Shown one piece after another: positions 1-53,147 of a stretch of 53,147 nt of DNA; the first letter of the stretch is position 1, and each line of letters opens with the position of its first letter. The translations under genes and the position numbers were made by a program. The notes beneath the pieces were generated by a model. The model did not search any database. It worked only from the letters and a program-made list of their open reading frames with translations, and was not told the DNA's origin. This stretch comes from an uncultured Clostridia bacterium. GTDB taxonomy: Bacteria; Bacillota; Clostridia; Christensenellales; Pumilibacteraceae. The stretch is from NCBI GenBank assembly GCA_947175335.1, contig CAMWMF010000011.1, positions 1-53,147 of the forward strand, written 5' to 3'.

Positions 1-1229
1 TAGCGGCCGATGCCCGAAGTGCCTACGCCGCAGAACGGCATTTTTGTCGTGGCAATGTGCATTATTACGTCGTTCACGCAACCGCCGCCGAACGGAACGT
101 TGCGCATCAACTTCTTTTCGTTTTTGCGCTTTTGTGTGAACAGATAGAAGGCGAGCGGCGTGGGGTGTGCGTCCAGTATCTCGTTAAGCTCGGCTTCGGT
201 TGAATAGGTGAGTACGGGCATTACGGGTCCGAAAATTTCCTCCTGCATTGCGTTGTCGTCCAGCGTTGCGGGATAAATAATTGTAGGCTCTATTTTTTGC
301 TTTTCGTCGCTGAACCCGCCGCCGTAAGCGATATTGCCGCTAATCAAATTCTTTACGCGGTTGTAATGCCGCTCGCTTATTATCTTGCCGAAGTATTCGC
401 AGTTGAGCGCGTCGGGATATAATTTGTTTATGTGCTTTTTCATACATTCCACAAGCTTGTCGGCAATCGATTTGTGCGCCACGATATAGTCGGGTGCAAT
501 GCACGTTTGCCCTGCGTTAAGCAACTTGCCGAAAACGATACGCCGTGCCGCAAGGTCGATTTTTGCCGTTTCGTCAACGATTGTCGGGCTTTTGCCGCCC
601 AGCTCCAACGTGACGGGGGTAAGGTTGCGGCTTGCCGCCTCGTACACCTTTTTGCCGACTTCGGCGCCGCCGGTAAAGAATACGTAATCGTATTTGCAGT
701 CCAGCACTTCGGCGTTGGCGCTTTCGCCGTACACGCACGCAACGTATTCGGGCGGGAATACCGACTCCACTATCTCTTTCATTACGCGGCTTGTCTGTGC
801 CGACGCGCGCGACGGTTTAAGCACTACCGTGTTGCCCGCGGAAACCGAATCGACAAGCGGTTGCATAGCGAGCAGAAAGGGATAGTTCCACGGCGCTATA
901 ACTAGCGTTACGCCGTACGGCGAGGGCAGCACGTAGCTTTTGGACGGAAACTGCGCCAGCGGCGTGCCGCGCCGCGACGGCTTGGCCCATTTTTTTACAT
1001 GCTTAATGTTGTAGGACAGTTCCTCCAAAACCATGCCTACTTCCACCATGTACGACTCGGACGCCGATTTGTTTAAGTCGACTTTGAGCGCATCGAATAT
1101 ATCCTGCTCGCGCGCTTTAATGGTGGCTTTAAGTGCTTTAAGGTATTTCAGCCGCGTAGCTACGGGCAGGGTGTTGTGCGCGTTAAAGAATTCGCGCTGT
1201 GCTTTTACTATTTGTTCAATCGTGTTCAT
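1..1229 (-). CDS. Aldehyde dehydrogenase (class 3-like), 3' end cut by window edge
   Basis: NAD(P)-dependent aldehyde oxidation to carboxylic acid. About 409 codons are visible and the C-terminus runs off the window. Translating the minus strand gives the family landmarks in order: PWNYPF near residue 115, the catalytic-Glu motif LELGGKSP near 206, and the catalytic-Cys motif NAGQTCIA near 241; EEIFGPV follows further on. The compact N-terminus (MNTIEQIVKAQREFF) resembles the short class 3 enzymes (YwdH, fatty aldehyde dehydrogenase type). The ATG overlaps the stop of the upstream alcohol dehydrogenase as TAATG, with AAGGTGA about 7 nt before it, so translation is probably coupled. The physiological substrate cannot be read from the sequence; the partner suggests alcohol-aldehyde-acid interconversion. 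Confidence 0.93.
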   Translation of the reverse strand, partial: MNTIEQIVKAQREFFNAHNTLPVATRLKYLKALKATIKAREQDIFDALKVDLNKSASESYMVEVGMVLEELSYNIKHVKKWAKPSRRGTPLAQFPSKSYVLPSPYGVTLVIAPWNYPFLLAMQPLVDSVSAGNTVVLKPSRASAQTSRVMKEIVESVFPPEYVACVYGESANAEVLDCKYDYVFFTGGAEVGKKVYEAASRNLTPVTLELGGKSPTIVDETAKIDLAARRIVFGKLLNAGQTCIAPDYIVAHKSIADKLVECMKKHINKLYPDALNCEYFGKIISERHYNRVKNLISGNIAYGGGFSDEKQKIEPTIIYPATLDDNAMQEEIFGPVMPVLTYSTEAELNEILDAHPTPLAFYLFTQKRKNEKKLMRNVPFGGGCVNDVIMHIATTKMPFCGVGTSGIGR

Positions 1230-2428
1230 TACAGCTTCACCTTGTAGTATAATTTTTTGAGTTGTTTGCGGGAGAACAGCTTGGGAACGGGGTACAGCGG
1301 ATTGCCTTCCTTGGCGGCGTACTTGGACATTTGGTCGATATCCTCGTCCTGTATTTCGGCGAACCCGCGCGGAATACCGAGGTAATCGTTCATCGAGTAC
1401 ACCCATTGTATAAACTTCTCCGCCGCGACTTGCTTGCTGTCCGACTTGTCCGCAATGCCTATTTCGCGGGCGAGTATAGCAAGTTTTTTGTGCGCAGACT
1501 TGCCGTAGCTTTCAAGTACGACCGGCAGAAGCACCGAGCATGTAAGTCCGTGCGCAAGTCCGTACTTGCCGCTTAGCGAGTGCGCGACGGCGTGAACGTA
1601 ACCTACGTAGCTTTTGGTAAACGCTATGCCCGCATAGTGCGCGGCAAACAGCATATTGCGCCGCGCGTCGGCATTCGTCGGATCGTCGTAGCAGGTTTTA
1701 AGATTGTCGTGAACGAGCTTGACCGCCTCTATGGCGTTGCGGCGTGTGTCCTTGGTGGTGGAGCGCCCTATAAACGCTTCCACTGCGTGGGTGAGCGCGT
1801 CCATGCCTGTGTACGCCGTTATAGTCTTGGGCAAGCCCAAAGTAAGTTTGTAGTCGAGTACGGCGTACCGTGGAATAAGCGGAAAGTCGTTGATGGCGAA
1901 TTTGCGGTGTGTTTCGCCGTCGGTGATTACCGAAGCGATTGTCGTTTCGCTGCCCGTGCCCGCGGTTGTGGGGACGGCAATGAGTAGCGGTAGCTTTTTA
2001 CGTACGTGCAAAATACCCGCCATAGCCTTTATGCTCTTTTTGGGGCGGGCGATACGTGCGCCTACCGCTTTGGCAAGATCCATAGGGCTGCCGCCGCCAA
2101 CGGCTATAATGGCTTGGCAACCGTCAGCTATGTACAATGCCCGCGCTTCCTCAACTGCGGCAATGGTCGGGTTGGGCATCGTCTTGTCGTAAATGCTGTA
2201 ACCGATACCCGCTGCGGAAAGGGCAGCGGTAAGGCCGTCCACAAGTCCGCACTTCATAACGCCGCCGTCGGTAACTATAAACACGTTGTTTATTTTTTTG
2301 TCTTGAAGTACGGCGGGTACGTCCTCCACCGACTTTAATATCTCGGGTTGACGGTACGGCAAAATGGGCAGCGCCACCTTGAATACAAATTGAAAAGTCC
2401 TGCAATAAAGTTTGTTGAATATGTTCAT
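1229..2428 (-). CDS. Iron-containing alcohol dehydrogenase
   Basis: NAD(P)-dependent oxidation of an alcohol or reduction of an aldehyde, 399 aa, of usual length for group III Fe-ADHs. Visible motifs are the nucleotide-binding GGGSPMD, the PTTAGTGSE segment, and the metal ligands Asp and His in GMDALTHAVEAF plus two His in HAVAHSLSGKYGLAHG. The reading frame is open 29 codons further upstream, but the start at 2428 is chosen because GAGAGGA lies just before it and the family N-terminus (MNIFNKLYCRTF) begins there. It is followed without a gap by the aldehyde dehydrogenase (TAATG), so the two form an operon and may act on the same carbon chain. Substrate unknown. Confidence 0.93.
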   Translation of the reverse strand: MNIFNKLYCRTFQFVFKVALPILPYRQPEILKSVEDVPAVLQDKKINNVFIVTDGGVMKCGLVDGLTAALSAAGIGYSIYDKTMPNPTIAAVEEARALYIADGCQAIIAVGGGSPMDLAKAVGARIARPKKSIKAMAGILHVRKKLPLLIAVPTTAGTGSETTIASVITDGETHRKFAINDFPLIPRYAVLDYKLTLGLPKTITAYTGMDALTHAVEAFIGRSTTKDTRRNAIEAVKLVHDNLKTCYDDPTNADARRNMLFAAHYAGIAFTKSYVGYVHAVAHSLSGKYGLAHGLTCSVLLPVVLESYGKSAHKKLAILAREIGIADKSDSKQVAAEKFIQWVYSMNDYLGIPRGFAEIQDEDIDQMSKYAAKEGNPLYPVPKLFSRKQLKKLYYKVKL

Positions 2429-2532
2429 GAGTTGTCCTCTCGTTTGAATTGATACTAAAGCAATTATACAACTTATTATATCGGTTTTTATCCAATATCC
2501 CGCACATAACGGCATATATATTTAAAAACAAT

Positions 2533-2569
2533 AAAAAATGCCACATAACTTGAATTATGTAACATTTTT
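2533..2569 (-). terminator. Intrinsic terminator of the 2H phosphoesterase operon
   Basis: Read on the minus strand, AAAAATG and ACATAA pair with TTATGT and CATTTTT around a short loop, with one 2-nt mismatch, followed by a T-rich run. It lies 30 bases beyond the stop of the 2H phosphoesterase gene. Confidence 0.65.
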
Positions 2570-2598
2570 ATTTATTATCAAAATAATCGATTATTAGG

Positions 2599-3309
2599 CT
2601 ACTTGAACAAATTTACAACGTCTACATAGTTATTCATGCTCGTAAATTTTTGATAATATAGATCGGTGATGGATAACTCCATATCTATTTTTGCGTTGAT
2701 TTTGTTTACGATATTTTCAAGGTTTTTTGCGGCGTTTCCGTCAAAGCCGTTTACGTTATAATACGCCAGCGTTATATGCGGCGTGTAAGGATATGGAAGT
2801 TTAATTATGCCGTCGATAATCGAATGCAAGCTCATAATCGCGTTGTAGTCTTTTTCGGTAGCGGGCGACAATCCCAGCACAAGGCTTGTGTTTACCATGT
2901 TGAACACGTATGTGCTTTTAAGCCTTATCTTAACGGGTTTGAGTTTTTGCAGCTCACTTTTGATTTGCATTATTTTCATCTCGTTGCAAAACACTTGCTC
3001 CGCGACTTCGCTCAAAGTCGGGGAGTTGCTAAGGTCGTGCAGCGTTACATGGAACGTGTGCGGTATCAGTCTGTCGCAAAAGCATTGCGGCACCTCGCGG
3101 TGTAGCAAATCGGTGTATATGGTAAGCTTGGACTTTGTATCGTCGTCCAAATCGAAAACCACAGTGTCGCCGTAAAAGTCTTTAAAGGTGTTATCGGCGT
3201 TTACTTTGTGCGCAACAGACTGACTGACGGTAAAGTCTTTACCGCCTAAATTGAGCTCCTTTTTCTGGAATGAATTGATTCTACTTAGAAATTCTTTAAA
3301 CGTTTCCAC
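2599..3309 (-). CDS. 2H phosphoesterase superfamily protein (LigT/CPDase-like)
   Basis: A 236-aa protein with the two HxT motifs that define the 2H superfamily: HVTLHD near residue 87 and HITLAY near 180. The family hydrolyses or makes 2',3'-cyclic phosphates and related bonds in RNA or nucleotides; the actual substrate is unknown here. The start is GTG at 3309, with AGGAG about 9 nt upstream. It is the last gene of a three-gene minus-strand operon (GyrI-like, membrane protein, this gene), with only 12 bases after the membrane gene. About 70 residues precede the first motif and do not match anything I recognise. Confidence 0.72.
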   Translation of the reverse strand: METFKEFLSRINSFQKKELNLGGKDFTVSQSVAHKVNADNTFKDFYGDTVVFDLDDDTKSKLTIYTDLLHREVPQCFCDRLIPHTFHVTLHDLSNSPTLSEVAEQVFCNEMKIMQIKSELQKLKPVKIRLKSTYVFNMVNTSLVLGLSPATEKDYNAIMSLHSIIDGIIKLPYPYTPHITLAYYNVNGFDGNAAKNLENIVNKINAKIDMELSITDLYYQKFTSMNNYVDVVNLFK

Positions 3310-3321
3310 TTGTAGTAACTC

Positions 3322-3771
3322 CTATAAAAAATTGATTGCGGTGGAAGTAAAGTGCAGTACGGCAAAAACCGTAATGGGGATTATCGCTATAAGATTTTTG
3401 CGGTCGACTGCATACAGCATAAACGCGGCGCAGGGGAATATGTACAGGCAAACGAATACGCCGCCGTTGGCTATGCCGCAAAAATACATTATCCATGCAA
3501 CATAGTACGCCAAGCAAGATGCGGCGCATATTATAACGCACAGCGAAAATCCAAGCTTTTTTGCCGTTGTGTTTTTTATCGCGCAAAGCGTTGCCAATGT
3601 TAGCACTTGAAATATCGTAGCAAAAATATCGAGTACTTCCGTCTTTGATTGATTGCGCAGTATATCATGCGGCGCGGGTACGAAAAACCAAATTATATTG
3701 GGTAGCATTATTATCAAAAACAATCCCGCCGCAAAAATATCAAAACCGAATTTGTGTTCTTTTAGCTTCAT
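3322..3771 (-). CDS. Small multi-TM membrane protein, unknown function
   Basis: 149 aa with about five hydrophobic helices: roughly 10-30, 48-65, 73-95, 102-117 and 125-145. A short polar stretch (VPAPHDILRNQSKTEV) lies between helices 1 and 2. Similar small membrane proteins occur in Clostridia, but I cannot assign a role. It sits between the GyrI-like gene (13 bases upstream) and the 2H phosphoesterase gene, so it is probably co-transcribed with both. No clear ribosome site precedes the ATG. Confidence 0.7.
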   Translation of the reverse strand: MKLKEHKFGFDIFAAGLFLIIMLPNIIWFFVPAPHDILRNQSKTEVLDIFATIFQVLTLATLCAIKNTTAKKLGFSLCVIICAASCLAYYVAWIMYFCGIANGGVFVCLYIFPCAAFMLYAVDRKNLIAIIPITVFAVLHFTSTAINFL

Positions 3772-3784
3772 AGCCGAATTTTAT

Positions 3785-4420
3785 TTAATCGTCCTTTTTG
3801 TCAATCATACCCGCCAAATCGCTCACGATTTCGTCGGCAAGTTCTTTGTCGAGGTTTTCACGCGCAAAGTCCGCAATTAGTTTTGCGGTGTTGCCAATGC
3901 GTTCATCTAATCCCGTATCGTCAAGAATATCCAAAGTCGCGGTTTTTTGAACGGATATCCAAATCTCGCATTTGTAGTCGTCGGAATCGGTATCGCCGTC
4001 GGGATAGACTTCTATATCGAATTCACCTGTGGGGCGGTAGTCTGACGAAGGGAAAAATTCTGTCGTAATGTCGTGCCAAGCTTGCTGTATTGCTTGCGGT
4101 ATCCTGCCTATGCACTCGAACACCGCCCAAGTCCGTGCGGGGATTAAAGTCTTTTTAAACCCGTCGGGAATAGTAGTTTTCTCGTCGCATAACACGGCAA
4201 CGGAATAGTCAAAAGTCTCGTCGCTGCCACTTCCGTAGCAAATGCCGAGCATAAGCGTTTTGTCGCTTGCGCCGCGGATAAGCTTGTCTACCGTTCCGTC
4301 GCTATGGCACTGCTCCCAAAACGCGGGTACACTCGCGTTGTTTGCGCCGCCCAGCGTGCTGTGTTTACTCGTCTTTTCGAGTACGTAAAACGCCTCTTTT
4401 TCGATAATCTTGCAGTTCAT
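3785..4420 (-). CDS. GyrI-like/AraC effector-binding domain protein
   Basis: 211 aa. The first 150 residues match the small-molecule-binding GyrI/BacT-effector fold: an opening strand (KIIEKEAFYVLEKT), WEQC, a central strand with MLGICYG, and the late signature ARTWAVFECIGRIPQAIQQAWHDI followed by FDIEVYPDGD. The last 60 residues are an acidic helical extension (ENLDKELADEIVSDL) that I do not recognise. There is no helix-turn-helix, so this is a stand-alone ligand-binding or hydrolase-like protein rather than a complete regulator. First gene of its operon. The promoter -10 lies 6 nt before the ATG, so the mRNA is probably leaderless. Confidence 0.75.
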   Translation of the reverse strand: MNCKIIEKEAFYVLEKTSKHSTLGGANNASVPAFWEQCHSDGTVDKLIRGASDKTLMLGICYGSGSDETFDYSVAVLCDEKTTIPDGFKKTLIPARTWAVFECIGRIPQAIQQAWHDITTEFFPSSDYRPTGEFDIEVYPDGDTDSDDYKCEIWISVQKTATLDILDDTGLDERIGNTAKLIADFARENLDKELADEIVSDLAGMIDKKDD

Positions 4421-4426
4421 AATTAT

Positions 4427-4454
4427 ATTATATAAGACGATTTAAAAAAGTCAA
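4427..4454 (-). promoter_or_regulatory. Sigma-A promoter with -10 adjacent to the start codon
   Basis: Minus strand TTGACT, 16-nt spacer, TATAAT. The -10 ends 6 nt before the ATG of the GyrI-like gene, so transcription should begin at or next to the start codon. No ribosome site is present. Confidence 0.65.
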
Positions 4455-4502
4455 TACAAATATGATTAGAATATGATTAAAATAATCGGCGCGCCGTAGG
4501 CG

Positions 4503-4531
4503 TTGACATTGTAAGCTAGATAGTTTATAAT
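4503..4531 (+). promoter_or_regulatory. Consensus sigma-A promoter
   Basis: Perfect TTGACA, 17-nt spacer, perfect TATAAT upstream of the DUF3592 gene. It gives a leader of about 35 nt and is back to back with the minus-strand promoter at 4427-4454. Confidence 0.85.
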
Positions 4532-4571
4532 TCTATTAACCACACACTTAAAGGGAATCGTGCGAACTTTA

Positions 4572-5426
4572 ATGGACGAAAACAAAGATACTATTCAAAA
4601 CGACAACAAGTCGAGCGTCGAAGAAATGCTGCTTGAGGTAGAAAGACGCGTTGCGGAAAAAAGGGGCGCGCCATCCGAAAGTGAGGCGAGGGCCGAAGAG
4701 CAGCTGCGCGAGATTAAAAGGCGCGTCGGTGAAATAAAGCGTACGCATAACGGACGGTACGATGACGGCGAGAAAAAGGATAAACGACCGGCGATAATTA
4801 TTCTGTCCATAGCGTTTGCGTTGTTTGCAGCCTGTATCGGTCTTTTTGTGTGGAATATCGTTAAAATGCGTACCTACGAGTCCGATTACGTTAAGATGTA
4901 TGGTAAGGTAGTAGACATTAAATCACACCATTCAAGCGACAGCGGAACATACTATTACTTAGTTATAACTTATACGTACGAAGGAACGGAATATACGTTT
5001 ACAGACGACGTGGGGCGTAAGGAGTTCGGGCATGACGATATCGGAAAGCGTGCGCAGATTTACGTAAACCCGCAACGCCCCGACGAAGCCGTAATGGTAA
5101 TGTCGTCCGGCTCTACTGCGATTGCTTATTCTTGCTGCTTTTGCTTCTTTTGTTTTGCCTACGCGATTGGCATGATGTTCTTATTGGGCGCGTTGGGAAC
5201 GTCGTTTTTGAAGCGCTTGTGTTTCGTGTGGGGTATGATAATTTTGCTCGGCATTGCGTTGTTTTTATTGCCGTGGGTCGGGTTCCCCAACAGCTCCTTC
5301 GGCGAGGTCTTTTCCAGAATGGACGGGGCTGTCGGCATAATAGTGGTATGCGGACTGGCGTTTTTGGCAATGTGCGCCGACGGCGCGATCATGTATGCGG
5401 TGCACCGTTGTGAGCGCGGATATTAA
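4572..5426 (+). CDS. DUF3592 membrane protein with N-terminal helical region
   Basis: 284 aa. Residues 1-70 are charged and helical (MLLEVERRVAEKRG and later EEQLREIKRRVGEIKR, a short coiled coil). A TM segment follows at about 74-100, then a DUF3592-type beta domain (VKMYGKVVDIKSHHSSDSG, then YYLVITYTYEGTEYTF and KRAQIYVNPQRPDEAV), then three hydrophobic helices. Function unknown. The start is uncertain: AAGGGA at 4551-4556 is 15 nt from this ATG and only 3 nt from an in-frame GTG at 4560 that would add MRTL. Monocistronic, with its own consensus promoter and a terminator just downstream. Confidence 0.8.
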   Translation: MDENKDTIQNDNKSSVEEMLLEVERRVAEKRGAPSESEARAEEQLREIKRRVGEIKRTHNGRYDDGEKKDKRPAIIILSIAFALFAACIGLFVWNIVKMRTYESDYVKMYGKVVDIKSHHSSDSGTYYYLVITYTYEGTEYTFTDDVGRKEFGHDDIGKRAQIYVNPQRPDEAVMVMSSGSTAIAYSCCFCFFCFAYAIGMMFLLGALGTSFLKRLCFVWGMIILLGIALFLLPWVGFPNSSFGEVFSRMDGAVGIIVVCGLAFLAMCADGAIMYAVHRCERGY

Positions 5427-5441
5427 AATAAAGTATAGAAA

Positions 5442-5476
5442 AACCGATAAGATTAATTTCTTATCGGTTCTTTTTT
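5442..5476. terminator. Bidirectional intrinsic terminator
   Basis: An 11-bp perfect stem (AACCGATAAGA with TCTTATCGGTT), 6-nt loop, then C and six T on the plus strand. On the minus strand the stem is followed by a T run as well. It lies between convergent genes ending at 5426 (+) and 5501 (-) and probably serves both. Confidence 0.85.
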
Positions 5477-5500
5477 GTAATAGGGTAGGGGTAACAAAAT

Positions 5501-5989
5501 TTAACCGTTGTTTTCGATAAGCGGAACGGAATGGGAATTCAATACCTCTTGCAGCTTGTCGTAGTTTTCTATCTTTATCATTTTCATAAACTTGATATTG
5601 CCGAACACGCCCGCGTTTGCAGGTTGCTTAAAGAATATCGTAACGGTGTTATAGCCGCCTTCCTGCTCGCAAGTGTAGCCTTTTATATTGGAAAAATCTT
5701 CTTGAAAATAAGAGCTTTGTCTTGCGTTATTCGTCACGGTAAAGTATACGCCGTTTTCCATTACCGCAAACAACAGCTTGGTGTTGTGCCACTTAAATTT
5801 GCGCCCGACAAGGCACACGGCAAGCAAAAATCCAAGCGCAAGCACGACGTCAATAGCGAATACGACGCCCACGCCGAAAAAGTGAATTACAAAGGGGATA
5901 GCGACCATAAATACTATCATAGGTCCCATAATATACCATAACGGTTGGTTGGTGTGCGGCCTGCTTTGCCACAATGCGTTTTCAAACAT
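5501..5989 (-). CDS. Two-TM membrane protein with C-terminal beta domain
   Basis: 162 aa. Two hydrophobic helices at about 18-60 (YIMGPMIVFMVAIPF, then VFAIDVVLALGFLLAV) are followed by a soluble region with alternating strands (FAVMENGVYFTV, YTCEQEGGYNTVTIFF) that could be a PH-like fold. Function unknown. The start at 5989 is set by AAGGAG 8 nt upstream. The longer open frame to 6052 is rejected because it would cover the -10 and -35 of the gene's own promoter. Confidence 0.75.
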   Translation of the reverse strand: MFENALWQSRPHTNQPLWYIMGPMIVFMVAIPFVIHFFGVGVVFAIDVVLALGFLLAVCLVGRKFKWHNTKLLFAVMENGVYFTVTNNARQSSYFQEDFSNIKGYTCEQEGGYNTVTIFFKQPANAGVFGNIKFMKMIKIENYDKLQEVLNSHSVPLIENNG

Positions 5990-6023
5990 TTTAATTGCTC
6001 CTTGTCTTAAAACTAACAAACTG

Positions 6024-6052
6024 ATTGTATCACGTGTGTTTTTAAAAATCAA
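6024..6052 (-). promoter_or_regulatory. Sigma-A promoter
   Basis: Minus strand TTGATT, 17-nt spacer, TACAAT, 34 nt before the ATG at 5989. Confidence 0.75.
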
Positions 6053-6107
6053 GTAAATAATATAATTGTGATATCATATTACTGCTGTAGACGTTTATCA
6101 ATCCGTA

Positions 6108-6153
6108 TCCACCAAGCAAAAACGGACGCTTTCGCGTCCGTATGTTTGGTGGA
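6108..6153 (-). terminator. Intrinsic terminator of the VOC gene
   Basis: On the minus strand, ACGGACGC, loop GAAA, GCGTCCGT, then five T. An outer pair TCCACCAA/TTGGTGGA extends the stem. It follows the stop of the VOC gene by 26 bases. Confidence 0.8.
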
Positions 6154-6178
6154 GTAGTAATAACCTAAAATGAATATT

Positions 6179-6604
6179 CTACTTTTCCGTTTGCTCGGTC
6201 ATTATAACCCAACGAAAACCGAATTTATCTACAAGACTGCAAAAACAAGAACTGTACGTAGTACTATGAATCGGATATATTATTTCGCTGCCTTCTTTCA
6301 AAACATTAAAAGCTTTTATAACGTCTTGCTTTGTTTCCATTGTAACCGTTAAAGAAAGTGCTTTACTCGGCTGAAACTCAATATCAATATTATCAGACAT
6401 CATTATTCTTTGATTTTCAATATAAATTTCTGCGTGATAAATATAATTCTTTTGCTCATCTGTCAGTTTTTTATCGTAATCTTCCCAGTTGGCATCACTA
6501 TAACGAATTAAGCATTCCACTTTGGCATTAAACGCTTTTTCATATAGACGAATGGCTTGCTCGCATTGACCGCCGAAATTAAAGTTGGGTGTAATTTTAA
6601 TCAT
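6179..6604 (-). CDS. VOC/PhnB-like glyoxalase-fold protein
   Basis: 141 aa of the PhnB/YjdN type: MIKITPNFNFGGQCEQAIRL at the start, LYEKAFNAKVECLIRYSDA, a central IYHAEIYIENQRIMMSDN segment, and the C-terminal repeat half (CSLVDKFGFRWVIM). This family has the vicinal-oxygen-chelate fold and often lacks a known reaction. AAGGAG lies 7 nt before the ATG. Codon use is more AT-rich than in the core genes nearby. Monocistronic, with its own terminator. Substrate unknown. Confidence 0.85.
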   Translation of the reverse strand: MIKITPNFNFGGQCEQAIRLYEKAFNAKVECLIRYSDANWEDYDKKLTDEQKNYIYHAEIYIENQRIMMSDNIDIEFQPSKALSLTVTMETKQDVIKAFNVLKEGSEIIYPIHSTTYSSCFCSLVDKFGFRWVIMTEQTEK

Positions 6605-6925
6605 AGTTAACTCCTTAGAATAATTGTTATACCCATTTTACAACAAATATATTTACTTGTATTGTAAAAATGCGACAATCATATCTTTCAGTAATTTTAA
6701 TTATATCACATATAAAAGATAAAAACAATAAATCATACAACGAGTAAAATGGCACTATGGCGGGTGCTTGATAAATAACAGGTACGACGCGTGTTAATTC
6801 TATATGTGCGTACACAATACAAAGCGGGTTGACCGCGGACTGCGCGGGCGGGTTATAGGAAATGATATGTGCTTCGCGACGTGAAATGCCGTTGGCGTGA
6901 TATTGTGCTATCGCGCAGTGAAATA
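6605..6925. other. Intergenic stretch without a gene
   Basis: AT-rich leader of the VOC gene up to about 6780, then GC-richer filler with no supported gene. A 62-codon minus-strand frame at 6627-6815 has no ribosome site or homology I recognise. Confidence 0.5.
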
Positions 6926-7013
6926 AAATTCGCCTTCATACGCGAAGCGTATTTCATAGCGGTAGCTATTTCATACAACGCAAGTTGTATTTCACTCGCC
7001 GATAGGCGAATTT
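6926..7013. repeat. Mosaic of small palindromes separated by TTTCA
   Basis: Four short hairpins in a row: ATACGC-GAA-GCGTAT (6938-6952), ATAGC-ggta-GCTAT (6956-6969), ATACAAC-gcaa-GTTGTAT (6973-6990), CGCC-gata-GGCG (6997-7008). The first three are separated by TTTC. The whole is bracketed by an outer inverted repeat AAATTCGCC (6926-6934) and GGCGAATTT (7005-7013). It looks like a non-coding interspersed palindromic element, placed just beyond the tRNA terminator. Confidence 0.7.
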
Positions 7014-7018
7014 CATTG

Positions 7019-7053
7019 AAAAGACCTTAAACGGAATTCGTTTAAGGTCTTTT
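7019..7053 (-). terminator. tRNA-Ala terminator
   Basis: A 15-bp perfect stem (7019-7033 with 7039-7053) around a 5-nt loop, starting 3 nt after the encoded CCA end. The distal arm ends in TTTT on the minus strand. Confidence 0.8.
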
Positions 7054-7055
7054 CT

Positions 7056-7131
7056 TGGTGGAGATAAGCGGGTTCGAACCGCTGACCTCTTGAATGCCAT
7101 TCAAGCGCTCTACCAACTGAGCTATACCCCC
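7056..7131 (-). tRNA. tRNA-Ala (anticodon GGC)
   Basis: 76 nt including an encoded CCA. All arms fold: acceptor GGGGGTA with TATCTCC (two G-T pairs), D arm GCTC/GAGC, anticodon stem CTTGA/TCAAG with loop ATGGCAT, T arm with GTTCGAA. Anticodon GGC reads GCC and GCT alanine codons. Confidence 0.95.
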
Positions 7132-7142
7132 ACGGCTTTGTC

Positions 7143-7171
7143 ATTTTAGCATATACAAAGCCTTTTGTCAA
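7143..7171 (-). promoter_or_regulatory. tRNA-Ala promoter
   Basis: Minus strand TTGACA, 17-nt spacer, TAAAAT, ending 11 nt before the tRNA 5' end. Confidence 0.85.
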
Positions 7172-7190
7172 CTGTTTTGAATATGTTATC

Positions 7191-8144
7191 TTAATCGCCG
7201 TTTATATTTTGCGTTGCGGCGGCTTCTTCGGTTGGGGCAGGCGAGGGCTGTTCGGCTTGGGCGCATTGGCGTTCGGATTTATCCGCAAGCTCTTTTACGT
7301 ACGCTTCGGCGGTCATTTCCATAACCGCTACCGTTACCGATATCAGTCCGATTGCCACGAACACGCCCACTATAATATTGGTAATTAACGCAATCAGCAC
7401 GGATATTGCAATGCCTATTACAAAGATAATGCAGTCGGACAAAAGCAGCTTTGCAACGTTTTTTACGTTTACCACCGACCTGAGCGGTACTTTTTTGTGT
7501 CCGTGGGTGATATACGCGTTAAACAGCGAAAACACCAACGCCAAAACAAAGGCGACTATAACCGATATGTAAATGCTGTTATGCCAAACTATTCCAAGCC
7601 AAATTGTTACCGACGCCACAGCCGCCGACAGTACCGAGCCGATTAGCGTGCTTACGATAAACTTTTTAATCGTGCGCTTTGCTATGTCCTTGCGTATCAT
7701 CCACTTGGTTAAGAAGTAGCTTGCGATAAACGCTATCACCACAAAAATAACGACGACAATGCCGTTGACTATAATTTGGTTTACACAGTCGTTGACGGCA
7801 GCGCCGATTTGAGCCATATAGCTCTCTACGTCGGCTACTATCGGATTGAGATTGCTCATAATTGTATCGTAAAACCATTGCTTTGTAAACATTGTGCTTA
7901 GCGCGGTTGCGGGGTCTGACCAATCGAGCGCGTTGATTGCCGCAACGATATTGTCGAACAATGCTTTAAAGTCAATCGACTTGCCCGAAATATTCGCAAT
8001 GGTTTTACACGTGTCGGATATGGCGGCAATTATATTCGGGATGGCGATAGACAGCCCGCATACCAATCCCAACGCGATTATGCCGAGCGGGGTAAACACG
8101 TACTTAAAACATTTAAAGTAATTTTTTACGCTTTGTTTGATCAT
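7191..8144 (-). CDS. Six-TM membrane protein, unknown function
   Basis: 317 aa. An N-terminal amphipathic stretch (MIKQSVKNYFKCFKYVF) precedes TM1 (about 18-38). A loop of about 90 residues without hydrophobic helices follows, then TMs near 130-155, 175-200, 205-225 and two within 245-290, and a polar Pro/Ala/Glu tail. The start is set by AAAGGA 7 nt before ATG 8144; the longer frame to 8189 would overlap the promoter. The layout (amphipathic start, TM, long loop, TM cluster) resembles the protein at 28881-29783, so they could be distant relatives. Function unknown. Confidence 0.75.
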   Translation of the reverse strand: MIKQSVKNYFKCFKYVFTPLGIIALGLVCGLSIAIPNIIAAISDTCKTIANISGKSIDFKALFDNIVAAINALDWSDPATALSTMFTKQWFYDTIMSNLNPIVADVESYMAQIGAAVNDCVNQIIVNGIVVVIFVVIAFIASYFLTKWMIRKDIAKRTIKKFIVSTLIGSVLSAAVASVTIWLGIVWHNSIYISVIVAFVLALVFSLFNAYITHGHKKVPLRSVVNVKNVAKLLLSDCIIFVIGIAISVLIALITNIIVGVFVAIGLISVTVAVMEMTAEAYVKELADKSERQCAQAEQPSPAPTEEAAATQNINGD

Positions 8145-8167
8145 ATCGTTGTCCTTTGTATGTTGTA

Positions 8168-8196
8168 ATAATAATACAAATTGTGGCATTTGTCAA
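8168..8196 (-). promoter_or_regulatory. Sigma-A promoter, divergent pair (left)
   Basis: Minus strand TTGACA, 17-nt spacer, TATTAT. Its -35 lies inside an 8-bp inverted repeat shared with the divergent promoter at 8207. Confidence 0.8.
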
Positions 8197-8206
8197 TCGT
8201 GACGGA

Positions 8207-8235
8207 TTGACAAATAGCTATGTAAATTATATAAT
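8207..8235 (+). promoter_or_regulatory. Consensus sigma-A promoter, leaderless arrangement
   Basis: Perfect TTGACA, 17-nt spacer, perfect TATAAT, then six bases (tgcagt) and the ATG at 8242. Transcription should start at the start codon, and there is no ribosome site. Confidence 0.85.
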
Positions 8236-8241
8236 TGCAGT

Positions 8242-9573
8242 ATGAACATAAACGAAGTGATCGAGCTTGAAATAGAGTCTAACGGAATGAACGGCGAGGG
8301 CGTGGCCCGCTGCGACGGCAAGGTTGTGTTTGTGCCGTACACCTTAAAGGGCGAACGCGTGCGCGCTGTGGTTAAGCAAGTAAAAAAGAAGTACGCCGTG
8401 TGTTCGGTCATCAAAGTATTAACGCAGTCGGAGTACCGAGCAGAACCCGAGTGCCCGCACTACTATAAGTGCGGCGGGTGCGACGCGCGGCATATAACTC
8501 CCGATTACCGTAAAGAGGTATTGATTGCCGAGCTGAAAAATAACCTTAAAAAGATAGCGAATATAGATTACGATAATATCGGATTCGAGCCGTATACGGC
8601 AACCGAGCCGCCGCGCAACAAGCTGTCTATGCCGTTCGGGTTGATAGACGGCAAAGTCGTTTTGGGGCTGTATAGGCAAAATACACACGTTGTAGAGCCT
8701 GTTTCTTGCGCAATGTCCGGCGAGCTTGCCAAAAGCATAGCCGATATTGTGTGTGAATTCGCAAATAAAAAGCGCTTGCCCGTGTACGACGAAAAAAGCG
8801 GCAGAGGGCTATTACGGCATTTGGTGGTGCGTACCGTGGGCGAGCGTGCTTCTGCGACGCTAGTTATCAACGCGCAAAAGTGCGACGGCGAAAATGAACT
8901 TGCAAAGCTGCTTCCGGACAACGTGGACTTTTTCGTTTGTCCGAATACCGCGCGCAACAACGTTATTATGGGAAATACCGTGCGGCTCGTAAAAGGTAAC
9001 GAGCGGCTTAGCGTAAACGTACTTGGTGTAAAAGCCGAGCTTTCGCCGCTGTCCTTTTTTCAGGTCAACGACTACATGCGCGACAAGCTGTACGCCGCGG
9101 CAATGAACGAAGTAACGAGCGACACGCTTATAGACCTGTACAGCGGTATTGGTATAACGAGCAATATCGCCGCAAAAAAATGCAAAAAGGTCATAGCGGT
9201 GGAATGTGTTCCGCAAGCCGTTAAGGACGCCGATTACACTGCTAAGCTCAACGGCAACGCCGACAAGATTACCAACGTGTGCGGCAACGTTGAAGACGTT
9301 TTGCCGCGTATAGTAGGCGAGTGCGGCGGCGAAGTTGACGTGCTTATCGACCCGCCGCGCAAAGGTTGCGGGGAAGCTGTGGCGCGCGCCATTGCCGAGG
9401 TCAAGCCCAAAACGCTGATATACGTATCGTGCAACCATGCCACAATGTGCCGAGATATCCGCGCGTTTTTGGACGCTTCGCCCGATTACGAAATAACGAC
9501 CGTAAAACTGTTCGACATGTTTGTCGGCACGCACCACGCGGAAACATTGGTTTGTCTTAAACGAAAATACTAA
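8242..9573 (+). CDS. 23S rRNA (uracil-5-)-methyltransferase, RlmD/RumA family
   Basis: 443-aa SAM-dependent m5U methyltransferase. Residues 1-60 are a TRAM RNA-binding domain. An Fe-S cluster site follows (Cys in CPHYYKCGGCDARH, near 73-84; a fourth Cys should lie further on). The SAM motif LIDLYSGIGITSNIA is near 296, IDPPRKG near 370, and the catalytic-Cys motif YVSCNHATMCRD near 395. Gram-positive bacteria usually carry one or two of these (RlmCD, TrmFO-independent), so the modified site (U747, U1939 or both) cannot be read here. The ATG is kept because the upstream region is a near-perfect promoter ending 6 nt before it. Confidence 0.93.
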   Translation: MNINEVIELEIESNGMNGEGVARCDGKVVFVPYTLKGERVRAVVKQVKKKYAVCSVIKVLTQSEYRAEPECPHYYKCGGCDARHITPDYRKEVLIAELKNNLKKIANIDYDNIGFEPYTATEPPRNKLSMPFGLIDGKVVLGLYRQNTHVVEPVSCAMSGELAKSIADIVCEFANKKRLPVYDEKSGRGLLRHLVVRTVGERASATLVINAQKCDGENELAKLLPDNVDFFVCPNTARNNVIMGNTVRLVKGNERLSVNVLGVKAELSPLSFFQVNDYMRDKLYAAAMNEVTSDTLIDLYSGIGITSNIAAKKCKKVIAVECVPQAVKDADYTAKLNGNADKITNVCGNVEDVLPRIVGECGGEVDVLIDPPRKGCGEAVARAIAEVKPKTLIYVSCNHATMCRDIRAFLDASPDYEITTVKLFDMFVGTHHAETLVCLKRKY

Positions 9574-9586
9574 TAGAGGTGATATA

Positions 9587-10432
9587 TTGAAAATTAAAAT
9601 AACTTCGGATTCCACTTGTGATTTGAGCCGTGAGCAGATTGAAAAGTACGACATAGGTATTTTCAGCTTGTCGGTTATTTTGGGAGAGAACAGCTATAAA
9701 GACGGCGAAATTTCCCCGCAAGATATTTTTGAGTTTGTCAAAAATTCGGGCGCGTTGCCCAAAACCGCCGCGGGCTCTATATCCGAGTACGTCGAGTTTT
9801 TTGCCGATAATCTTCAAGGATTTGACGCTATTATACATATAGATATTTCCGCACAGGCGTCGTCGTCTTATTCCGCGGCGAGCAAAGCGGCGGAGGATTT
9901 CGGCGGCAAGGTGTTTGTCGTGGACAGTAAAGCGCTTTCCACCGGTCAGGGATTATTGGTATTAAAGGCGTGCGACTTGGCGGCGGAAGGGCAGTCTGCG
10001 GAGGATATAGTCAAAACGCTGAACGAACTGCGCCCCAAAGTGAACACGTCGTTCGTGCCCGATTCGTTGACCTATCTGCATAAGGGCGGAAGGTGTTCGC
10101 TTGCGGCGCTTATCGGCGCAAAAGTTTTAAAGCTGCATCCGCTTATCAGCGAGAACGAAGACGGTCAGCTTATCGCGCCCAAAAAGTATATGGGCGGCAT
10201 GTCGAGGTGTATACGGTCGTATATCGAGGATTTAAAGGCGAAGTATCCGCACTATGACAAAACGAGATGCTTTATAACGCACAGCTCTGCGGACAAAGAA
10301 TTGGTCGATTTGGCAAAAGAGCTTGTCAATCAAAACTTCGATTTCGACGAGGTGTGCGAAACTGTTGCCGGAAGTATAGTAACAAGCCATTGCGGCAGAA
10401 ATACTTTGGGCGTACTGTTCATAAGCGAATAG
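9587..10432 (+). CDS. DegV family fatty-acid-binding protein
   Basis: 281 aa, the usual length. Opens with KIKITSDSTCDLS and contains the lipid-site region KTAAGSISEYVEFF, IHIDISAQASSSYSAA, VDSKALSTGQGLLV, and the late GGRCSLAALIGAKVLKLHPL and VAGSIVTSHCGRNTLGVLF. DegV/FakB proteins bind one fatty acid and present it to the FakA kinase for phosphorylation. The start is TTG at 9587, chosen because AGAGGTGA lies 5 nt before it and the family N-terminus begins there. It follows the rRNA methyltransferase by 13 bases and is probably co-transcribed. Confidence 0.93.
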   Translation: MKIKITSDSTCDLSREQIEKYDIGIFSLSVILGENSYKDGEISPQDIFEFVKNSGALPKTAAGSISEYVEFFADNLQGFDAIIHIDISAQASSSYSAASKAAEDFGGKVFVVDSKALSTGQGLLVLKACDLAAEGQSAEDIVKTLNELRPKVNTSFVPDSLTYLHKGGRCSLAALIGAKVLKLHPLISENEDGQLIAPKKYMGGMSRCIRSYIEDLKAKYPHYDKTRCFITHSSADKELVDLAKELVNQNFDFDEVCETVAGSIVTSHCGRNTLGVLFISE

Positions 10433-10523
10433 TAAACGGAATAATTAATAAGTGCCACAACACGGGGAATAGTTTTTCGGCGCTTTAATAATGGTTTGTC
10501 TTAAATGAATTAAGTGTGTATTC

Positions 10524-10552
10524 TTGAAATACAGTGTAAAAAATGATATAAT
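10524..10552 (+). promoter_or_regulatory. Sigma-A promoter
   Basis: TTGAAA, 17-nt spacer, TATAAT, 25 nt before the ATG of the isochorismatase-like gene. Confidence 0.8.
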
Positions 10553-10577
10553 CACTAATAGTAAAAACGAGGTATAT

Positions 10578-11060
10578 ATGACAAATAAAGCATTAGTTGT
10601 AATCGACATACAAAACGATATTACAAAAAACTACAAAGAAATAATCGACAATATCAATGCAGCAGTTGATTGGGCTGTTAGCAATAATATTCATATTGTC
10701 TATATCAAACACAACAATTTATCGGCCGGAACTCGAACGTTTAAGCCAGACACTCGCGGTGCGGAATTGGTGTCCGATATGAAAATCGCGTCCGAAAATA
10801 TATTTGTAAAAAGCAAGGGCAACGCACTGACAAGCGATGCGTTTGCCGCCTTTATAAGCGAGAACGGCATTAAAGAGTTTTATATAGCGGGCGCCGACGC
10901 TGTCGCGTGTGTAAAATCTACTTGCTATAATATGGCAAAGAGCGGTTACGTAGTTCACGTTTTGTCAAATTGTATTACAAGCTACGACAAAAAGAAAATC
11001 CCCGAAATGTTAGATTACTATAAACGCGTCGGTTGCAGCGTTGAAACGTTGGGTCAGTAA
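10578..11060 (+). CDS. Isochorismatase-family cysteine hydrolase
   Basis: 160 aa with the compact alpha/beta fold: ALVVIDIQNDIT (general-base Asp), HIVYIKHNN, a Lys in the KSKGNAL region, and the nucleophile Cys in AGADAVACVKSTCYNMA, then VVHVLSNCITSY. Relatives hydrolyse nicotinamide, N-carbamoyl amides or isochorismate; the substrate is not evident. Start at 10578 with CGAGG upstream; the frame upstream of it reads through the promoter. The stop is 22 bases before the next gene's start. Confidence 0.85.
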   Translation: MTNKALVVIDIQNDITKNYKEIIDNINAAVDWAVSNNIHIVYIKHNNLSAGTRTFKPDTRGAELVSDMKIASENIFVKSKGNALTSDAFAAFISENGIKEFYIAGADAVACVKSTCYNMAKSGYVVHVLSNCITSYDKKKIPEMLDYYKRVGCSVETLGQ

Positions 11061-11082
11061 ATCGCAGCGTACGGAAAAGCAT

Positions 11083-11568
11083 ATGCATATTGAATTTAAA
11101 AAGATAACGGAGTTTCCGCGAGGAACGCTTGCGGCATTATTGGCGGACGGATATTCTTTCGAGCCGCAGTTTGCGCGTTATTGGCAAATGCAGTGGCAGG
11201 AGTTTGACGACTTCTTTTACGCCAATCCCCAAATCGCCGATAAATACGGATTTGTTACGACTTTGAACGGGGAGCCGATTGGGCTTGTATCGTGGGATCC
11301 TAGAAAGTTGCCCGAATATGCGGAAATGGGGCATAACTGTATTGCGACAAAATACAAAGGGAACGGTTACGGCAAACTGCAAATGCGCGAAGCCGTAAAT
11401 CGCATACTATCGCAGGGCGCAAAAAAGATATTCGTGTGGACTAACGAGAGGTTAGTGGCGGCACAACGCACTTACGAAAGCGTCGGCTTCAAGTTTATAA
11501 AAAAGGGTGATGAACCCATTTGTCCCGAATTGGCAGGAAAAAGAATGTACTACGAATTATTGCCTTAG
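11083..11568 (+). CDS. GNAT family N-acetyltransferase
   Basis: 161 aa. Acetyl-CoA-binding motif A appears as HNCIATKYKGNGYGKLQM (about 87-105), and the C-terminal part shows FVWTNERLVAAQRTYESVGF, typical of this fold. The substrate is unknown. The start at 11083 is chosen because an in-frame upstream ATG at 11041 lies inside the preceding gene; the ribosome site is weak (GGAAAA), so coupling to the upstream gene is possible. Confidence 0.85.
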   Translation: MHIEFKKITEFPRGTLAALLADGYSFEPQFARYWQMQWQEFDDFFYANPQIADKYGFVTTLNGEPIGLVSWDPRKLPEYAEMGHNCIATKYKGNGYGKLQMREAVNRILSQGAKKIFVWTNERLVAAQRTYESVGFKFIKKGDEPICPELAGKRMYYELLP

Positions 11569-11641
11569 GCAACGACTGTTTGGCTTAAACAAAATAAATT
11601 AACACGTTATTATTTTTAGCACAATAGGGCAAGCTATCTTT

Positions 11642-12256
11642 ATGACAAACATAAAGAAAAAGGCTTTTGCCAATATTGTGCTTTCGTTTTTGTTTTTGGG
11701 TACGGCGGTCGTTGGGTATATCGACTGTTGGGATAAATGCGTCGAAATGACTTTTATGTCTAACGCGACCACGGGAACCGTGCTGCTCCTCGGCGGCATT
11801 TACGCGCTTATATTTAAGCGGGATATTCCGCACTTTTTGTATCTTGATTGCGCGGTACTTATGAGCTCGGTCGTTATTGCGTGCTTGTTGTTTGAGCCGC
11901 TCAAGCTTGTAGCAGGGCTTTCCGTAATTGCGCATTTAATCAATCCCATTGCGATATTCGTGTACTATCTTGTATTTTGCGACGGGCGAAATTGTCGCGT
12001 GTCGTACGTGCCGACAGCGCTCGTTTTTCCTACGTGTTACTACGTGTTTATGGTGCTGTTTGGTCTGAGCAGTCGCGCAGTGTACCCGCAGTTCGACCCC
12101 AATATAATATCGGCGTTAAATCTTGCGCTTGTCGGCGTTGCCGCATTGGTTGCGCTTTTTGTAGTCGGCGTGGCGTTGCTTTTCGGCAACAAGGCTTTGC
12201 ACAGCGGGCTCAAAAAGCGATTGGGCGAGAAAGGCGAAAAGGTTATAACCGAATAG
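11642..12256 (+). CDS. Six-TM membrane protein, Pr6Pr-like
   Basis: 204 aa with about six hydrophobic helices (10-27, 40-60, 65-84, 88-112, 118-140, 160-185). An intramembrane His-Asn-Pro (VIAHLINPIAIFVYYLVF), YVPTALVFPTCYYVFMVLFG and a late LALVGVAALVALFVVGVALLF resemble the Pr6Pr/FAR-17a group. The assignment rests on pattern only. A charged C-terminus (KKRLGEKGEKVITE) is probably cytoplasmic. No strong ribosome site is visible before the ATG. Confidence 0.6.
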   Translation: MTNIKKKAFANIVLSFLFLGTAVVGYIDCWDKCVEMTFMSNATTGTVLLLGGIYALIFKRDIPHFLYLDCAVLMSSVVIACLLFEPLKLVAGLSVIAHLINPIAIFVYYLVFCDGRNCRVSYVPTALVFPTCYYVFMVLFGLSSRAVYPQFDPNIISALNLALVGVAALVALFVVGVALLFGNKALHSGLKKRLGEKGEKVITE

Positions 12257-12261
12257 TTTGC

Positions 12262-12290
12262 TTGACTTTACCGCGCCTGTCGAGTATCAT
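12262..12290 (+). promoter_or_regulatory. Sigma-A promoter
   Basis: TTGACT, 17-nt spacer, TATCAT, 27 nt upstream of the Nudix gene. Confidence 0.7.
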
Positions 12291-12317
12291 ATTATATATC
12301 TACTCGGGAGGTGTGGC

Positions 12318-12815
12318 ATGTACATAGACGACGAAAATTTGAATTGCAGCTTTAACAGGGGCGACGACAGGTTCAGCTACCGCGTGGGTGCGATAATAAT
12401 TGAGGACGGATGCGTACTGCTTGCCACCAACGAGAGCGCCGACTATTACTATTCGGTGGGCGGCAGAGTGCATTTCGGCGAAACGGCGTATAACGCGGTG
12501 CTGCGCGAAACCAAAGAGGAAACGGGCGTGGACTACGAGGTGGATAGGCTCGCGTTTATCAACGAAAACTTTTTCGTCGAACCGTGCGGCGTGAACAAGG
12601 GCAAAAAATTCCACGAGATAGGGCTGTTTTTCGTAATGAAGCCGCGCGGCAAAAATGAGATTATTGCCGACGGATATTGCATGGACGGCAAGGAGCATTT
12701 GGAGTGGGTGCCCATAGATAAGCTGAAAGATTTGCTTTTGTTCCCAACGTTTTTGGCGAGCCGTATAAACGACCTTCCGTTGTACACGGAAAGCATTGTG
12801 ACGGACGAAACGTAG
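12318..12815 (+). CDS. Nudix hydrolase
   Basis: 165 aa. The Nudix box runs from GGRVHFGETAYNAV through RETKEETGV (residues about 54-76), with all catalytic Glu present. The start at 12318 is set by GGGAGGTG just upstream. Nudix enzymes cleave nucleoside diphosphates linked to another moiety; the substrate is unknown. The flanking strands (YRVGAIIIEDGCVLLA, HEIGLFFVMKP, HLEWVPIDKLKD) match the family pattern. Confidence 0.92.
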   Translation: MYIDDENLNCSFNRGDDRFSYRVGAIIIEDGCVLLATNESADYYYSVGGRVHFGETAYNAVLRETKEETGVDYEVDRLAFINENFFVEPCGVNKGKKFHEIGLFFVMKPRGKNEIIADGYCMDGKEHLEWVPIDKLKDLLLFPTFLASRINDLPLYTESIVTDET

Positions 12816-12892
12816 GCGTAAATATATTTCGGCTGCGTATAATTTATATGCTATTATGCAAAATTGCCGTCACGTAATCGTTTAAAAAACAG

Positions 12893-12921
12893 TTGTAAAA
12901 AGTACGGCGTTGTGATATAAT
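12893..12921 (+). promoter_or_regulatory. Sigma-A promoter of lon-engB
   Basis: TTGTAA, 17-nt spacer, TATAAT, 38 nt upstream of lon. No CIRCE or CtsR-type heptad repeat is visible, so heat-shock control is not evident. Confidence 0.75.
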
Positions 12922-12959
12922 TAAATCACTGATAAGCTACGTAAAAAATAGGGTGTTTA

Positions 12960-15332
12960 ATGGACAATAACAACTTTGACAATAAATACGGGTATTCGGC
13001 GGAAGACACGCAGCTTTTGCAACCCGTCAAAACGTACAAGATGATAGCTTTCCGCGGCAAGGTGATTTTCCCCGGACAGGCGGTGCATTTCGATCTTGTG
13101 CGCGACAAGGCTTACGCTGCGATTATGCAAGCGGTAGAGTCTGGCGAGAGCGTGTTTTTGGTAGCGCAAAAGCGTGCTACTATGGTCAATCCCGCGCCGC
13201 AGGATATTTACCGCGTAGGCGTTTTGGCTACCATCAAGAACGCGCAACGCCTTCCCGGCGACGCAATGCGCGTCGTGTTTATGGCCGGACGCAGAATGCA
13301 AATAGACAGCTACGTATCGCTTACGCCGTACTTTGAAGTCACGCTTAAAGAATACGATTACGAGCCCGACGACCCTATTTACTTCGAGGCGGTCAAACGC
13401 AGGCTTGACGAGCAGTTCCGTGAGTATCGTAGAATAGACACCAAAATGCCTGGCGACGTGTTAAGCTCGCTGTCGGTGGACGACGGGGAGCGGTTTGTAT
13501 CGACCATTGCGGGGTACATTTTTAACACGGACAGCGAAAAGCAAGCGGTGCTGCAAACGCGCACGTTATCCGAGCAGTACGAGCAAATACTGACGGTGCT
13601 TACCAAGGAAACGGAAATACGCGCAATGGAAAAGCGCATTTCCGCCAAGGTGCGCCAAAACATAGACAAGAATCAAAAGGAATACTATATCCGCGAACAG
13701 ATACACGCGCTCAAAGAAGAATTGGGCGAGGATGCGGACGAGATTGACGAGCTTAGAAAACGCCTTGCCGATATGAAGGACGATATGCCGCAAGCGGCGT
13801 ACGAAAAGGCGGAGAAGGAAATTTCGCGGATGGAAAAGATGAACCCATCCACGCCCGAAGCCAACGTATCCAGGTCGTATATCGACCTTTTGCTCGATAT
13901 GCCGTGGAACAAGTTTACCGACGGCGATATCGCACTCGACTTTGCGCGGCAGGTGCTTGCCGACGATCATTACGGCTTGGAAAAGGTAAAGACGCGCATA
14001 CTCGAATATCTTGCCGTGTACAAGCTTACGCGCAATCTTAAATCGCCGGTGCTGTGCTTTGTAGGCCCTCCCGGGGTAGGTAAAACGTCCATAGTCCGTT
14101 CCATAGCACGTGCGGCGGGCAGGGAATTGGTTACGATGTCGTTGGGCGGCATACACGACGAAGCGGAAATACGCGGACACCGCAGAACGTACGTTGCGGC
14201 CATGCCCGGGCGCATAATCAACGGCATACGCGGCGCGGGCGTAAACAACCCCGTATTCCTGCTTGACGAAATAGACAAGATGACGGCGGACATACACGGC
14301 GATCCCGCGTCCGCATTACTCGAAGTTTTGGACCCCAATCAAAACTACAACTTTAAAGACAATTACCTCGACGTGCCGTTTGATTTGAGCAACGTAATGT
14401 TCGTAACAACGGCAAACTCGCTCGACCCGCTTCCTCCCGCACTGTTGGATAGGCTTGAAGTAATCGAGCTTTCGGGCTACACGTACGAGGAAAAACTGCA
14501 AATAGCCAAAAAGTATTTAAAGCCCAAGGAGATGACTGCCAACGGTCTTGACGGCGTAAAGGTGGATATAAGCGACGCGGTTATGTCGCATATTATTTCG
14601 GCGTACACGCGCGAGAGCGGCGTGCGTAAACTTGAACGCGAAATCGCCACGGTCATGCGCAAGATCGCCTTGAAGGTGGTGGAGTCGGAAACTCCGCCGA
14701 CAGCCGTAAAGGTGACCAAAAAGGATATAGCGGAATTCTTGGGCGCGCCCAAGTACAAGGACGATTCGGCCAACGAGTCCGACGAGGTGGGCGTTGCCAC
14801 AGGTCTTGCTTGGACGAGCGTGGGCGGCGTTACGCTAACCATAGAGGCCGCAATCATTTCGGGCGGCAAGGGCGAGCTCAAACTGACGGGCAGCCTCGGC
14901 GACGTAATGAAAGAATCGTGCTTGGCGGCGTTGTCGCTTGTGCGGTCGCGCGCTGCCGAATACAACGTGCCCGAGCACAAGTTTACCGAAAACGACGTGC
15001 ATTTGCACTTTCCCGAGGGTGCGACGCCCAAGGACGGACCGAGCGCGGGCATAACCATTGCCACGGCGCTTATGTCGGCGTTTTCGGGGCGCAAGGTTGC
15101 GCACGACGTTGCAATGACGGGCGAGGTGACCCTTCGCGGCAAGGTGCTGGCAATCGGCGGACTTAAAGAGAAATCGCTCGCCGCATTCCGTGCGGGCTGC
15201 AAGCGGCTCATCATTCCGCGCGAAAACGAAAAGGATTTAAACGATATCCCCGACGAAGTAAAACAAAAGGTAAAGATTATACTTGTAGATACTGTCGACC
15301 AAGTATTTTCGCAAGTTTTGGTATGCGAGTAA
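12960..15332 (+). CDS. lon: ATP-dependent protease Lon
   Basis: 790 aa, the normal LonA length. N-terminal substrate-binding domain (about 20-220), helical linker (YYIREQIHALKEELGED near 240), AAA+ module with Walker A GPPGVGKTS near 367 and GGIHDEAEIRGHRRTYVAAM, Walker B VFLLDEIDKM, and protease domain with the catalytic Ser in PKDGPSAGI near 689 and Lys in RGKVLAIGGLKEKSL. It degrades misfolded and short-lived regulatory proteins in the cytoplasm. Its last codons overlap the start of engB by 10 bases, the order also found in Bacillus. Confidence 0.98.
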   Translation: MDNNNFDNKYGYSAEDTQLLQPVKTYKMIAFRGKVIFPGQAVHFDLVRDKAYAAIMQAVESGESVFLVAQKRATMVNPAPQDIYRVGVLATIKNAQRLPGDAMRVVFMAGRRMQIDSYVSLTPYFEVTLKEYDYEPDDPIYFEAVKRRLDEQFREYRRIDTKMPGDVLSSLSVDDGERFVSTIAGYIFNTDSEKQAVLQTRTLSEQYEQILTVLTKETEIRAMEKRISAKVRQNIDKNQKEYYIREQIHALKEELGEDADEIDELRKRLADMKDDMPQAAYEKAEKEISRMEKMNPSTPEANVSRSYIDLLLDMPWNKFTDGDIALDFARQVLADDHYGLEKVKTRILEYLAVYKLTRNLKSPVLCFVGPPGVGKTSIVRSIARAAGRELVTMSLGGIHDEAEIRGHRRTYVAAMPGRIINGIRGAGVNNPVFLLDEIDKMTADIHGDPASALLEVLDPNQNYNFKDNYLDVPFDLSNVMFVTTANSLDPLPPALLDRLEVIELSGYTYEEKLQIAKKYLKPKEMTANGLDGVKVDISDAVMSHIISAYTRESGVRKLEREIATVMRKIALKVVESETPPTAVKVTKKDIAEFLGAPKYKDDSANESDEVGVATGLAWTSVGGVTLTIEAAIISGGKGELKLTGSLGDVMKESCLAALSLVRSRAAEYNVPEHKFTENDVHLHFPEGATPKDGPSAGITIATALMSAFSGRKVAHDVAMTGEVTLRGKVLAIGGLKEKSLAAFRAGCKRLIIPRENEKDLNDIPDEVKQKVKIILVDTVDQVFSQVLVCE

Positions 15333-15922
15333 AAAACGCTACGTTTATTAAGAGCTGTACGGACGTAGCCTCGTCCGACGGCTTTTATCCGCAGGTTTGC
15401 GTAGCGGGCAGGAGTAATTGCGGCAAGTCCACATTGCTCAATTCGCTTATGGGTGCAAAGCTGTGCAAAACGTCGAGTACACCGGGGCGCACTCGGCTTA
15501 TCAATGTTTTTAAGGTTATTACCGACGAGCGCGATTTTTACTTTGTCGACCTTCCCGGGTACGGGTACAGCAAGGCGCACAGATCCGAATCGGACGAGTG
15601 GAACGTGCGCACCGACAAATACTTTAAGGACGGCAAGAGCATTGCGCAGGTGCTGTGCCTTATGGATATACGGCGCGACCCGTCCGATCTCGATAAAGTG
15701 CTTATAAACTATTTGCGCGACTTGCAACTGCCGTTTACCGTAGTTCTTACCAAGTCCGACAAGCTTAGCCGTGCGCAAATAGGCAATGCGGTTATAAAAA
15801 TCGCGGCCGCGCTCGGGCTTGCCCGCGACAACCTTATAGTAACGAGCGGACAGAGCGGAGCGGGCAGGGACGCGCTGCTTAACAGGCTTAATGATATTTT
15901 GGCGGTATCCGAAACCGATTAA
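15323..15922 (+). CDS. engB: GTP-binding protein EngB/YsxC, ribosome assembly
   Basis: 199-aa GTPase for late 50S subunit assembly. Motifs: G1 GRSNCGKST near 30, G2 STPGRTRLIN, G3 DLPGYGYSK near 74, G4 TKSDK near 142, and G5 TSGQSGAG near 172. The start overlaps the end of lon by 10 bases, so translation is coupled. A strong terminator follows. Confidence 0.97.
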   Translation: MRVKNATFIKSCTDVASSDGFYPQVCVAGRSNCGKSTLLNSLMGAKLCKTSSTPGRTRLINVFKVITDERDFYFVDLPGYGYSKAHRSESDEWNVRTDKYFKDGKSIAQVLCLMDIRRDPSDLDKVLINYLRDLQLPFTVVLTKSDKLSRAQIGNAVIKIAAALGLARDNLIVTSGQSGAGRDALLNRLNDILAVSETD

Positions 15923-15946
15923 TTCAACAGGAAGTTGAGCTATATT

Positions 15947-15982
15947 AAAATCCGTGAAAGATAATGTTTTTTCACGGATTTT
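15947..15982 (+). terminator. Intrinsic terminator of lon-engB
   Basis: 13-bp perfect stem (AAAATCCGTGAAA with TTTCACGGATTTT), 10-nt loop, then more T. Confidence 0.9.
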
Positions 15983-16058
15983 TTATTGCAAAAACAATTA
16001 ATCAACAGTTATTCAACTGAAAGTAAAGCATATTCAACCGATAGTTTAGCCGTAAATG

Positions 16059-16087
16059 TTTACATATTTCCGTCGGCGTGGTATAAT
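16059..16087 (+). promoter_or_regulatory. Sigma-A promoter
   Basis: TTTACA, 17-nt spacer, TATAAT, 25 nt before the XRE gene. Confidence 0.8.
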
Positions 16088-16112
16088 TGTGACAGATTAG
16101 AGGAGTGGAACA

Positions 16113-16982
16113 ATGGAAATCTACGAAAAAATTTCCGCTTTGCGTAAATCAAATAATATGACGCAAGCGGAACTCGGAGCAAAACTTAACGTAACTTTTC
16201 AAGCCGTATCAAAGTGGGAAAGCGGCAAATCGTATCCCGACTTTGAAACGCTGTCCAAAATGGCAAAGATATTCGGCGTGCCTATAAGCTACTTCGAGGA
16301 GGGCGGCGAAAACGTGACGGAAACAGCCGCCACCGCCACGGCCGAAGCTGTCGGCGACGCAGAAGTCGGCAATAAGGTAGTAGGCTTTTGCAAGGATTGC
16401 GGCAAGCTTGTGCACGAGGGCGAGGAGGCTTGCACTACACCTATGGTAATTTGTAAGGCATGCGCGCTACGCAGAGAGAATATAAAAAAGGTTCAAGAAA
16501 ACGAACAGAAATTACAAAAGCAGCAGGCCGAGCGTGCCGTAAAGGCAAAAAAGCAAGCGGAAGTCGACCGCTGTAAACACCGCCGCAACAAGGGGCTTAT
16601 AATATCTGCAATCATTACGGTAGCACTGTTGGTGCTGTTTACCGTCTTGGCGATTCAAAACTCCGAGGACACCGTTATGTACTTAGCTATAATGGCGTTC
16701 ACCGTGGTGTGCGGATATCCGTTTTTCGCACAGCTGTTTTGGGACGGCATAGTTGTTGATATAGTGTTGGTCGGCGGCAAGATAGTGGGTATGCCGGGCG
16801 TTATATTCTCGCTCGATCTTGACGGCATAATATTCCTTATCGTCGTAAAAATACTGTTTGCATTTATAAAAATGCTTATATTCTTGCTGACGTTCCTGTT
16901 TATGATATTCGTAGCGATGGTCGTTGCAACGTTCGCGTTTGTGCCGCAAATGCTTAAACTCAACAAGGGCGAAGAGCTGTAA
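16113..16982 (+). CDS. XRE-family HTH protein with zinc ribbon and membrane domain
   Basis: 289 aa. Residues 5-65 are a Cro/C1-type HTH (SALRKSNNMTQAELGAKLNV then TFQAVSKWESGKSYPDFETL). Residues 90-125 hold Cys pairs (FCKDCGKLV, and later VICKACALRREN) that look like a zinc ribbon. A charged helix (about 125-165) leads to TM segments near 170-190, 195-212 and 230-280. The protein therefore appears to be a membrane-anchored DNA-binding protein; the signal and targets are unknown. Start set by AGAGGAG 7 nt upstream. Monocistronic. Confidence 0.85.
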   Translation: MEIYEKISALRKSNNMTQAELGAKLNVTFQAVSKWESGKSYPDFETLSKMAKIFGVPISYFEEGGENVTETAATATAEAVGDAEVGNKVVGFCKDCGKLVHEGEEACTTPMVICKACALRRENIKKVQENEQKLQKQQAERAVKAKKQAEVDRCKHRRNKGLIISAIITVALLVLFTVLAIQNSEDTVMYLAIMAFTVVCGYPFFAQLFWDGIVVDIVLVGGKIVGMPGVIFSLDLDGIIFLIVVKILFAFIKMLIFLLTFLFMIFVAMVVATFAFVPQMLKLNKGEEL

Positions 16983-17011
16983 ACAATTTATAATATAATC
17001 AATCAATAAGT

Positions 17012-17040
17012 AACTATACCGCTTTATCACGCATATATTA
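17012..17040 (+). promoter_or_regulatory. Possible mother-cell (sigma-K/E-like) promoter
   Basis: CATATATTA at 17032-17040 fits the sigma-K -10 pattern CATAnnnTA, with AACT 16 nt upstream fitting a minimal AC-type -35. It would start transcription just before the GGAGGG ribosome site of the Cys-rich gene. The elements are short, so a chance match is possible. Confidence 0.35.
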
Positions 17041-17076
17041 AGTGAGTAAAATTGTGCGTGGAGGGCGGTATTTTTT

Positions 17077-17667
17077 ATGGCGGCAATAAAGGCAGGGTGC
17101 GGCGGTAACATTACGGACGGGTTGCGTTGCCGTATGGTGATAGAGGTCAAGCGGGTGTTTGACGGTTGTTCGACTGTCGACGACAACATAACGCTTACGC
17201 TCACTACCGTTGCGCCGATCCCGCAGGGCGCGGAGTTCGTGTCGGCGCGGGTGATAAGCAGCGAGTTCGAGGGCTTCTCCGTAACGCCGTGCGGCAACGG
17301 TTGTAGTAGGGTAGTCGGCGAAATCGTCACAACCTTTGCGGTAACCTATTCGGCAAACGGTCAACTGACCACAGTGCAAGCCACTTACCGAGAGAACAAG
17401 GACGTACTTCTGCGGTTGCCTTTCAATAACACTGCGGTTATGTATTCTATCGAGGTGCAAACCAATATGAATATTGCGGGCGGCGCGATAATCGGCATGA
17501 ACGCCGTCAGCATCTCGGGCTGCCGCATACAAATAATCAAGGTCACCGCGCCCGTGGATATCCTCGTGCCCACGTACGGCTATTGCCAGTACCCGCCTTG
17601 CACGGGCTGCGCATGCCCCGGAGTGGAAAATATATTCCCGACTTTCGGTGACGAGGAACTTAGTTAA
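17077..17667 (+). CDS. Cys-rich protein, possible spore coat component
   Basis: 196 aa, no TM or signal peptide. Cys occur in small clusters: GCGGNITDGLRC at the N-terminus, FDGC, PCGNGC near 76-79, ISGC near 147, and the C-terminal YCQYPPCTGCACPG. The middle is beta-rich (ITLTLTTVAP, FAVTYSANGQLTTVQATY). The overall style is that of Clostridia sporulation or coat-associated proteins, and a sigma-K-like -10 lies upstream, but I cannot name a family. GGAGGGCGG precedes the ATG. Function inferred only. Confidence 0.55.
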   Translation: MAAIKAGCGGNITDGLRCRMVIEVKRVFDGCSTVDDNITLTLTTVAPIPQGAEFVSARVISSEFEGFSVTPCGNGCSRVVGEIVTTFAVTYSANGQLTTVQATYRENKDVLLRLPFNNTAVMYSIEVQTNMNIAGGAIIGMNAVSISGCRIQIIKVTAPVDILVPTYGYCQYPPCTGCACPGVENIFPTFGDEELS

Positions 17668-17700
17668 TGCAGAATTAAGAATGCAGAATGCAGAATTAAT
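17667..17700. repeat. Short direct repeats ATGCAGAAT
   Basis: Three near-copies of (A)TGCAGAAT(TAA) in 34 bases. The last copy abuts the -35 of the metallophosphoesterase promoter. Confidence 0.6.
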
Positions 17701-17728
17701 TGACTTTTGAACAGTATGATGATAAAAT
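17700..17728 (+). promoter_or_regulatory. Sigma-A promoter, leaderless arrangement
   Basis: TTGACT, 17-nt spacer, TAAAAT, then six bases (acgcgt) and the ATG at 17735. No ribosome site. Confidence 0.7.
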
Positions 17729-17734
17729 ACGCGT

Positions 17735-18418
17735 ATGAAGGTTTACGCAATTTCCGACTTGCATTTGTCCATAAACAATCCCAAGCCGATGGATATTTTC
17801 GGTGAGGTGTGGGATAACTATTTGGACGATATAGAAAAATCGCTGGCAGACGTTCAGGCGGACGATTTGGTTTTGCTTGCGGGCGATTTAAGCTGGGCAA
17901 TGACGCTTGAACAGGCTGTGCCCGACCTTCAATACATAGGCAAGCTGAACGGCAAAAAAATCATTACGCGCGGCAATCATGATTACTGGTGGAAAAGCAT
18001 ATCCGCAGTGCGCGGCGCGCTGCCCGACGACGTGTACGCCATACAAAACGACTGCGTCAAAATAGGCGACGTGATAGTGGGCGGCAGTCGCGGTTGGAGT
18101 GCGGACGACAAAACCGAGGACGGCAAGCGCCTGTACGCCCGCGAGCTGCTGCGCATAGAAATGTCGCTGCAAGCAATGCAAAAGCTAAAAGCGGAAGGGG
18201 ATAGAATGGTGTTTATGATACACTACCCGCCGTTTACGGTAAAGTTCGACGGTACGCCCGTCACCGAACTGTTTGAAAAGTACGGCATAGACGCCGTTGT
18301 GTACGGACATATTCACGGCAAAAACTGCTACGCAAAAAAGACGTTAGTAAAAAACGGAATAAAGTACTTGCTTACGTCCTGCGACCTTATAAATAACACC
18401 GCAGTCATAGTATTCTAA
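17735..18418 (+). CDS. Metallophosphoesterase (calcineurin-like)
   Basis: 227 aa with the ordered metal-binding motifs: DLHL near residue 9, GDLSWAM near 50, RGNHDYWW near 80, HYPPF near 165 and GHIHGKN near 190. The family hydrolyses phosphomonoesters or diesters using two metal ions; the substrate is unknown. Cytoplasmic, with no signal peptide. The promoter -10 is 6 nt from the ATG, and no Shine-Dalgarno is visible, so the transcript is probably leaderless. Confidence 0.9.
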   Translation: MKVYAISDLHLSINNPKPMDIFGEVWDNYLDDIEKSLADVQADDLVLLAGDLSWAMTLEQAVPDLQYIGKLNGKKIITRGNHDYWWKSISAVRGALPDDVYAIQNDCVKIGDVIVGGSRGWSADDKTEDGKRLYARELLRIEMSLQAMQKLKAEGDRMVFMIHYPPFTVKFDGTPVTELFEKYGIDAVVYGHIHGKNCYAKKTLVKNGIKYLLTSCDLINNTAVIVF

Positions 18419-18432
18419 ATAACAGCCAAAGT

Positions 18433-18462
18433 AAAAGCTCCCGACAAATAGGGAGCTTTTTT
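18433..18462 (+). terminator. Intrinsic terminator
   Basis: 10-bp stem AAAAGCTCCC/GGGAGCTTTT with an 8-nt loop and two extra T, just after the metallophosphoesterase. Confidence 0.88.
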
Positions 18463-18525
18463 GATTAGTGGTCAAAATACGATAATATAGTTATACTTTC
18501 CCCATGATTTAATGGGCTTCGACGC

Positions 18526-18557
18526 CGATATTTTTTATTCGACAGCAAAAAATATCG
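18526..18557. repeat. AT-rich hairpin upstream of mraZ
   Basis: CGATATTTTTT and AAAAAATATCG pair perfectly (11 bp, 10-nt loop). It lies about 60 bases upstream of the mraZ promoter; role unknown. Confidence 0.5.
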
Positions 18558-18605
18558 AATTCCATCGAAAAATAGGCGGTTTTCCGCAAAAAAATGAACA
18601 AATGT

Positions 18606-18647
18606 GGTTGAAAAGGGTTGACAAGGGTTAAGTTGTCATGATACACT
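18606..18647 (+). promoter_or_regulatory. mraZ promoter with MraZ-type operator repeats
   Basis: GGTT recurs at 18606, 18616 and 18626, exactly 10 bp apart (gtGGTTg, gGGTTg, gGGTTa). MraZ operators are G-rich pentamers with 10-bp periodicity. TTGACA (18618-18623) lies within the repeats, with TACACT 18 nt on, so MraZ binding would block the -35. Confidence 0.65.
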
Positions 18648-18678
18648 ATCCGTACATCATCAAAAAGGGTCAAAGGAT

Positions 18679-19113
18679 ATGTTCATTGGACAACATCATC
18701 ACCAATTAGACGATAAGGGGAGGTTGAGAATACCGCCCGTTTTCCGTCGCCAACTCGGTGATAATCCTATGATCTTTTGCGGCTTCGAAGGATGCTTGTG
18801 CATATACCCTCGCGACGACTTTGATAAGCTGGTTATAGAGCGGTTCAAAGACGCCGACATGCTGGATATGGATATGAACGACATTAAGCGCGCCATATTC
18901 TCGTCCACGCAAGAGCTTGTCGAGGACAAGCAGGGCAGGGTTTCGCTCAACTCGGCGTTCATCGAAGACTGCGGACTCACCAAAGATATAATTTCCATCG
19001 GCGCATACGACCATGTGGAAATTTGGGACGAGGGAGTTTACCGCGACCACAAAAATTCGACGGACTTCAAACGTATTATATCACAGTTTACCGGATCGCG
19101 CAACAAATTATAA
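18679..19113 (+). CDS. mraZ: Transcriptional regulator MraZ
   Basis: 144 aa with two SpoVT/AbrB-like halves: FIGQHHHQLDDKGRLRIPPV and, after about 75 residues, STQELVEDKQGRVSLNSAF. MraZ rings bind the operator in front of their own dcw operon and repress it. Last base overlaps the rsmH ATG (TAATG). AAAGGA lies immediately before the ATG, a rather short spacing. Confidence 0.96.
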   Translation: MFIGQHHHQLDDKGRLRIPPVFRRQLGDNPMIFCGFEGCLCIYPRDDFDKLVIERFKDADMLDMDMNDIKRAIFSSTQELVEDKQGRVSLNSAFIEDCGLTKDIISIGAYDHVEIWDEGVYRDHKNSTDFKRIISQFTGSRNKL

Positions 19114-20009
19114 TGTATCATATACCGATTTTAGCGCAAAAAATTGTGGAGTCGCTACTTGTCAAGCCGGACGGTCTGTATTTGGACGGTACGCTTGGCG
19201 GCGGCGGACATTCCCAAGCTATACTCAACGCCGGCGGCAGGGTGGTCGCAATCGACCGCGATATAGACGCCATCGAATACTGCAAAGCCCATGTTTCGGG
19301 CGATATTACGTACATTAAAGGTCAATACGAAAATGCTGTAAAGCTGCTCGGCGAACGTGGTATTACGAGCATAAGCGGCGCGGTCATAGACCTCGGCGTT
19401 TCCTCGCACCAGTTGGACGAGGCTAGCCGCGGGTTTTCCTACATGCACGACGGAGCGCTCGATATGCGCATGGACAAGTCGCAGGACTTTTGCGCGTACG
19501 ACGTTGTCAACGGTTACGACGAGCAGGAGCTTGCCGACATAATCAGGCGTTACGGCGAGGAAAGCTTTGCGCGGCGCATCGCGGGCGCGATAGTAAAGCG
19601 CAGGCAGGTAAAACCAATCGAGCGAACTGTCGAGCTGGCGGAGCTTATACGAGCTTTGGTGCCGTACCGCAAAAACGGGCACCCCGCCAAAAAGACTTTT
19701 CAGGCTATCCGCATAGAAGTCAACGGCGAGCTTAAAGGTCTGTACGACGCAATTTGCGGCATATTCGGAATGATAGAAAAGGGCGGAAGGCTGGCGATAC
19801 TCAGCTTTCACTCGCTGGAAGACCGCATTGTTAAAGCGGCATTCACCGAGTTCGCTACCGACTGCATTTGCCCCAAACGCTTGCCTGTGTGCGTGTGCAA
19901 CCACCGCGCGATAGGTAAGACGATTTTAAAGCAAAAGCCGTCCGAGCAAGAACAACAAATAAACCCGCGTAGCACAAGCGCTACGCTACGAGTAACGGAA
20001 AAACTATAA
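19113..20009 (+). CDS. rsmH: 16S rRNA C1402 N4-methyltransferase RsmH
   Basis: 298 aa, SAM-dependent. Motifs: YLDGTLGGGGHS near 24-35, VIDLGVSSHQLDEASRGFSY near 95, LDMRMD, NGYDEQELADIIRRYGEE, FQAIRIEVNGEL near 212 and LSFHSLEDRIVK near 235. It methylates C1402 in the 30S P site. Start at 19113 overlaps the mraZ stop as TAATG; the longer frame to 19023 lies inside mraZ. Confidence 0.97.
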   Translation: MYHIPILAQKIVESLLVKPDGLYLDGTLGGGGHSQAILNAGGRVVAIDRDIDAIEYCKAHVSGDITYIKGQYENAVKLLGERGITSISGAVIDLGVSSHQLDEASRGFSYMHDGALDMRMDKSQDFCAYDVVNGYDEQELADIIRRYGEESFARRIAGAIVKRRQVKPIERTVELAELIRALVPYRKNGHPAKKTFQAIRIEVNGELKGLYDAICGIFGMIEKGGRLAILSFHSLEDRIVKAAFTEFATDCICPKRLPVCVCNHRAIGKTILKQKPSEQEQQINPRSTSATLRVTEKL

Positions 20010-20020
20010 GGAAGTGAATT

Positions 20021-20749
20021 ATGGTTAATACCAAACGACAAATCAGACGTGACAGCGACCGCTACGGCGGTTATTACAATACGGAAATAGGCGGTATTCC
20101 CGATATTTCCGATTATGCGCGTATTACCAACGATTCCGTAATCGAACCCGCAAGAGCGGGCAGTAGCATGCTTGTGCCCGACGACGTGCAAGAGCCTATT
20201 TATTCCACGCCGGAAATGCTGGCGGAGACCGAAACGCCCGCGCCCGAAAAGGAAGCGGACCGTCCGGTAAAGCTTGAACCGCGCGACCAGGAAGACTTGC
20301 TCCCCACGGTAAAGACCAGAGCATATGCATCCGAAAAACCTACTAAGGATATAGAGCCGCAAAATGAAAAATCGCCCGCCAAGCGCACTCGCGCTTCGCT
20401 CGACACCAAGAGCAAAATCTTGCTTTGCGTGTACGTAGTGATAGCGCTCGTTTTGGCGATAGCGGTTATTGCTACCGGCGTATCCATATCCAACGCTTCG
20501 GCGCAGGCCGACGCCGCTGCCGGCAGGGTTGCGCAAAAGCAAGCCAGAGTGCTTCAACAGGAGCAAGAGCTTGCCGCATTGCGCGACGACGACGCCATTC
20601 GCGGCAAGGCAGTGCAGGCCGGTATGGTTCCCGCAGGCGACCCCGCTTACACGGTAAGCAACGTCGAAACGGTGGGCTATCCCGAAGCGACGCCTCGCAC
20701 GGACGGCTGGGATGAATTTTTCGATATGATGTCCAAAATCTTCAACTAA
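20021..20749 (+). CDS. ftsL: FtsL-like division protein
   Basis: 242 aa, single TM at about 131-157, followed by a short extracytoplasmic coiled coil (RVAQKQARVLQQEQELAAL). The cytoplasmic part is unusually long (about 128 residues, acidic and Pro-rich, ending in basic AKRTRASLDTKSK). FtsL has no conserved motif; the call rests on topology and on position between rsmH and the PBP gene. AAGGAAG precedes the ATG. A terminator follows directly, separating it from spoVD. Confidence 0.75.
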   Translation: MVNTKRQIRRDSDRYGGYYNTEIGGIPDISDYARITNDSVIEPARAGSSMLVPDDVQEPIYSTPEMLAETETPAPEKEADRPVKLEPRDQEDLLPTVKTRAYASEKPTKDIEPQNEKSPAKRTRASLDTKSKILLCVYVVIALVLAIAVIATGVSISNASAQADAAAGRVAQKQARVLQQEQELAALRDDDAIRGKAVQAGMVPAGDPAYTVSNVETVGYPEATPRTDGWDEFFDMMSKIFN

Positions 20750-20769
20750 ACAATAAATTGCTTTTATCT

Positions 20770-20810
20770 AACCACTCGATGCGTTTTCCCTCCGCTCGGG
20801 TGGTTTTTTT
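20770..20810 (+). terminator. Intrinsic terminator inside the dcw cluster
   Basis: AACCACTCGA pairs with TCGGGTGGTT (10 bp, one T-G), then seven T in all. It splits mraZ-rsmH-ftsL from the PBP gene. Confidence 0.85.
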
Positions 20811-20813
20811 ATT

Positions 20814-20845
20814 AGTGAATAGATAAGAGTGAATAGTGAATAGTG
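20814..20845. repeat. AGTGAATAG direct repeats
   Basis: Three or four copies of AGTGAATAG/AGTGAATA in 32 bases just after the terminator. Confidence 0.6.
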
Positions 20846-20948
20846 TCGGACTGCGCTTCGCCGCCCTTATTTAGTTAAATAAAAATTTTTTCATCCATTC
20901 TTATTTATTCTATATTGCTTTCATATACATAAAGTTGAGAGGTGGTAT

Positions 20949-22838
20949 ATGAAGGCGAGTTCGTCGCTTATGCGAAAAAGATTGCTTACGGCGTTTGTCG
21001 CGCTTGCCGTGGTATTTACAGCGTTGTTCGGCAGATTGATTTTCCTTCAAATTGTAGACGGCGGATTTTTGCGCACCAAGGCGGCGGAGCAGTGGTACCG
21101 CGACCTGCCGCTGAAAGCTACGCGCGGCAAGATACTCGACGCTAACGGCAGCGTGCTTGCGGACAGCAGGGACGTGTTCACGCTGTACGCTCGTCCTAAT
21201 GCGGTCAAGGACAAACCCGCGGCGGCGCAGGCTATTTCTTCCGCGCTCGGGTTAAGCTACGACAGCGTGCTGGAAAAGCTTAACACCGCCGTTGGCGAGG
21301 TTACGATTAAGCGCAAGATAGACGCCGACGTCGCGCTGGAGCTGCGGCGGCAAAGCATAGGCGGATTGTACTACACGCTGGACACCGAGCGTAACTATCC
21401 GTACATGAGCAATATGTCGCAAATCCTCGGCTTTACCAATATAGACAACGTGGGGCAGTCGGGGCTGGAAAGCTATTACGACAAATACTTGACGGGTGTG
21501 GACGGCTTTGCGTACACCTCCACCGACATGGCCGGGCGCGAGGTTGACGGATCTGTAACAAAGTATTTGCCGGGCGTGCCCGGGTGCAATATAACGCTGT
21601 CGCTTGACGCCAATATACAAAGCTTTGCTTACGACGCGGTTACTGCGGCGTGCACCGAGTTCAATGCCAAATCGGCGCAAATGATAGTGATGGACGTAAA
21701 CACGGGCGGCATTGTTGCAATGGCAAAGAGCCCTGCCTTCGACCTTAACGAGCCGCCGCGCAACGATATGGACTTACTCAACAGCCTGTCGCGCAACACT
21801 ATGATTGTGGACATGTACGAGCCGGGTTCGACGTTTAAGATATTTACCACCGCCGCGGCGATAGAGGCGGGCGTGGTGTCCGATAACGATACATTTTTTT
21901 GCGGCGGGTCGCGCACGGTGGACGGACAGCGCATACGTTGCTGGCGGTCTATCGGTCACGGCAGTCAGCACCTTGCCGACGGCGTAAAAAACTCTTGCAA
22001 CTGCGTGTTTATGGATTTGGCGTTGCGCATGGGTACGAGTAGGTTTTACGACGCCTTGGAAAAATTCGGGCTGGGTCAAAAAACGGGCGTAGACTTTTCG
22101 GGCGAGAGCAGCGGCATGCTTATGAAGGAAAGCAACGTAAAGACGGTCGACCTTGCGCGTATCGGCTTCGGTCAAGCGGTGGCGGTAACGCCGTTGCAGC
22201 TGATAACAGGCGTTAGCTCGGTTGTAAACGGCGGCACGCTGTACCGTCCGTACTTGGTGTCGTCGGTAGATTCCTGCGACGGCAAAAACCTTGCGACGAG
22301 AGAACCTATAGCCGTGCGCCGCACTGTAAGCGAAGCGACGTCGCAAAAGATGCGCGAATATCTTGTGGGCGTGGTGGCGAACGGCGGAGGAAGCAAGGCG
22401 GGCGTTGTCGGCTACGCGATAGGCGGCAAAACGGGCACGGCGCAAAAGTATTCGGGCGGAGCGATAGCGCAGGGCAAGTATATATCGTCGTTTATCGGCT
22501 TTGCGCCTGCCGATAATCCCAAGTACGCCGTGCTGATGATCGTAGACGAGCCGCAGGGCTACGTATATTACGGCAGCTTGGTAGCCGCGCCGTATGCGGG
22601 CAACGTGTTCGGCAGGATATTCGATTACAAAAATCTTCCGCCGACGATGCTACCCGAACGCGAATATACCGTTATGCCCGACGTTGTGGGCGACAGCGTG
22701 GAAAGCGCGGTGGCAGAGCTTGAAAAAATCGGCTTGCACGTAGAGGTTGTGGGCGAGGGCGGTAACGTTATATCCCAAACGCCTATACCGGGCGAACGCG
22801 TCGCCACCAACGACAGCGTTCTTATACGGTGCGAATAG
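20949..22838 (+). CDS. Class B penicillin-binding protein (SpoVD/FtsI type)
   Basis: 629-aa peptidoglycan transpeptidase. TM at about 12-32, dimerisation domain with RGKILDANGSVLA near 61, transpeptidase domain with SxxK in EPGSTFKIFT near 295, SxN in KNSCNCVFMDL and KTG in GGKTGTAQ near 496, and one C-terminal PASTA domain (MPDVVGDSVESAVAELEKIG). One PASTA and this length fit SpoVD, but it could be the vegetative FtsI; I see no second PBP here. AGAGGTGG precedes the ATG. Confidence 0.94.
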   Translation: MKASSSLMRKRLLTAFVALAVVFTALFGRLIFLQIVDGGFLRTKAAEQWYRDLPLKATRGKILDANGSVLADSRDVFTLYARPNAVKDKPAAAQAISSALGLSYDSVLEKLNTAVGEVTIKRKIDADVALELRRQSIGGLYYTLDTERNYPYMSNMSQILGFTNIDNVGQSGLESYYDKYLTGVDGFAYTSTDMAGREVDGSVTKYLPGVPGCNITLSLDANIQSFAYDAVTAACTEFNAKSAQMIVMDVNTGGIVAMAKSPAFDLNEPPRNDMDLLNSLSRNTMIVDMYEPGSTFKIFTTAAAIEAGVVSDNDTFFCGGSRTVDGQRIRCWRSIGHGSQHLADGVKNSCNCVFMDLALRMGTSRFYDALEKFGLGQKTGVDFSGESSGMLMKESNVKTVDLARIGFGQAVAVTPLQLITGVSSVVNGGTLYRPYLVSSVDSCDGKNLATREPIAVRRTVSEATSQKMREYLVGVVANGGGSKAGVVGYAIGGKTGTAQKYSGGAIAQGKYISSFIGFAPADNPKYAVLMIVDEPQGYVYYGSLVAAPYAGNVFGRIFDYKNLPPTMLPEREYTVMPDVVGDSVESAVAELEKIGLHVEVVGEGGNVISQTPIPGERVATNDSVLIRCE

Positions 22839-22937
22839 CCACGCATTGTCGAATTATACCATTGTTTGCAAAAGTGTGTTCCCGTACTATTTTTAGCTCT
22901 ACAATAGACATATACTAATAGCGCAAAGGAGAATGTT

Positions 22938-24365
22938 ATGTTATTAAGCGAGTTGTTGCAATGCGAAAGCGATATAGAGGTTACGGGGCTTGCCTTTGAC
23001 AGTTCGAGGGTGAAGCAAGGCGATTTGTTTTTTTGTCTTGTCGGCACGGAAAACGACGGACATACATTCGCGGCGGACGCGGTGTCGCGCGGCGCGGTTG
23101 CTTTGGTGGTGGAGCGCAAGCTCGCGCTGGACGTGCCGCAAATAGAGGTTAGCGACACGCGCAAGGCTTTGGCGCATGCGGCGTCGGAGTTTTACGGCAA
23201 TCCGTCCAAGCGGCTGAAAATGATAGGTATTACCGGCACCAACGGCAAAACCACCACCACGTATATTGTTAAGAGCATAATCGAGGCGGCAGGACACAGT
23301 TGCGGGCTGATAGGCACCAACGCGGTGGAATACTTTGGCAACAAGGCGGACGCGCGGCTTACCACGCCCGACCCGATAGAGCTTCACGCCATACTCAAAG
23401 AAATGTCTGACGCGGGCGTGGAATACGTCGTAATGGAAGTTTCGGCGCACGCGTTAAAGCTTAGTAAGACGGACGGCATCGTGTACGAGGTGGCGGCGTT
23501 TACCAATTTTTCGCGCGACCACTTGGACTTTTTCGGCACTATGGATAATTACGCCGCCGCAAAAAAAAGCTTCTTTTCTATCGAGCATGCCCGTAGCGCG
23601 GTGGTAAACGTCGACGACGAGCTGGGCAAGGCGATATTGAAGGAAAGCAAGCTGCCCGCCGTCACTTACGGCGTGGACAATCCGTCCGACGTTTTCGGAA
23701 TCGATTTGGAAATGAGCGCTTACGGCTTGTCGTACGTAATAAACATGGCGGACAGCGTGGGGCACGTCAAGTTCAGCCTTACGGGCAGGTTCAATATGTA
23801 CAACACGCTGTGCGCGGCGGCTATCGCGGCGTCGCTCGGCTTCGGCTTGCAGTCGGTCATTGCGGGCATACGCAACGTAAAAAAGATTGACGGCAGGTTT
23901 AACATTATCAATATGTCCAAGTGCAACGTTATAATAGACTTTGCGCACACCGACGACGGCATTGCAAATATTTTGCGCGCCATACGCGAGTTTGCGCCGA
24001 ACAGGATAATAACGGTATTCGGCTGCGGTGGCAACCGCGACAAAACCAAGCGCGCGGTAATGGGCAAAATAGTGTCGCAGATGAGCGATTATTGTTTTGT
24101 CACAAGCGATAATCCGCGCTTCGAGCCGCCGCTCGACATAATAAACGAAATAGCGAGCGGTATCGACGAGATAGGCGGAACAAACTACACCAAAATAGTC
24201 GACCGCAAGCAGGCGATAAAAGAAGCTATATCCATGGCCGATAAGCAGGACATAGTGCTTATAGCGGGCAAGGGCGCCGAGCGTTACAACGACGTTATGG
24301 GCAACCGCACGCCGTACAACGACGAGCAGTACGTTATGGAATTGGCGGGAGAGTTCGGATTTTGA
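22938..24365 (+). CDS. murE: UDP-MurNAc-tripeptide synthetase MurE
   Basis: 475 aa. Adds the third residue to the peptidoglycan stem peptide. ATP site GITGTNGKTTTT near 99, carbamylated-Lys region, VIIDFAHTDDGI near 330, and the amino-acid-specificity motif DNPR in TSDNPRFEPP near 395. DNPR is the meso-diaminopimelate signature in characterised MurE. AAAGGAGA precedes the ATG. The stop TGA overlaps the TTG start of mraY by 3 bases (murF, normally next, is absent here). Confidence 0.96.
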   Translation: MLLSELLQCESDIEVTGLAFDSSRVKQGDLFFCLVGTENDGHTFAADAVSRGAVALVVERKLALDVPQIEVSDTRKALAHAASEFYGNPSKRLKMIGITGTNGKTTTTYIVKSIIEAAGHSCGLIGTNAVEYFGNKADARLTTPDPIELHAILKEMSDAGVEYVVMEVSAHALKLSKTDGIVYEVAAFTNFSRDHLDFFGTMDNYAAAKKSFFSIEHARSAVVNVDDELGKAILKESKLPAVTYGVDNPSDVFGIDLEMSAYGLSYVINMADSVGHVKFSLTGRFNMYNTLCAAAIAASLGFGLQSVIAGIRNVKKIDGRFNIINMSKCNVIIDFAHTDDGIANILRAIREFAPNRIITVFGCGGNRDKTKRAVMGKIVSQMSDYCFVTSDNPRFEPPLDIINEIASGIDEIGGTNYTKIVDRKQAIKEAISMADKQDIVLIAGKGAERYNDVMGNRTPYNDEQYVMELAGEFGF

Positions 24366-25351
24366 TAAGCGTTCTTTGCGGATTTTTAAGCGCGTTCGCC
24401 GTGGGCATGCTGCTGTTGCCGTTGAATATAAAATTGGTAAGAAAGCTGAAAGGCGGACAACCCATATTGTCGTACGTGGACAACCACAAAAAAAAGCAGG
24501 GCACGCCGACGATGGGCGGCGCGTCCATAGTACTTGCGCTGCTGCCAGCGCTGTTCTTTACAACGCACGGCGATAACACCACGTACATTATTATAGTTAT
24601 AACAGTCGGGTACGCGCTTATCGGGTTTATTGACGATTTTATCAAGGTGCGGTACCACAATAACAAGGGTCTTTCGCCAATACAAAAAATAGTTTTTCAG
24701 CTGTTGCTTGCCGTCGTTATATCGCTGTACGCGTACTACAACGACAACGTGGGATCGGCGGTGTTTGCGCCGTTTGCGCCCAAAAAGTTAGAGCTGGGCG
24801 TTTTTGCTCCTATATACTATATACTTATATTTTTGGCGTTTACCAACTCGGTTAACCTGACCGACGGGCTGGACGGACTGGCGGCTTCGGTCACGGCGAC
24901 CAACGCGCTTATATGCTGCGTAATGCTCGGCATAGCGTTTTTTGCGGGCGAGCTCGTGGGCGTTTCGTCCCTCAATATGATAATACTGTGCGCGGCGCTC
25001 GGCGGCAGTCTTTGCGCGTTTTTGTGCTTCAACACTCATCCAGCCAAGATATTTATGGGGGATACGGGCTCGCTCGCGCTAGGCGGATTTTTGGCGTGCG
25101 TTGCTGTGCTCAGTCGAATGTCGCTAAGCATGCTGCTTGTCGGTATAATGTATATAGCAACAAGTTTGTCGGTGATAATTCAAGTCGCGGTGTTCAAGGT
25201 GACGGGCGGCAAGCGCGTGTTCCTAATGGCGCCGCTTCACCACCACTTCGAGCGCAAAGGCGTGTTTGAGGGCAAGATAGCGACTGTGTACACTCTTGTG
25301 ACCTTGGTATGCGGAATAATCACGGTTGCGTTAATGTTGGTGCTTTATTAA
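24362..25351 (+). CDS. mraY: Phospho-MurNAc-pentapeptide transferase MraY
   Basis: 329 aa, about 10 TM helices. Makes lipid I at the membrane. Motifs: TPTMGGASIV near 50, IDDFIKVRYHNNKGLSP near 89, NSVNLTDGLDGLA near 160, MGDTGSLALGG near 230 and LMAPLHHHFERKG near 290. The TTG start overlaps the end of murE (TTGA), an unusual start codon supported by family alignment and GGGAGAG upstream. Confidence 0.96.
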   Translation: MISVLCGFLSAFAVGMLLLPLNIKLVRKLKGGQPILSYVDNHKKKQGTPTMGGASIVLALLPALFFTTHGDNTTYIIIVITVGYALIGFIDDFIKVRYHNNKGLSPIQKIVFQLLLAVVISLYAYYNDNVGSAVFAPFAPKKLELGVFAPIYYILIFLAFTNSVNLTDGLDGLAASVTATNALICCVMLGIAFFAGELVGVSSLNMIILCAALGGSLCAFLCFNTHPAKIFMGDTGSLALGGFLACVAVLSRMSLSMLLVGIMYIATSLSVIIQVAVFKVTGGKRVFLMAPLHHHFERKGVFEGKIATVYTLVTLVCGIITVALMLVLY

Positions 25352-25388
25352 ATAGTCGTGCAAAATTCTATTGGGCCGCTTTTCGTCA

Positions 25389-25394
25389 TATAAT
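25389..25394 (+). promoter_or_regulatory. Isolated -10 (TATAAT) before murD
   Basis: TATAAT ends 7 nt before the murD ATG. The hexamer 17 nt upstream (TTCTAT) is a weak -35, so this is a candidate leaderless promoter only. Confidence 0.4.
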
Positions 25395-25401
25395 ACCGTG
25401 T

Positions 25402-26682
25402 ATGGGTATTTTCGACGGAAAGCGGTTTTTTGTTTACGGCAACGGCGGGTCGGGCAAGGCGGCGGCGCGCGCCATAAAAAAGCTTGGCGGCAAAGCCAAG
25501 ATATACGCCGACGACGGCGGACGGTTTGTCGCGCCGCCCGACAAGGACTATGACTGTGCGGTGATAAGCCCGGGGGTGCGACCTACGCATGAGGTGTATG
25601 CGTACTGCGCCGAGCGCGGTATCAAGGCGGTAGGCGAGGCGGAAATAGGCTTTGCCATAGCCAAAAGCTATAACCGCAAAACAGTAGGCATTACCGGCAC
25701 TAACGGCAAGACCACCACGACAAAGCTTATAGCGGACATGCTGGGCGGCGTGGCGTGCGGTAACATCGGCTATCCGGTGTCGACTGCGGCGGGTGAAAAA
25801 TCGACAGCGCCAATCGTGTGCGAGCTGTCCAGCTTTCAGCTGTTTAATGCGAATATCAGTCCCGACGTGGCGGTAATTACCAACATGGCATCCGACCACG
25901 CCGACTGGCACGGCGGTATAGAAAACTACCACGCCGCCAAGTGCAATATCGCGGCGAATATGGACGGTAACGGGTACTTGGTGCTGGGCGAGGATATTCC
26001 CGTCCGCGCGCTTAACACATTGCACACCGATGCGCAAATTGTGTGGTGTTCGTCGAACAAGGTGTGCGATGGCGCATATGTGTCGGACGGATATTTTTGT
26101 TTTAACGGCAACCGCGTTTGCCCGACCGATTACTTGCGACTATCCGGTGCGCACAATATAAAAAACGCGCTGTGCGCAATAGCGGCGGCAAAGTGCATGG
26201 GCGCGGATAATTCCGCAATCCTCGGAGCGTTGTCGGGCGCGAAAAACAGTCCGCACCGAAACGAGGTTGCGGGCAGGGCGTGCGGTAAGCTGTGGATAGA
26301 TGACAGCAAGGGCACAAACGTGTCGGCATGTCTTGCCGCAATCGAGCTTACCGTCGGGACGGTGTGCCTAATACTGGGCGGGCGTGGCAAGGATACCGAT
26401 TTTGACGAGCTGTTCACCGTGTTGGACAGCCGCGTGACTTCTGTCGTGGCTATGGGTGAGACTGCGCAGGCAGTGCGCGACAGTGCGTGCAAAATTCGTC
26501 CGGACTTAAAGGTTACGGTGGTAAACTGCCTGTCGGACGCAGTGCGGGTGGCTGCGGAGTCGGACGCCGAGACGGTATTGCTTTCTCCCGCATGTGCGTC
26601 GTTCGACGAGTTCAAGTCGTACGCCCACCGCGGCGAATTTTTTAAAGCGGAGGTGTGCGCTCTGTCCAAGCGTATGCAGTAA
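25402..26682 (+). CDS. murD: UDP-MurNAc-L-alanine:D-glutamate ligase MurD
   Basis: 426 aa. Adds D-Glu to UDP-MurNAc-L-Ala. N-terminal nucleotide fold (FFVYGNGGSGKAAARAI), ATP loop GITGTNGKTTTTKL near 95, central-domain VITNMASDHADWHG, SGAHNIKNALCAIAAA, and C-terminal LWIDDSKGTN, ILGGRGKDTDFDEL and SPACASFDEFKSY. Start at 25402: the family N-terminus begins here and the frame upstream overlaps mraY. No ribosome site is visible; a TATAAT lies 7 nt upstream. Its last base overlaps the ftsW ATG. Confidence 0.95.
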   Translation: MGIFDGKRFFVYGNGGSGKAAARAIKKLGGKAKIYADDGGRFVAPPDKDYDCAVISPGVRPTHEVYAYCAERGIKAVGEAEIGFAIAKSYNRKTVGITGTNGKTTTTKLIADMLGGVACGNIGYPVSTAAGEKSTAPIVCELSSFQLFNANISPDVAVITNMASDHADWHGGIENYHAAKCNIAANMDGNGYLVLGEDIPVRALNTLHTDAQIVWCSSNKVCDGAYVSDGYFCFNGNRVCPTDYLRLSGAHNIKNALCAIAAAKCMGADNSAILGALSGAKNSPHRNEVAGRACGKLWIDDSKGTNVSACLAAIELTVGTVCLILGGRGKDTDFDELFTVLDSRVTSVVAMGETAQAVRDSACKIRPDLKVTVVNCLSDAVRVAAESDAETVLLSPACASFDEFKSYAHRGEFFKAEVCALSKRMQ

Positions 26683-27890
26683 TGAAAAAACGCATTTCCA
26701 ACAATACAATGCTGTCGGATAAAACCGTAGGCAAGTCCGATATATGGCTGGTTATAGTCACGTTCACGCTTGTGGCGTTCGGCGTGCTTATGGTGTATTC
26801 GGCAGGCTCGTACACGGGCGAACGCATTTACGGCACAAAGTATTACTACGTGTACAAGCAGTTGATGGGCGCGGCGCTCGGCGCGGCGGCTATGTTTTTG
26901 TTTTCGCGCATAGACTATCATGTGCTGCATAAGCTTAGATACGTCATACTTGCCGTGTCGGTAATACTGCTTGCGATAGTGTTTATCCCGGGCGTCGGCA
27001 TAACCAACTACGGCGCGCGGCGGTGGATAAACCTGCCGTTCTTCACAATACAGGCGAGCGAAATATCCAAATTCGGATTTATCGTGTTCGCGGCGGCGTA
27101 CATAGGCTCGCACGAAGCCAAAATAACCACCTTTAAGGGCATTTTACCGATTATCGCAGTGGGTGGAGTTATATGCTTACTAATCATTTTGGAACCTAAT
27201 ATGTCGGTTACTATATGCATGGCATTGCTCATGATAGTCATGCTGTTTTTGGGCGGGGCGAGAATTAAGCACTTATTGATGATAATAGTGCCGCTTATCG
27301 CGCTTGCGGTGGTGTTGATATTGATAGAGCCGTATAGGTTTGCGCGGCTTATGGCATTTTTGGATCCGTGGGAAAGTCCGTTGGAGGAGGGGTATCAGCT
27401 CATTCAATCGTACTACGGTTTGGGTGCGGGCGGACTGTTCGGCGTGGGGCTGTTCAATTCCCGACAAAAATATTTGTTTTTGCCGTTTGCCGAAAGCGAT
27501 TTTATATTCAGCGTGATAGGCGAGGAGTTCGGACTGTTCGGGTGCATGCTGGTAATGCTCGGCTATTTGTTCCTTATCCGCCGCGCGCTCAAAATATCTA
27601 TGGGCGCGTCGGACAGATTTGGGTCGCTACTCGCTTCTGGCATAGCCGCAATAATCGCCATACAGGTAATGGTAAACATTGCTGTTGTGACGGGCAGTAT
27701 TCCTCCAACGGGCTTGCCGTTACCATTTATAAGCAGTGGTAGCTCGGGCTTGATTGTGTTCATGTCGGGCATCGGCGTACTCAACAACGTTAAACGCCGC
27801 AGTCATAAGAGCAGCGAATTTATGTTTGAAAAAGGTAAATTCAAAAAGCGCTTGCCTTTTCGTAAGCAACGCGGTATAATAACTATGTGA
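26682..27890 (+). CDS. ftsW: SEDS glycosyltransferase FtsW/SpoVE
   Basis: 402 aa, about 10 TM helices. Polymerises lipid II with its partner class B PBP at the septum. Motifs: VYSAGSYTGER early, YGARRWINLPFFTIQASEISK near 112, LEPNMSVTICMAL, MAFLDPWESPLEEGYQLIQS near 225, AESDFIFSVIGEEFGLFG near 270 and PPTGLPLPFISSGSSG near 345. Start ATG overlaps the murD stop (TAATG). The C-terminus carries a basic cytoplasmic tail (KGKFKKRLPFRKQRG). Whether it is the vegetative or sporulation member is not determinable. Confidence 0.95.
   Translation: MKKRISNNTMLSDKTVGKSDIWLVIVTFTLVAFGVLMVYSAGSYTGERIYGTKYYYVYKQLMGAALGAAAMFLFSRIDYHVLHKLRYVILAVSVILLAIVFIPGVGITNYGARRWINLPFFTIQASEISKFGFIVFAAAYIGSHEAKITTFKGILPIIAVGGVICLLIILEPNMSVTICMALLMIVMLFLGGARIKHLLMIIVPLIALAVVLILIEPYRFARLMAFLDPWESPLEEGYQLIQSYYGLGAGGLFGVGLFNSRQKYLFLPFAESDFIFSVIGEEFGLFGCMLVMLGYLFLIRRALKISMGASDRFGSLLASGIAAIIAIQVMVNIAVVTGSIPPTGLPLPFISSGSSGLIVFMSGIGVLNNVKRRSHKSSEFMFEKGKFKKRLPFRKQRGIITM
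27852..27880 (+). promoter_or_regulatory. Internal promoter at the end of ftsW, leaderless arrangement
   Basis: TTGCCT, 17-nt spacer, TATAAT, then six bases to the GTG at 27887. It lies within the last codons of ftsW. Confidence 0.55.
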
Positions 27891-28891
27891 AATATTTCGG
27901 ACTGACATTCTCATACCTGAAAAAGCATTTTTTGCTGCCCGTGGTGGCAATGCTTATCCCGGCGATAGTGGCATGTTTTTTGTACACGCCATATTGGGAA
28001 GTGTCATTTGTGGCGGGGTTTGATTTCTCCCCGTACAAAACGGCAGGGCAAACGCTGGCAATTTTGTTCGGCGATTCTTGGCAGTACGCTTGGCCCGTTA
28101 TACTGGTTGCGGTATTGCAGGTTTTCGGTGCGGCAATAATAATGTCATCGCTTGATAGGCATTTTCGTACGGGCATGCTTTCGCTGAAATCGCCCGTGCG
28201 GCTTATTAACATTTCGATTTTTCCGATAGCGATAGGAGTGATAGTGATGAGCGTTACCGCAATTATACTGCGGTTTTTGCTGTTTGGGCTGGTATCGCTT
28301 GTGCAGGTTATACTCGGCGCAATGTCGGCGGCGCCCGGGGCGGCGCTTGCGGTAATTGCCGCGGCGGCAATGGGCTTGTTCGTTTTGCACGGATTATTGT
28401 TATTGCCGATGCTTATGTGGGCGCCGATAATGTTCATATACGGATATAAATTCCGCGACGCTGCGGCGCTGTCCTTCAAGCTTATATCGCGCAAAAAGCT
28501 GTTTTGGAGTTTGTTTTTGCCGATGCTCGTTTGCGCGGGCGTACAGTTGCTTGTAGGATTTTTGCAGGTTCACGCGGCGATAGCGTACGCCGTCAACTTT
28601 GTTGTGTTTCTGTTTACCAACGTTTACACAACGGTGTATACTATGATATCGTTCTACGACATAAGCGGACTGGATAGGCGAGATATAGAACCGTATAAGC
28701 GCGCGCTCATGCAGATGGCACCCGCGCAGCCCGCCGCGGAAGAAGCACAGAATAGCGAAGAAAAAACTACGTCGGACGCAAAAAAGACAAAAAAACAAAG
28801 CGTGAAACCGCAAACGGTACAAAAACCAAAAAAGACGAGCGGACCGAAAGCACAGCAAAAGCCCGAAAAGGAGGACGGCAATGTCCTTTAA
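27887..28891 (+). CDS. Multi-TM membrane protein with charged C-terminal tail
   Basis: 334 aa, unknown family. Roughly six TM helices (about 14-32, 65-88, 108-140, 145-178, 205-228, 235-250), then a cytoplasmic tail from residue 270 rich in Lys, Gln and Pro (KKTKKQSVKPQTVQKP). GTG start overlaps the ftsW stop as GTGA, so it is translationally coupled, and a TATAAT lies 6 nt upstream. It occupies the place where murG, murB or ftsQ usually lie. A membrane or cell-wall role is suggested by position only. Confidence 0.72.
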   Translation: MKYFGLTFSYLKKHFLLPVVAMLIPAIVACFLYTPYWEVSFVAGFDFSPYKTAGQTLAILFGDSWQYAWPVILVAVLQVFGAAIIMSSLDRHFRTGMLSLKSPVRLINISIFPIAIGVIVMSVTAIILRFLLFGLVSLVQVILGAMSAAPGAALAVIAAAAMGLFVLHGLLLLPMLMWAPIMFIYGYKFRDAAALSFKLISRKKLFWSLFLPMLVCAGVQLLVGFLQVHAAIAYAVNFVVFLFTNVYTTVYTMISFYDISGLDRRDIEPYKRALMQMAPAQPAAEEAQNSEEKTTSDAKKTKKQSVKPQTVQKPKKTSGPKAQQKPEKEDGNVL

Positions 28892-29783
28892 AAATGCGTT
28901 CAAAAATTTAATAGCGCACTTCGGCGTAGTGTGGGCGGTGCTACTGTATCTTATAGTTTGTTCGGCAATCATAGTGGGTTTGAGCTTGCCGTTTATATTG
29001 CCGATAGCGCGCGCGTTTAAAGACGCGGGTGTGTTCGATGGAATAAGCAATGCGTTTACCGTGCTTATGGGCGACGGCGGCTGGAACGGATTTTGGGACG
29101 GCTTGTTCGACGTGTACAACAAAATAATAGGCGTATTCAACAGCAACAGTAGGGTAGTGTCGCTTTTAAGGATGTTTGTCATATTCGTATTGCTACTTGC
29201 CTTCCGTTTCTTTTTCGGGTTGTACGAGATACCGCTCGCTACCGTTATGGACGGGCGCATGTCATGCAACGCCGGTTACAGCTTTATAGGTAAATTCATA
29301 TCCACGCTGGGCGTGTCGGTGCGGTTCTCGCTGGCAAAGATGCCGATAATGATAGCAATAGACGCAATAACTTTTGCGATAATATACGGCTTGGCGTCAT
29401 TGATAGGGCTTAGCGTGGCGTTGCCTTTCGTAATAATACTGGTAATAATAGTCATGCGTGCATTCCGCAGCTCGCTCACTTCCAGCTGGGCGCCGTGCGT
29501 TGCCGGCGGCATGGGCGTGATTAAAGGCTTTGCCCGCTCGTGCGAAATTTGCTTTAAGCGCTTCGGTTCGATATACTCGACCTATGTAATAATGTGGTTG
29601 CTCGTCGTGGCGTGCGGACTGTTCGTAATCATATTCACGCTCGGCGTGGGAATTATCATCGCTTTCCCGTTCGCCATGTGCATACTCGGCTATATAGGCA
29701 TAACCGTGTATTACAACAAAACGGGCAAGCGGTATTATATAGACGGCACGGTGTTCACGCCGCCTATGGAAAACGTTTTGTAA
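28881..29783 (+). CDS. Multi-TM membrane protein, unknown family
   Basis: 300 aa with about six TM helices. N-terminal amphipathic segment (MSFKNAFKNLIAHFG), TM near 15-45, a soluble loop of about 50 residues, TM near 95-118, a short loop, two or three helices at 150-200, and a final pair near 240-280. Strong ribosome site AAGGAGG 6 nt before the ATG, which lies inside the preceding gene (11-base overlap). The tail (YYIDGTVFTPPMENVL) is short. Layout resembles the protein at 7191-8144. Function unknown; last gene of the dcw transcript. Confidence 0.75.
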   Translation: MSFKNAFKNLIAHFGVVWAVLLYLIVCSAIIVGLSLPFILPIARAFKDAGVFDGISNAFTVLMGDGGWNGFWDGLFDVYNKIIGVFNSNSRVVSLLRMFVIFVLLLAFRFFFGLYEIPLATVMDGRMSCNAGYSFIGKFISTLGVSVRFSLAKMPIMIAIDAITFAIIYGLASLIGLSVALPFVIILVIIVMRAFRSSLTSSWAPCVAGGMGVIKGFARSCEICFKRFGSIYSTYVIMWLLVVACGLFVIIFTLGVGIIIAFPFAMCILGYIGITVYYNKTGKRYYIDGTVFTPPMENVL

Positions 29784-29798
29784 TAATGTATAACAAAC

Positions 29799-29829
29799 AA
29801 AATGCCGAGCGTAAAACTCGGCATTTTTT
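29799..29829. terminator. Intrinsic terminator of the dcw cluster
   Basis: 11-bp stem AAAATGCCGAG/CTCGGCATTTT with a 7-nt loop and further T. It lies between convergent genes and may also end the serC-serA transcript. Confidence 0.85.
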
Positions 29830-29858
29830 ATGCGATATTATATTGATAAAGAAACAGC

Positions 29859-31013
29859 TTAGATTTTTCTGACGCGTATAACGTTTTCGCACGCGCGAAT
29901 ACTGTCGAGAACTGAAAGGGGCACGTCGCTTGCCGCGTCGATAATTGTGTAAGCGTAGTCTCCGCGCGCGCAAGACACCAAATTTTCTATGTTTATGGCG
30001 GCGCCGGACACAACGTCGGTTATACTTTTAAGCACGTTTTTGACGTTGCGTTGGATGACGGTAACACGGCAAACGCCCGCTCGCGGCGCGGTGCAGGTCG
30101 GAAAGTTGACCGAGTTTTTGATATTTCCGTTTTCTATAAAGTCTTTAAGGTTTTGCGCCGCCATTACCGCGCAGTTGTCCTCGGCTTCCTCGGTGGAAGC
30201 GCCGAGGTGGGGCATAACTATAACGTTGGGCACGTTAAGCAGTTCGGGCGAAGCAAAGTCGGTCACGTAGGTATGAATTTTGCCCGACTTGACTGCGGCG
30301 AGTATATCGGCGTTTACGCAAAGCTCTCCGCGCGAAAGATTTATTATGTTTACGCCGTCCTTCATTTTGGCGATAGCGGCGGCGTTTATCATTCCGCGCG
30401 TACCGTCGGTTAGGGGCACATGCAGCGTTATATAATCGGACGAAGCAAACAGCTCGTCGAGTCCGTCGATTTTGGTTATGTTGTGATTAAGCTTCCACGC
30501 CGAATCGATTGTAATGTACGGGTCGTAGCCGAGCACGTTCATGCCGAGCTTTACGGCATTGTTGCCAATTTGCACGCCGATCGCGCCAAGACCGATTACG
30601 CCGAGTGTTTTGCCCATTATTTCGCGTCCCGCAAACTGCTTTTTGCCCTTTTCCACCTGTTGGGCAACGTCGTCGCCGACAAGCGAATTGGTCCAAGCAA
30701 TGCCGTCCACAATGCCGCGCGAGGACAGAAGCAGCGCGGCAAGGCAAAGCTCCTTAACGGCGTTGGCGTTGGCGCCGGGTGTGTTTAGCACAACAACGCC
30801 GCGTTCGGCGTAGTCGGCGGTGGGAATATTGTTTGTGCCTGCGCCCGCGCGTGCAACGGCAAGCACCGATTGCGGCAGGGCGTAGTCGTGCATGGAAAAT
30901 GACCGCAGCATGACTCCGACAGGGTTTTTCGCGTCGGTGGATAGCGTGTAGCCGCTTCCCATAACCTCTGCGGCAAGCGGTGATACGGCGTTAAGCAATA
31001 AAATATCTTTCAT
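29859..31013 (-). CDS. serA: D-3-phosphoglycerate dehydrogenase
   Basis: 384 aa. First step of serine synthesis: 3-phosphoglycerate to 3-phosphohydroxypyruvate with NAD. Substrate domain with AGAGTNNIP near 56, Rossmann motif TLGVIGLGAIGVQIGN near 140-155, ITLHVPLTDGTRGMIN, NLSRGELC, and catalytic His in VIVMPHLGASTEEAE near 280. C-terminal ACT-like region (about 315-384) may bind serine. Shorter than E. coli SerA (410). Co-transcribed with serC. Confidence 0.94.
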   Translation of the reverse strand: MKDILLLNAVSPLAAEVMGSGYTLSTDAKNPVGVMLRSFSMHDYALPQSVLAVARAGAGTNNIPTADYAERGVVVLNTPGANANAVKELCLAALLLSSRGIVDGIAWTNSLVGDDVAQQVEKGKKQFAGREIMGKTLGVIGLGAIGVQIGNNAVKLGMNVLGYDPYITIDSAWKLNHNITKIDGLDELFASSDYITLHVPLTDGTRGMINAAAIAKMKDGVNIINLSRGELCVNADILAAVKSGKIHTYVTDFASPELLNVPNVIVMPHLGASTEEAEDNCAVMAAQNLKDFIENGNIKNSVNFPTCTAPRAGVCRVTVIQRNVKNVLKSITDVVSGAAINIENLVSCARGDYAYTIIDAASDVPLSVLDSIRACENVIRVRKI

Positions 31014-31054
31014 AATTTCTCCTATATAATAAGGTTAAGCAAATTAAGCGAATA

Positions 31055-32134
31055 TTAAGCGTTGGCTTTTTTGAATTTGTCCATAAATTCTATAAGCGCG
31101 TCAACGCCTTCTTCGGGCATTGCGTTGTAAATGGACGCGCGCATACCGCCGACAAGTCGGTGGCCTTTAAGCGAAACCAGTCCGGCAGCCGAAGCTTCGG
31201 CAACAAACTTGTCGTCCAGCTCCTTGGACGGCGATACAAACGGCACGTTCATAATAGAACGGTACTGTTTTTGCACGGGATTGGAGTAAAAGCCCGAATT
31301 GTCTATATAATCGTACAGCTTAGCTGCTTTGCGCTCGTTTATCTTTTGGATTGCGGGAATGCCGCCCAGCTCTTTCAGGTATTTAAGCACTTCGTAAATG
31401 ACGTATGTGGAAAAGCAGGGCGGAGTGTTGTACAGGCTTTTGCTTTTTACCTGATTGTCGTAGCGCAGCATGACGGGGCAGGTGGGCGCGGCGCGCTCGG
31501 TCAGCTCGTGCTTGACTATGACGACGGTAACGCCTGCGGGTCCCATGTTCTTTTGTGCGCCCGCATAGATGAGCGCAAAGTCGGACACGTTTATTTGCCG
31601 ACCGAGAATAACAGACGACATATCGGCTACCAGCGGAATGGAGCCGACGTCGGGTGTGCCGTCGTAACAGGTGCCGAATATTGTGTTGTTATAGCAAATA
31701 TGCACGTAGTCGGCGTCCTTGCGGAACATATCGGGCGCGAGACGGGGGATATAGGTATAGTTTTTATCCTCCGAGCTTGCAGCAACATGCGCGTCCAAGT
31801 GTACGCAACCTTCCTTGTAGGCGTTTTTGGCAAAGTTGCCCGTCAGCACGTAATCGGCTTTACGGTTTACCGTGCCTATGTTGAGGGGCACTGCCGAAAA
31901 CTGGTTGGTTGCGCCGCCTTGAACAAATAAAATATCGTAGTCGGCGGGAATGTTCATCAGTTCCCTAAGTAATGCCTCGACGTCGTTATTTATCTTGTCG
32001 TACGGTTTGGAGCGGTGGCTCATTTCCATTACGGACATACCTGTGCCGTTATAGTCGGTAAGCCCGCTTTGCACGCGCTTCAACACTTCGAGGGGCAGCA
32101 TGCCCGGCCCCGCGGAAAAGTTATATACTCTCAT
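31055..32134 (-). CDS. serC: Phosphoserine aminotransferase
   Basis: 359 aa, PLP enzyme. Second step of serine synthesis, also used in pyridoxal phosphate formation. N-terminal YNFSAGPGMLPLEVL, MEMSHRSKPYDKI, VQGGATNQFSAVPLN near 70, PLP Lys in IYAGAQKNMGPAGVT near 195, and C-terminal GHRLVGGMRASIYNA. Start at 32134 set by GGAGGTG 5 nt upstream; the open frame to 32305 covers the promoter and is not used. No phosphoserine phosphatase (serB) is in the window. Confidence 0.96.
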   Translation of the reverse strand: MRVYNFSAGPGMLPLEVLKRVQSGLTDYNGTGMSVMEMSHRSKPYDKINNDVEALLRELMNIPADYDILFVQGGATNQFSAVPLNIGTVNRKADYVLTGNFAKNAYKEGCVHLDAHVAASSEDKNYTYIPRLAPDMFRKDADYVHICYNNTIFGTCYDGTPDVGSIPLVADMSSVILGRQINVSDFALIYAGAQKNMGPAGVTVVIVKHELTERAAPTCPVMLRYDNQVKSKSLYNTPPCFSTYVIYEVLKYLKELGGIPAIQKINERKAAKLYDYIDNSGFYSNPVQKQYRSIMNVPFVSPSKELDDKFVAEASAAGLVSLKGHRLVGGMRASIYNAMPEEGVDALIEFMDKFKKANA

Positions 32135-32162
32135 AATACACCTCCGAATAGCGTATGTGTAA

Positions 32163-32191
32163 ATTGTAGCATACTTACATATATAAATCAA
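32163..32191 (-). promoter_or_regulatory. serC-serA promoter
   Basis: Minus strand TTGATT, 17-nt spacer, TACAAT, 28 nt upstream of serC. Confidence 0.8.
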
Positions 32192-32334
32192 ATATTTATC
32201 GTGATATTGTAAAATTGCATTGAAAAACAGGAAAAATCGAAAAAATTGCCGTTTTTTGCCTTTATAAATGTTGTTCAATATGAATAAACTATGAATATAG
32301 CTCAAAAATTTGCATATTTTTTGAGTTGTTTATA

Positions 32335-32363
32335 TTGACATTACCACCGAAATGTACTATACT
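32335..32363 (+). promoter_or_regulatory. Promoter of the giant-gene operon
   Basis: TTGACA, 17-nt spacer, TATACT, giving a leader of about 77 nt that contains CGAATA/TATTCG (32381-32399) as a small hairpin. Confidence 0.85.
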
Positions 32364-32446
32364 TAATAAATGAATAATGTCGAATAGTATACATATTCGG
32401 CGTTATAGCCGCGTTTTCGGGGCAATACGGTCATAAGTAGGGTCTT

Positions 32447-35400
32447 ATGAAATTGACAAAACAATCTAATAAAATCAAATCACGTATAGTATCGTTTACT
32501 ATTGCGATAGCGCTTATTCTTTGTGCGGTACTGTCGTTGGGATATATCTTGCCCGACCGCATAGTACGCGCCGAGGATAATCCGTCGGAGCCCGCAGCAA
32601 AGGTTACGGACGGTATTAGGTTTGTGCAGGTCGCAGCAGGCTACGACTTTGCTATCGGTCTTACATATGACCGTAAGCTTTACGGTTGGAGTACAAAAGC
32701 CGAGCGCAACAGCAATCCGCAAACGCTGGGCGATTACTACGGATACGACCCGGAGGAAATAAACGTAACCTTCCGCCAGGGCCCCGGTTCTCAAAACTCG
32801 TTCACATGGGGCAATACCGGTACTGAACCAAACTATCATTCGACGCGCACTGACGACCAAATCAAGAGCATAGCGGCCACCGGTACTACCGCTGCGTTTG
32901 TAACCGAAAAAGGTTATTTATATACTTGGGGTGCGGATATTTACGACGTAGCGCACAACGATGGTTCTACTTCAAACCACTTGTTACTGCGTCAAGTCGG
33001 CGAAAGCTATCCCTGGAATACCCCTTACATTATTAACTATCATTATTACGGCGCAGCGGCTTCAAATGCGACCGGTGTCAATAAGTTACCCCTTGAACAA
33101 TTAATTCCCAGCATAGACGGCGGATCAACGTCGTTGGCGGCAGGCGAATATAACTATATATTCATGTTCGAGAGGAACTATCCGGCTACCGGCACAAGCG
33201 GATGGGGTAGCTCCGGCAATTATTACCACACTTATGTTTGGGGTTCGATGCTGTATAATGCCGCGAACACGGTTGATAATTCGGAATTTACTTACACAAG
33301 TCCGTTGGAATTAGGCGGTGGCGCAAATGATCGTAAAGTTTTCAATACGTTTGTCAGCAATTCGAATAAATCAATGTCCGTTGTTGCCGGCGGTTACACG
33401 GTGGGTATCAACAACGCTACGCGTGTAATTTCGGGACAAACGACATTTAGTTCAGGCACGTCTCTGCAACTGCACGGTAAAAACTTTATTACTACGCAAC
33501 CGGTAACGGCAGACGGCGACGCTTATAACGTTGTCAATACCGCCAATTTGATTTCGCCGACTACCGAAGGCAATACGACTTTCAACTCTACTGCCGGTTC
33601 GACTCCGGGCCGTGCAACCGCAGATATAAAGTATAATAACGTTGTATATAAAAATGCAATAGCCGGCGGCAACAGTGGTGGTGTCAATGATGGTTCTCTT
33701 GTCGGGCGAAATACCGAACGGTACTATGCTCGCCAAGCGGGTACGCTTACGTATAGCATATCATCCAGCAACGAAGCGGGTTATCTTATAAATTCCAAAG
33801 CTTCGGATAATTTGATCAGCAAATACGGCGATAACCAAGACGCCCTTAAACCGACGCGTTACGCCGTTGCGCTCGGCAACGATATAGGCTACGGTATAGC
33901 GGACAACAAGCTGTACGGATGGGGCGACAACGCCTACGGCCAGATTACGCCGGGAACCAACGGCGCGAATATGGGAGCTCCTACCGCCATACTCGCAGAC
34001 AAAAACTTCATGTCGGTTGCCGCAGGTAAGCAAAAATCGGCTACTACTGGCAGCGGAAATGTCAGAGCGTTTTTTGCAAATACTCCTACGTTGAGCGGCA
34101 CTTCATTCGAGGAAAATGTAAAAAATGAAGATAAATATATAACCGGCGCACTTACTACGACCGGTACCATTTACGCTTGGAGCAAGGGTATAGCCGCAAA
34201 AGAGCTGACGTACGTCGGCGACCCCGACAACCCTGCCGCCAAAAAGGAAAATTTCACCGCCGTATATTCGGGCTACGGCGAAATGTTGTATGCCATAACC
34301 GCGAGCGGCAAGCTTGTCCGCATTACCGTAAACTCTGCGCGTGACGGATTCGAACAATACGTATACGACGAGTTTTACTCGCGTAACAGCCAAAACGCAC
34401 TCCAAAAAGTAGAAAAATGGACGGTCGACAAAACCAATAAGATTGTGTTTACCGTGCCCACGTCTACACAAGTTGATCCCGATTTGGGACATGCCACCTT
34501 CTACGTTTGGTCGGCTGCTACTTCCGTTCCCGCGGTTGCCGAAGGGGAGGATCCGCTTCCGTCCACCGTTCTCGTCAACGGCGGCACGCAAGCGGCGTAC
34601 AAGCCTCTTGTCTCGGACAACAAAATAGGCGATGCTTACAGAATTATCGGTCTCACGTCTGCGGACGCAAACATCCAATATCTTAAAGCGGCAGAGAAGT
34701 ATCAAAGCGATTTCGTCAACCTCGACGCCAACAATTACGCGCCCAAGTTCTACTTTGACTGCGACAAATCCAACGGCGGCGATCTTATGAGCGCTACGCA
34801 GCAGCAAAATATGTTTACCTTCCGCGAGGTAAGCGACGCCAACGGCGTAGGTATTTATATCGAGCCCAGGCAGTCTTCCAGGGGCAAGAACATAAGGGTA
34901 GATTTTTATATTGCACGTTACAACAACTACGCCAAGTTCAATACGTCTTACAATCAAACGACTCAGCAATACACTGTTAACGACTCAGCAATTTACTATG
35001 ACTACCGGCTGTGCAGCATTACGTTCTCCATTAACGATACTCCTACGGTTGTGACGTATACCCCTTACAACAGCGATAACGGCAACAAGAGCAATATTCC
35101 GCTTTTGGATCCCAACAACCCGTACAACAGAATTTATTCGGTAGCGGTGCAGGATGTTTCTACCGGCGTTGACGAGCTTATCAAGTTCCTTACGGGCGAT
35201 AATGATGCCGTCAATACCAATTTCAAAGCGGCAATAATGACCGAAATGAAAAAGGACATCGGCTTCCCCAATAGCGAAAACGTAGCAAAGGGCGACCTTA
35301 CTTATTATTTAAATAATGAGGACTTGAAAAAGTACAATTACGTCAGAGGCGAAAACGGAGAAAATACGATAGGCGCGAACGACGGTATTTATCAGCACTT

Positions 35401-38275
35401 GTTTGAAGACCGCGACAACGAAAGGATTCGTCTTACACTTCGCGAAGGCGAAACAACAATTATATCTTCCGATATCGCAGGAGCAGTAATAGGCGACCTC
35501 AAAACTATAACAGTACGAATCGAATATGTGCCGAGCAATTACGGAATTACGGGCACAACCGCTACTTTGACAGGCCCGCAGCTACTCAAACTTATTGCAT
35601 CCGAATTCAACAACAAATACGGCTTGTATAACTTCCGATACACGACAGTCGAAGGCAAGAATTATTTGTCTTTCGATTATGAAGTAGTAACGTTTACTGC
35701 CGAAAAGGCAACGGGCGTAATAGGCTATACCGGCAACGCAACAGATCCTGCAAGCGTTACCAATTACAATACGGTACAAAATCAGCCGCATGCTACTGCC
35801 AGCTTTATGGCGTACACGCTCAATAAATATAAGTATAGCGACGCCAACGGTTACGAGGAGATGGATCAGGACAGAAATACTCCGTATAAAAATAATTCCA
35901 ACTTAATACATGTATTTTCGCAGCCTTCGCTTCGACTTAAAAGCGATTTGGTGTCCGGCACCGTTACCGACAAAAACGGTCAGGCAAGCGGAACCAAAAA
36001 TACGTATACCGAAACTCACAGCAATACGCAAACCGATCCCTTCTACGTAGGCGATACCAAAACAATAAGGTTGTCCGACTACGTTAATAATATCGGTGAC
36101 ATTATCAGCTTTTCTTACAACGATAAAACCGATCCTACCAGCTTGTCCGGATTTTCCAATCAGTTCAAGGATTTTACCGGTCACAATATGCGTGTCGTTA
36201 CTTTAAGCGGCAACAACATTTTGGTTCATCCCACAACGGCTGCGCCCATCAACTTTACGGTAGAGGTTCAGCGCTTTGTCGATAGCGAAAAATCCAGAAT
36301 TTTCAAAAACGGCAATGACGTTGACGAAAAGCTTTACCTTACGTTTAACTTCAATAACATTGTCGGATTCAATATGACTGCGCGTACGCAAGCTCCGACC
36401 GAGTACACAATAACCAACTCTACCACCATAGATTTGTTTGGAGAGGGCAGCGGCGTAGAAAATGCCGGTGTCTCGTATATAGACTTGGTCGGTGCGCTCG
36501 GCGGATCGTTGGCCACTAACTCTAACGAATCGGCTGCCCGTGCATACACCGCACTCAAATCCAACGTTCAAATATACGGTTTGGAAAGCTCGGAAAAAGG
36601 CAAGCCCGATAATGAAAGGTTGTTTAACGTATCCGATCCTCAAAGCGGTACGGAAAAAACAAAATTCATAATATCACCCAAGCGTTCGGGTACCGGCACC
36701 ATAGTATTTTCGGCAAACGTTTACGACAAGAGCTTGACGTTTAAGCTTACGATAAACGTTTCTGCGATTACCGAGTTGGATGACAGCAAAAAGATTTCCT
36801 TAATAGACTCCGAGTATATTCCCGTGTCAGAGCTGGACGAGGTGCTTCGCAGCGCCAACAGCTTTAACTCCGAGGTAACGAGCGGTGTGTACAGGATTTT
36901 GTGGAAAGATCCCGCAGGCGCAGTATACTTCGAGGATGAGGACGGCAATGCAGGTAACCCGCCGTTTGTCGATAGCGTAATATTCGAGCGCGGCGGCACA
37001 TCTAATGCTACTATACGTATCAAGGCTAACAACAGCTCCACTTCGCAAAGCAAGACGTACAAAATGTACGTGCGTTATACCAATGCGCCCGAGAGCGTAG
37101 AAAGATACGAGGATATTCCCGCGGATAAATCGTCTATTTATGTCGTAATTCCCATCTCGTCGGGTAAGGTCAAGCTTCAATCGGCCGAGGGCGGCGATTT
37201 GGTTGCCACCATAGACTGCCATGATCCTAAGCAAGGCTCTTCCGAGTGGTTGAGCACGGAAGGCTCGCGTTTGGATACAAAAGTTACTATCGACTTGTCG
37301 TATTTGCTTGACCGTGATAAGACGGTCGGCGCCGATAAATGCACCATATTCCTTTTGTCGGCCGACAGCGACGCTACAAAGTACTTCCAGTATGATAAGA
37401 GCGGCGACGAAAGAGCGATAGAAATAACGCCTAAGCTTAATACGGACAAAAACTATGAGCTTAGCGTGTCGGTGTACAACGACAGCGACAAAACAACTAA
37501 GGTGCTTACCTTTGAAATAGCTATCAAGGGCATTCTTACCGTGTTACCCGTTATGACCAACGACGACGGCATTATAGGCTACGGCAATATTTGGTTGTAC
37601 TCGGCGGCTATCGTGTTCGGCGTACTGTTCATAATCTTTATGATACGCTTTATCGTGTATATGCGCCGCAGGGCCAAGCAACGCGCTATCATCAAGCGCA
37701 ACCAAGAGCTTATCCGTTTGCGCGACCGTATGCACGGCAAGGCCAATGCCGCTTCGCGCGAGCAGCTTGTTAAGTCCAAGCTGAAAATGGAAGATCCCAA
37801 GTACGCAAAAATGTTCAACGATATGCGCAGGGATAAGGAAGAAGAAAGCGGCGTAGCGCTGGTCAATTCCGATCTTGCCGCTACCGCGGACAAAAAGAGC
37901 AAAAAGAAAAAGAAGAAGGGCGGCAAAAAATCCGTTGCGGAGTTGAAAGCCGAGCTGGCCGCAAAGAAGGCGGCGTTCGCCGCCGCGCAGGCGGGCAATG
38001 CGCAGCCTGTTAATCCGTTTACTGCCGAGGTCCCTCTTGACGGTGGCTTTGTAGCGCCCGACGCAGGCTTTGGCGGTGACGGCGGTTTTGTCTCTCCCGA
38101 CGCAGGCTTCGGCGGCGACGGTGGATATGCCGGTGACGGCGGATATGCTGCCGACGGCGGATTTGCCGGCGGAGGCGGTGGCTTCGGTGACGGCGGCGAC
38201 TTTGGCGGTGCCCAGAGCATAGACGGAAGCGAAATAATCTTCGACGCGTCCGATATGGGCGACGGAAATATGTAA
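32447..38275 (+). CDS. Giant exported protein with RCC1-like repeats, one TM and cytoplasmic tail
   Basis: 1942 aa. Signal peptide (hydrophobic core FTIAIALILCAVLSLGYIL, residues about 17-36). Residues about 55-700 contain RCC1-type blades: FVQVAAGYDFAIGLTYDRKL, GYLYTWGAD near 155, and the best match LYGWGDNAYGQITP near 490, with several weaker ones. Residues 700-1700 are beta-rich, with stretches that could be cadherin- or Ig-like (YVGDTKTIRLSDYV near 1200). TM at about 1713-1739 (WLYSAAIVFGVLFIIFMIRF), then a basic cytoplasmic tail of about 200 residues: helix RNQELIRLRDRMHGK, KKSKKKKKKGGKK near 1815, and Gly/Asp/Phe/Tyr repeats at 1865-1923. Ribosome site is weak (TAGGGT). First gene of the operon; function unknown. 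Type I membrane topology is inferred. Confidence 0.9.
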   Translation: MKLTKQSNKIKSRIVSFTIAIALILCAVLSLGYILPDRIVRAEDNPSEPAAKVTDGIRFVQVAAGYDFAIGLTYDRKLYGWSTKAERNSNPQTLGDYYGYDPEEINVTFRQGPGSQNSFTWGNTGTEPNYHSTRTDDQIKSIAATGTTAAFVTEKGYLYTWGADIYDVAHNDGSTSNHLLLRQVGESYPWNTPYIINYHYYGAAASNATGVNKLPLEQLIPSIDGGSTSLAAGEYNYIFMFERNYPATGTSGWGSSGNYYHTYVWGSMLYNAANTVDNSEFTYTSPLELGGGANDRKVFNTFVSNSNKSMSVVAGGYTVGINNATRVISGQTTFSSGTSLQLHGKNFITTQPVTADGDAYNVVNTANLISPTTEGNTTFNSTAGSTPGRATADIKYNNVVYKNAIAGGNSGGVNDGSLVGRNTERYYARQAGTLTYSISSSNEAGYLINSKASDNLISKYGDNQDALKPTRYAVALGNDIGYGIADNKLYGWGDNAYGQITPGTNGANMGAPTAILADKNFMSVAAGKQKSATTGSGNVRAFFANTPTLSGTSFEENVKNEDKYITGALTTTGTIYAWSKGIAAKELTYVGDPDNPAAKKENFTAVYSGYGEMLYAITASGKLVRITVNSARDGFEQYVYDEFYSRNSQNALQKVEKWTVDKTNKIVFTVPTSTQVDPDLGHATFYVWSAATSVPAVAEGEDPLPSTVLVNGGTQAAYKPLVSDNKIGDAYRIIGLTSADANIQYLKAAEKYQSDFVNLDANNYAPKFYFDCDKSNGGDLMSATQQQNMFTFREVSDANGVGIYIEPRQSSRGKNIRVDFYIARYNNYAKFNTSYNQTTQQYTVNDSAIYYDYRLCSITFSINDTPTVVTYTPYNSDNGNKSNIPLLDPNNPYNRIYSVAVQDVSTGVDELIKFLTGDNDAVNTNFKAAIMTEMKKDIGFPNSENVAKGDLTYYLNNEDLKKYNYVRGENGENTIGANDGIYQHLFEDRDNERIRLTLREGETTIISSDIAGAVIGDLKTITVRIEYVPSNYGITGTTATLTGPQLLKLIASEFNNKYGLYNFRYTTVEGKNYLSFDYEVVTFTAEKATGVIGYTGNATDPASVTNYNTVQNQPHATASFMAYTLNKYKYSDANGYEEMDQDRNTPYKNNSNLIHVFSQPSLRLKSDLVSGTVTDKNGQASGTKNTYTETHSNTQTDPFYVGDTKTIRLSDYVNNIGDIISFSYNDKTDPTSLSGFSNQFKDFTGHNMRVVTLSGNNILVHPTTAAPINFTVEVQRFVDSEKSRIFKNGNDVDEKLYLTFNFNNIVGFNMTARTQAPTEYTITNSTTIDLFGEGSGVENAGVSYIDLVGALGGSLATNSNESAARAYTALKSNVQIYGLESSEKGKPDNERLFNVSDPQSGTEKTKFIISPKRSGTGTIVFSANVYDKSLTFKLTINVSAITELDDSKKISLIDSEYIPVSELDEVLRSANSFNSEVTSGVYRILWKDPAGAVYFEDEDGNAGNPPFVDSVIFERGGTSNATIRIKANNSSTSQSKTYKMYVRYTNAPESVERYEDIPADKSSIYVVIPISSGKVKLQSAEGGDLVATIDCHDPKQGSSEWLSTEGSRLDTKVTIDLSYLLDRDKTVGADKCTIFLLSADSDATKYFQYDKSGDERAIEITPKLNTDKNYELSVSVYNDSDKTTKVLTFEIAIKGILTVLPVMTNDDGIIGYGNIWLYSAAIVFGVLFIIFMIRFIVYMRRRAKQRAIIKRNQELIRLRDRMHGKANAASREQLVKSKLKMEDPKYAKMFNDMRRDKEEESGVALVNSDLAATADKKSKKKKKKGGKKSVAELKAELAAKKAAFAAAQAGNAQPVNPFTAEVPLDGGFVAPDAGFGGDGGFVSPDAGFGGDGGYAGDGGYAADGGFAGGGGGFGDGGDFGGAQSIDGSEIIFDASDMGDGNM
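38041..38215 (+). repeat. Gly/Asp/aromatic tail repeats in giant protein 1
   Basis: Tandem units such as GGFVAPDAGFGGDGG, GGFVSPDAGFGGDGG, then GGYAGDGGYAADGGFAGG, encoded by imperfect DNA repeats of about 45 bases and shorter. Confidence 0.85.
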
Positions 38276-38293
38276 GGGGAGGATAGAGTAATC

Positions 38294-41200
38294 ATGCAAA
38301 GAACATCATTAAAACGCAACATATTACTGTTTTCTATCCTTATCGTAGCGATTGTAATGCTGTTTGCGGCAGTTCTTTTGCCGCGCGGCGCCGCTTCGGC
38401 GTACACTTTGGACAGCGTCGGCAACAATTCCGGTAGCGACAGCAACAAGGGTAACGGTTTTATCGATTTAACTTTCGACGTAAACGGTAGAGAGCAACAA
38501 TCGGATGAACGCGATACTGTAGCTTCAAGCGGCAAAAACCCGATTGTGGAAAACAACAGTAAGCAGTTCAGAAAGCGTTACATAAACGCTAACGCAATAG
38601 CACAGAGAATATTCACTAACTATACGGCAGGAGACGAATGCGTATTTGTAAGCACCTCTCTTATAAACAGTAATACGCAGTATTCCGTTACGTTTAACAG
38701 TCAAATTTCGGAAGCAAATGGCACATATGGCGTATTAGTAGTAGAGGCTACTTCGTTTATTGCCAAGGACGTTACGGGTAACTTCTCCATTGACGTTCAG
38801 ATGATTGACAACGACACTACGTATACACGCACGGCTTACTTTAACGTAACAATCAACGACACGTTGGTTCCGAGCGGTAGCGGCGACAGTCATAAGTCTT
38901 TGATTGTCGGCAATGCAGTCAACGCAAGTGGTGTGGAAACTCCCGAGTCTTACGACGCGGCCAAAAAAGAGCATCAGTCTATAATGACTGTAAATAACTT
39001 CTCTTCGTTGACTGTTGACCTAAGCACCCATTTGTTGGGTCGTGCACTTTATGCCGAAAACACCGAAACGGGTGGTACGGATACCGCGCTTATGGACGGT
39101 ACCGATAGAAAGTGGACTGTTAAGTCGGTCACAAACTTTGTTATCGAAGACATATCGTTCCGCAGCCTTCCCACGTTAAAGCTTAAAAATCCAATATCCA
39201 GCTCCACGACAAGTGATTTCGTTCGTGTTGCGCCGCGCATTACCGGTGATGTTGAGGTGTATTCTTCCACAATCAGCGAGTACAATCAGGTAAATATCGG
39301 CAAATCATTTTGGAATGAAACGCACATCATGGAGGTGAAAATTTGCAGGGTAGGCGCATCCTCTTCCGATCAAAGGGATTTTATACTCATTCCCTTTAAG
39401 TTCGCGGCTGCCAACCCGCAAAAGAAAGACGTAAACTCCAAGGCATTGCGCCTTAACGTTACGTCCGAGGCAGTTTGCGATTTGTCGCAAAACGACACGT
39501 CATTCGATCATTGCTCTATAATTGTCCGTCCTACCGACCTTATAGAGTATAGCTCCGCTATTCCTTCGGACAGCCCCAAGGCGCCCAAGTTCTCCCACAG
39601 CGGAACAAAGCTTGACGGCACCGACGAGCTTAAAGTAGACGGACTTACTATCGAGCGCGTCAGAAAAGACGGCGATAGCTACGTACTTGACGAAACTACC
39701 GAGGACGGTGAGCAAAAGGTAATTGTCGATATGTACCGCATTACCGGCAAAAAGCTGGACAAGAACTCTACCGACGGTACATATACCATCACGTTCAATA
39801 TTTACTATTACGAAAGCGAAGACTCTACCCCTAAGACTTATCCCGCAACCATTATTGTCAGCACTTACGGCGGATATCAGGTTACGTTCGATACAATCAA
39901 GGGTAAAGCTCCCGTATCGTACAATGCACTTAATTCAAGCAAGTTTGCAAAAATGCGCGAGCTCGGTTATTTGCTTACCGACGCCACGTCGAATGACGAA
40001 AGATTCCTTACCGTTACGTTTGACGATAACGTGTTAAAGCTCGATCCCAACGTCGATAACATCAAGGGTCAGGAAAAAGCTACGGTTAGGCTTACGTTTA
40101 CCAACCAAAGCCGTCAAACTATTACGTTTGATTCCGACCCGTTCACTATCGACGTCAACGCGGGCGATTTGTTCCGTCGTTTCGAAACGTGGGAAGCCGC
40201 GCTTATTATTGCGGCTGCCTGCCTCGGCGGAATAATAATCATACTGTTTATCGTATGGGTGTTCATACATGCACTGTCCAAGCGCAAGCAGGACGAGCTG
40301 GCTATGCAGGCGCCTGTGTCGTCGTACATTGTCAAGCTCAACTCCACGATAGCTGCCAACCAGGCGCAACAGCGCGCGGCGCAAAACCAAGCGTTGTCGC
40401 AGGCGAGCACGCAAATGCTTTTGGGTGCCGGTCCCGCAACAGGTGCGGCGCCGCTGCCCGATACGTTGCAGCTTGCTACCGGTCAACCGTCTTCGCCGGC
40501 AACGTCTTCGCCGTCTTCGCCGCTTATGAGCGAGCCGCAAGCAACCGTTCCGCCCACCGACAGTGATGAAAACTTGTACGAGCTTATCGCCAAGTATATT
40601 TCGGACGACGAGCTGTTGGAGCGCATATTCACCGAAAAGTACGAGCCGAAGGGCATGGTTCGCCGTACGTTCTTCAAGTCCAAGGATTTGCAGGCGCGCG
40701 AGCTGGATAAGGAAAAGAAGCGCATTATCGAACGTTACAAATCGCCTATGCCTATGGACGAGGCGATAATGAGCGAAACGGAAATCAAAAATTCCGGCGC
40801 TACTTCTACGCCCGCCGCGACGTCCGAGCCTACGGCTACCGAACCCGAAGCGGTGGAAATGTTTGCGCTCGACTTCGATCCCGACGCGCCTTTGTACGTC
40901 GAGGAGGAGAAGAAGTCCGACGAGTTCACCGAGGAGAAGATCGATATCGACACCTCGCCGGAGGAGAGCAGACTGCGCAATATCGAGCGTCAAAACGATA
41001 TCCTCAACAAAGAGCTTGCCGAGCTTAAAGTGCGTTTGGATAAGGTTCAAACCGAAGTCGACCGTGCCAAGACTATGGAAGAGGAATTGCGCGAAAAAAT
41101 CGCCAAGGCCGAAAGCGACGACGCGCAGTACGCCAAGGATATCGAGGAGCTCGAATTCAAGCTCGCTTCGGCTAAGAATAAAGATAAGCCTATAATCACT

Positions 41201-43369
41201 CGAGATATCGGCATCAAAGAGGAAAAGAAAAAGCGCAACAGCGACGAGCTTGAACGGCTGCGTCAGGAATTGGAAGCGATTTTGGGTAACAGCGACCGCA
41301 TTAACGGTATATACTCCAAGCTTGACGATTTGCAACAGCAAAAGAATGCCGATTTGGAGCGTGCGGTAACCGAGCTCGAAAAGGCCAAAAAGGATTACGA
41401 CGCATACGTCGAGCGTATGGAGACTTTGCGCAAGCGTCAAGAGTTGGAAGCTAAGGTTGTCACCTTGGAACCGCTATTGGAAGCTGTCAACAAAACGGAT
41501 TACGAGCTTAAGCGCATCGACGCGTTGGAAGAAACGCAAGCCAAGGAACGCGAATCGCTCAAATCGGAGGTCGCTCAGGCCAAATCGCAAATTTTGGGCG
41601 CTACCGACTTCGGTATTATTGCCGACCTCAACGCTCGAATATCCGACGCCAACGCCAGGCTTTCCGAGCTTGAACGCGAAATTACCAAAACGACCAAGCA
41701 AAAGTCCGACCTCAATATCGAGTTTAACGCGCAACGCCGCAAGGCAAACGACTTTATCACCAAAAACGAAATCCCGCTGGAAGAGGTTATCAAAGCGGAC
41801 GACAAGGTTTTGGGCGCAATCGAATTCGAGATTGTCAAGGCGCGCAAGGAAAACGAAAAGGAAGAGGCGGAGAAGGCTGTTGCCAACGCTCAGGCCGTGT
41901 ACGACGACCTGTCCGCTTCGGCCAACGACGTTACTATGATTGCTATGGAAGTCGCTTCGGCCGTTTCCGAGCTGGAAGAAGAAATCGCTCAAACGCAAAC
42001 TGCGCTCGACGATATCAACGCTCAAATGGAAGCCGCGGGCGAGGATGAAAAGCTTGAACTTATGGTTTCGCAGGGCGACACTTCCGACAAGCTGGAAGAA
42101 CTCAAAGCCAGGCTCGAACAAACCAATATCGACGGTACTAAGCGCAAGATGGAAGCTCAAGCAGAATACGACGAGCATCTTGAACGCGCTCGCACCGATC
42201 TCGACAGGGCTAACGAGGACTTCGAACAATCGTGCAAGTCGTTTGACGACTTTATCAACAACACCAACCCTCTCGACCTTATCACTTCCGGTAGCGGTAT
42301 AATCAGTAAGGATCAAGCTAAGATCGAGGCTGAAAACCTCAAAAAGCAGCTTGAACGTTCTAAGTTGGAAGCCGAGCAGGCTCGCTTGGCAGCACAGCAG
42401 GCGCAAGAGCAAGCCGAGGAAGCTCGTCGCAAGGCGCAGGAAGAAGCTGAGGAAGCCAAGCGTCAGGCCGAGGCGGAAGCGCAGGAAGCTGTTGAGCGTG
42501 CGGAGAAGGCGCGACTCGAAGCAGAGGAAAAGGCTAAGGCCGACGTAGAAGCCGCCGAGCAGGCGCGCAGAGAAGCGGAGGAGGCTATGGCTGCCGAAGC
42601 TGAAGAAGCTAAGCGCAAAGCGGAAGCGGACGCCGAAGAAGCACGCAAGCAAGCCGAGGCCGATGCCGAGGAAGCCAAGCGTAAGGCGGAAGCGGAAGCC
42701 GAGGAAGCGCGCAAGCAAGCGGAAGCCGACGCCGAAGAGGCCAAACGCAAAGCCCAAGAAGAAATCGAGGAAATGCGCCGCAAAGCCGAGGAAGAAGCGG
42801 AAGCCAAGCGTTTGGAGGAAGAGAACAAGCGCCAGGAAGAAGAAGCGCGTCAAAAAGCGGAAGCCGAAAAAGCAGAAGCACTTGCCAAAAAGATCGCGTT
42901 GCGTAAAGATCAAATTATCGCTATCCGCAACGAAATGAAGGAGCTCAAAGGCGACGAGGATGCCAAGAACCTGCGCGAACGTCTGTACAATTTGCAGCTT
43001 ACGTTCGACGAGGACGAACACGGCTCCACCGAGCTTATGGACTTCTACAACAAGACGATGGACGATATCCAAAACAGCGGCGAGATAGCGCGGTTAAAAG
43101 CCGAAAACGCCAAAAAGCCGCAACGCGTCGTTCGCAAGGTCACCGAGCGCGTCAACCGCATACCCAAGCGTAGACCCGGTATGGGTGCGCGTCCGGGCGC
43201 AAGGCCTGGTGCACGTCCGGGCGCAAGGCCCGGCGCACGTCCGGGAGCTAGACCGGGCGCAAGTGCACGTCCCGGTGCAAGACCGGCAGCACGTCCGGGC
43301 GCAAGGCCTGGTGCACGTCCTGCGGCAAGGCCGGGGGCAAGACCGGGCGGGCCTAAGAGACCGCGGTAA
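38294..43369 (+). CDS. Giant single-pass protein with cytoplasmic coiled coil and basic GARP tail
   Basis: 1691 aa. Signal peptide (LLFSILIVAIVMLFAAVLL, about 11-30), exported beta-rich part 35-630, TM at about 632-660 (LIIAAACLGGIIIILFIVWV). Cytoplasmic: Ala/Gln/Pro/Ser linker 680-755; a compact helical module at 759-816 (LYELIAKYISDDELLERIF, KGMVRRTFFKSKDLQARELD); long coiled coil from about 880; an Ala/Glu/Lys/Arg single-helix-like stretch at 1344-1535; a short domain (IRNEMKELKGDEDAKNLRER); and a tail from about 1625 of Gly-Ala-Arg-Pro repeats ending GGPKRPR. GGGGAGGA lies 10 nt before the ATG, 18 bases after gene 1. No catalytic motif is visible. Probably a membrane-anchored scaffold. 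Confidence 0.9.
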   Translation: MQRTSLKRNILLFSILIVAIVMLFAAVLLPRGAASAYTLDSVGNNSGSDSNKGNGFIDLTFDVNGREQQSDERDTVASSGKNPIVENNSKQFRKRYINANAIAQRIFTNYTAGDECVFVSTSLINSNTQYSVTFNSQISEANGTYGVLVVEATSFIAKDVTGNFSIDVQMIDNDTTYTRTAYFNVTINDTLVPSGSGDSHKSLIVGNAVNASGVETPESYDAAKKEHQSIMTVNNFSSLTVDLSTHLLGRALYAENTETGGTDTALMDGTDRKWTVKSVTNFVIEDISFRSLPTLKLKNPISSSTTSDFVRVAPRITGDVEVYSSTISEYNQVNIGKSFWNETHIMEVKICRVGASSSDQRDFILIPFKFAAANPQKKDVNSKALRLNVTSEAVCDLSQNDTSFDHCSIIVRPTDLIEYSSAIPSDSPKAPKFSHSGTKLDGTDELKVDGLTIERVRKDGDSYVLDETTEDGEQKVIVDMYRITGKKLDKNSTDGTYTITFNIYYYESEDSTPKTYPATIIVSTYGGYQVTFDTIKGKAPVSYNALNSSKFAKMRELGYLLTDATSNDERFLTVTFDDNVLKLDPNVDNIKGQEKATVRLTFTNQSRQTITFDSDPFTIDVNAGDLFRRFETWEAALIIAAACLGGIIIILFIVWVFIHALSKRKQDELAMQAPVSSYIVKLNSTIAANQAQQRAAQNQALSQASTQMLLGAGPATGAAPLPDTLQLATGQPSSPATSSPSSPLMSEPQATVPPTDSDENLYELIAKYISDDELLERIFTEKYEPKGMVRRTFFKSKDLQARELDKEKKRIIERYKSPMPMDEAIMSETEIKNSGATSTPAATSEPTATEPEAVEMFALDFDPDAPLYVEEEKKSDEFTEEKIDIDTSPEESRLRNIERQNDILNKELAELKVRLDKVQTEVDRAKTMEEELREKIAKAESDDAQYAKDIEELEFKLASAKNKDKPIITRDIGIKEEKKKRNSDELERLRQELEAILGNSDRINGIYSKLDDLQQQKNADLERAVTELEKAKKDYDAYVERMETLRKRQELEAKVVTLEPLLEAVNKTDYELKRIDALEETQAKERESLKSEVAQAKSQILGATDFGIIADLNARISDANARLSELEREITKTTKQKSDLNIEFNAQRRKANDFITKNEIPLEEVIKADDKVLGAIEFEIVKARKENEKEEAEKAVANAQAVYDDLSASANDVTMIAMEVASAVSELEEEIAQTQTALDDINAQMEAAGEDEKLELMVSQGDTSDKLEELKARLEQTNIDGTKRKMEAQAEYDEHLERARTDLDRANEDFEQSCKSFDDFINNTNPLDLITSGSGIISKDQAKIEAENLKKQLERSKLEAEQARLAAQQAQEQAEEARRKAQEEAEEAKRQAEAEAQEAVERAEKARLEAEEKAKADVEAAEQARREAEEAMAAEAEEAKRKAEADAEEARKQAEADAEEAKRKAEAEAEEARKQAEADAEEAKRKAQEEIEEMRRKAEEEAEAKRLEEENKRQEEEARQKAEAEKAEALAKKIALRKDQIIAIRNEMKELKGDEDAKNLRERLYNLQLTFDEDEHGSTELMDFYNKTMDDIQNSGEIARLKAENAKKPQRVVRKVTERVNRIPKRRPGMGARPGARPGARPGARPGARPGARPGASARPGARPAARPGARPGARPAARPGARPGGPKRPR
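43180..43360 (+). repeat. GARPGARP minisatellite in giant protein 2
   Basis: 12-nt units (GGTGCACGTCCG, GGCGCAAGGCCT and variants, often paired to 24 nt) encode about 13 GARP units with some AARP and SARP variants. Confidence 0.9.
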
Positions 43370-43462
43370 GGCAAAGTGACGGACTTACAACTAAAACGAT
43401 TCGGTTCCGCTATGCGCGGTATGAATAAGTGTAAAAACAAATAACAAATGCGAGGAACATTT

Positions 43463-46400
43463 ATGGACAACCAAGACAAGACGACTTTTTCGTTGGACGA
43501 TGAGGAGATCGTTGAGGAAGAAGTTATCGATCGTGACGAAGAGTACGACGATGGCTACGAAGACGAGGACTACGGCGACGAAGGGTACGACGACGAGTAC
43601 GACGAGGATTACGGCGACGAAGACTACGGCGACGAGGAGTATGACGACGGCTACAACGACGATTATTACGACGACCGTTTAAACAAGGTCCTTGACGAGC
43701 TTGCCGAATTAAAGAGGGGAATGGTACCGGCTACTCAACAGCAGCAGCCTCAGCCCATTATGCCGCCTCAATACATTTACCAACCTACCGCTCCGCCTGC
43801 CGGCAGCGAGGTTGTAATGTACAACGAAATTTCGCGTTTGCGTGACGAGCTTGCTCGCAATCAGAACAGCTTGGAAATGCAAAAGGAGCTTACGCGTATC
43901 AAGGAAGATATGCAGCGCGACCAAAAGTTTGCGGAAGCCCAGTACAACGCGGAAATCCAACGGTTGCAGAGTAAAATCGACGACCTACTAAAAAACGGGT
44001 CAAGCCCTCAAAGTGAACTTCCGGCAGGTCAGGAACCGGAGCGCATTGAGGGCGGAAAATCTTTGGATGTAGATAAGCTGCTTTCGATAAACGAAGCTAT
44101 TTTGCGTGCCATGCGCGACACCGACGCGCGTATGCAGAACGAAATAGGCCAGTTGAAAAAGCAGTTGGACGAAATGCCGTCCGTTAAGGAACTTAACGGC
44201 GCGGTTTCGTCTATGAAAAAAGCGGCAAATAGCATGGACACCGGCAATCTTACCAAGCTTTCGGGCGAGATTGCGGCGTTAAAGGCTGTGCTGGAAGGCA
44301 CGCCTATGCCTACGGCTGCCGCCGCCGCACCCGCTGCGGCGACTACTCCCGTTGTTTCGGAAGTAAGTGCCGCCGAGCTTTTGCGTCAGCTTTACGAAAT
44401 CAAAACGGTTATCGGCAATGCTTCGCCGGCTGCCGTTAAACGCGCACAAACAATTTCCGAGCTTGTAAACGACTTCAAAAAAGTTACATACGATGTTCAC
44501 TCGCAAACCGCATCATATAAAGACAAGCTCAATGCAGTGTACGCTTACGTAAAGCGCCTTACGGACAGCAATGAGCCGGACGCTATCGACTTAGTACAGG
44601 CAACAAACACGCTTATAGACGAGCTGGGCGACCAGCCGCTCAACAAGCAGTCGTTCACTGCCGTGGCGGAATTCTGCGCCGAGCGCGGCATGACCACTAT
44701 AACTTCGGCAATGCGCGACAGTGCCGACCGCTTCTTCAATCTTGTAGGTAAAATAGAGGATGCTCCTGTTGAATCGTACGGCGACTTCTTGCCAGATCTT
44801 GTGGAGGAAATCAACACACTTCAAGGCAACAAGTACGAGGCGGAAAACGCCGCTACGGTAGGCGAAATTACAACGGAACTGGTCAACGAAAACAGTGACA
44901 AAGCTGCTGTTAAGGAAATGGTGGAGCGGCTTGTCGAAATCACCGTTGCCGACGTTTTGGATTTGCCCGAGCTTGACTTGCCCAAAGCGTACAAGCCCGC
45001 GCACGTTCAAAACGACGAAACGCTGTTTACCAAGCTTGCCGATCTTAAATCGGCGGTTATGGACAGACCGACGCCGACAATTATACCTACTTCGGAAGAC
45101 GGCGAGCTGTCGGTGGACGAAGCGGCGTTGCAGCAAATACTGTACGCCGTAGACGACCTTAAAAACAAGCTGGAAAACGCAACCGGCAACAACGACGTAG
45201 CCGGCGCGTTAGAAGAGCTTCGCAATAACTATTTGGATATAACAAATCGCCTTGTCGATATGTCCGAAAAATTGCAGGAACCGCCTGTTCAAGCGGAAGC
45301 TACGGAAGGCGCGGCAATGTCGGACGAGGAACGTCAGATAATGCTCGACGACCTCGGTTATATCCGTGCAAAGTTGGACGATTACGAAACGTTCTTCAAC
45401 AACCTGTCCGACTTGCGTACTGAGCTTAACCAAACGCAAACGGGTGGCGGTGAGGACTTAACCGCACCGGTTACAGAGCAGCTCACAACGCTGATGACCG
45501 ATATTACCGCGCAGTTCGACAAACTGTACGAGGACGTCACCAACGTAATTATCGAATCTGAATCGAATATTATCGGCAAGCTTGGCGACGGTAATGACGC
45601 TAATGCTACGCTGGACGCCATAGAGGCTGCCAAAGCGGACATCCTTGCCGAAACTCAGTCCATCAAGGATTCGCTTGTCGGCGTGTCGGACGCTAATGCT
45701 GCGCTCGACGCTATCGATGCCGCCAAGTCCGACATTCTTATCGACACGCAAGCCATTAGGGATTCGCTCGTAAGTGTATCGGACGCTATACTTATGTCGC
45801 CCACTGCTGAGGCTATCGAGCAGCTTCGTGCCGACGTAAACGCTTATATCGATTCGGCCAGTGTCAACATGGAATCGGCAACGTCCGACAGACAGCGTTT
45901 GCTGGACGATATTGCGTTCCTTCGCGAGCAAGCCGAGCTTGCCATTGCGGAAGGCGACCAAATACCCGACGGTGCTGAAGCAGTTCAGGATACCGAAAAG
46001 CTTATCGACTACTTGGACGAAATCGCGGCACGTGTATCGCTTATCAACACGGTAGCCGACGACGCAGCCGCAACCAAGGAATCTGTTACTACGATAGGCG
46101 ACAACGTAGCCGCTTTGTCGGATAACGTCGCCACCGTGTCGGACGCGCTCAATGCCGTTACCGACAGCGTTGCAGCGGCAAGCGACAGCATTGCGGCTAT
46201 CAACGATAACTTTGTTGCAGTCAACGACAACTTTGCGGTAATCAACGACAATGTTAACGCTATGAGTGAAAACGTTGTTGCGGCACGCGACGCGGCTAAT
46301 TCCGCACTGGATGCGCTCACGCCGATAACCGAGCAGTTAAATAGCATACTCGAAAGGCTGGAAACGCCTACGACCGAGGCGGAACAAACCGTCGTCGAGA

Positions 46401-49400
46401 ACAACGATTATGCCGCGGACGAGCTTGCGCTTATACGCGATAACCTTAACGCAATAATCGACACGCTCACATTAATGCCGCAGTCGGACGACGTGGTGGT
46501 CGCACGCGACAACACGCTCGCCATACTCGACGCACTGGCTACAATGCCGCAAGCGGACGACGTTGCGCTTATACGCGAAAACGTAAGCACATTGCTTGAA
46601 TCGGTAAATGCGCTTACCGAGAACGTTACTGCTCTTGGTGAAAATTCCAACGACAATCAGCCCGTTATCGACGAGATAACCGCGCTCCGCGAAGCGTTTG
46701 ACGTTACTGCCGAGGATATCAAGCTCGTGCTTGAAAAAATCGACCTTAGCGAACAGTACGCCGCTACGGATAAGCAAGAGATTATCGACGCGGTAAACGC
46801 GATTAAAGAAGAAATTCACATCAACACGCTGGACGAAAACATGTCGGCGTCCGGCATAGACGGGGAGACCCGCGAAGCGCTTTTGGGCGAAATTGCCGAA
46901 ATCCGCGAACGCTTGGGCAATATCGAAAATGCGACTCAAGCGGCTAACGACGTAAACGTTGCGGCAATCGACCAGATTTCCGCGCAGCTTGCCGATTTGC
47001 AGGCCGCGTTGGAAGGACTTGCAGCGGGAACTGACGAGCAGGCCGACCAAGACCAACTCGATTCGGATAACATGCAAGCGCTCATTGCCGAGCTTTCGTC
47101 TATCAAGGAAAAACTCGATGCGTCGTCCGAATACGACACCGTCGAAGAAATTCTGTCCTTGCGCGAGGACATCAAGGCCGCACGTATAGTCGATCAGGAC
47201 GAGGTTTCGGGCGAGCTGGAATCTATCAAGAACGAGCTTGCCGCTATATCTTCGGGCAACATACTTGACGAAATCCGCGCTTTGCGCGAGGATATTGCAA
47301 ACCTTCCCGTAGGCGTCGACGGCGGTTCGGAAGCTACCGACGGCGAAATCAATCTTGTGCTTAACGAGATTGTGTCGTTGCGCGACGAAGTATTTGCGTT
47401 TAAGGACGAAGTACTCAACGCGACCGGTGCTACTGCCGAACCTCAAACGGAGCCGACAGAGCAAGTAGTCCAAAGCTCCGAGGATATGCTTAGTGTCCTT
47501 GACGAGCTTTCCGCACTTCGTGCCGACCAAACCGCGCTCAGCGAAAATATCGACGAGCTTAAAGACCTTGTCAGCCGTAGAACGACCGTAGTAAGCGGCG
47601 ACGAGGAAGGCGCTACGACAACGGCCAACGTTGACGAGCTTAACATAGTGCTCGACGAGATAATCAATCTTAAAGGCGATATAGACAGGATAGAGGAGAG
47701 CTTGGGCGGCGACAGACTTAATGCAATCGCCGAGCAAGTGGAAGATATCCGCGCAGTACTTGACGAGCTTAGAAGCAACGCGGGAGCGAGCGACGCACAA
47801 ACGACAACGGAGACCTATTCCGAAAGCGGTGCGCCCGTTACTGCCGACGTCGACCTTACGCCTGTACTCGAACAGTTGGATGCCGTAAATGCGGCTTTGG
47901 AAGAAATTAAGCTTGTTCAGGAAGCTACCGTCGCCGAGGAAGGCGGCGAAGCTACCGGCTCGCTTGCCGAACGCTTTGACGCGCTTGAAGCGGAAATGGC
48001 GGATATCAAGTCCGCGCTTGCCGATATGGCGCCTATCGATTACGCGGCGGAAATGGCGGAAATGCGCGCCCAAATCGAATCGCTCCGTGCCGAGAACGAG
48101 CAGTTAAAGGCTGACGGCACAGACATGTTCGCCGTACAAATTGACGAGCTTAAAGACTTTATACGCGATTTGACTGAAACCGCGCACGCGTCTGCACCCG
48201 TTGACGCGGCAGCGGCAGACGGCAGCGAATTGTACACAATGCTTATCGACGAAATCCGCGGACTTAAAGAACAAGTTGCGGCTGTCCAAGCGGCGCCCGT
48301 GCAGGCGACTGCGGGATTGGACGAGCAGGCATTGCAGGATATACGCGACATGCTTGCCGCACAGACCGAACAAAACGGACTTGCCGGCGAGCTGGGCGAG
48401 ATACGAGACGAAATAGCGCAGCTTCGTTCGCTCACCACAGTAGCGGCGGAAAGCGGCGGCAACGTAGAGGTTCAGTCGCTCAGGGACGAGCTGGAAGAAA
48501 TCAAGTCTATGCTCGCATCGCCCGACAGTCTTATGGGCGTTGCCGAGGACGTAACGGCTATCAAGGCGGACGTTCAGACCTTGAAGGAAGAGCCCGACCT
48601 CGGCGTTATGAGCGAGATTTTGGCACTGCGCGACGAGTTCCAAGCATTGCGTGAGCAGATTGAGGACGTCAAGCGCATTGCCGGCGAAACGGAAAGCGAA
48701 TCGGACGACACGCTTATGGCGGAAATCCAGTCGCTCCGCGATCAGCTGTTTGCTATCAGCATGGCCAACGTAAACGATCCCGCTTCGGGCGAATCCAATT
48801 ACGAAAGCTACAACAATATAATTCTCGACGAGATTGCTTCGCTCCGCGACCAGGTAGCGAGCGCGGGCTCGGCACGGGATATCGAAATCATATCCGACGA
48901 GTTTGCCAAGCTTAAAGCGGCGATTGACAAGCGCGAAGCTATGGTCGAGGCGCTTGCGGACAGAGTAGCAACGCTCGGCAATGATGCAACCAACAATAAG
49001 ATTTTGGAAGAGCTTGCCGTGCTGCGCACCGATATGGCAAATCAGCGCGACGCCGACCTTACCACGCTCAACTTTATGTCGGAAATGGCGCACCTTTTGG
49101 AACGCCAAAATCAGTACCTCACGCAAAACGCGGGTACCAAGATAACCGACGAGATTGAAAGCCTCAAAGCCGAAATCGCGTCCAGCGATGCCGTAGCGGA
49201 AGAGGTTGCCAAACTGCGCGAGGTTATGACGCAAACGGGCAATGCGGCCGACAACGACACCATTCTCGCCGAGCTTGCCGACCTTAGGGAAGAGCTCAGC
49301 AAGGAAAAACCCAGCCAAGAAAACGCGCTTATACTCGACGCTATATCGCGGCTCCGCGACGAAATAACGGTGATTGCCGAGCGCGAAAGAGTGCGCGACC

Positions 49401-50068
49401 TCAATTCCGACGCCGATCTTTCCGATTCGCTTTCCGACTTGAAGGAACAGCTTAACGAGATAGCCGGAATTATGGAGCCCAATCAGCATATTCAGCCCGC
49501 TCAACCGGCGCAGCCTGTTCAGTCTGTTCAGCCCGAAAAGAAACCGGCCGCAAGCATGGCAACGGGCAAAAAGCGCGGCAGAAAGCCGGGGCAAAAGAAT
49601 TCCGCTAAGACGGGTGGAACGAGCACCGCAAGTACGGGTACCGGCAAAAAGCGCGGACGTAAGCCCGCAGCGCAAAAACAAGCGCAGCCGGAAGTAGAGG
49701 AAGTAGTTATCAATACTCCAGCACCCGAAAAGGACGAGTTTGAAGCGCTTATAGACCGTCAAGCGGGCTTGCTCGGCGGCGATAGCGATATGTCGCTCAA
49801 TCCCACCGTAACGGCCGACACTATGGACGTAGCCGATAGGCTCGCCAAGCAGGTCGCCAACAAGCTGATAATGGAACAGCTTGTCGAGCAGTTGGGCGAC
49901 GGTGGCGTAAGCGAGGACAGGGTGGACGAAATTTTGCGCGACATACTGCCGCACGAATTCAACACCATAGCTGAAACCGAAGCTTCCGACAAGGTTCGCA
50001 GACTCGCCAACCAGCTCGTGCTCAACAAGCTCCGCGCAAGGCTTAACGGCAACAAGGACGAAGACTAA
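43463..50068 (+). CDS. Giant cytoplasmic helical-repeat protein with acidic N-terminus and AT-hook-like motifs
   Basis: About 2201 aa, no signal peptide or TM. Residues 12-72 are almost only Asp, Glu, Tyr and Gly (DEDYGDEGYDDEYDEDYGDE). Then Pro/Gln linker (80-105), helical start (YNEISRLRDELARNQNSLEM), and a very long helical part with a recurring motif of the type hhDEIxxLRxxh (about 30 copies, densest 1140-2000). Two 31-aa tandem repeats at 712-773, heptad repeats at 880-950, and units of about 23 residues (LNAIIDTLTLMPQSDDV type) near 990-1040. Two GKKRGRKP motifs at 2032-2072 resemble AT-hooks. A helical C-terminal domain (about 2090-2201) ends LVLNKLRARLNGNKDED. Start 43463 is set by GAGGA 6 nt upstream; ATG 43448 in frame is too early. 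Function unknown; a DNA-linked scaffold is inferred. Confidence 0.9.
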   Translation: MDNQDKTTFSLDDEEIVEEEVIDRDEEYDDGYEDEDYGDEGYDDEYDEDYGDEDYGDEEYDDGYNDDYYDDRLNKVLDELAELKRGMVPATQQQQPQPIMPPQYIYQPTAPPAGSEVVMYNEISRLRDELARNQNSLEMQKELTRIKEDMQRDQKFAEAQYNAEIQRLQSKIDDLLKNGSSPQSELPAGQEPERIEGGKSLDVDKLLSINEAILRAMRDTDARMQNEIGQLKKQLDEMPSVKELNGAVSSMKKAANSMDTGNLTKLSGEIAALKAVLEGTPMPTAAAAAPAAATTPVVSEVSAAELLRQLYEIKTVIGNASPAAVKRAQTISELVNDFKKVTYDVHSQTASYKDKLNAVYAYVKRLTDSNEPDAIDLVQATNTLIDELGDQPLNKQSFTAVAEFCAERGMTTITSAMRDSADRFFNLVGKIEDAPVESYGDFLPDLVEEINTLQGNKYEAENAATVGEITTELVNENSDKAAVKEMVERLVEITVADVLDLPELDLPKAYKPAHVQNDETLFTKLADLKSAVMDRPTPTIIPTSEDGELSVDEAALQQILYAVDDLKNKLENATGNNDVAGALEELRNNYLDITNRLVDMSEKLQEPPVQAEATEGAAMSDEERQIMLDDLGYIRAKLDDYETFFNNLSDLRTELNQTQTGGGEDLTAPVTEQLTTLMTDITAQFDKLYEDVTNVIIESESNIIGKLGDGNDANATLDAIEAAKADILAETQSIKDSLVGVSDANAALDAIDAAKSDILIDTQAIRDSLVSVSDAILMSPTAEAIEQLRADVNAYIDSASVNMESATSDRQRLLDDIAFLREQAELAIAEGDQIPDGAEAVQDTEKLIDYLDEIAARVSLINTVADDAAATKESVTTIGDNVAALSDNVATVSDALNAVTDSVAAASDSIAAINDNFVAVNDNFAVINDNVNAMSENVVAARDAANSALDALTPITEQLNSILERLETPTTEAEQTVVENNDYAADELALIRDNLNAIIDTLTLMPQSDDVVVARDNTLAILDALATMPQADDVALIRENVSTLLESVNALTENVTALGENSNDNQPVIDEITALREAFDVTAEDIKLVLEKIDLSEQYAATDKQEIIDAVNAIKEEIHINTLDENMSASGIDGETREALLGEIAEIRERLGNIENATQAANDVNVAAIDQISAQLADLQAALEGLAAGTDEQADQDQLDSDNMQALIAELSSIKEKLDASSEYDTVEEILSLREDIKAARIVDQDEVSGELESIKNELAAISSGNILDEIRALREDIANLPVGVDGGSEATDGEINLVLNEIVSLRDEVFAFKDEVLNATGATAEPQTEPTEQVVQSSEDMLSVLDELSALRADQTALSENIDELKDLVSRRTTVVSGDEEGATTTANVDELNIVLDEIINLKGDIDRIEESLGGDRLNAIAEQVEDIRAVLDELRSNAGASDAQTTTETYSESGAPVTADVDLTPVLEQLDAVNAALEEIKLVQEATVAEEGGEATGSLAERFDALEAEMADIKSALADMAPIDYAAEMAEMRAQIESLRAENEQLKADGTDMFAVQIDELKDFIRDLTETAHASAPVDAAAADGSELYTMLIDEIRGLKEQVAAVQAAPVQATAGLDEQALQDIRDMLAAQTEQNGLAGELGEIRDEIAQLRSLTTVAAESGGNVEVQSLRDELEEIKSMLASPDSLMGVAEDVTAIKADVQTLKEEPDLGVMSEILALRDEFQALREQIEDVKRIAGETESESDDTLMAEIQSLRDQLFAISMANVNDPASGESNYESYNNIILDEIASLRDQVASAGSARDIEIISDEFAKLKAAIDKREAMVEALADRVATLGNDATNNKILEELAVLRTDMANQRDADLTTLNFMSEMAHLLERQNQYLTQNAGTKITDEIESLKAEIASSDAVAEEVAKLREVMTQTGNAADNDTILAELADLREELSKEKPSQENALILDAISRLRDEITVIAERERVRDLNSDADLSDSLSDLKEQLNEIAGIMEPNQHIQPAQPAQPVQSVQPEKKPAASMATGKKRGRKPGQKNSAKTGGTSTASTGTGKKRGRKPAAQKQAQPEVEEVVINTPAPEKDEFEALIDRQAGLLGGDSDMSLNPTVTADTMDVADRLAKQVANKLIMEQLVEQLGDGGVSEDRVDEILRDILPHEFNTIAETEASDKVRRLANQLVLNKLRARLNGNKDED
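45596..45781 (+). repeat. Two tandem 93-bp (31-aa) repeats
   Basis: Copies start at 45596 and 45689; both encode DANA(T/A)LDAI(E/D)AAK(A/S)DIL and then SVS- or GVS-ending segments with few differences. A third partial copy begins at 45782. Confidence 0.85.
46100..46312 (+). repeat. Run of nine or more heptad repeats
   Basis: Consecutive 7-residue units such as VAALSDN, VATVSDA, LNAVTDS, VAAASDS, IAAINDN, FVAVNDN, FAVINDN, VNAMSEN. Hydrophobic residues recur at two fixed positions and Asn/Asp/Ser at the last three. Confidence 0.85.
49558..49680 (+). other. Two AT-hook-like motifs in giant protein 3
   Basis: GKKRGRKPG and GKKRGRKPA separated by a Ser/Thr/Gly-rich linker of about 20 residues. 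KRGRKP fits the AT-hook core, which binds the minor groove of AT-rich DNA. Confidence 0.6.
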
Positions 50069-50089
50069 TAATTAAAAGTAATCAAAAAG

Positions 50090-50114
50090 ACCGCGGTTAT
50101 ATCGCGGTTTTTTT
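50090..50114 (+). terminator. Intrinsic terminator of the giant-gene operon
   Basis: Stem ACCGCG/CGCGGT with a 7-nt loop followed by seven T, 22 bases after the stop. Confidence 0.85.
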
Positions 50115-50124
50115 GTTGTTTTGA

Positions 50125-50179
50125 AAATTTGTAAAATTTGCAACAAAATTGTAATCACCATACGATATTAGCATTGAAA
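50125..50179 (+). repeat. 55-bp promoter-upstream element, copy 1
   Basis: Begins AAATTTGTAAAATTTGCAAC and ends at the -35 TTGAAA. It aligns without gaps to 51330-51384. Contains TTGTAA/TTGCAA-type direct repeats. Confidence 0.7.
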
Positions 50180-50202
50180 TTCTATCTTAATTATGCTATA
50201 TT
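50174..50202 (+). promoter_or_regulatory. Sigma-A promoter
   Basis: TTGAAA, 17-nt spacer, TATATT, 24 nt before ATG 50227. Confidence 0.8.
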
Positions 50203-50226
50203 ATCGTATATAGGAGGTTGTGAGAA

Positions 50227-50736
50227 ATGCAGTTTTACCTAAAACTTTTAATAATTTTAGTGCTGTTGACGCTCACGCTGGTCTTATCGTGTTTGGTTTA
50301 TAAAACTGACAGCAACTCGGAAGGAAAACGTGTTTTAAAATTTCCGCGGTTTTTCAGATTAGTACCATTTTTATTGTTTTGCTTTACCGTAATTTGTAGT
50401 ATCTGTATTTTGTTATTCCAATTTGAAGAATGGCCGTATATACTGTTACTCTTTGGTGTTTTTGGTTTGCCGTCTTTGATAATGTTTATCTTATGGTCGA
50501 TTTGGCGAGTGGATATTAAAGAAGATGGTTTTATCTACAGAAATTATTTCGGAAAGAAAAATGAATACAAATATGCGGAATTAGAATATCAACTACATCC
50601 CAAAGGACTAAAATGGTATTTTTATAAAAATAATAAAAAAGTTTTGTGCGTAGCGTATTACGTTAATGGCGGAGATACGTTAGATAGGCTTTATCACAAA
50701 TATATTAGTAGACATAGGAAAGATATCAAGGAGTAA
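50227..50736 (+). CDS. Membrane protein with PH-like C-terminal domain
   Basis: 169 aa. TM helices at about 5-25, 42-63 and 70-90; the C-terminal 75 residues (VDIKEDGFIYRNYFGKKNEY and later YFYKNNKKVLCVAYYV) look like a bacterial PH-like beta fold. AGGAGG precedes the ATG. AT-rich codon use, unlike the operon upstream. Followed after 2 bases by the lipoprotein gene, so the pair is probably co-transcribed. Function unknown. Confidence 0.72.
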   Translation: MQFYLKLLIILVLLTLTLVLSCLVYKTDSNSEGKRVLKFPRFFRLVPFLLFCFTVICSICILLFQFEEWPYILLLFGVFGLPSLIMFILWSIWRVDIKEDGFIYRNYFGKKNEYKYAELEYQLHPKGLKWYFYKNNKKVLCVAYYVNGGDTLDRLYHKYISRHRKDIKE

Positions 50737-50738
50737 AT

Positions 50739-51290
50739 ATGCAAAAAATAAATCGTTTAAAATCCTTTTTAATAGGAACTATAAGTCTTGCGGCTGTTTT
50801 CATGTTAACCGGCTGCCAGGGCTATGAAGGATATACCGGAGAATATCCCGAACTTTTTTCGGTGGCTGTTTATAGTATTCCCAATATGTATGGCTCTATA
50901 TCTTATGAGGTTGTAACTGAACCTTTAGTACATTATTTGGAAGAAGACGAATACGGTCGAGTCCTCTTTTGTTATTCCGAAGAATATGGAAAGTATATTG
51001 ATGGCAGAAATCAGGGCAAAGCTGATTACGGCGGTGTAAACTTGGTAATTTGTCAAGGACATGATGACGAATATGCCTATTACTACAACGGCAACAATTA
51101 TATATCCTCTCCGCTATGTGAGGGAAATGTAATCCATATTTACGGTTATGTGAAGCCGCCTGCAATCGATAAGCCTTATAATGATTTCACAGAAGAGCAA
51201 ATTTCAAAATTAAAAGCTGAAAACGATTGGGGTAAAGAATTGGATTTTGATAAATGTGCAAAGGTAAAGATAGTACGGAAGAAATCATAA
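50739..51290 (+). CDS. Lipoprotein, unknown function
   Basis: 183 aa. Signal peptide ending in a lipobox (FMLTGC, Cys at about 26), so it is predicted to be lipid-anchored on the outer face of the membrane. The rest is polar, Tyr- and Gly-rich, with no domain I recognise (EYGRVLFCYSEEYGKYIDG, YYYNGNNYISSPLCEGNVIH). AAGGAG lies 6 nt before the ATG. Encoded 2 bases after the membrane gene, so the two may act together. Confidence 0.8.
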   Translation: MQKINRLKSFLIGTISLAAVFMLTGCQGYEGYTGEYPELFSVAVYSIPNMYGSISYEVVTEPLVHYLEEDEYGRVLFCYSEEYGKYIDGRNQGKADYGGVNLVICQGHDDEYAYYYNGNNYISSPLCEGNVIHIYGYVKPPAIDKPYNDFTEEQISKLKAENDWGKELDFDKCAKVKIVRKKS

Positions 51291-51329
51291 GAAACAAATG
51301 ATAATGAGCGAACTTTGACGTTCCGTTTT

Positions 51330-51384
51330 AAATTTGTAAAATTAGCAACTTAGTTGTAATAGCCACATGAATTTTGCATTGACG
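51330..51384 (+). repeat. 55-bp promoter-upstream element, copy 2
   Basis: Same length as 50125-50179 with clear identity in the blocks AAATTTGTAAAATT, GCAAC, TTGTAAT, CCA and GCATTGA. It ends at the -35 TTGACG. Confidence 0.7.
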
Positions 51385-51408
51385 GTAATTCGTGGAGTAG
51401 GATATTAT
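51379..51408 (+). promoter_or_regulatory. Probable sigma-A promoter
   Basis: TTGACG, 18-nt spacer, TATTAT, 19 nt before the ATG at 51428. Confidence 0.6.
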
Positions 51409-51427
51409 ATTATTACGAGGGTATCTT

Positions 51428-51976
51428 ATGAAGAAAAAGAAATCGCGTAAAAAGAAATCGAAAGTTAAATTTGACTTTTCCGGTTTGCTTATTTGTCTTG
51501 TTTATATTCCGATAATGTTTTGCATGTTTTTCGGCAGCAAGCAAATGTGGGTTGAATTTGCAATCAGCTTATCGATATCGGCACTTTCGTTCATTTTACT
51601 GATTATTTACACGCGAAAAAAGAAATTGAAATTAAAAGGCTATATTAACGGTATACTTGTTATCTTAATCGGTATAAGTATTTTGTTTTGCATTATGTTC
51701 GGGAGTAATGGAGAATGGATTGGATTTTCGGTTTGCTTATCGGCGGCAGTACTCATGTTCATTATAGTAATACCGGTAACGTATAGCGGCGATACTTACG
51801 AATGTCCGCATTGCGGGCATGAGTTTAAAGTTAATCCGTATAAAATATTTTTTACTCACGGCATATTTAGAATTTTTGATTTATCCGCCGGAACGATGAA
51901 AAATGCAAAGATAAGTGTAAAATTAAAATGCCCTAACTGTGAAACGAAAGATTGGTGCAAAAGGCGTTCGAAATAA
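51428..51976 (+). CDS. Membrane protein with zinc ribbon and internal duplication
   Basis: 182 aa. A Lys-rich start (MKKKKSRKKKSK), then two similar helix pairs: IPIMFCMFFGSKQMWVEFAI and GISILFCIMFGSNGEWIGFS, indicating an internal duplication of about 55 residues. The C-terminal part has CPHCGHEF (near 122) and CPNCETKDWC (near 170), giving at least four Cys for one zinc. Function unknown. ACGAGG precedes the ATG. Confidence 0.75.
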   Translation: MKKKKSRKKKSKVKFDFSGLLICLVYIPIMFCMFFGSKQMWVEFAISLSISALSFILLIIYTRKKKLKLKGYINGILVILIGISILFCIMFGSNGEWIGFSVCLSAAVLMFIIVIPVTYSGDTYECPHCGHEFKVNPYKIFFTHGIFRIFDLSAGTMKNAKISVKLKCPNCETKDWCKRRSK

Positions 51977-51987
51977 TTAATATCTAC

Positions 51988-52016
51988 TTGAAATAATCCG
52001 AAATAAGTGATATATT
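51988..52016 (+). promoter_or_regulatory. Sigma-A promoter
   Basis: TTGAAA, 17-nt spacer, TATATT, 20 nt before the GNAT gene. Confidence 0.78.
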
Positions 52017-52036
52017 AATGAGCAAAAGGAGATGGT

Positions 52037-52579
52037 ATGGAACATAAAGGCACGCAAACGATAGGAACCGAAAGATTGATTTTAAGACGGTTCGAGTTGT
52101 CGGACGCTCAAAATATGTACGATAACTATTGCAGTAAAGAAAAAGTGACCGAGTTTTTGTCTTGGGATGCACATAGAACCGTAGAGGACACAAAAAGCTA
52201 TCTTACGGGCGTCGTTTTGCCCAATTACGCGGAGATGAATACATATTGTTGGGCGATAGTGTGGAAGGAAACAAATGAGGTAATAGGTTGTATAGACGTT
52301 TGCGCCAAGGATGAACGTAAACGCTGTGCGGAACTCGGTTGGGTAATAAGCGACGAGTATTGGGGAAGGTGCATTATGCCCGAAGCCGCAAAGAGCGTGT
52401 TAAAGTATTTGTTTGCCGTAGGCTATGAGCGCATACAAGCTACGCACCACATTCAAAACAAAAAGAGCGGCAGGGTAATGGAAAAAATAGGTATGCAATG
52501 CGAGGGCATACATAAAAAATTCAGCATGTTCAAAAACAATACTCTTGTCGATTGTTACTTGTGGGCTATAACAAAATAA
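52037..52579 (+). CDS. GNAT acetyltransferase, RimJ/RimL type
   Basis: 180 aa. N-terminal TERLILRRFELSDAQNMYDN, AELGWVISDEYWGRCIMPEA near 96-115 (acetyl-CoA region), and IQATHHIQNKKSGRVMEKIGM near 140 are the usual landmarks of the RimJ/RimL group. It may acetylate a protein N-terminus or a small amine. AAAAGGAG lies 8 nt before the ATG. Confidence 0.92.
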   Translation: MEHKGTQTIGTERLILRRFELSDAQNMYDNYCSKEKVTEFLSWDAHRTVEDTKSYLTGVVLPNYAEMNTYCWAIVWKETNEVIGCIDVCAKDERKRCAELGWVISDEYWGRCIMPEAAKSVLKYLFAVGYERIQATHHIQNKKSGRVMEKIGMQCEGIHKKFSMFKNNTLVDCYLWAITK

Positions 52580-52601
52580 ATATAATTGTATGAGGTAATA
52601 A

Positions 52602-53036
52602 ATGGAGTATACAATAAAACAAGAACGCTTGACGGCTGATGAATATATTGCGTTTTTAAAAAAGTCGGATTTGGGTTCGCAGTATCCCAAAGAAAGATTT
52701 AATGAGCGTATAGGAACTTTGGTAAGCAAATGTTCGATAAGTTTGGTGGCAAGAAATGAAAACGGTGAAATAATCGGCGTGTGCTTTGGTATTTCCGATT
52801 TTGCGTATTGGCTGTTTATTACAGACTTGGGTGTGGTGCGCGAGTGTGTCGGCCAAGGCGTCGGTAAAGCGTTGGTGAGAAAGATACACGAGTTAGCAGG
52901 CGGTGAGAAGAATATAGCAATGTATACTTGTGCAAACAGCGGCGCAATTCCGTTTTACGAAAAAATCGGCATGACGCGTTCAACCGACGTAATGGAATAT
53001 AACCATATCGAATGGACGGGTTTCACTGTCGATTAA
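52602..53036 (+). CDS. GNAT family N-acetyltransferase
   Basis: 144 aa. Acetyl-CoA motif in ITDLGVVRECVGQGVGKALV (about 69-88), followed by MYTCANSGAIPFYEKIGM. GAGGT precedes the ATG. It follows the other GNAT gene by 22 bases and is probably in the same transcript. Substrate unknown. Confidence 0.9.
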   Translation: MEYTIKQERLTADEYIAFLKKSDLGSQYPKERFNERIGTLVSKCSISLVARNENGEIIGVCFGISDFAYWLFITDLGVVRECVGQGVGKALVRKIHELAGGEKNIAMYTCANSGAIPFYEKIGMTRSTDVMEYNHIEWTGFTVD

Positions 53037-53147
53037 ATGATAAAAATTCATTTGTTTTTAGTTTTTGTCTGTGCTTTATAACGCTTTTATAAAGTACTAA
53101 ATTTGATTTAGTTTTTTGTTAGTGTACGTAGAATCTTACGCTTCTAA

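Follow-up and report, generated by a model that had tools for sequence, protein, structure and literature searches.

The window, the whole 53,147-nucleotide stretch of DNA that was analyzed, carries three giant genes in one orientation, designated P1, P2, and P3, which together with their flanking expression signals are laid out as follows:

32335..32363, + strand: sigma-A type promoter TTGACA-17-TATACT, driving the operon (11 of 12 positions)
32447..38275, + strand: P1 gene, 1942-aa ORF
38294..43369, + strand: P2 gene, 1691-aa ORF
43448..50068, + strand: P3 gene, 2206-aa ORF (probable start 43463, giving 2201 aa)
50083..50115, + strand: intrinsic terminator, 15 pairs then a T run

An earlier note, made from the sequence alone, had described one promoter and one terminator enclosing genes of 1942, 1691, and about 2201 codons, and this anatomy was recovered. 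For P3, a GAGGA 6 nt 5' of the ATG at 43463 favors 2201 codons over 2206; GGGGAGG lies upstream of P2, and the intergenic gaps are 18 bp between the P1 and P2 ORFs and 78 bp between the P2 and P3 ORFs as called. The near-perfect sigma-A site ranks first among 26 promoter-like sites (shuffles average 16.2), and the strong terminator has the most pairs among 27 terminator-like sites, a number of sites not above that in shuffles (mean 30). In 15 of 16 genomes a sigma-A type site was likewise found 0–302 bp upstream of the P1 start as called (shuffled-sequence expectation 1.4 of 16, maximum 5) and upstream of P3 in 8 of 10 loci with P3 only (shuffled expectation 0.9, maximum 4).

The operon lies inside the division and cell wall (dcw) cluster, between ftsW and murA-ftsQ-ftsA-ftsZ, preceded by these genes:

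18679..29783, + strand: upstream half of dcw, with mraZ, mraW, an ftsL-like gene, a PASTA-PBP (FtsI/SpoVD type), murE, mraY, murD, ftsW, and two membrane proteins
29859..32305, − strand: serA and serC, divergent from the operon (PF02826/PF00389, PF00266)

PBP and FtsW were matched in Pfam, the ftsL-like gene scored as DivIC below cut-off, the two membrane proteins had no Pfam match, and mraZ, mraW, murE, mraY, and murD were named by eye from the sequence. By synteny, serA and serC occupy the same slot in many relatives. Among 46 family loci found with a P3 probe (loci rather than genomes, some sharing an assembly), murA was present in the fetched flank after P3 in 30, and two others had different markers from the same block (ftsQ in L120, spoIIGA-sigE in L110); a further 12 end ≤1.5 kb past P3, and two have room and no marker. 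We class the operon as dcw-encoded: it is fixed inside the cluster across the lineage in 32 of the 34 loci with a readable downstream flank. Four family genomes (G022, G024, G031, and G035) are exceptions in which P2/P3 lie elsewhere. Of 14 outgroup loci taken from 11 other families, 11 have ftsW directly abutting murA (the junction is not readable in L140, L141, and L151); the P1–P3 block is a family-specific insertion. Such embedding points to septation rather than to the general cell-shape or polar scaffold that the earlier note had offered, although the neighborhood of a gene does not itself establish where its product localizes.

Which septum would be served is a separate matter. Because the dcw wall synthases of many Clostridia are specialized for spores, P1–P3 may act at the asymmetric septum and not in vegetative division, as a sporulation-specific septum or engulfment scaffold, which we consider fairly unlikely. 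In the available parts of PMC10693644, the dcw SEDS/bPBP genes of spore formers are assigned a role in sporulation, and the single dcw PBP of the window has a PASTA domain. Relatives carry SpoIIGA and SigE genes after ftsZ, with SigG nearby; SpoIIGA occurs in 27 of 29 family genomes and a Spo0A domain in 28 of 29 (27 of them at full strength), and G027, without P3, has weak Spo0A-domain matches only (best E 1.3e-12). However, the conserved operon promoter is of sigma-A type, Spo0A is unmatched in G024 (90% complete), a genome that retains giant P2 and P3, and G025 and G032 (87 and 89% complete, the slot not being readable in either) have full Spo0A and no P3.

P1 is predicted to be an exported RCC1-type protein with one clear C-terminal transmembrane (TM) helix and a highly conserved cytoplasmic tail:

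32486..32542, + strand: N-terminal hydrophobic segment (signal peptide), residues 14–32, by hydropathy
32579..34033, + strand: RCC1-repeat region, residues 45–529 (PF13540, PF25390, and PF00415 matches)
37601..37657, + strand: TM helix, residues 1719–1737, by hydropathy
37664..37996, + strand: conserved basic cytoplasmic juxtamembrane segment, residues 1740–1850 (alignment A3)

The RCC1-like repeats that had been read by eye exceeded the curated cut-offs of both PF13540 (E 2.9e-14, 52.8 bits, cut-off 22) and PF00415 (E 6.7e-5, 23.8 bits, cut-off 21.7); the score against the RLD model PF25390 was 53.1 bits, under its cut-off of 150. Hydropathy likewise gave the signal peptide and single C-terminal TM helix of the note, with a borderline hydrophobic segment directly ahead of the latter, and a strong segment equivalent to the TM helix is present in 16 of 16 orthologues. 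Alignment A3 (16 sequences) has 15 invariant columns, the TM region counted in.

P2, as far as sequence and structure prediction indicate, consists of an ectodomain, a central TM helix, a cytoplasmic coiled coil, and a basic Arg-Pro-Gly tail:

38411..40189, + strand: ectodomain, residues 40–632, predicted tandem beta-sandwich (Ig/cadherin-like; AlphaFold, Foldseek)
40199..40255, + strand: TM helix, residues 636–654, by hydropathy
40826..42343, + strand: conserved coil on the cytoplasmic side, running from [LF]-[DG]-F-[DN]-P to SGSG-[IV]-[IL]-S (alignment A2, profile search)
43121..43366, + strand: basic Arg-Pro-Gly-Ala (GARP-like) tail, 24 K+R and 1 D/E in residues 1610–1691

Hydropathy gave an N-terminal segment plus the central TM described earlier, the coil is conserved in alignment A2 (17 sequences, compact forms included), and the composition of the tail is basic, as the note had it. 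Giant P2 proteins have two TM regions, whereas the compact ones (G022, G034, G030, and G031) have a hydrophobic region at the N-terminus only. Two P2 matches outside the family but within the order (E 2.1e-6 and 8.8e-5) lie in the tail, which is of low complexity, and were discarded.

The AlphaFold model of the P2 ectodomain (mean pLDDT 84.5) resembles S-layer/cadherin beta-sandwich repeats, with SbsB as the top Foldseek match (E 2.2e-12, TM-score 0.17). RCC1 domains are general interaction platforms, and the genes lie outside dcw in the four genomes named above. These points would suit a surface or adhesion apparatus that happens to occupy the dcw slot, in which a surface layer or adhesin would be built from the ectodomains of P1 and P2, with P3 as its cytoplasmic cytoskeleton and with no role in division. 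We regard this as distinctly unlikely: lone P3, even at 122 aa, keeps the slot before murA without P1 or P2, and the most conserved parts of P1 and P3 are cytoplasmic.

P3 looks like a soluble cytoplasmic scaffold, with these features:

43448..43687, + strand: acidic N-terminus, 80 residues with a net charge of −34
44315..45127, + strand: globular all-helical domain, residues 290–560 (AlphaFold, 37-row alignment)
48545..48892, + strand: conserved segment used as family probe A1, residues 1700–1815
48734..48835, + strand: core motif LRDQLFAISMANVND...YESYNNIILDE, about residues 1763–1796
49571..49663, + strand: basic linker with two copies of the AT-hook-like KRGRKP, genus-restricted
49820..50065, + strand: C-terminal conserved domain, residues 2125–2206 (giant forms and compact G022)

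The soluble protein with an acidic N-terminus and about 30 helical motifs that the note described was found again: hydropathy gave no TM segment, and there are 28 loose helical motifs (shuffle mean 0.59, maximum 4) and 12 matches to the strict form [DEN]-[EA]-[IL]-x-x-[LI]-[RK]-[DEA] (0.11 in shuffles), the shuffles preserving composition only. The helical domain was modeled with a mean pLDDT of 77.7 and core values of 84–94 per block. In a whole-protein search, both halves of the core motif, the best conserved in P3, were present in 21 of 24 P3 proteins; it is missing in G029, G030, and G035, the first two of which have the helical domain in common, and only its second half is recognizable in the 122-aa P3 of G195. 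Alignment A1 (20 rows, omitting G008, G029, and G035, with G030 yielding no aligned segment) has 2 invariant and 22 nearly invariant columns. Alignment A7 of the motif has 8 invariant columns over the 34 rows that remained after 9 of 43 candidates had been dropped, and most of these rows stem from loci chosen by motif pattern. Conservation counted on the 46 family loci is similarly biased because the loci were picked by patterns from the same motif, and conservation therefore rests on A1 and the 24-protein count. Given these absences, no single stretch of P3 is common to all its forms, and the case for one shared partner is weaker for it.

AT-hook-like motifs had led the note to propose that P3 could bind DNA and so link envelope and chromosome, with P1 and P2 holding it to the membrane. 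Two KRGRKP copies are indeed present in the window P3, and RGRKP was seen in 11 of 13 P3 proteins examined from the genus, which counts 20 searched genomes. The remaining genera of the family have it in 0 of 11 P3 proteins and show at this position either a Lys-rich linker or no such stretch. P3 residues 560–2010 are moreover strongly acidic (100 K+R vs. 314 D+E). With the AT-hook core not kept in orthologues outside the genus, such a tether seems very improbable.

The earlier note would have been refuted by genes that do not co-occur in relatives; within the genus it passed this check, all three being matched in 20 of 20 searched genomes (its own and 19 others) of the genus, which includes Anaerocaecibacter muris (Pumilibacteraceae). 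As a unit the trio holds within the genus and is not obligate beyond it, because relatives have P3 without P2 or P1 and P2 with P3 without P1. P3 is the core of the system: it is found by itself, beside a short P2 that has a membrane anchor, or together with P1 and a giant P2. The dcw slot is empty in G027 and holds the 122-aa P3 in G195; P3 without P2 was found at 8 loci with SerC/SerA upstream, lone P3 being otherwise 837–1134 aa; compact P2 and P3 occur in G034, G030, and L131; and the giant trio sums to 5839 residues. As P3 is missing from the slot of G027 (97% complete), the system is not essential in every genome. Of 297 genomes of the order, 35 matched the P3 probe. Twenty of these matches were strong (E ≤3.3e-8) and confined to the family; the remaining 15, at E 1.5e-4 to 0.01 and in most cases interrupted by stop codons, were dropped as chance.

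Charge at the P2 tail and the P3 N-terminus (first 80 residues) varied together. The 12 giant pairs combine −34 to −44 in P3 with +22 to +29 in the P2 tail, the G024 pair −26 with +16, and the 4 compact pairs −9 to −17 with −3 to +8 (Spearman −0.65, 17 pairs). With one row per genus (10), the correlation was −0.78, compared to +0.29 for the control end; this covariation may rest on few independent events.

Besides RCC1, no Pfam or NCBIfam model was reached over cut-off by P1–P3, so that no enzyme domain was found, in agreement with the earlier note. Searches for a homologue of known function in Pfam, NCBIfam, PADLOC, and solved-structure profiles gave RCC1 and otherwise coiled-coil or helical scores. 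P1 resembles RCC1-repeat proteins in its N-terminal region, but is membrane-anchored and has about 1200 further extracytoplasmic residues and the conserved cytoplasmic tail. P3 has weak coil similarity to SMC-like proteins (TIGR02168, 21.9 bits vs. a cut-off of 567; PADLOC LmuB, 44 bits), from which it differs in having no detected ATPase domain; the LmuB match (E 4.4e-12), which falls in the coiled coil, was discounted as a resemblance between coils. A DUF2408 match of a G016 P3 piece (26.7 bits vs. cut-off 25; 8.9 for the window P3) was taken as helical similarity. Profile A5 matched the hypothetical protein HP1531 (1zke, E 0.0027), and profile A7 matched designed coiled coils (E 2.3e-6). 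P2 searched against Pfam (E up to 10) had no match to EzrA (PF06160), and SBP_bac_3 alone at E 0.03; the P1–P3 listing at the same limit contained no match to MapZ, models of which are presumably part of Pfam, and Pfam gave no SPOR domain in any of the three.

The nearest comparisons otherwise are with Z-ring and midcell proteins. MapZ has its FtsZ-binding part N-terminally and its wall-binding part C-terminally, the reverse of the orientation proposed for P2. The role proposed for P2 is otherwise like that of MapZ/LocZ of streptococci, a connector of wall and Z-ring placement in the available portions of PMC8687745. EzrA of Bacilli is presented in the accessible parts of PMC8687745 and PMC12288466 as a Z-ring organizer linked to FtsZ, FtsA, and SepF, with a C-terminal QNR motif that binds FtsA (PMC12288466); it has an N-terminal TM and a large helical cytoplasmic part, an arrangement that compact P2, with its N-terminal hydrophobic region, may share. 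Giant P2 differs in the large ectodomain ahead of its TM, in its pairing with P3 and usual encoding in dcw, and in its length of about 1700 aa (575 aa for pneumococcal EzrA). MldABC of C. difficile and relatives is also a lineage-specific three-protein midcell cluster of Clostridia, of which MldA, in the portions of PMC10693644 at hand, has a PG-binding SPOR domain. Among the papers listed on dcw and the divisome, on MapZ, EzrA, and MldA, and on RCC1 and giant proteins, none was recognized as describing this system.

Computation shows the gene anatomy, conservation, genus co-occurrence, dcw location, a housekeeping-type promoter at the same position in relatives, and P2–P3 charge covariation; septal localization, partner identity, direct P1–P2–P3 contact, and wall binding are inferred. 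We propose, with slightly better than even credence, that P1–P3 form a scaffold of the division septum that spans the envelope, is specific to this lineage, works like EzrA or MapZ, and matches no tested family. P3 would be its long multivalent cytoplasmic core, and LRDQLFAISMANVND...YESYNNIILDE, present in most of the family, would bind a Z-ring protein (FtsZ, FtsA, or SepF). P2 would anchor P3 to the membrane by docking its basic Arg-Pro-Gly tail onto the acidic N-terminus of P3, and the ectodomain of giant P2 would extend into the wall. P1 may contribute an outer domain of RCC1 type together with another conserved cytoplasmic tail, and the three would jointly connect the division ring in the cytoplasm with the place where septal wall is made. 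Of the structural complex in the earlier note, an envelope–membrane–cytoplasm scaffold fits the topology, whereas the link to the chromosome is weak, the AT-hooks being confined to the genus.

SepF was found in 38 of 41 genomes, so that Z-ring anchoring is not obviously in need of replacement; ZapA was undetected in the 25 family genomes searched, and DivIVA was matched in 27 of 41 genomes (12 over cut-off). Mean identity of FtsZ to outgroups was 48.5% in the genus (9 genomes), 44.8% in P3-only loci (6), and 54.7–57.9% in other family groups; that of FtsA was 27.6% in the genus vs. 31.0–33.8%, and that of MurA was flat (44.6–46.4%). Co-evolution of FtsZ with P3 was considered and rejected: the divergence does not track P3, and it is not used as support because the Pumilibacter-like giant-trio genomes have the least divergent FtsZ (57.9%).

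As a more tentative possibility, P3 may found a new Z-ring protein family, in which a core on the 122-aa scale joined the division machinery of a single bacterial family, grew to >2300 residues, and recruited P2 as membrane anchor and P1 as outer RCC1-type protein. If so, the three would make up a collar at midcell that spans the envelope, a giant functional hybrid of MapZ and EzrA, in a gene cluster that ranks among the best conserved in bacteria. One family of gut Clostridia has placed this putative scaffold system between ftsW and murA, and its forms, from the 122-aa P3 to the giant trio, would offer a natural series for the origin of divisome scaffolds. The phenotype known for the Pumilibacter group is limited, according to the available part of PMC12802175. 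The scaffold idea is testable, as there are named strains (A. muris, Pumilibacter muris, and P. intestinalis), and if the system is septal, it would be a new solution to coupling the wall and the Z-ring in bacteria with no detectable ZapA.

The window corresponds to contig C11 in an assembly of 1.96 Mb, and ORF calling placed the genes of the giant proteins P1, P2 and P3 in a single run:

32447-50068, (+) strand, three co-directional ORFs of 1942, 1691 and 2206 codons

For the third gene a start at 43463 is preferable to the called one, in agreement with the 2201 codons of the earlier note. The single promoter and terminator claimed around the genes were likewise recovered, as a near-perfect sigma-A site before them and the terminator-like site with the largest number of pairs after them; no such promoter pattern was found in the 420 bp upstream of gene 2 or of gene 3. 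The pattern precedes P1 in 15 of 16 genomes (1.4 in shuffles) and P3 in 8 of 10 loci with P3 but no P2 ("P3-only"; 0.9 in shuffles), and is present at 3 of 6 "compact" loci, where a short P2 accompanies P3. Conservation of this pattern favors vegetative expression of the operon.

Upstream, the window carries genes of the division and cell wall (dcw) cluster, namely mraZ, mraW, an ftsL-like gene, a PASTA-PBP gene, murE, mraY, murD and ftsW, then two membrane-protein genes and, between these and the operon on the opposite strand, serA and serC. The latter pair (29859-32305) belongs to an insertion between ftsW and murA that is specific to the family (Pumilibacteraceae, Clostridia); the two membrane proteins (27887-29783), without Pfam match, are retained near ftsW in several relatives. 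Downstream of P3, relatives have murA, ftsQ, ftsA, ftsZ, spoIIGA and sigE (FtsQ-type POTRA, FtsA, FtsZ and SpoIIGA confirmed by Pfam in genome G033). In the window a few variable genes precede the contig end, and this genome's ftsQ and ftsZ lie on contig C28, whose end is ftsQ. The variable genes (50227-53020) encode DUF6560-type, zinc-ribbon membrane and acetyltransferase-like proteins; relatives hold other genes between P3 and murA, and G004 (locus L090) has a similar acetyltransferase gene there, judged by eye. Many P3-only loci have a membrane protein of ∼165-180 aa at this point. The membrane protein at L122:10880-11386 has below-cut-off matches to MntP and TerC, and similarly sized genes occur in L117, L119, L124-L128, L131, and L133. 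Among the matches listed, comprising 46 named loci drawn from at least 80 pattern-matched stretches, murA follows P3 in 30 and other dcw markers in 2, while 12 end within 1.5 kb of P3 and 2 have room yet no marker. In outgroups, murA directly follows ftsW in 11 of 14 loci, from 11 families, the other three not being readable there. The P2/P3 genes lie outside the dcw cluster in four genomes, which counts against a septal reading.

P1 starts with an N-terminal hydrophobic segment, RCC1 repeats scoring over cut-offs and a lengthy extracytoplasmic stretch; its strong TM lies at ∼1719-1737 (borderline segment at 1686-1704), and the TM-plus-tail region has 15 invariant columns across 16 orthologues. 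P2 also begins with a hydrophobic segment and has a TM at 636-654; its ectodomain is modeled as a chain of beta domains (mean pLDDT 84.5), similar in predicted structure to S-layer and cadherin modules, its coil carries two conserved motifs, and its tail contains 24 K+R vs. 1 D/E. Of the 24 P3 orthologues, 23 lack a TM and the G019 protein shows one borderline segment. P3 has an acidic N-terminus (the G018 protein as called begins downstream of this stretch), a helical domain predicted at 290-560, 28 repeated helical motifs (0.59 in shuffles), a conserved motif near residues 1763-1796 and, in giant forms, a C-terminal domain. Both motif halves occur in 21 of 24 P3 proteins (the set from the whole-protein search), and the motif is missing from G029, G030, and G035. 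What G029 and G030 have in common instead is the helical domain, of which there is scant or no trace in G022 and G031, both carriers of the motif. With no single segment common to all P3 proteins, the P3 partner need not be the same across the family. The AT-hook motif occurs only within the genus, and thus the chromosome tethering proposed in the earlier note, with P3 as DNA-binding link to the envelope, is poorly supported.

In giant forms a strongly acidic P3 N-terminus is paired with a strongly basic P2 tail, and in compact forms a mild one with a near-neutral tail (Spearman coefficient −0.65 for the 17 pairs and −0.78 for 10 genera; +0.29 for the control). This charge covariation, over few independent events, supports a putative docking of the P2 tail on the P3 N-terminus.

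The genes stay together within the genus, as the check suggested earlier had asked: P1, P2 and P3 matched in all 20 genomes of the window's genus, some split over contigs. Matches among 61 genomes numbered 25, 30 and 32, respectively; the 17 other family genera (one genome each) had P1 in 5, P2 in 8 and P3 in 12, and the remaining two P2 matches are weak and order-level. The P3 probe was strong in 20 of 297 order genomes, all of this family. A P2 profile search of 20 genomes found P2 in 10, with G030 and G031 gained as carriers, plus a coil-level match in G170, and none in G021, G025, G026, G027, G029, G032, G036, G195, or G278; the 354-aa gene preceding P3 in G029 (one hydrophobic segment by eye) was not recognized as P2. 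Open frames of ∼3700-3960 codons, weakly similar to P2 around the TM (G002:C41, G017:C1, G001:C4, G011:C81), suggest that the genus may have further giant proteins, and in G035 P1 is directly preceded by a further RCC1-like protein of 472 aa, the start of which resembles that of a lipoprotein (L044:4070-5488).

Between ftsW and murA the forms make a series. In G027 (97% complete) serC adjoins murA without P3; G195 holds a 122-aa P3 with only the second motif half and end helix; in at least eight loci serC/serA is followed by a P3 of 837-1134 aa and P2 is absent from the gap; G034, G030, and L131 combine a short P2 (636-708 aa) with P3; and the giant trio occurs in the genus and five further genera. 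Because of this series and the P2 profile absences, P3 appears to be the core, and P1 would be the most recent addition. Because almost every genome of the family has Spo0A and SpoIIGA, a sporulation role for P1-P3, at the asymmetric septum or in engulfment, stays a less probable candidate, though P3 presence does not track Spo0A: G024 has P3 without Spo0A, and G025 and G032, both incomplete, the reverse. G027 has neither P3 nor full Spo0A.

Placement within the dcw cluster, a P2 anchored in the membrane, and conservation of cytoplasmic regions in both P3 and P1 together make a septal scaffold the simplest reading. Against it, SepF is present in 38 of 41 genomes, leaving no visible gap in Z-ring anchoring. 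ZapA was found in none of the 25 family genomes searched, and most of the order sample also lacks it (matches in 4 of 41 genomes overall). FtsZ of the genus and P3-only loci (G000:C28:14452-15528, the window's own, and relatives) diverges more from outgroups than that of other family groups, an extra divergence not seen in MurA, and its C-terminal peptide (e.g., SWLQKLNNRK) lacks an FPEFL-type motif by eye. P1-P3 did not match in EzrA and SPOR profile tests; the Pfam scan at E up to 10 listed no MapZ domain for them. In manner of working, P1-P3 would come nearest to EzrA (PMC8687745, PMC12288466) or MapZ (PMC8687745), and MldABC (PMC10693644) is, like P1-P3, a lineage-specific trio. We infer that P1-P3 would form an accessory septal scaffold of unusual size and layout.
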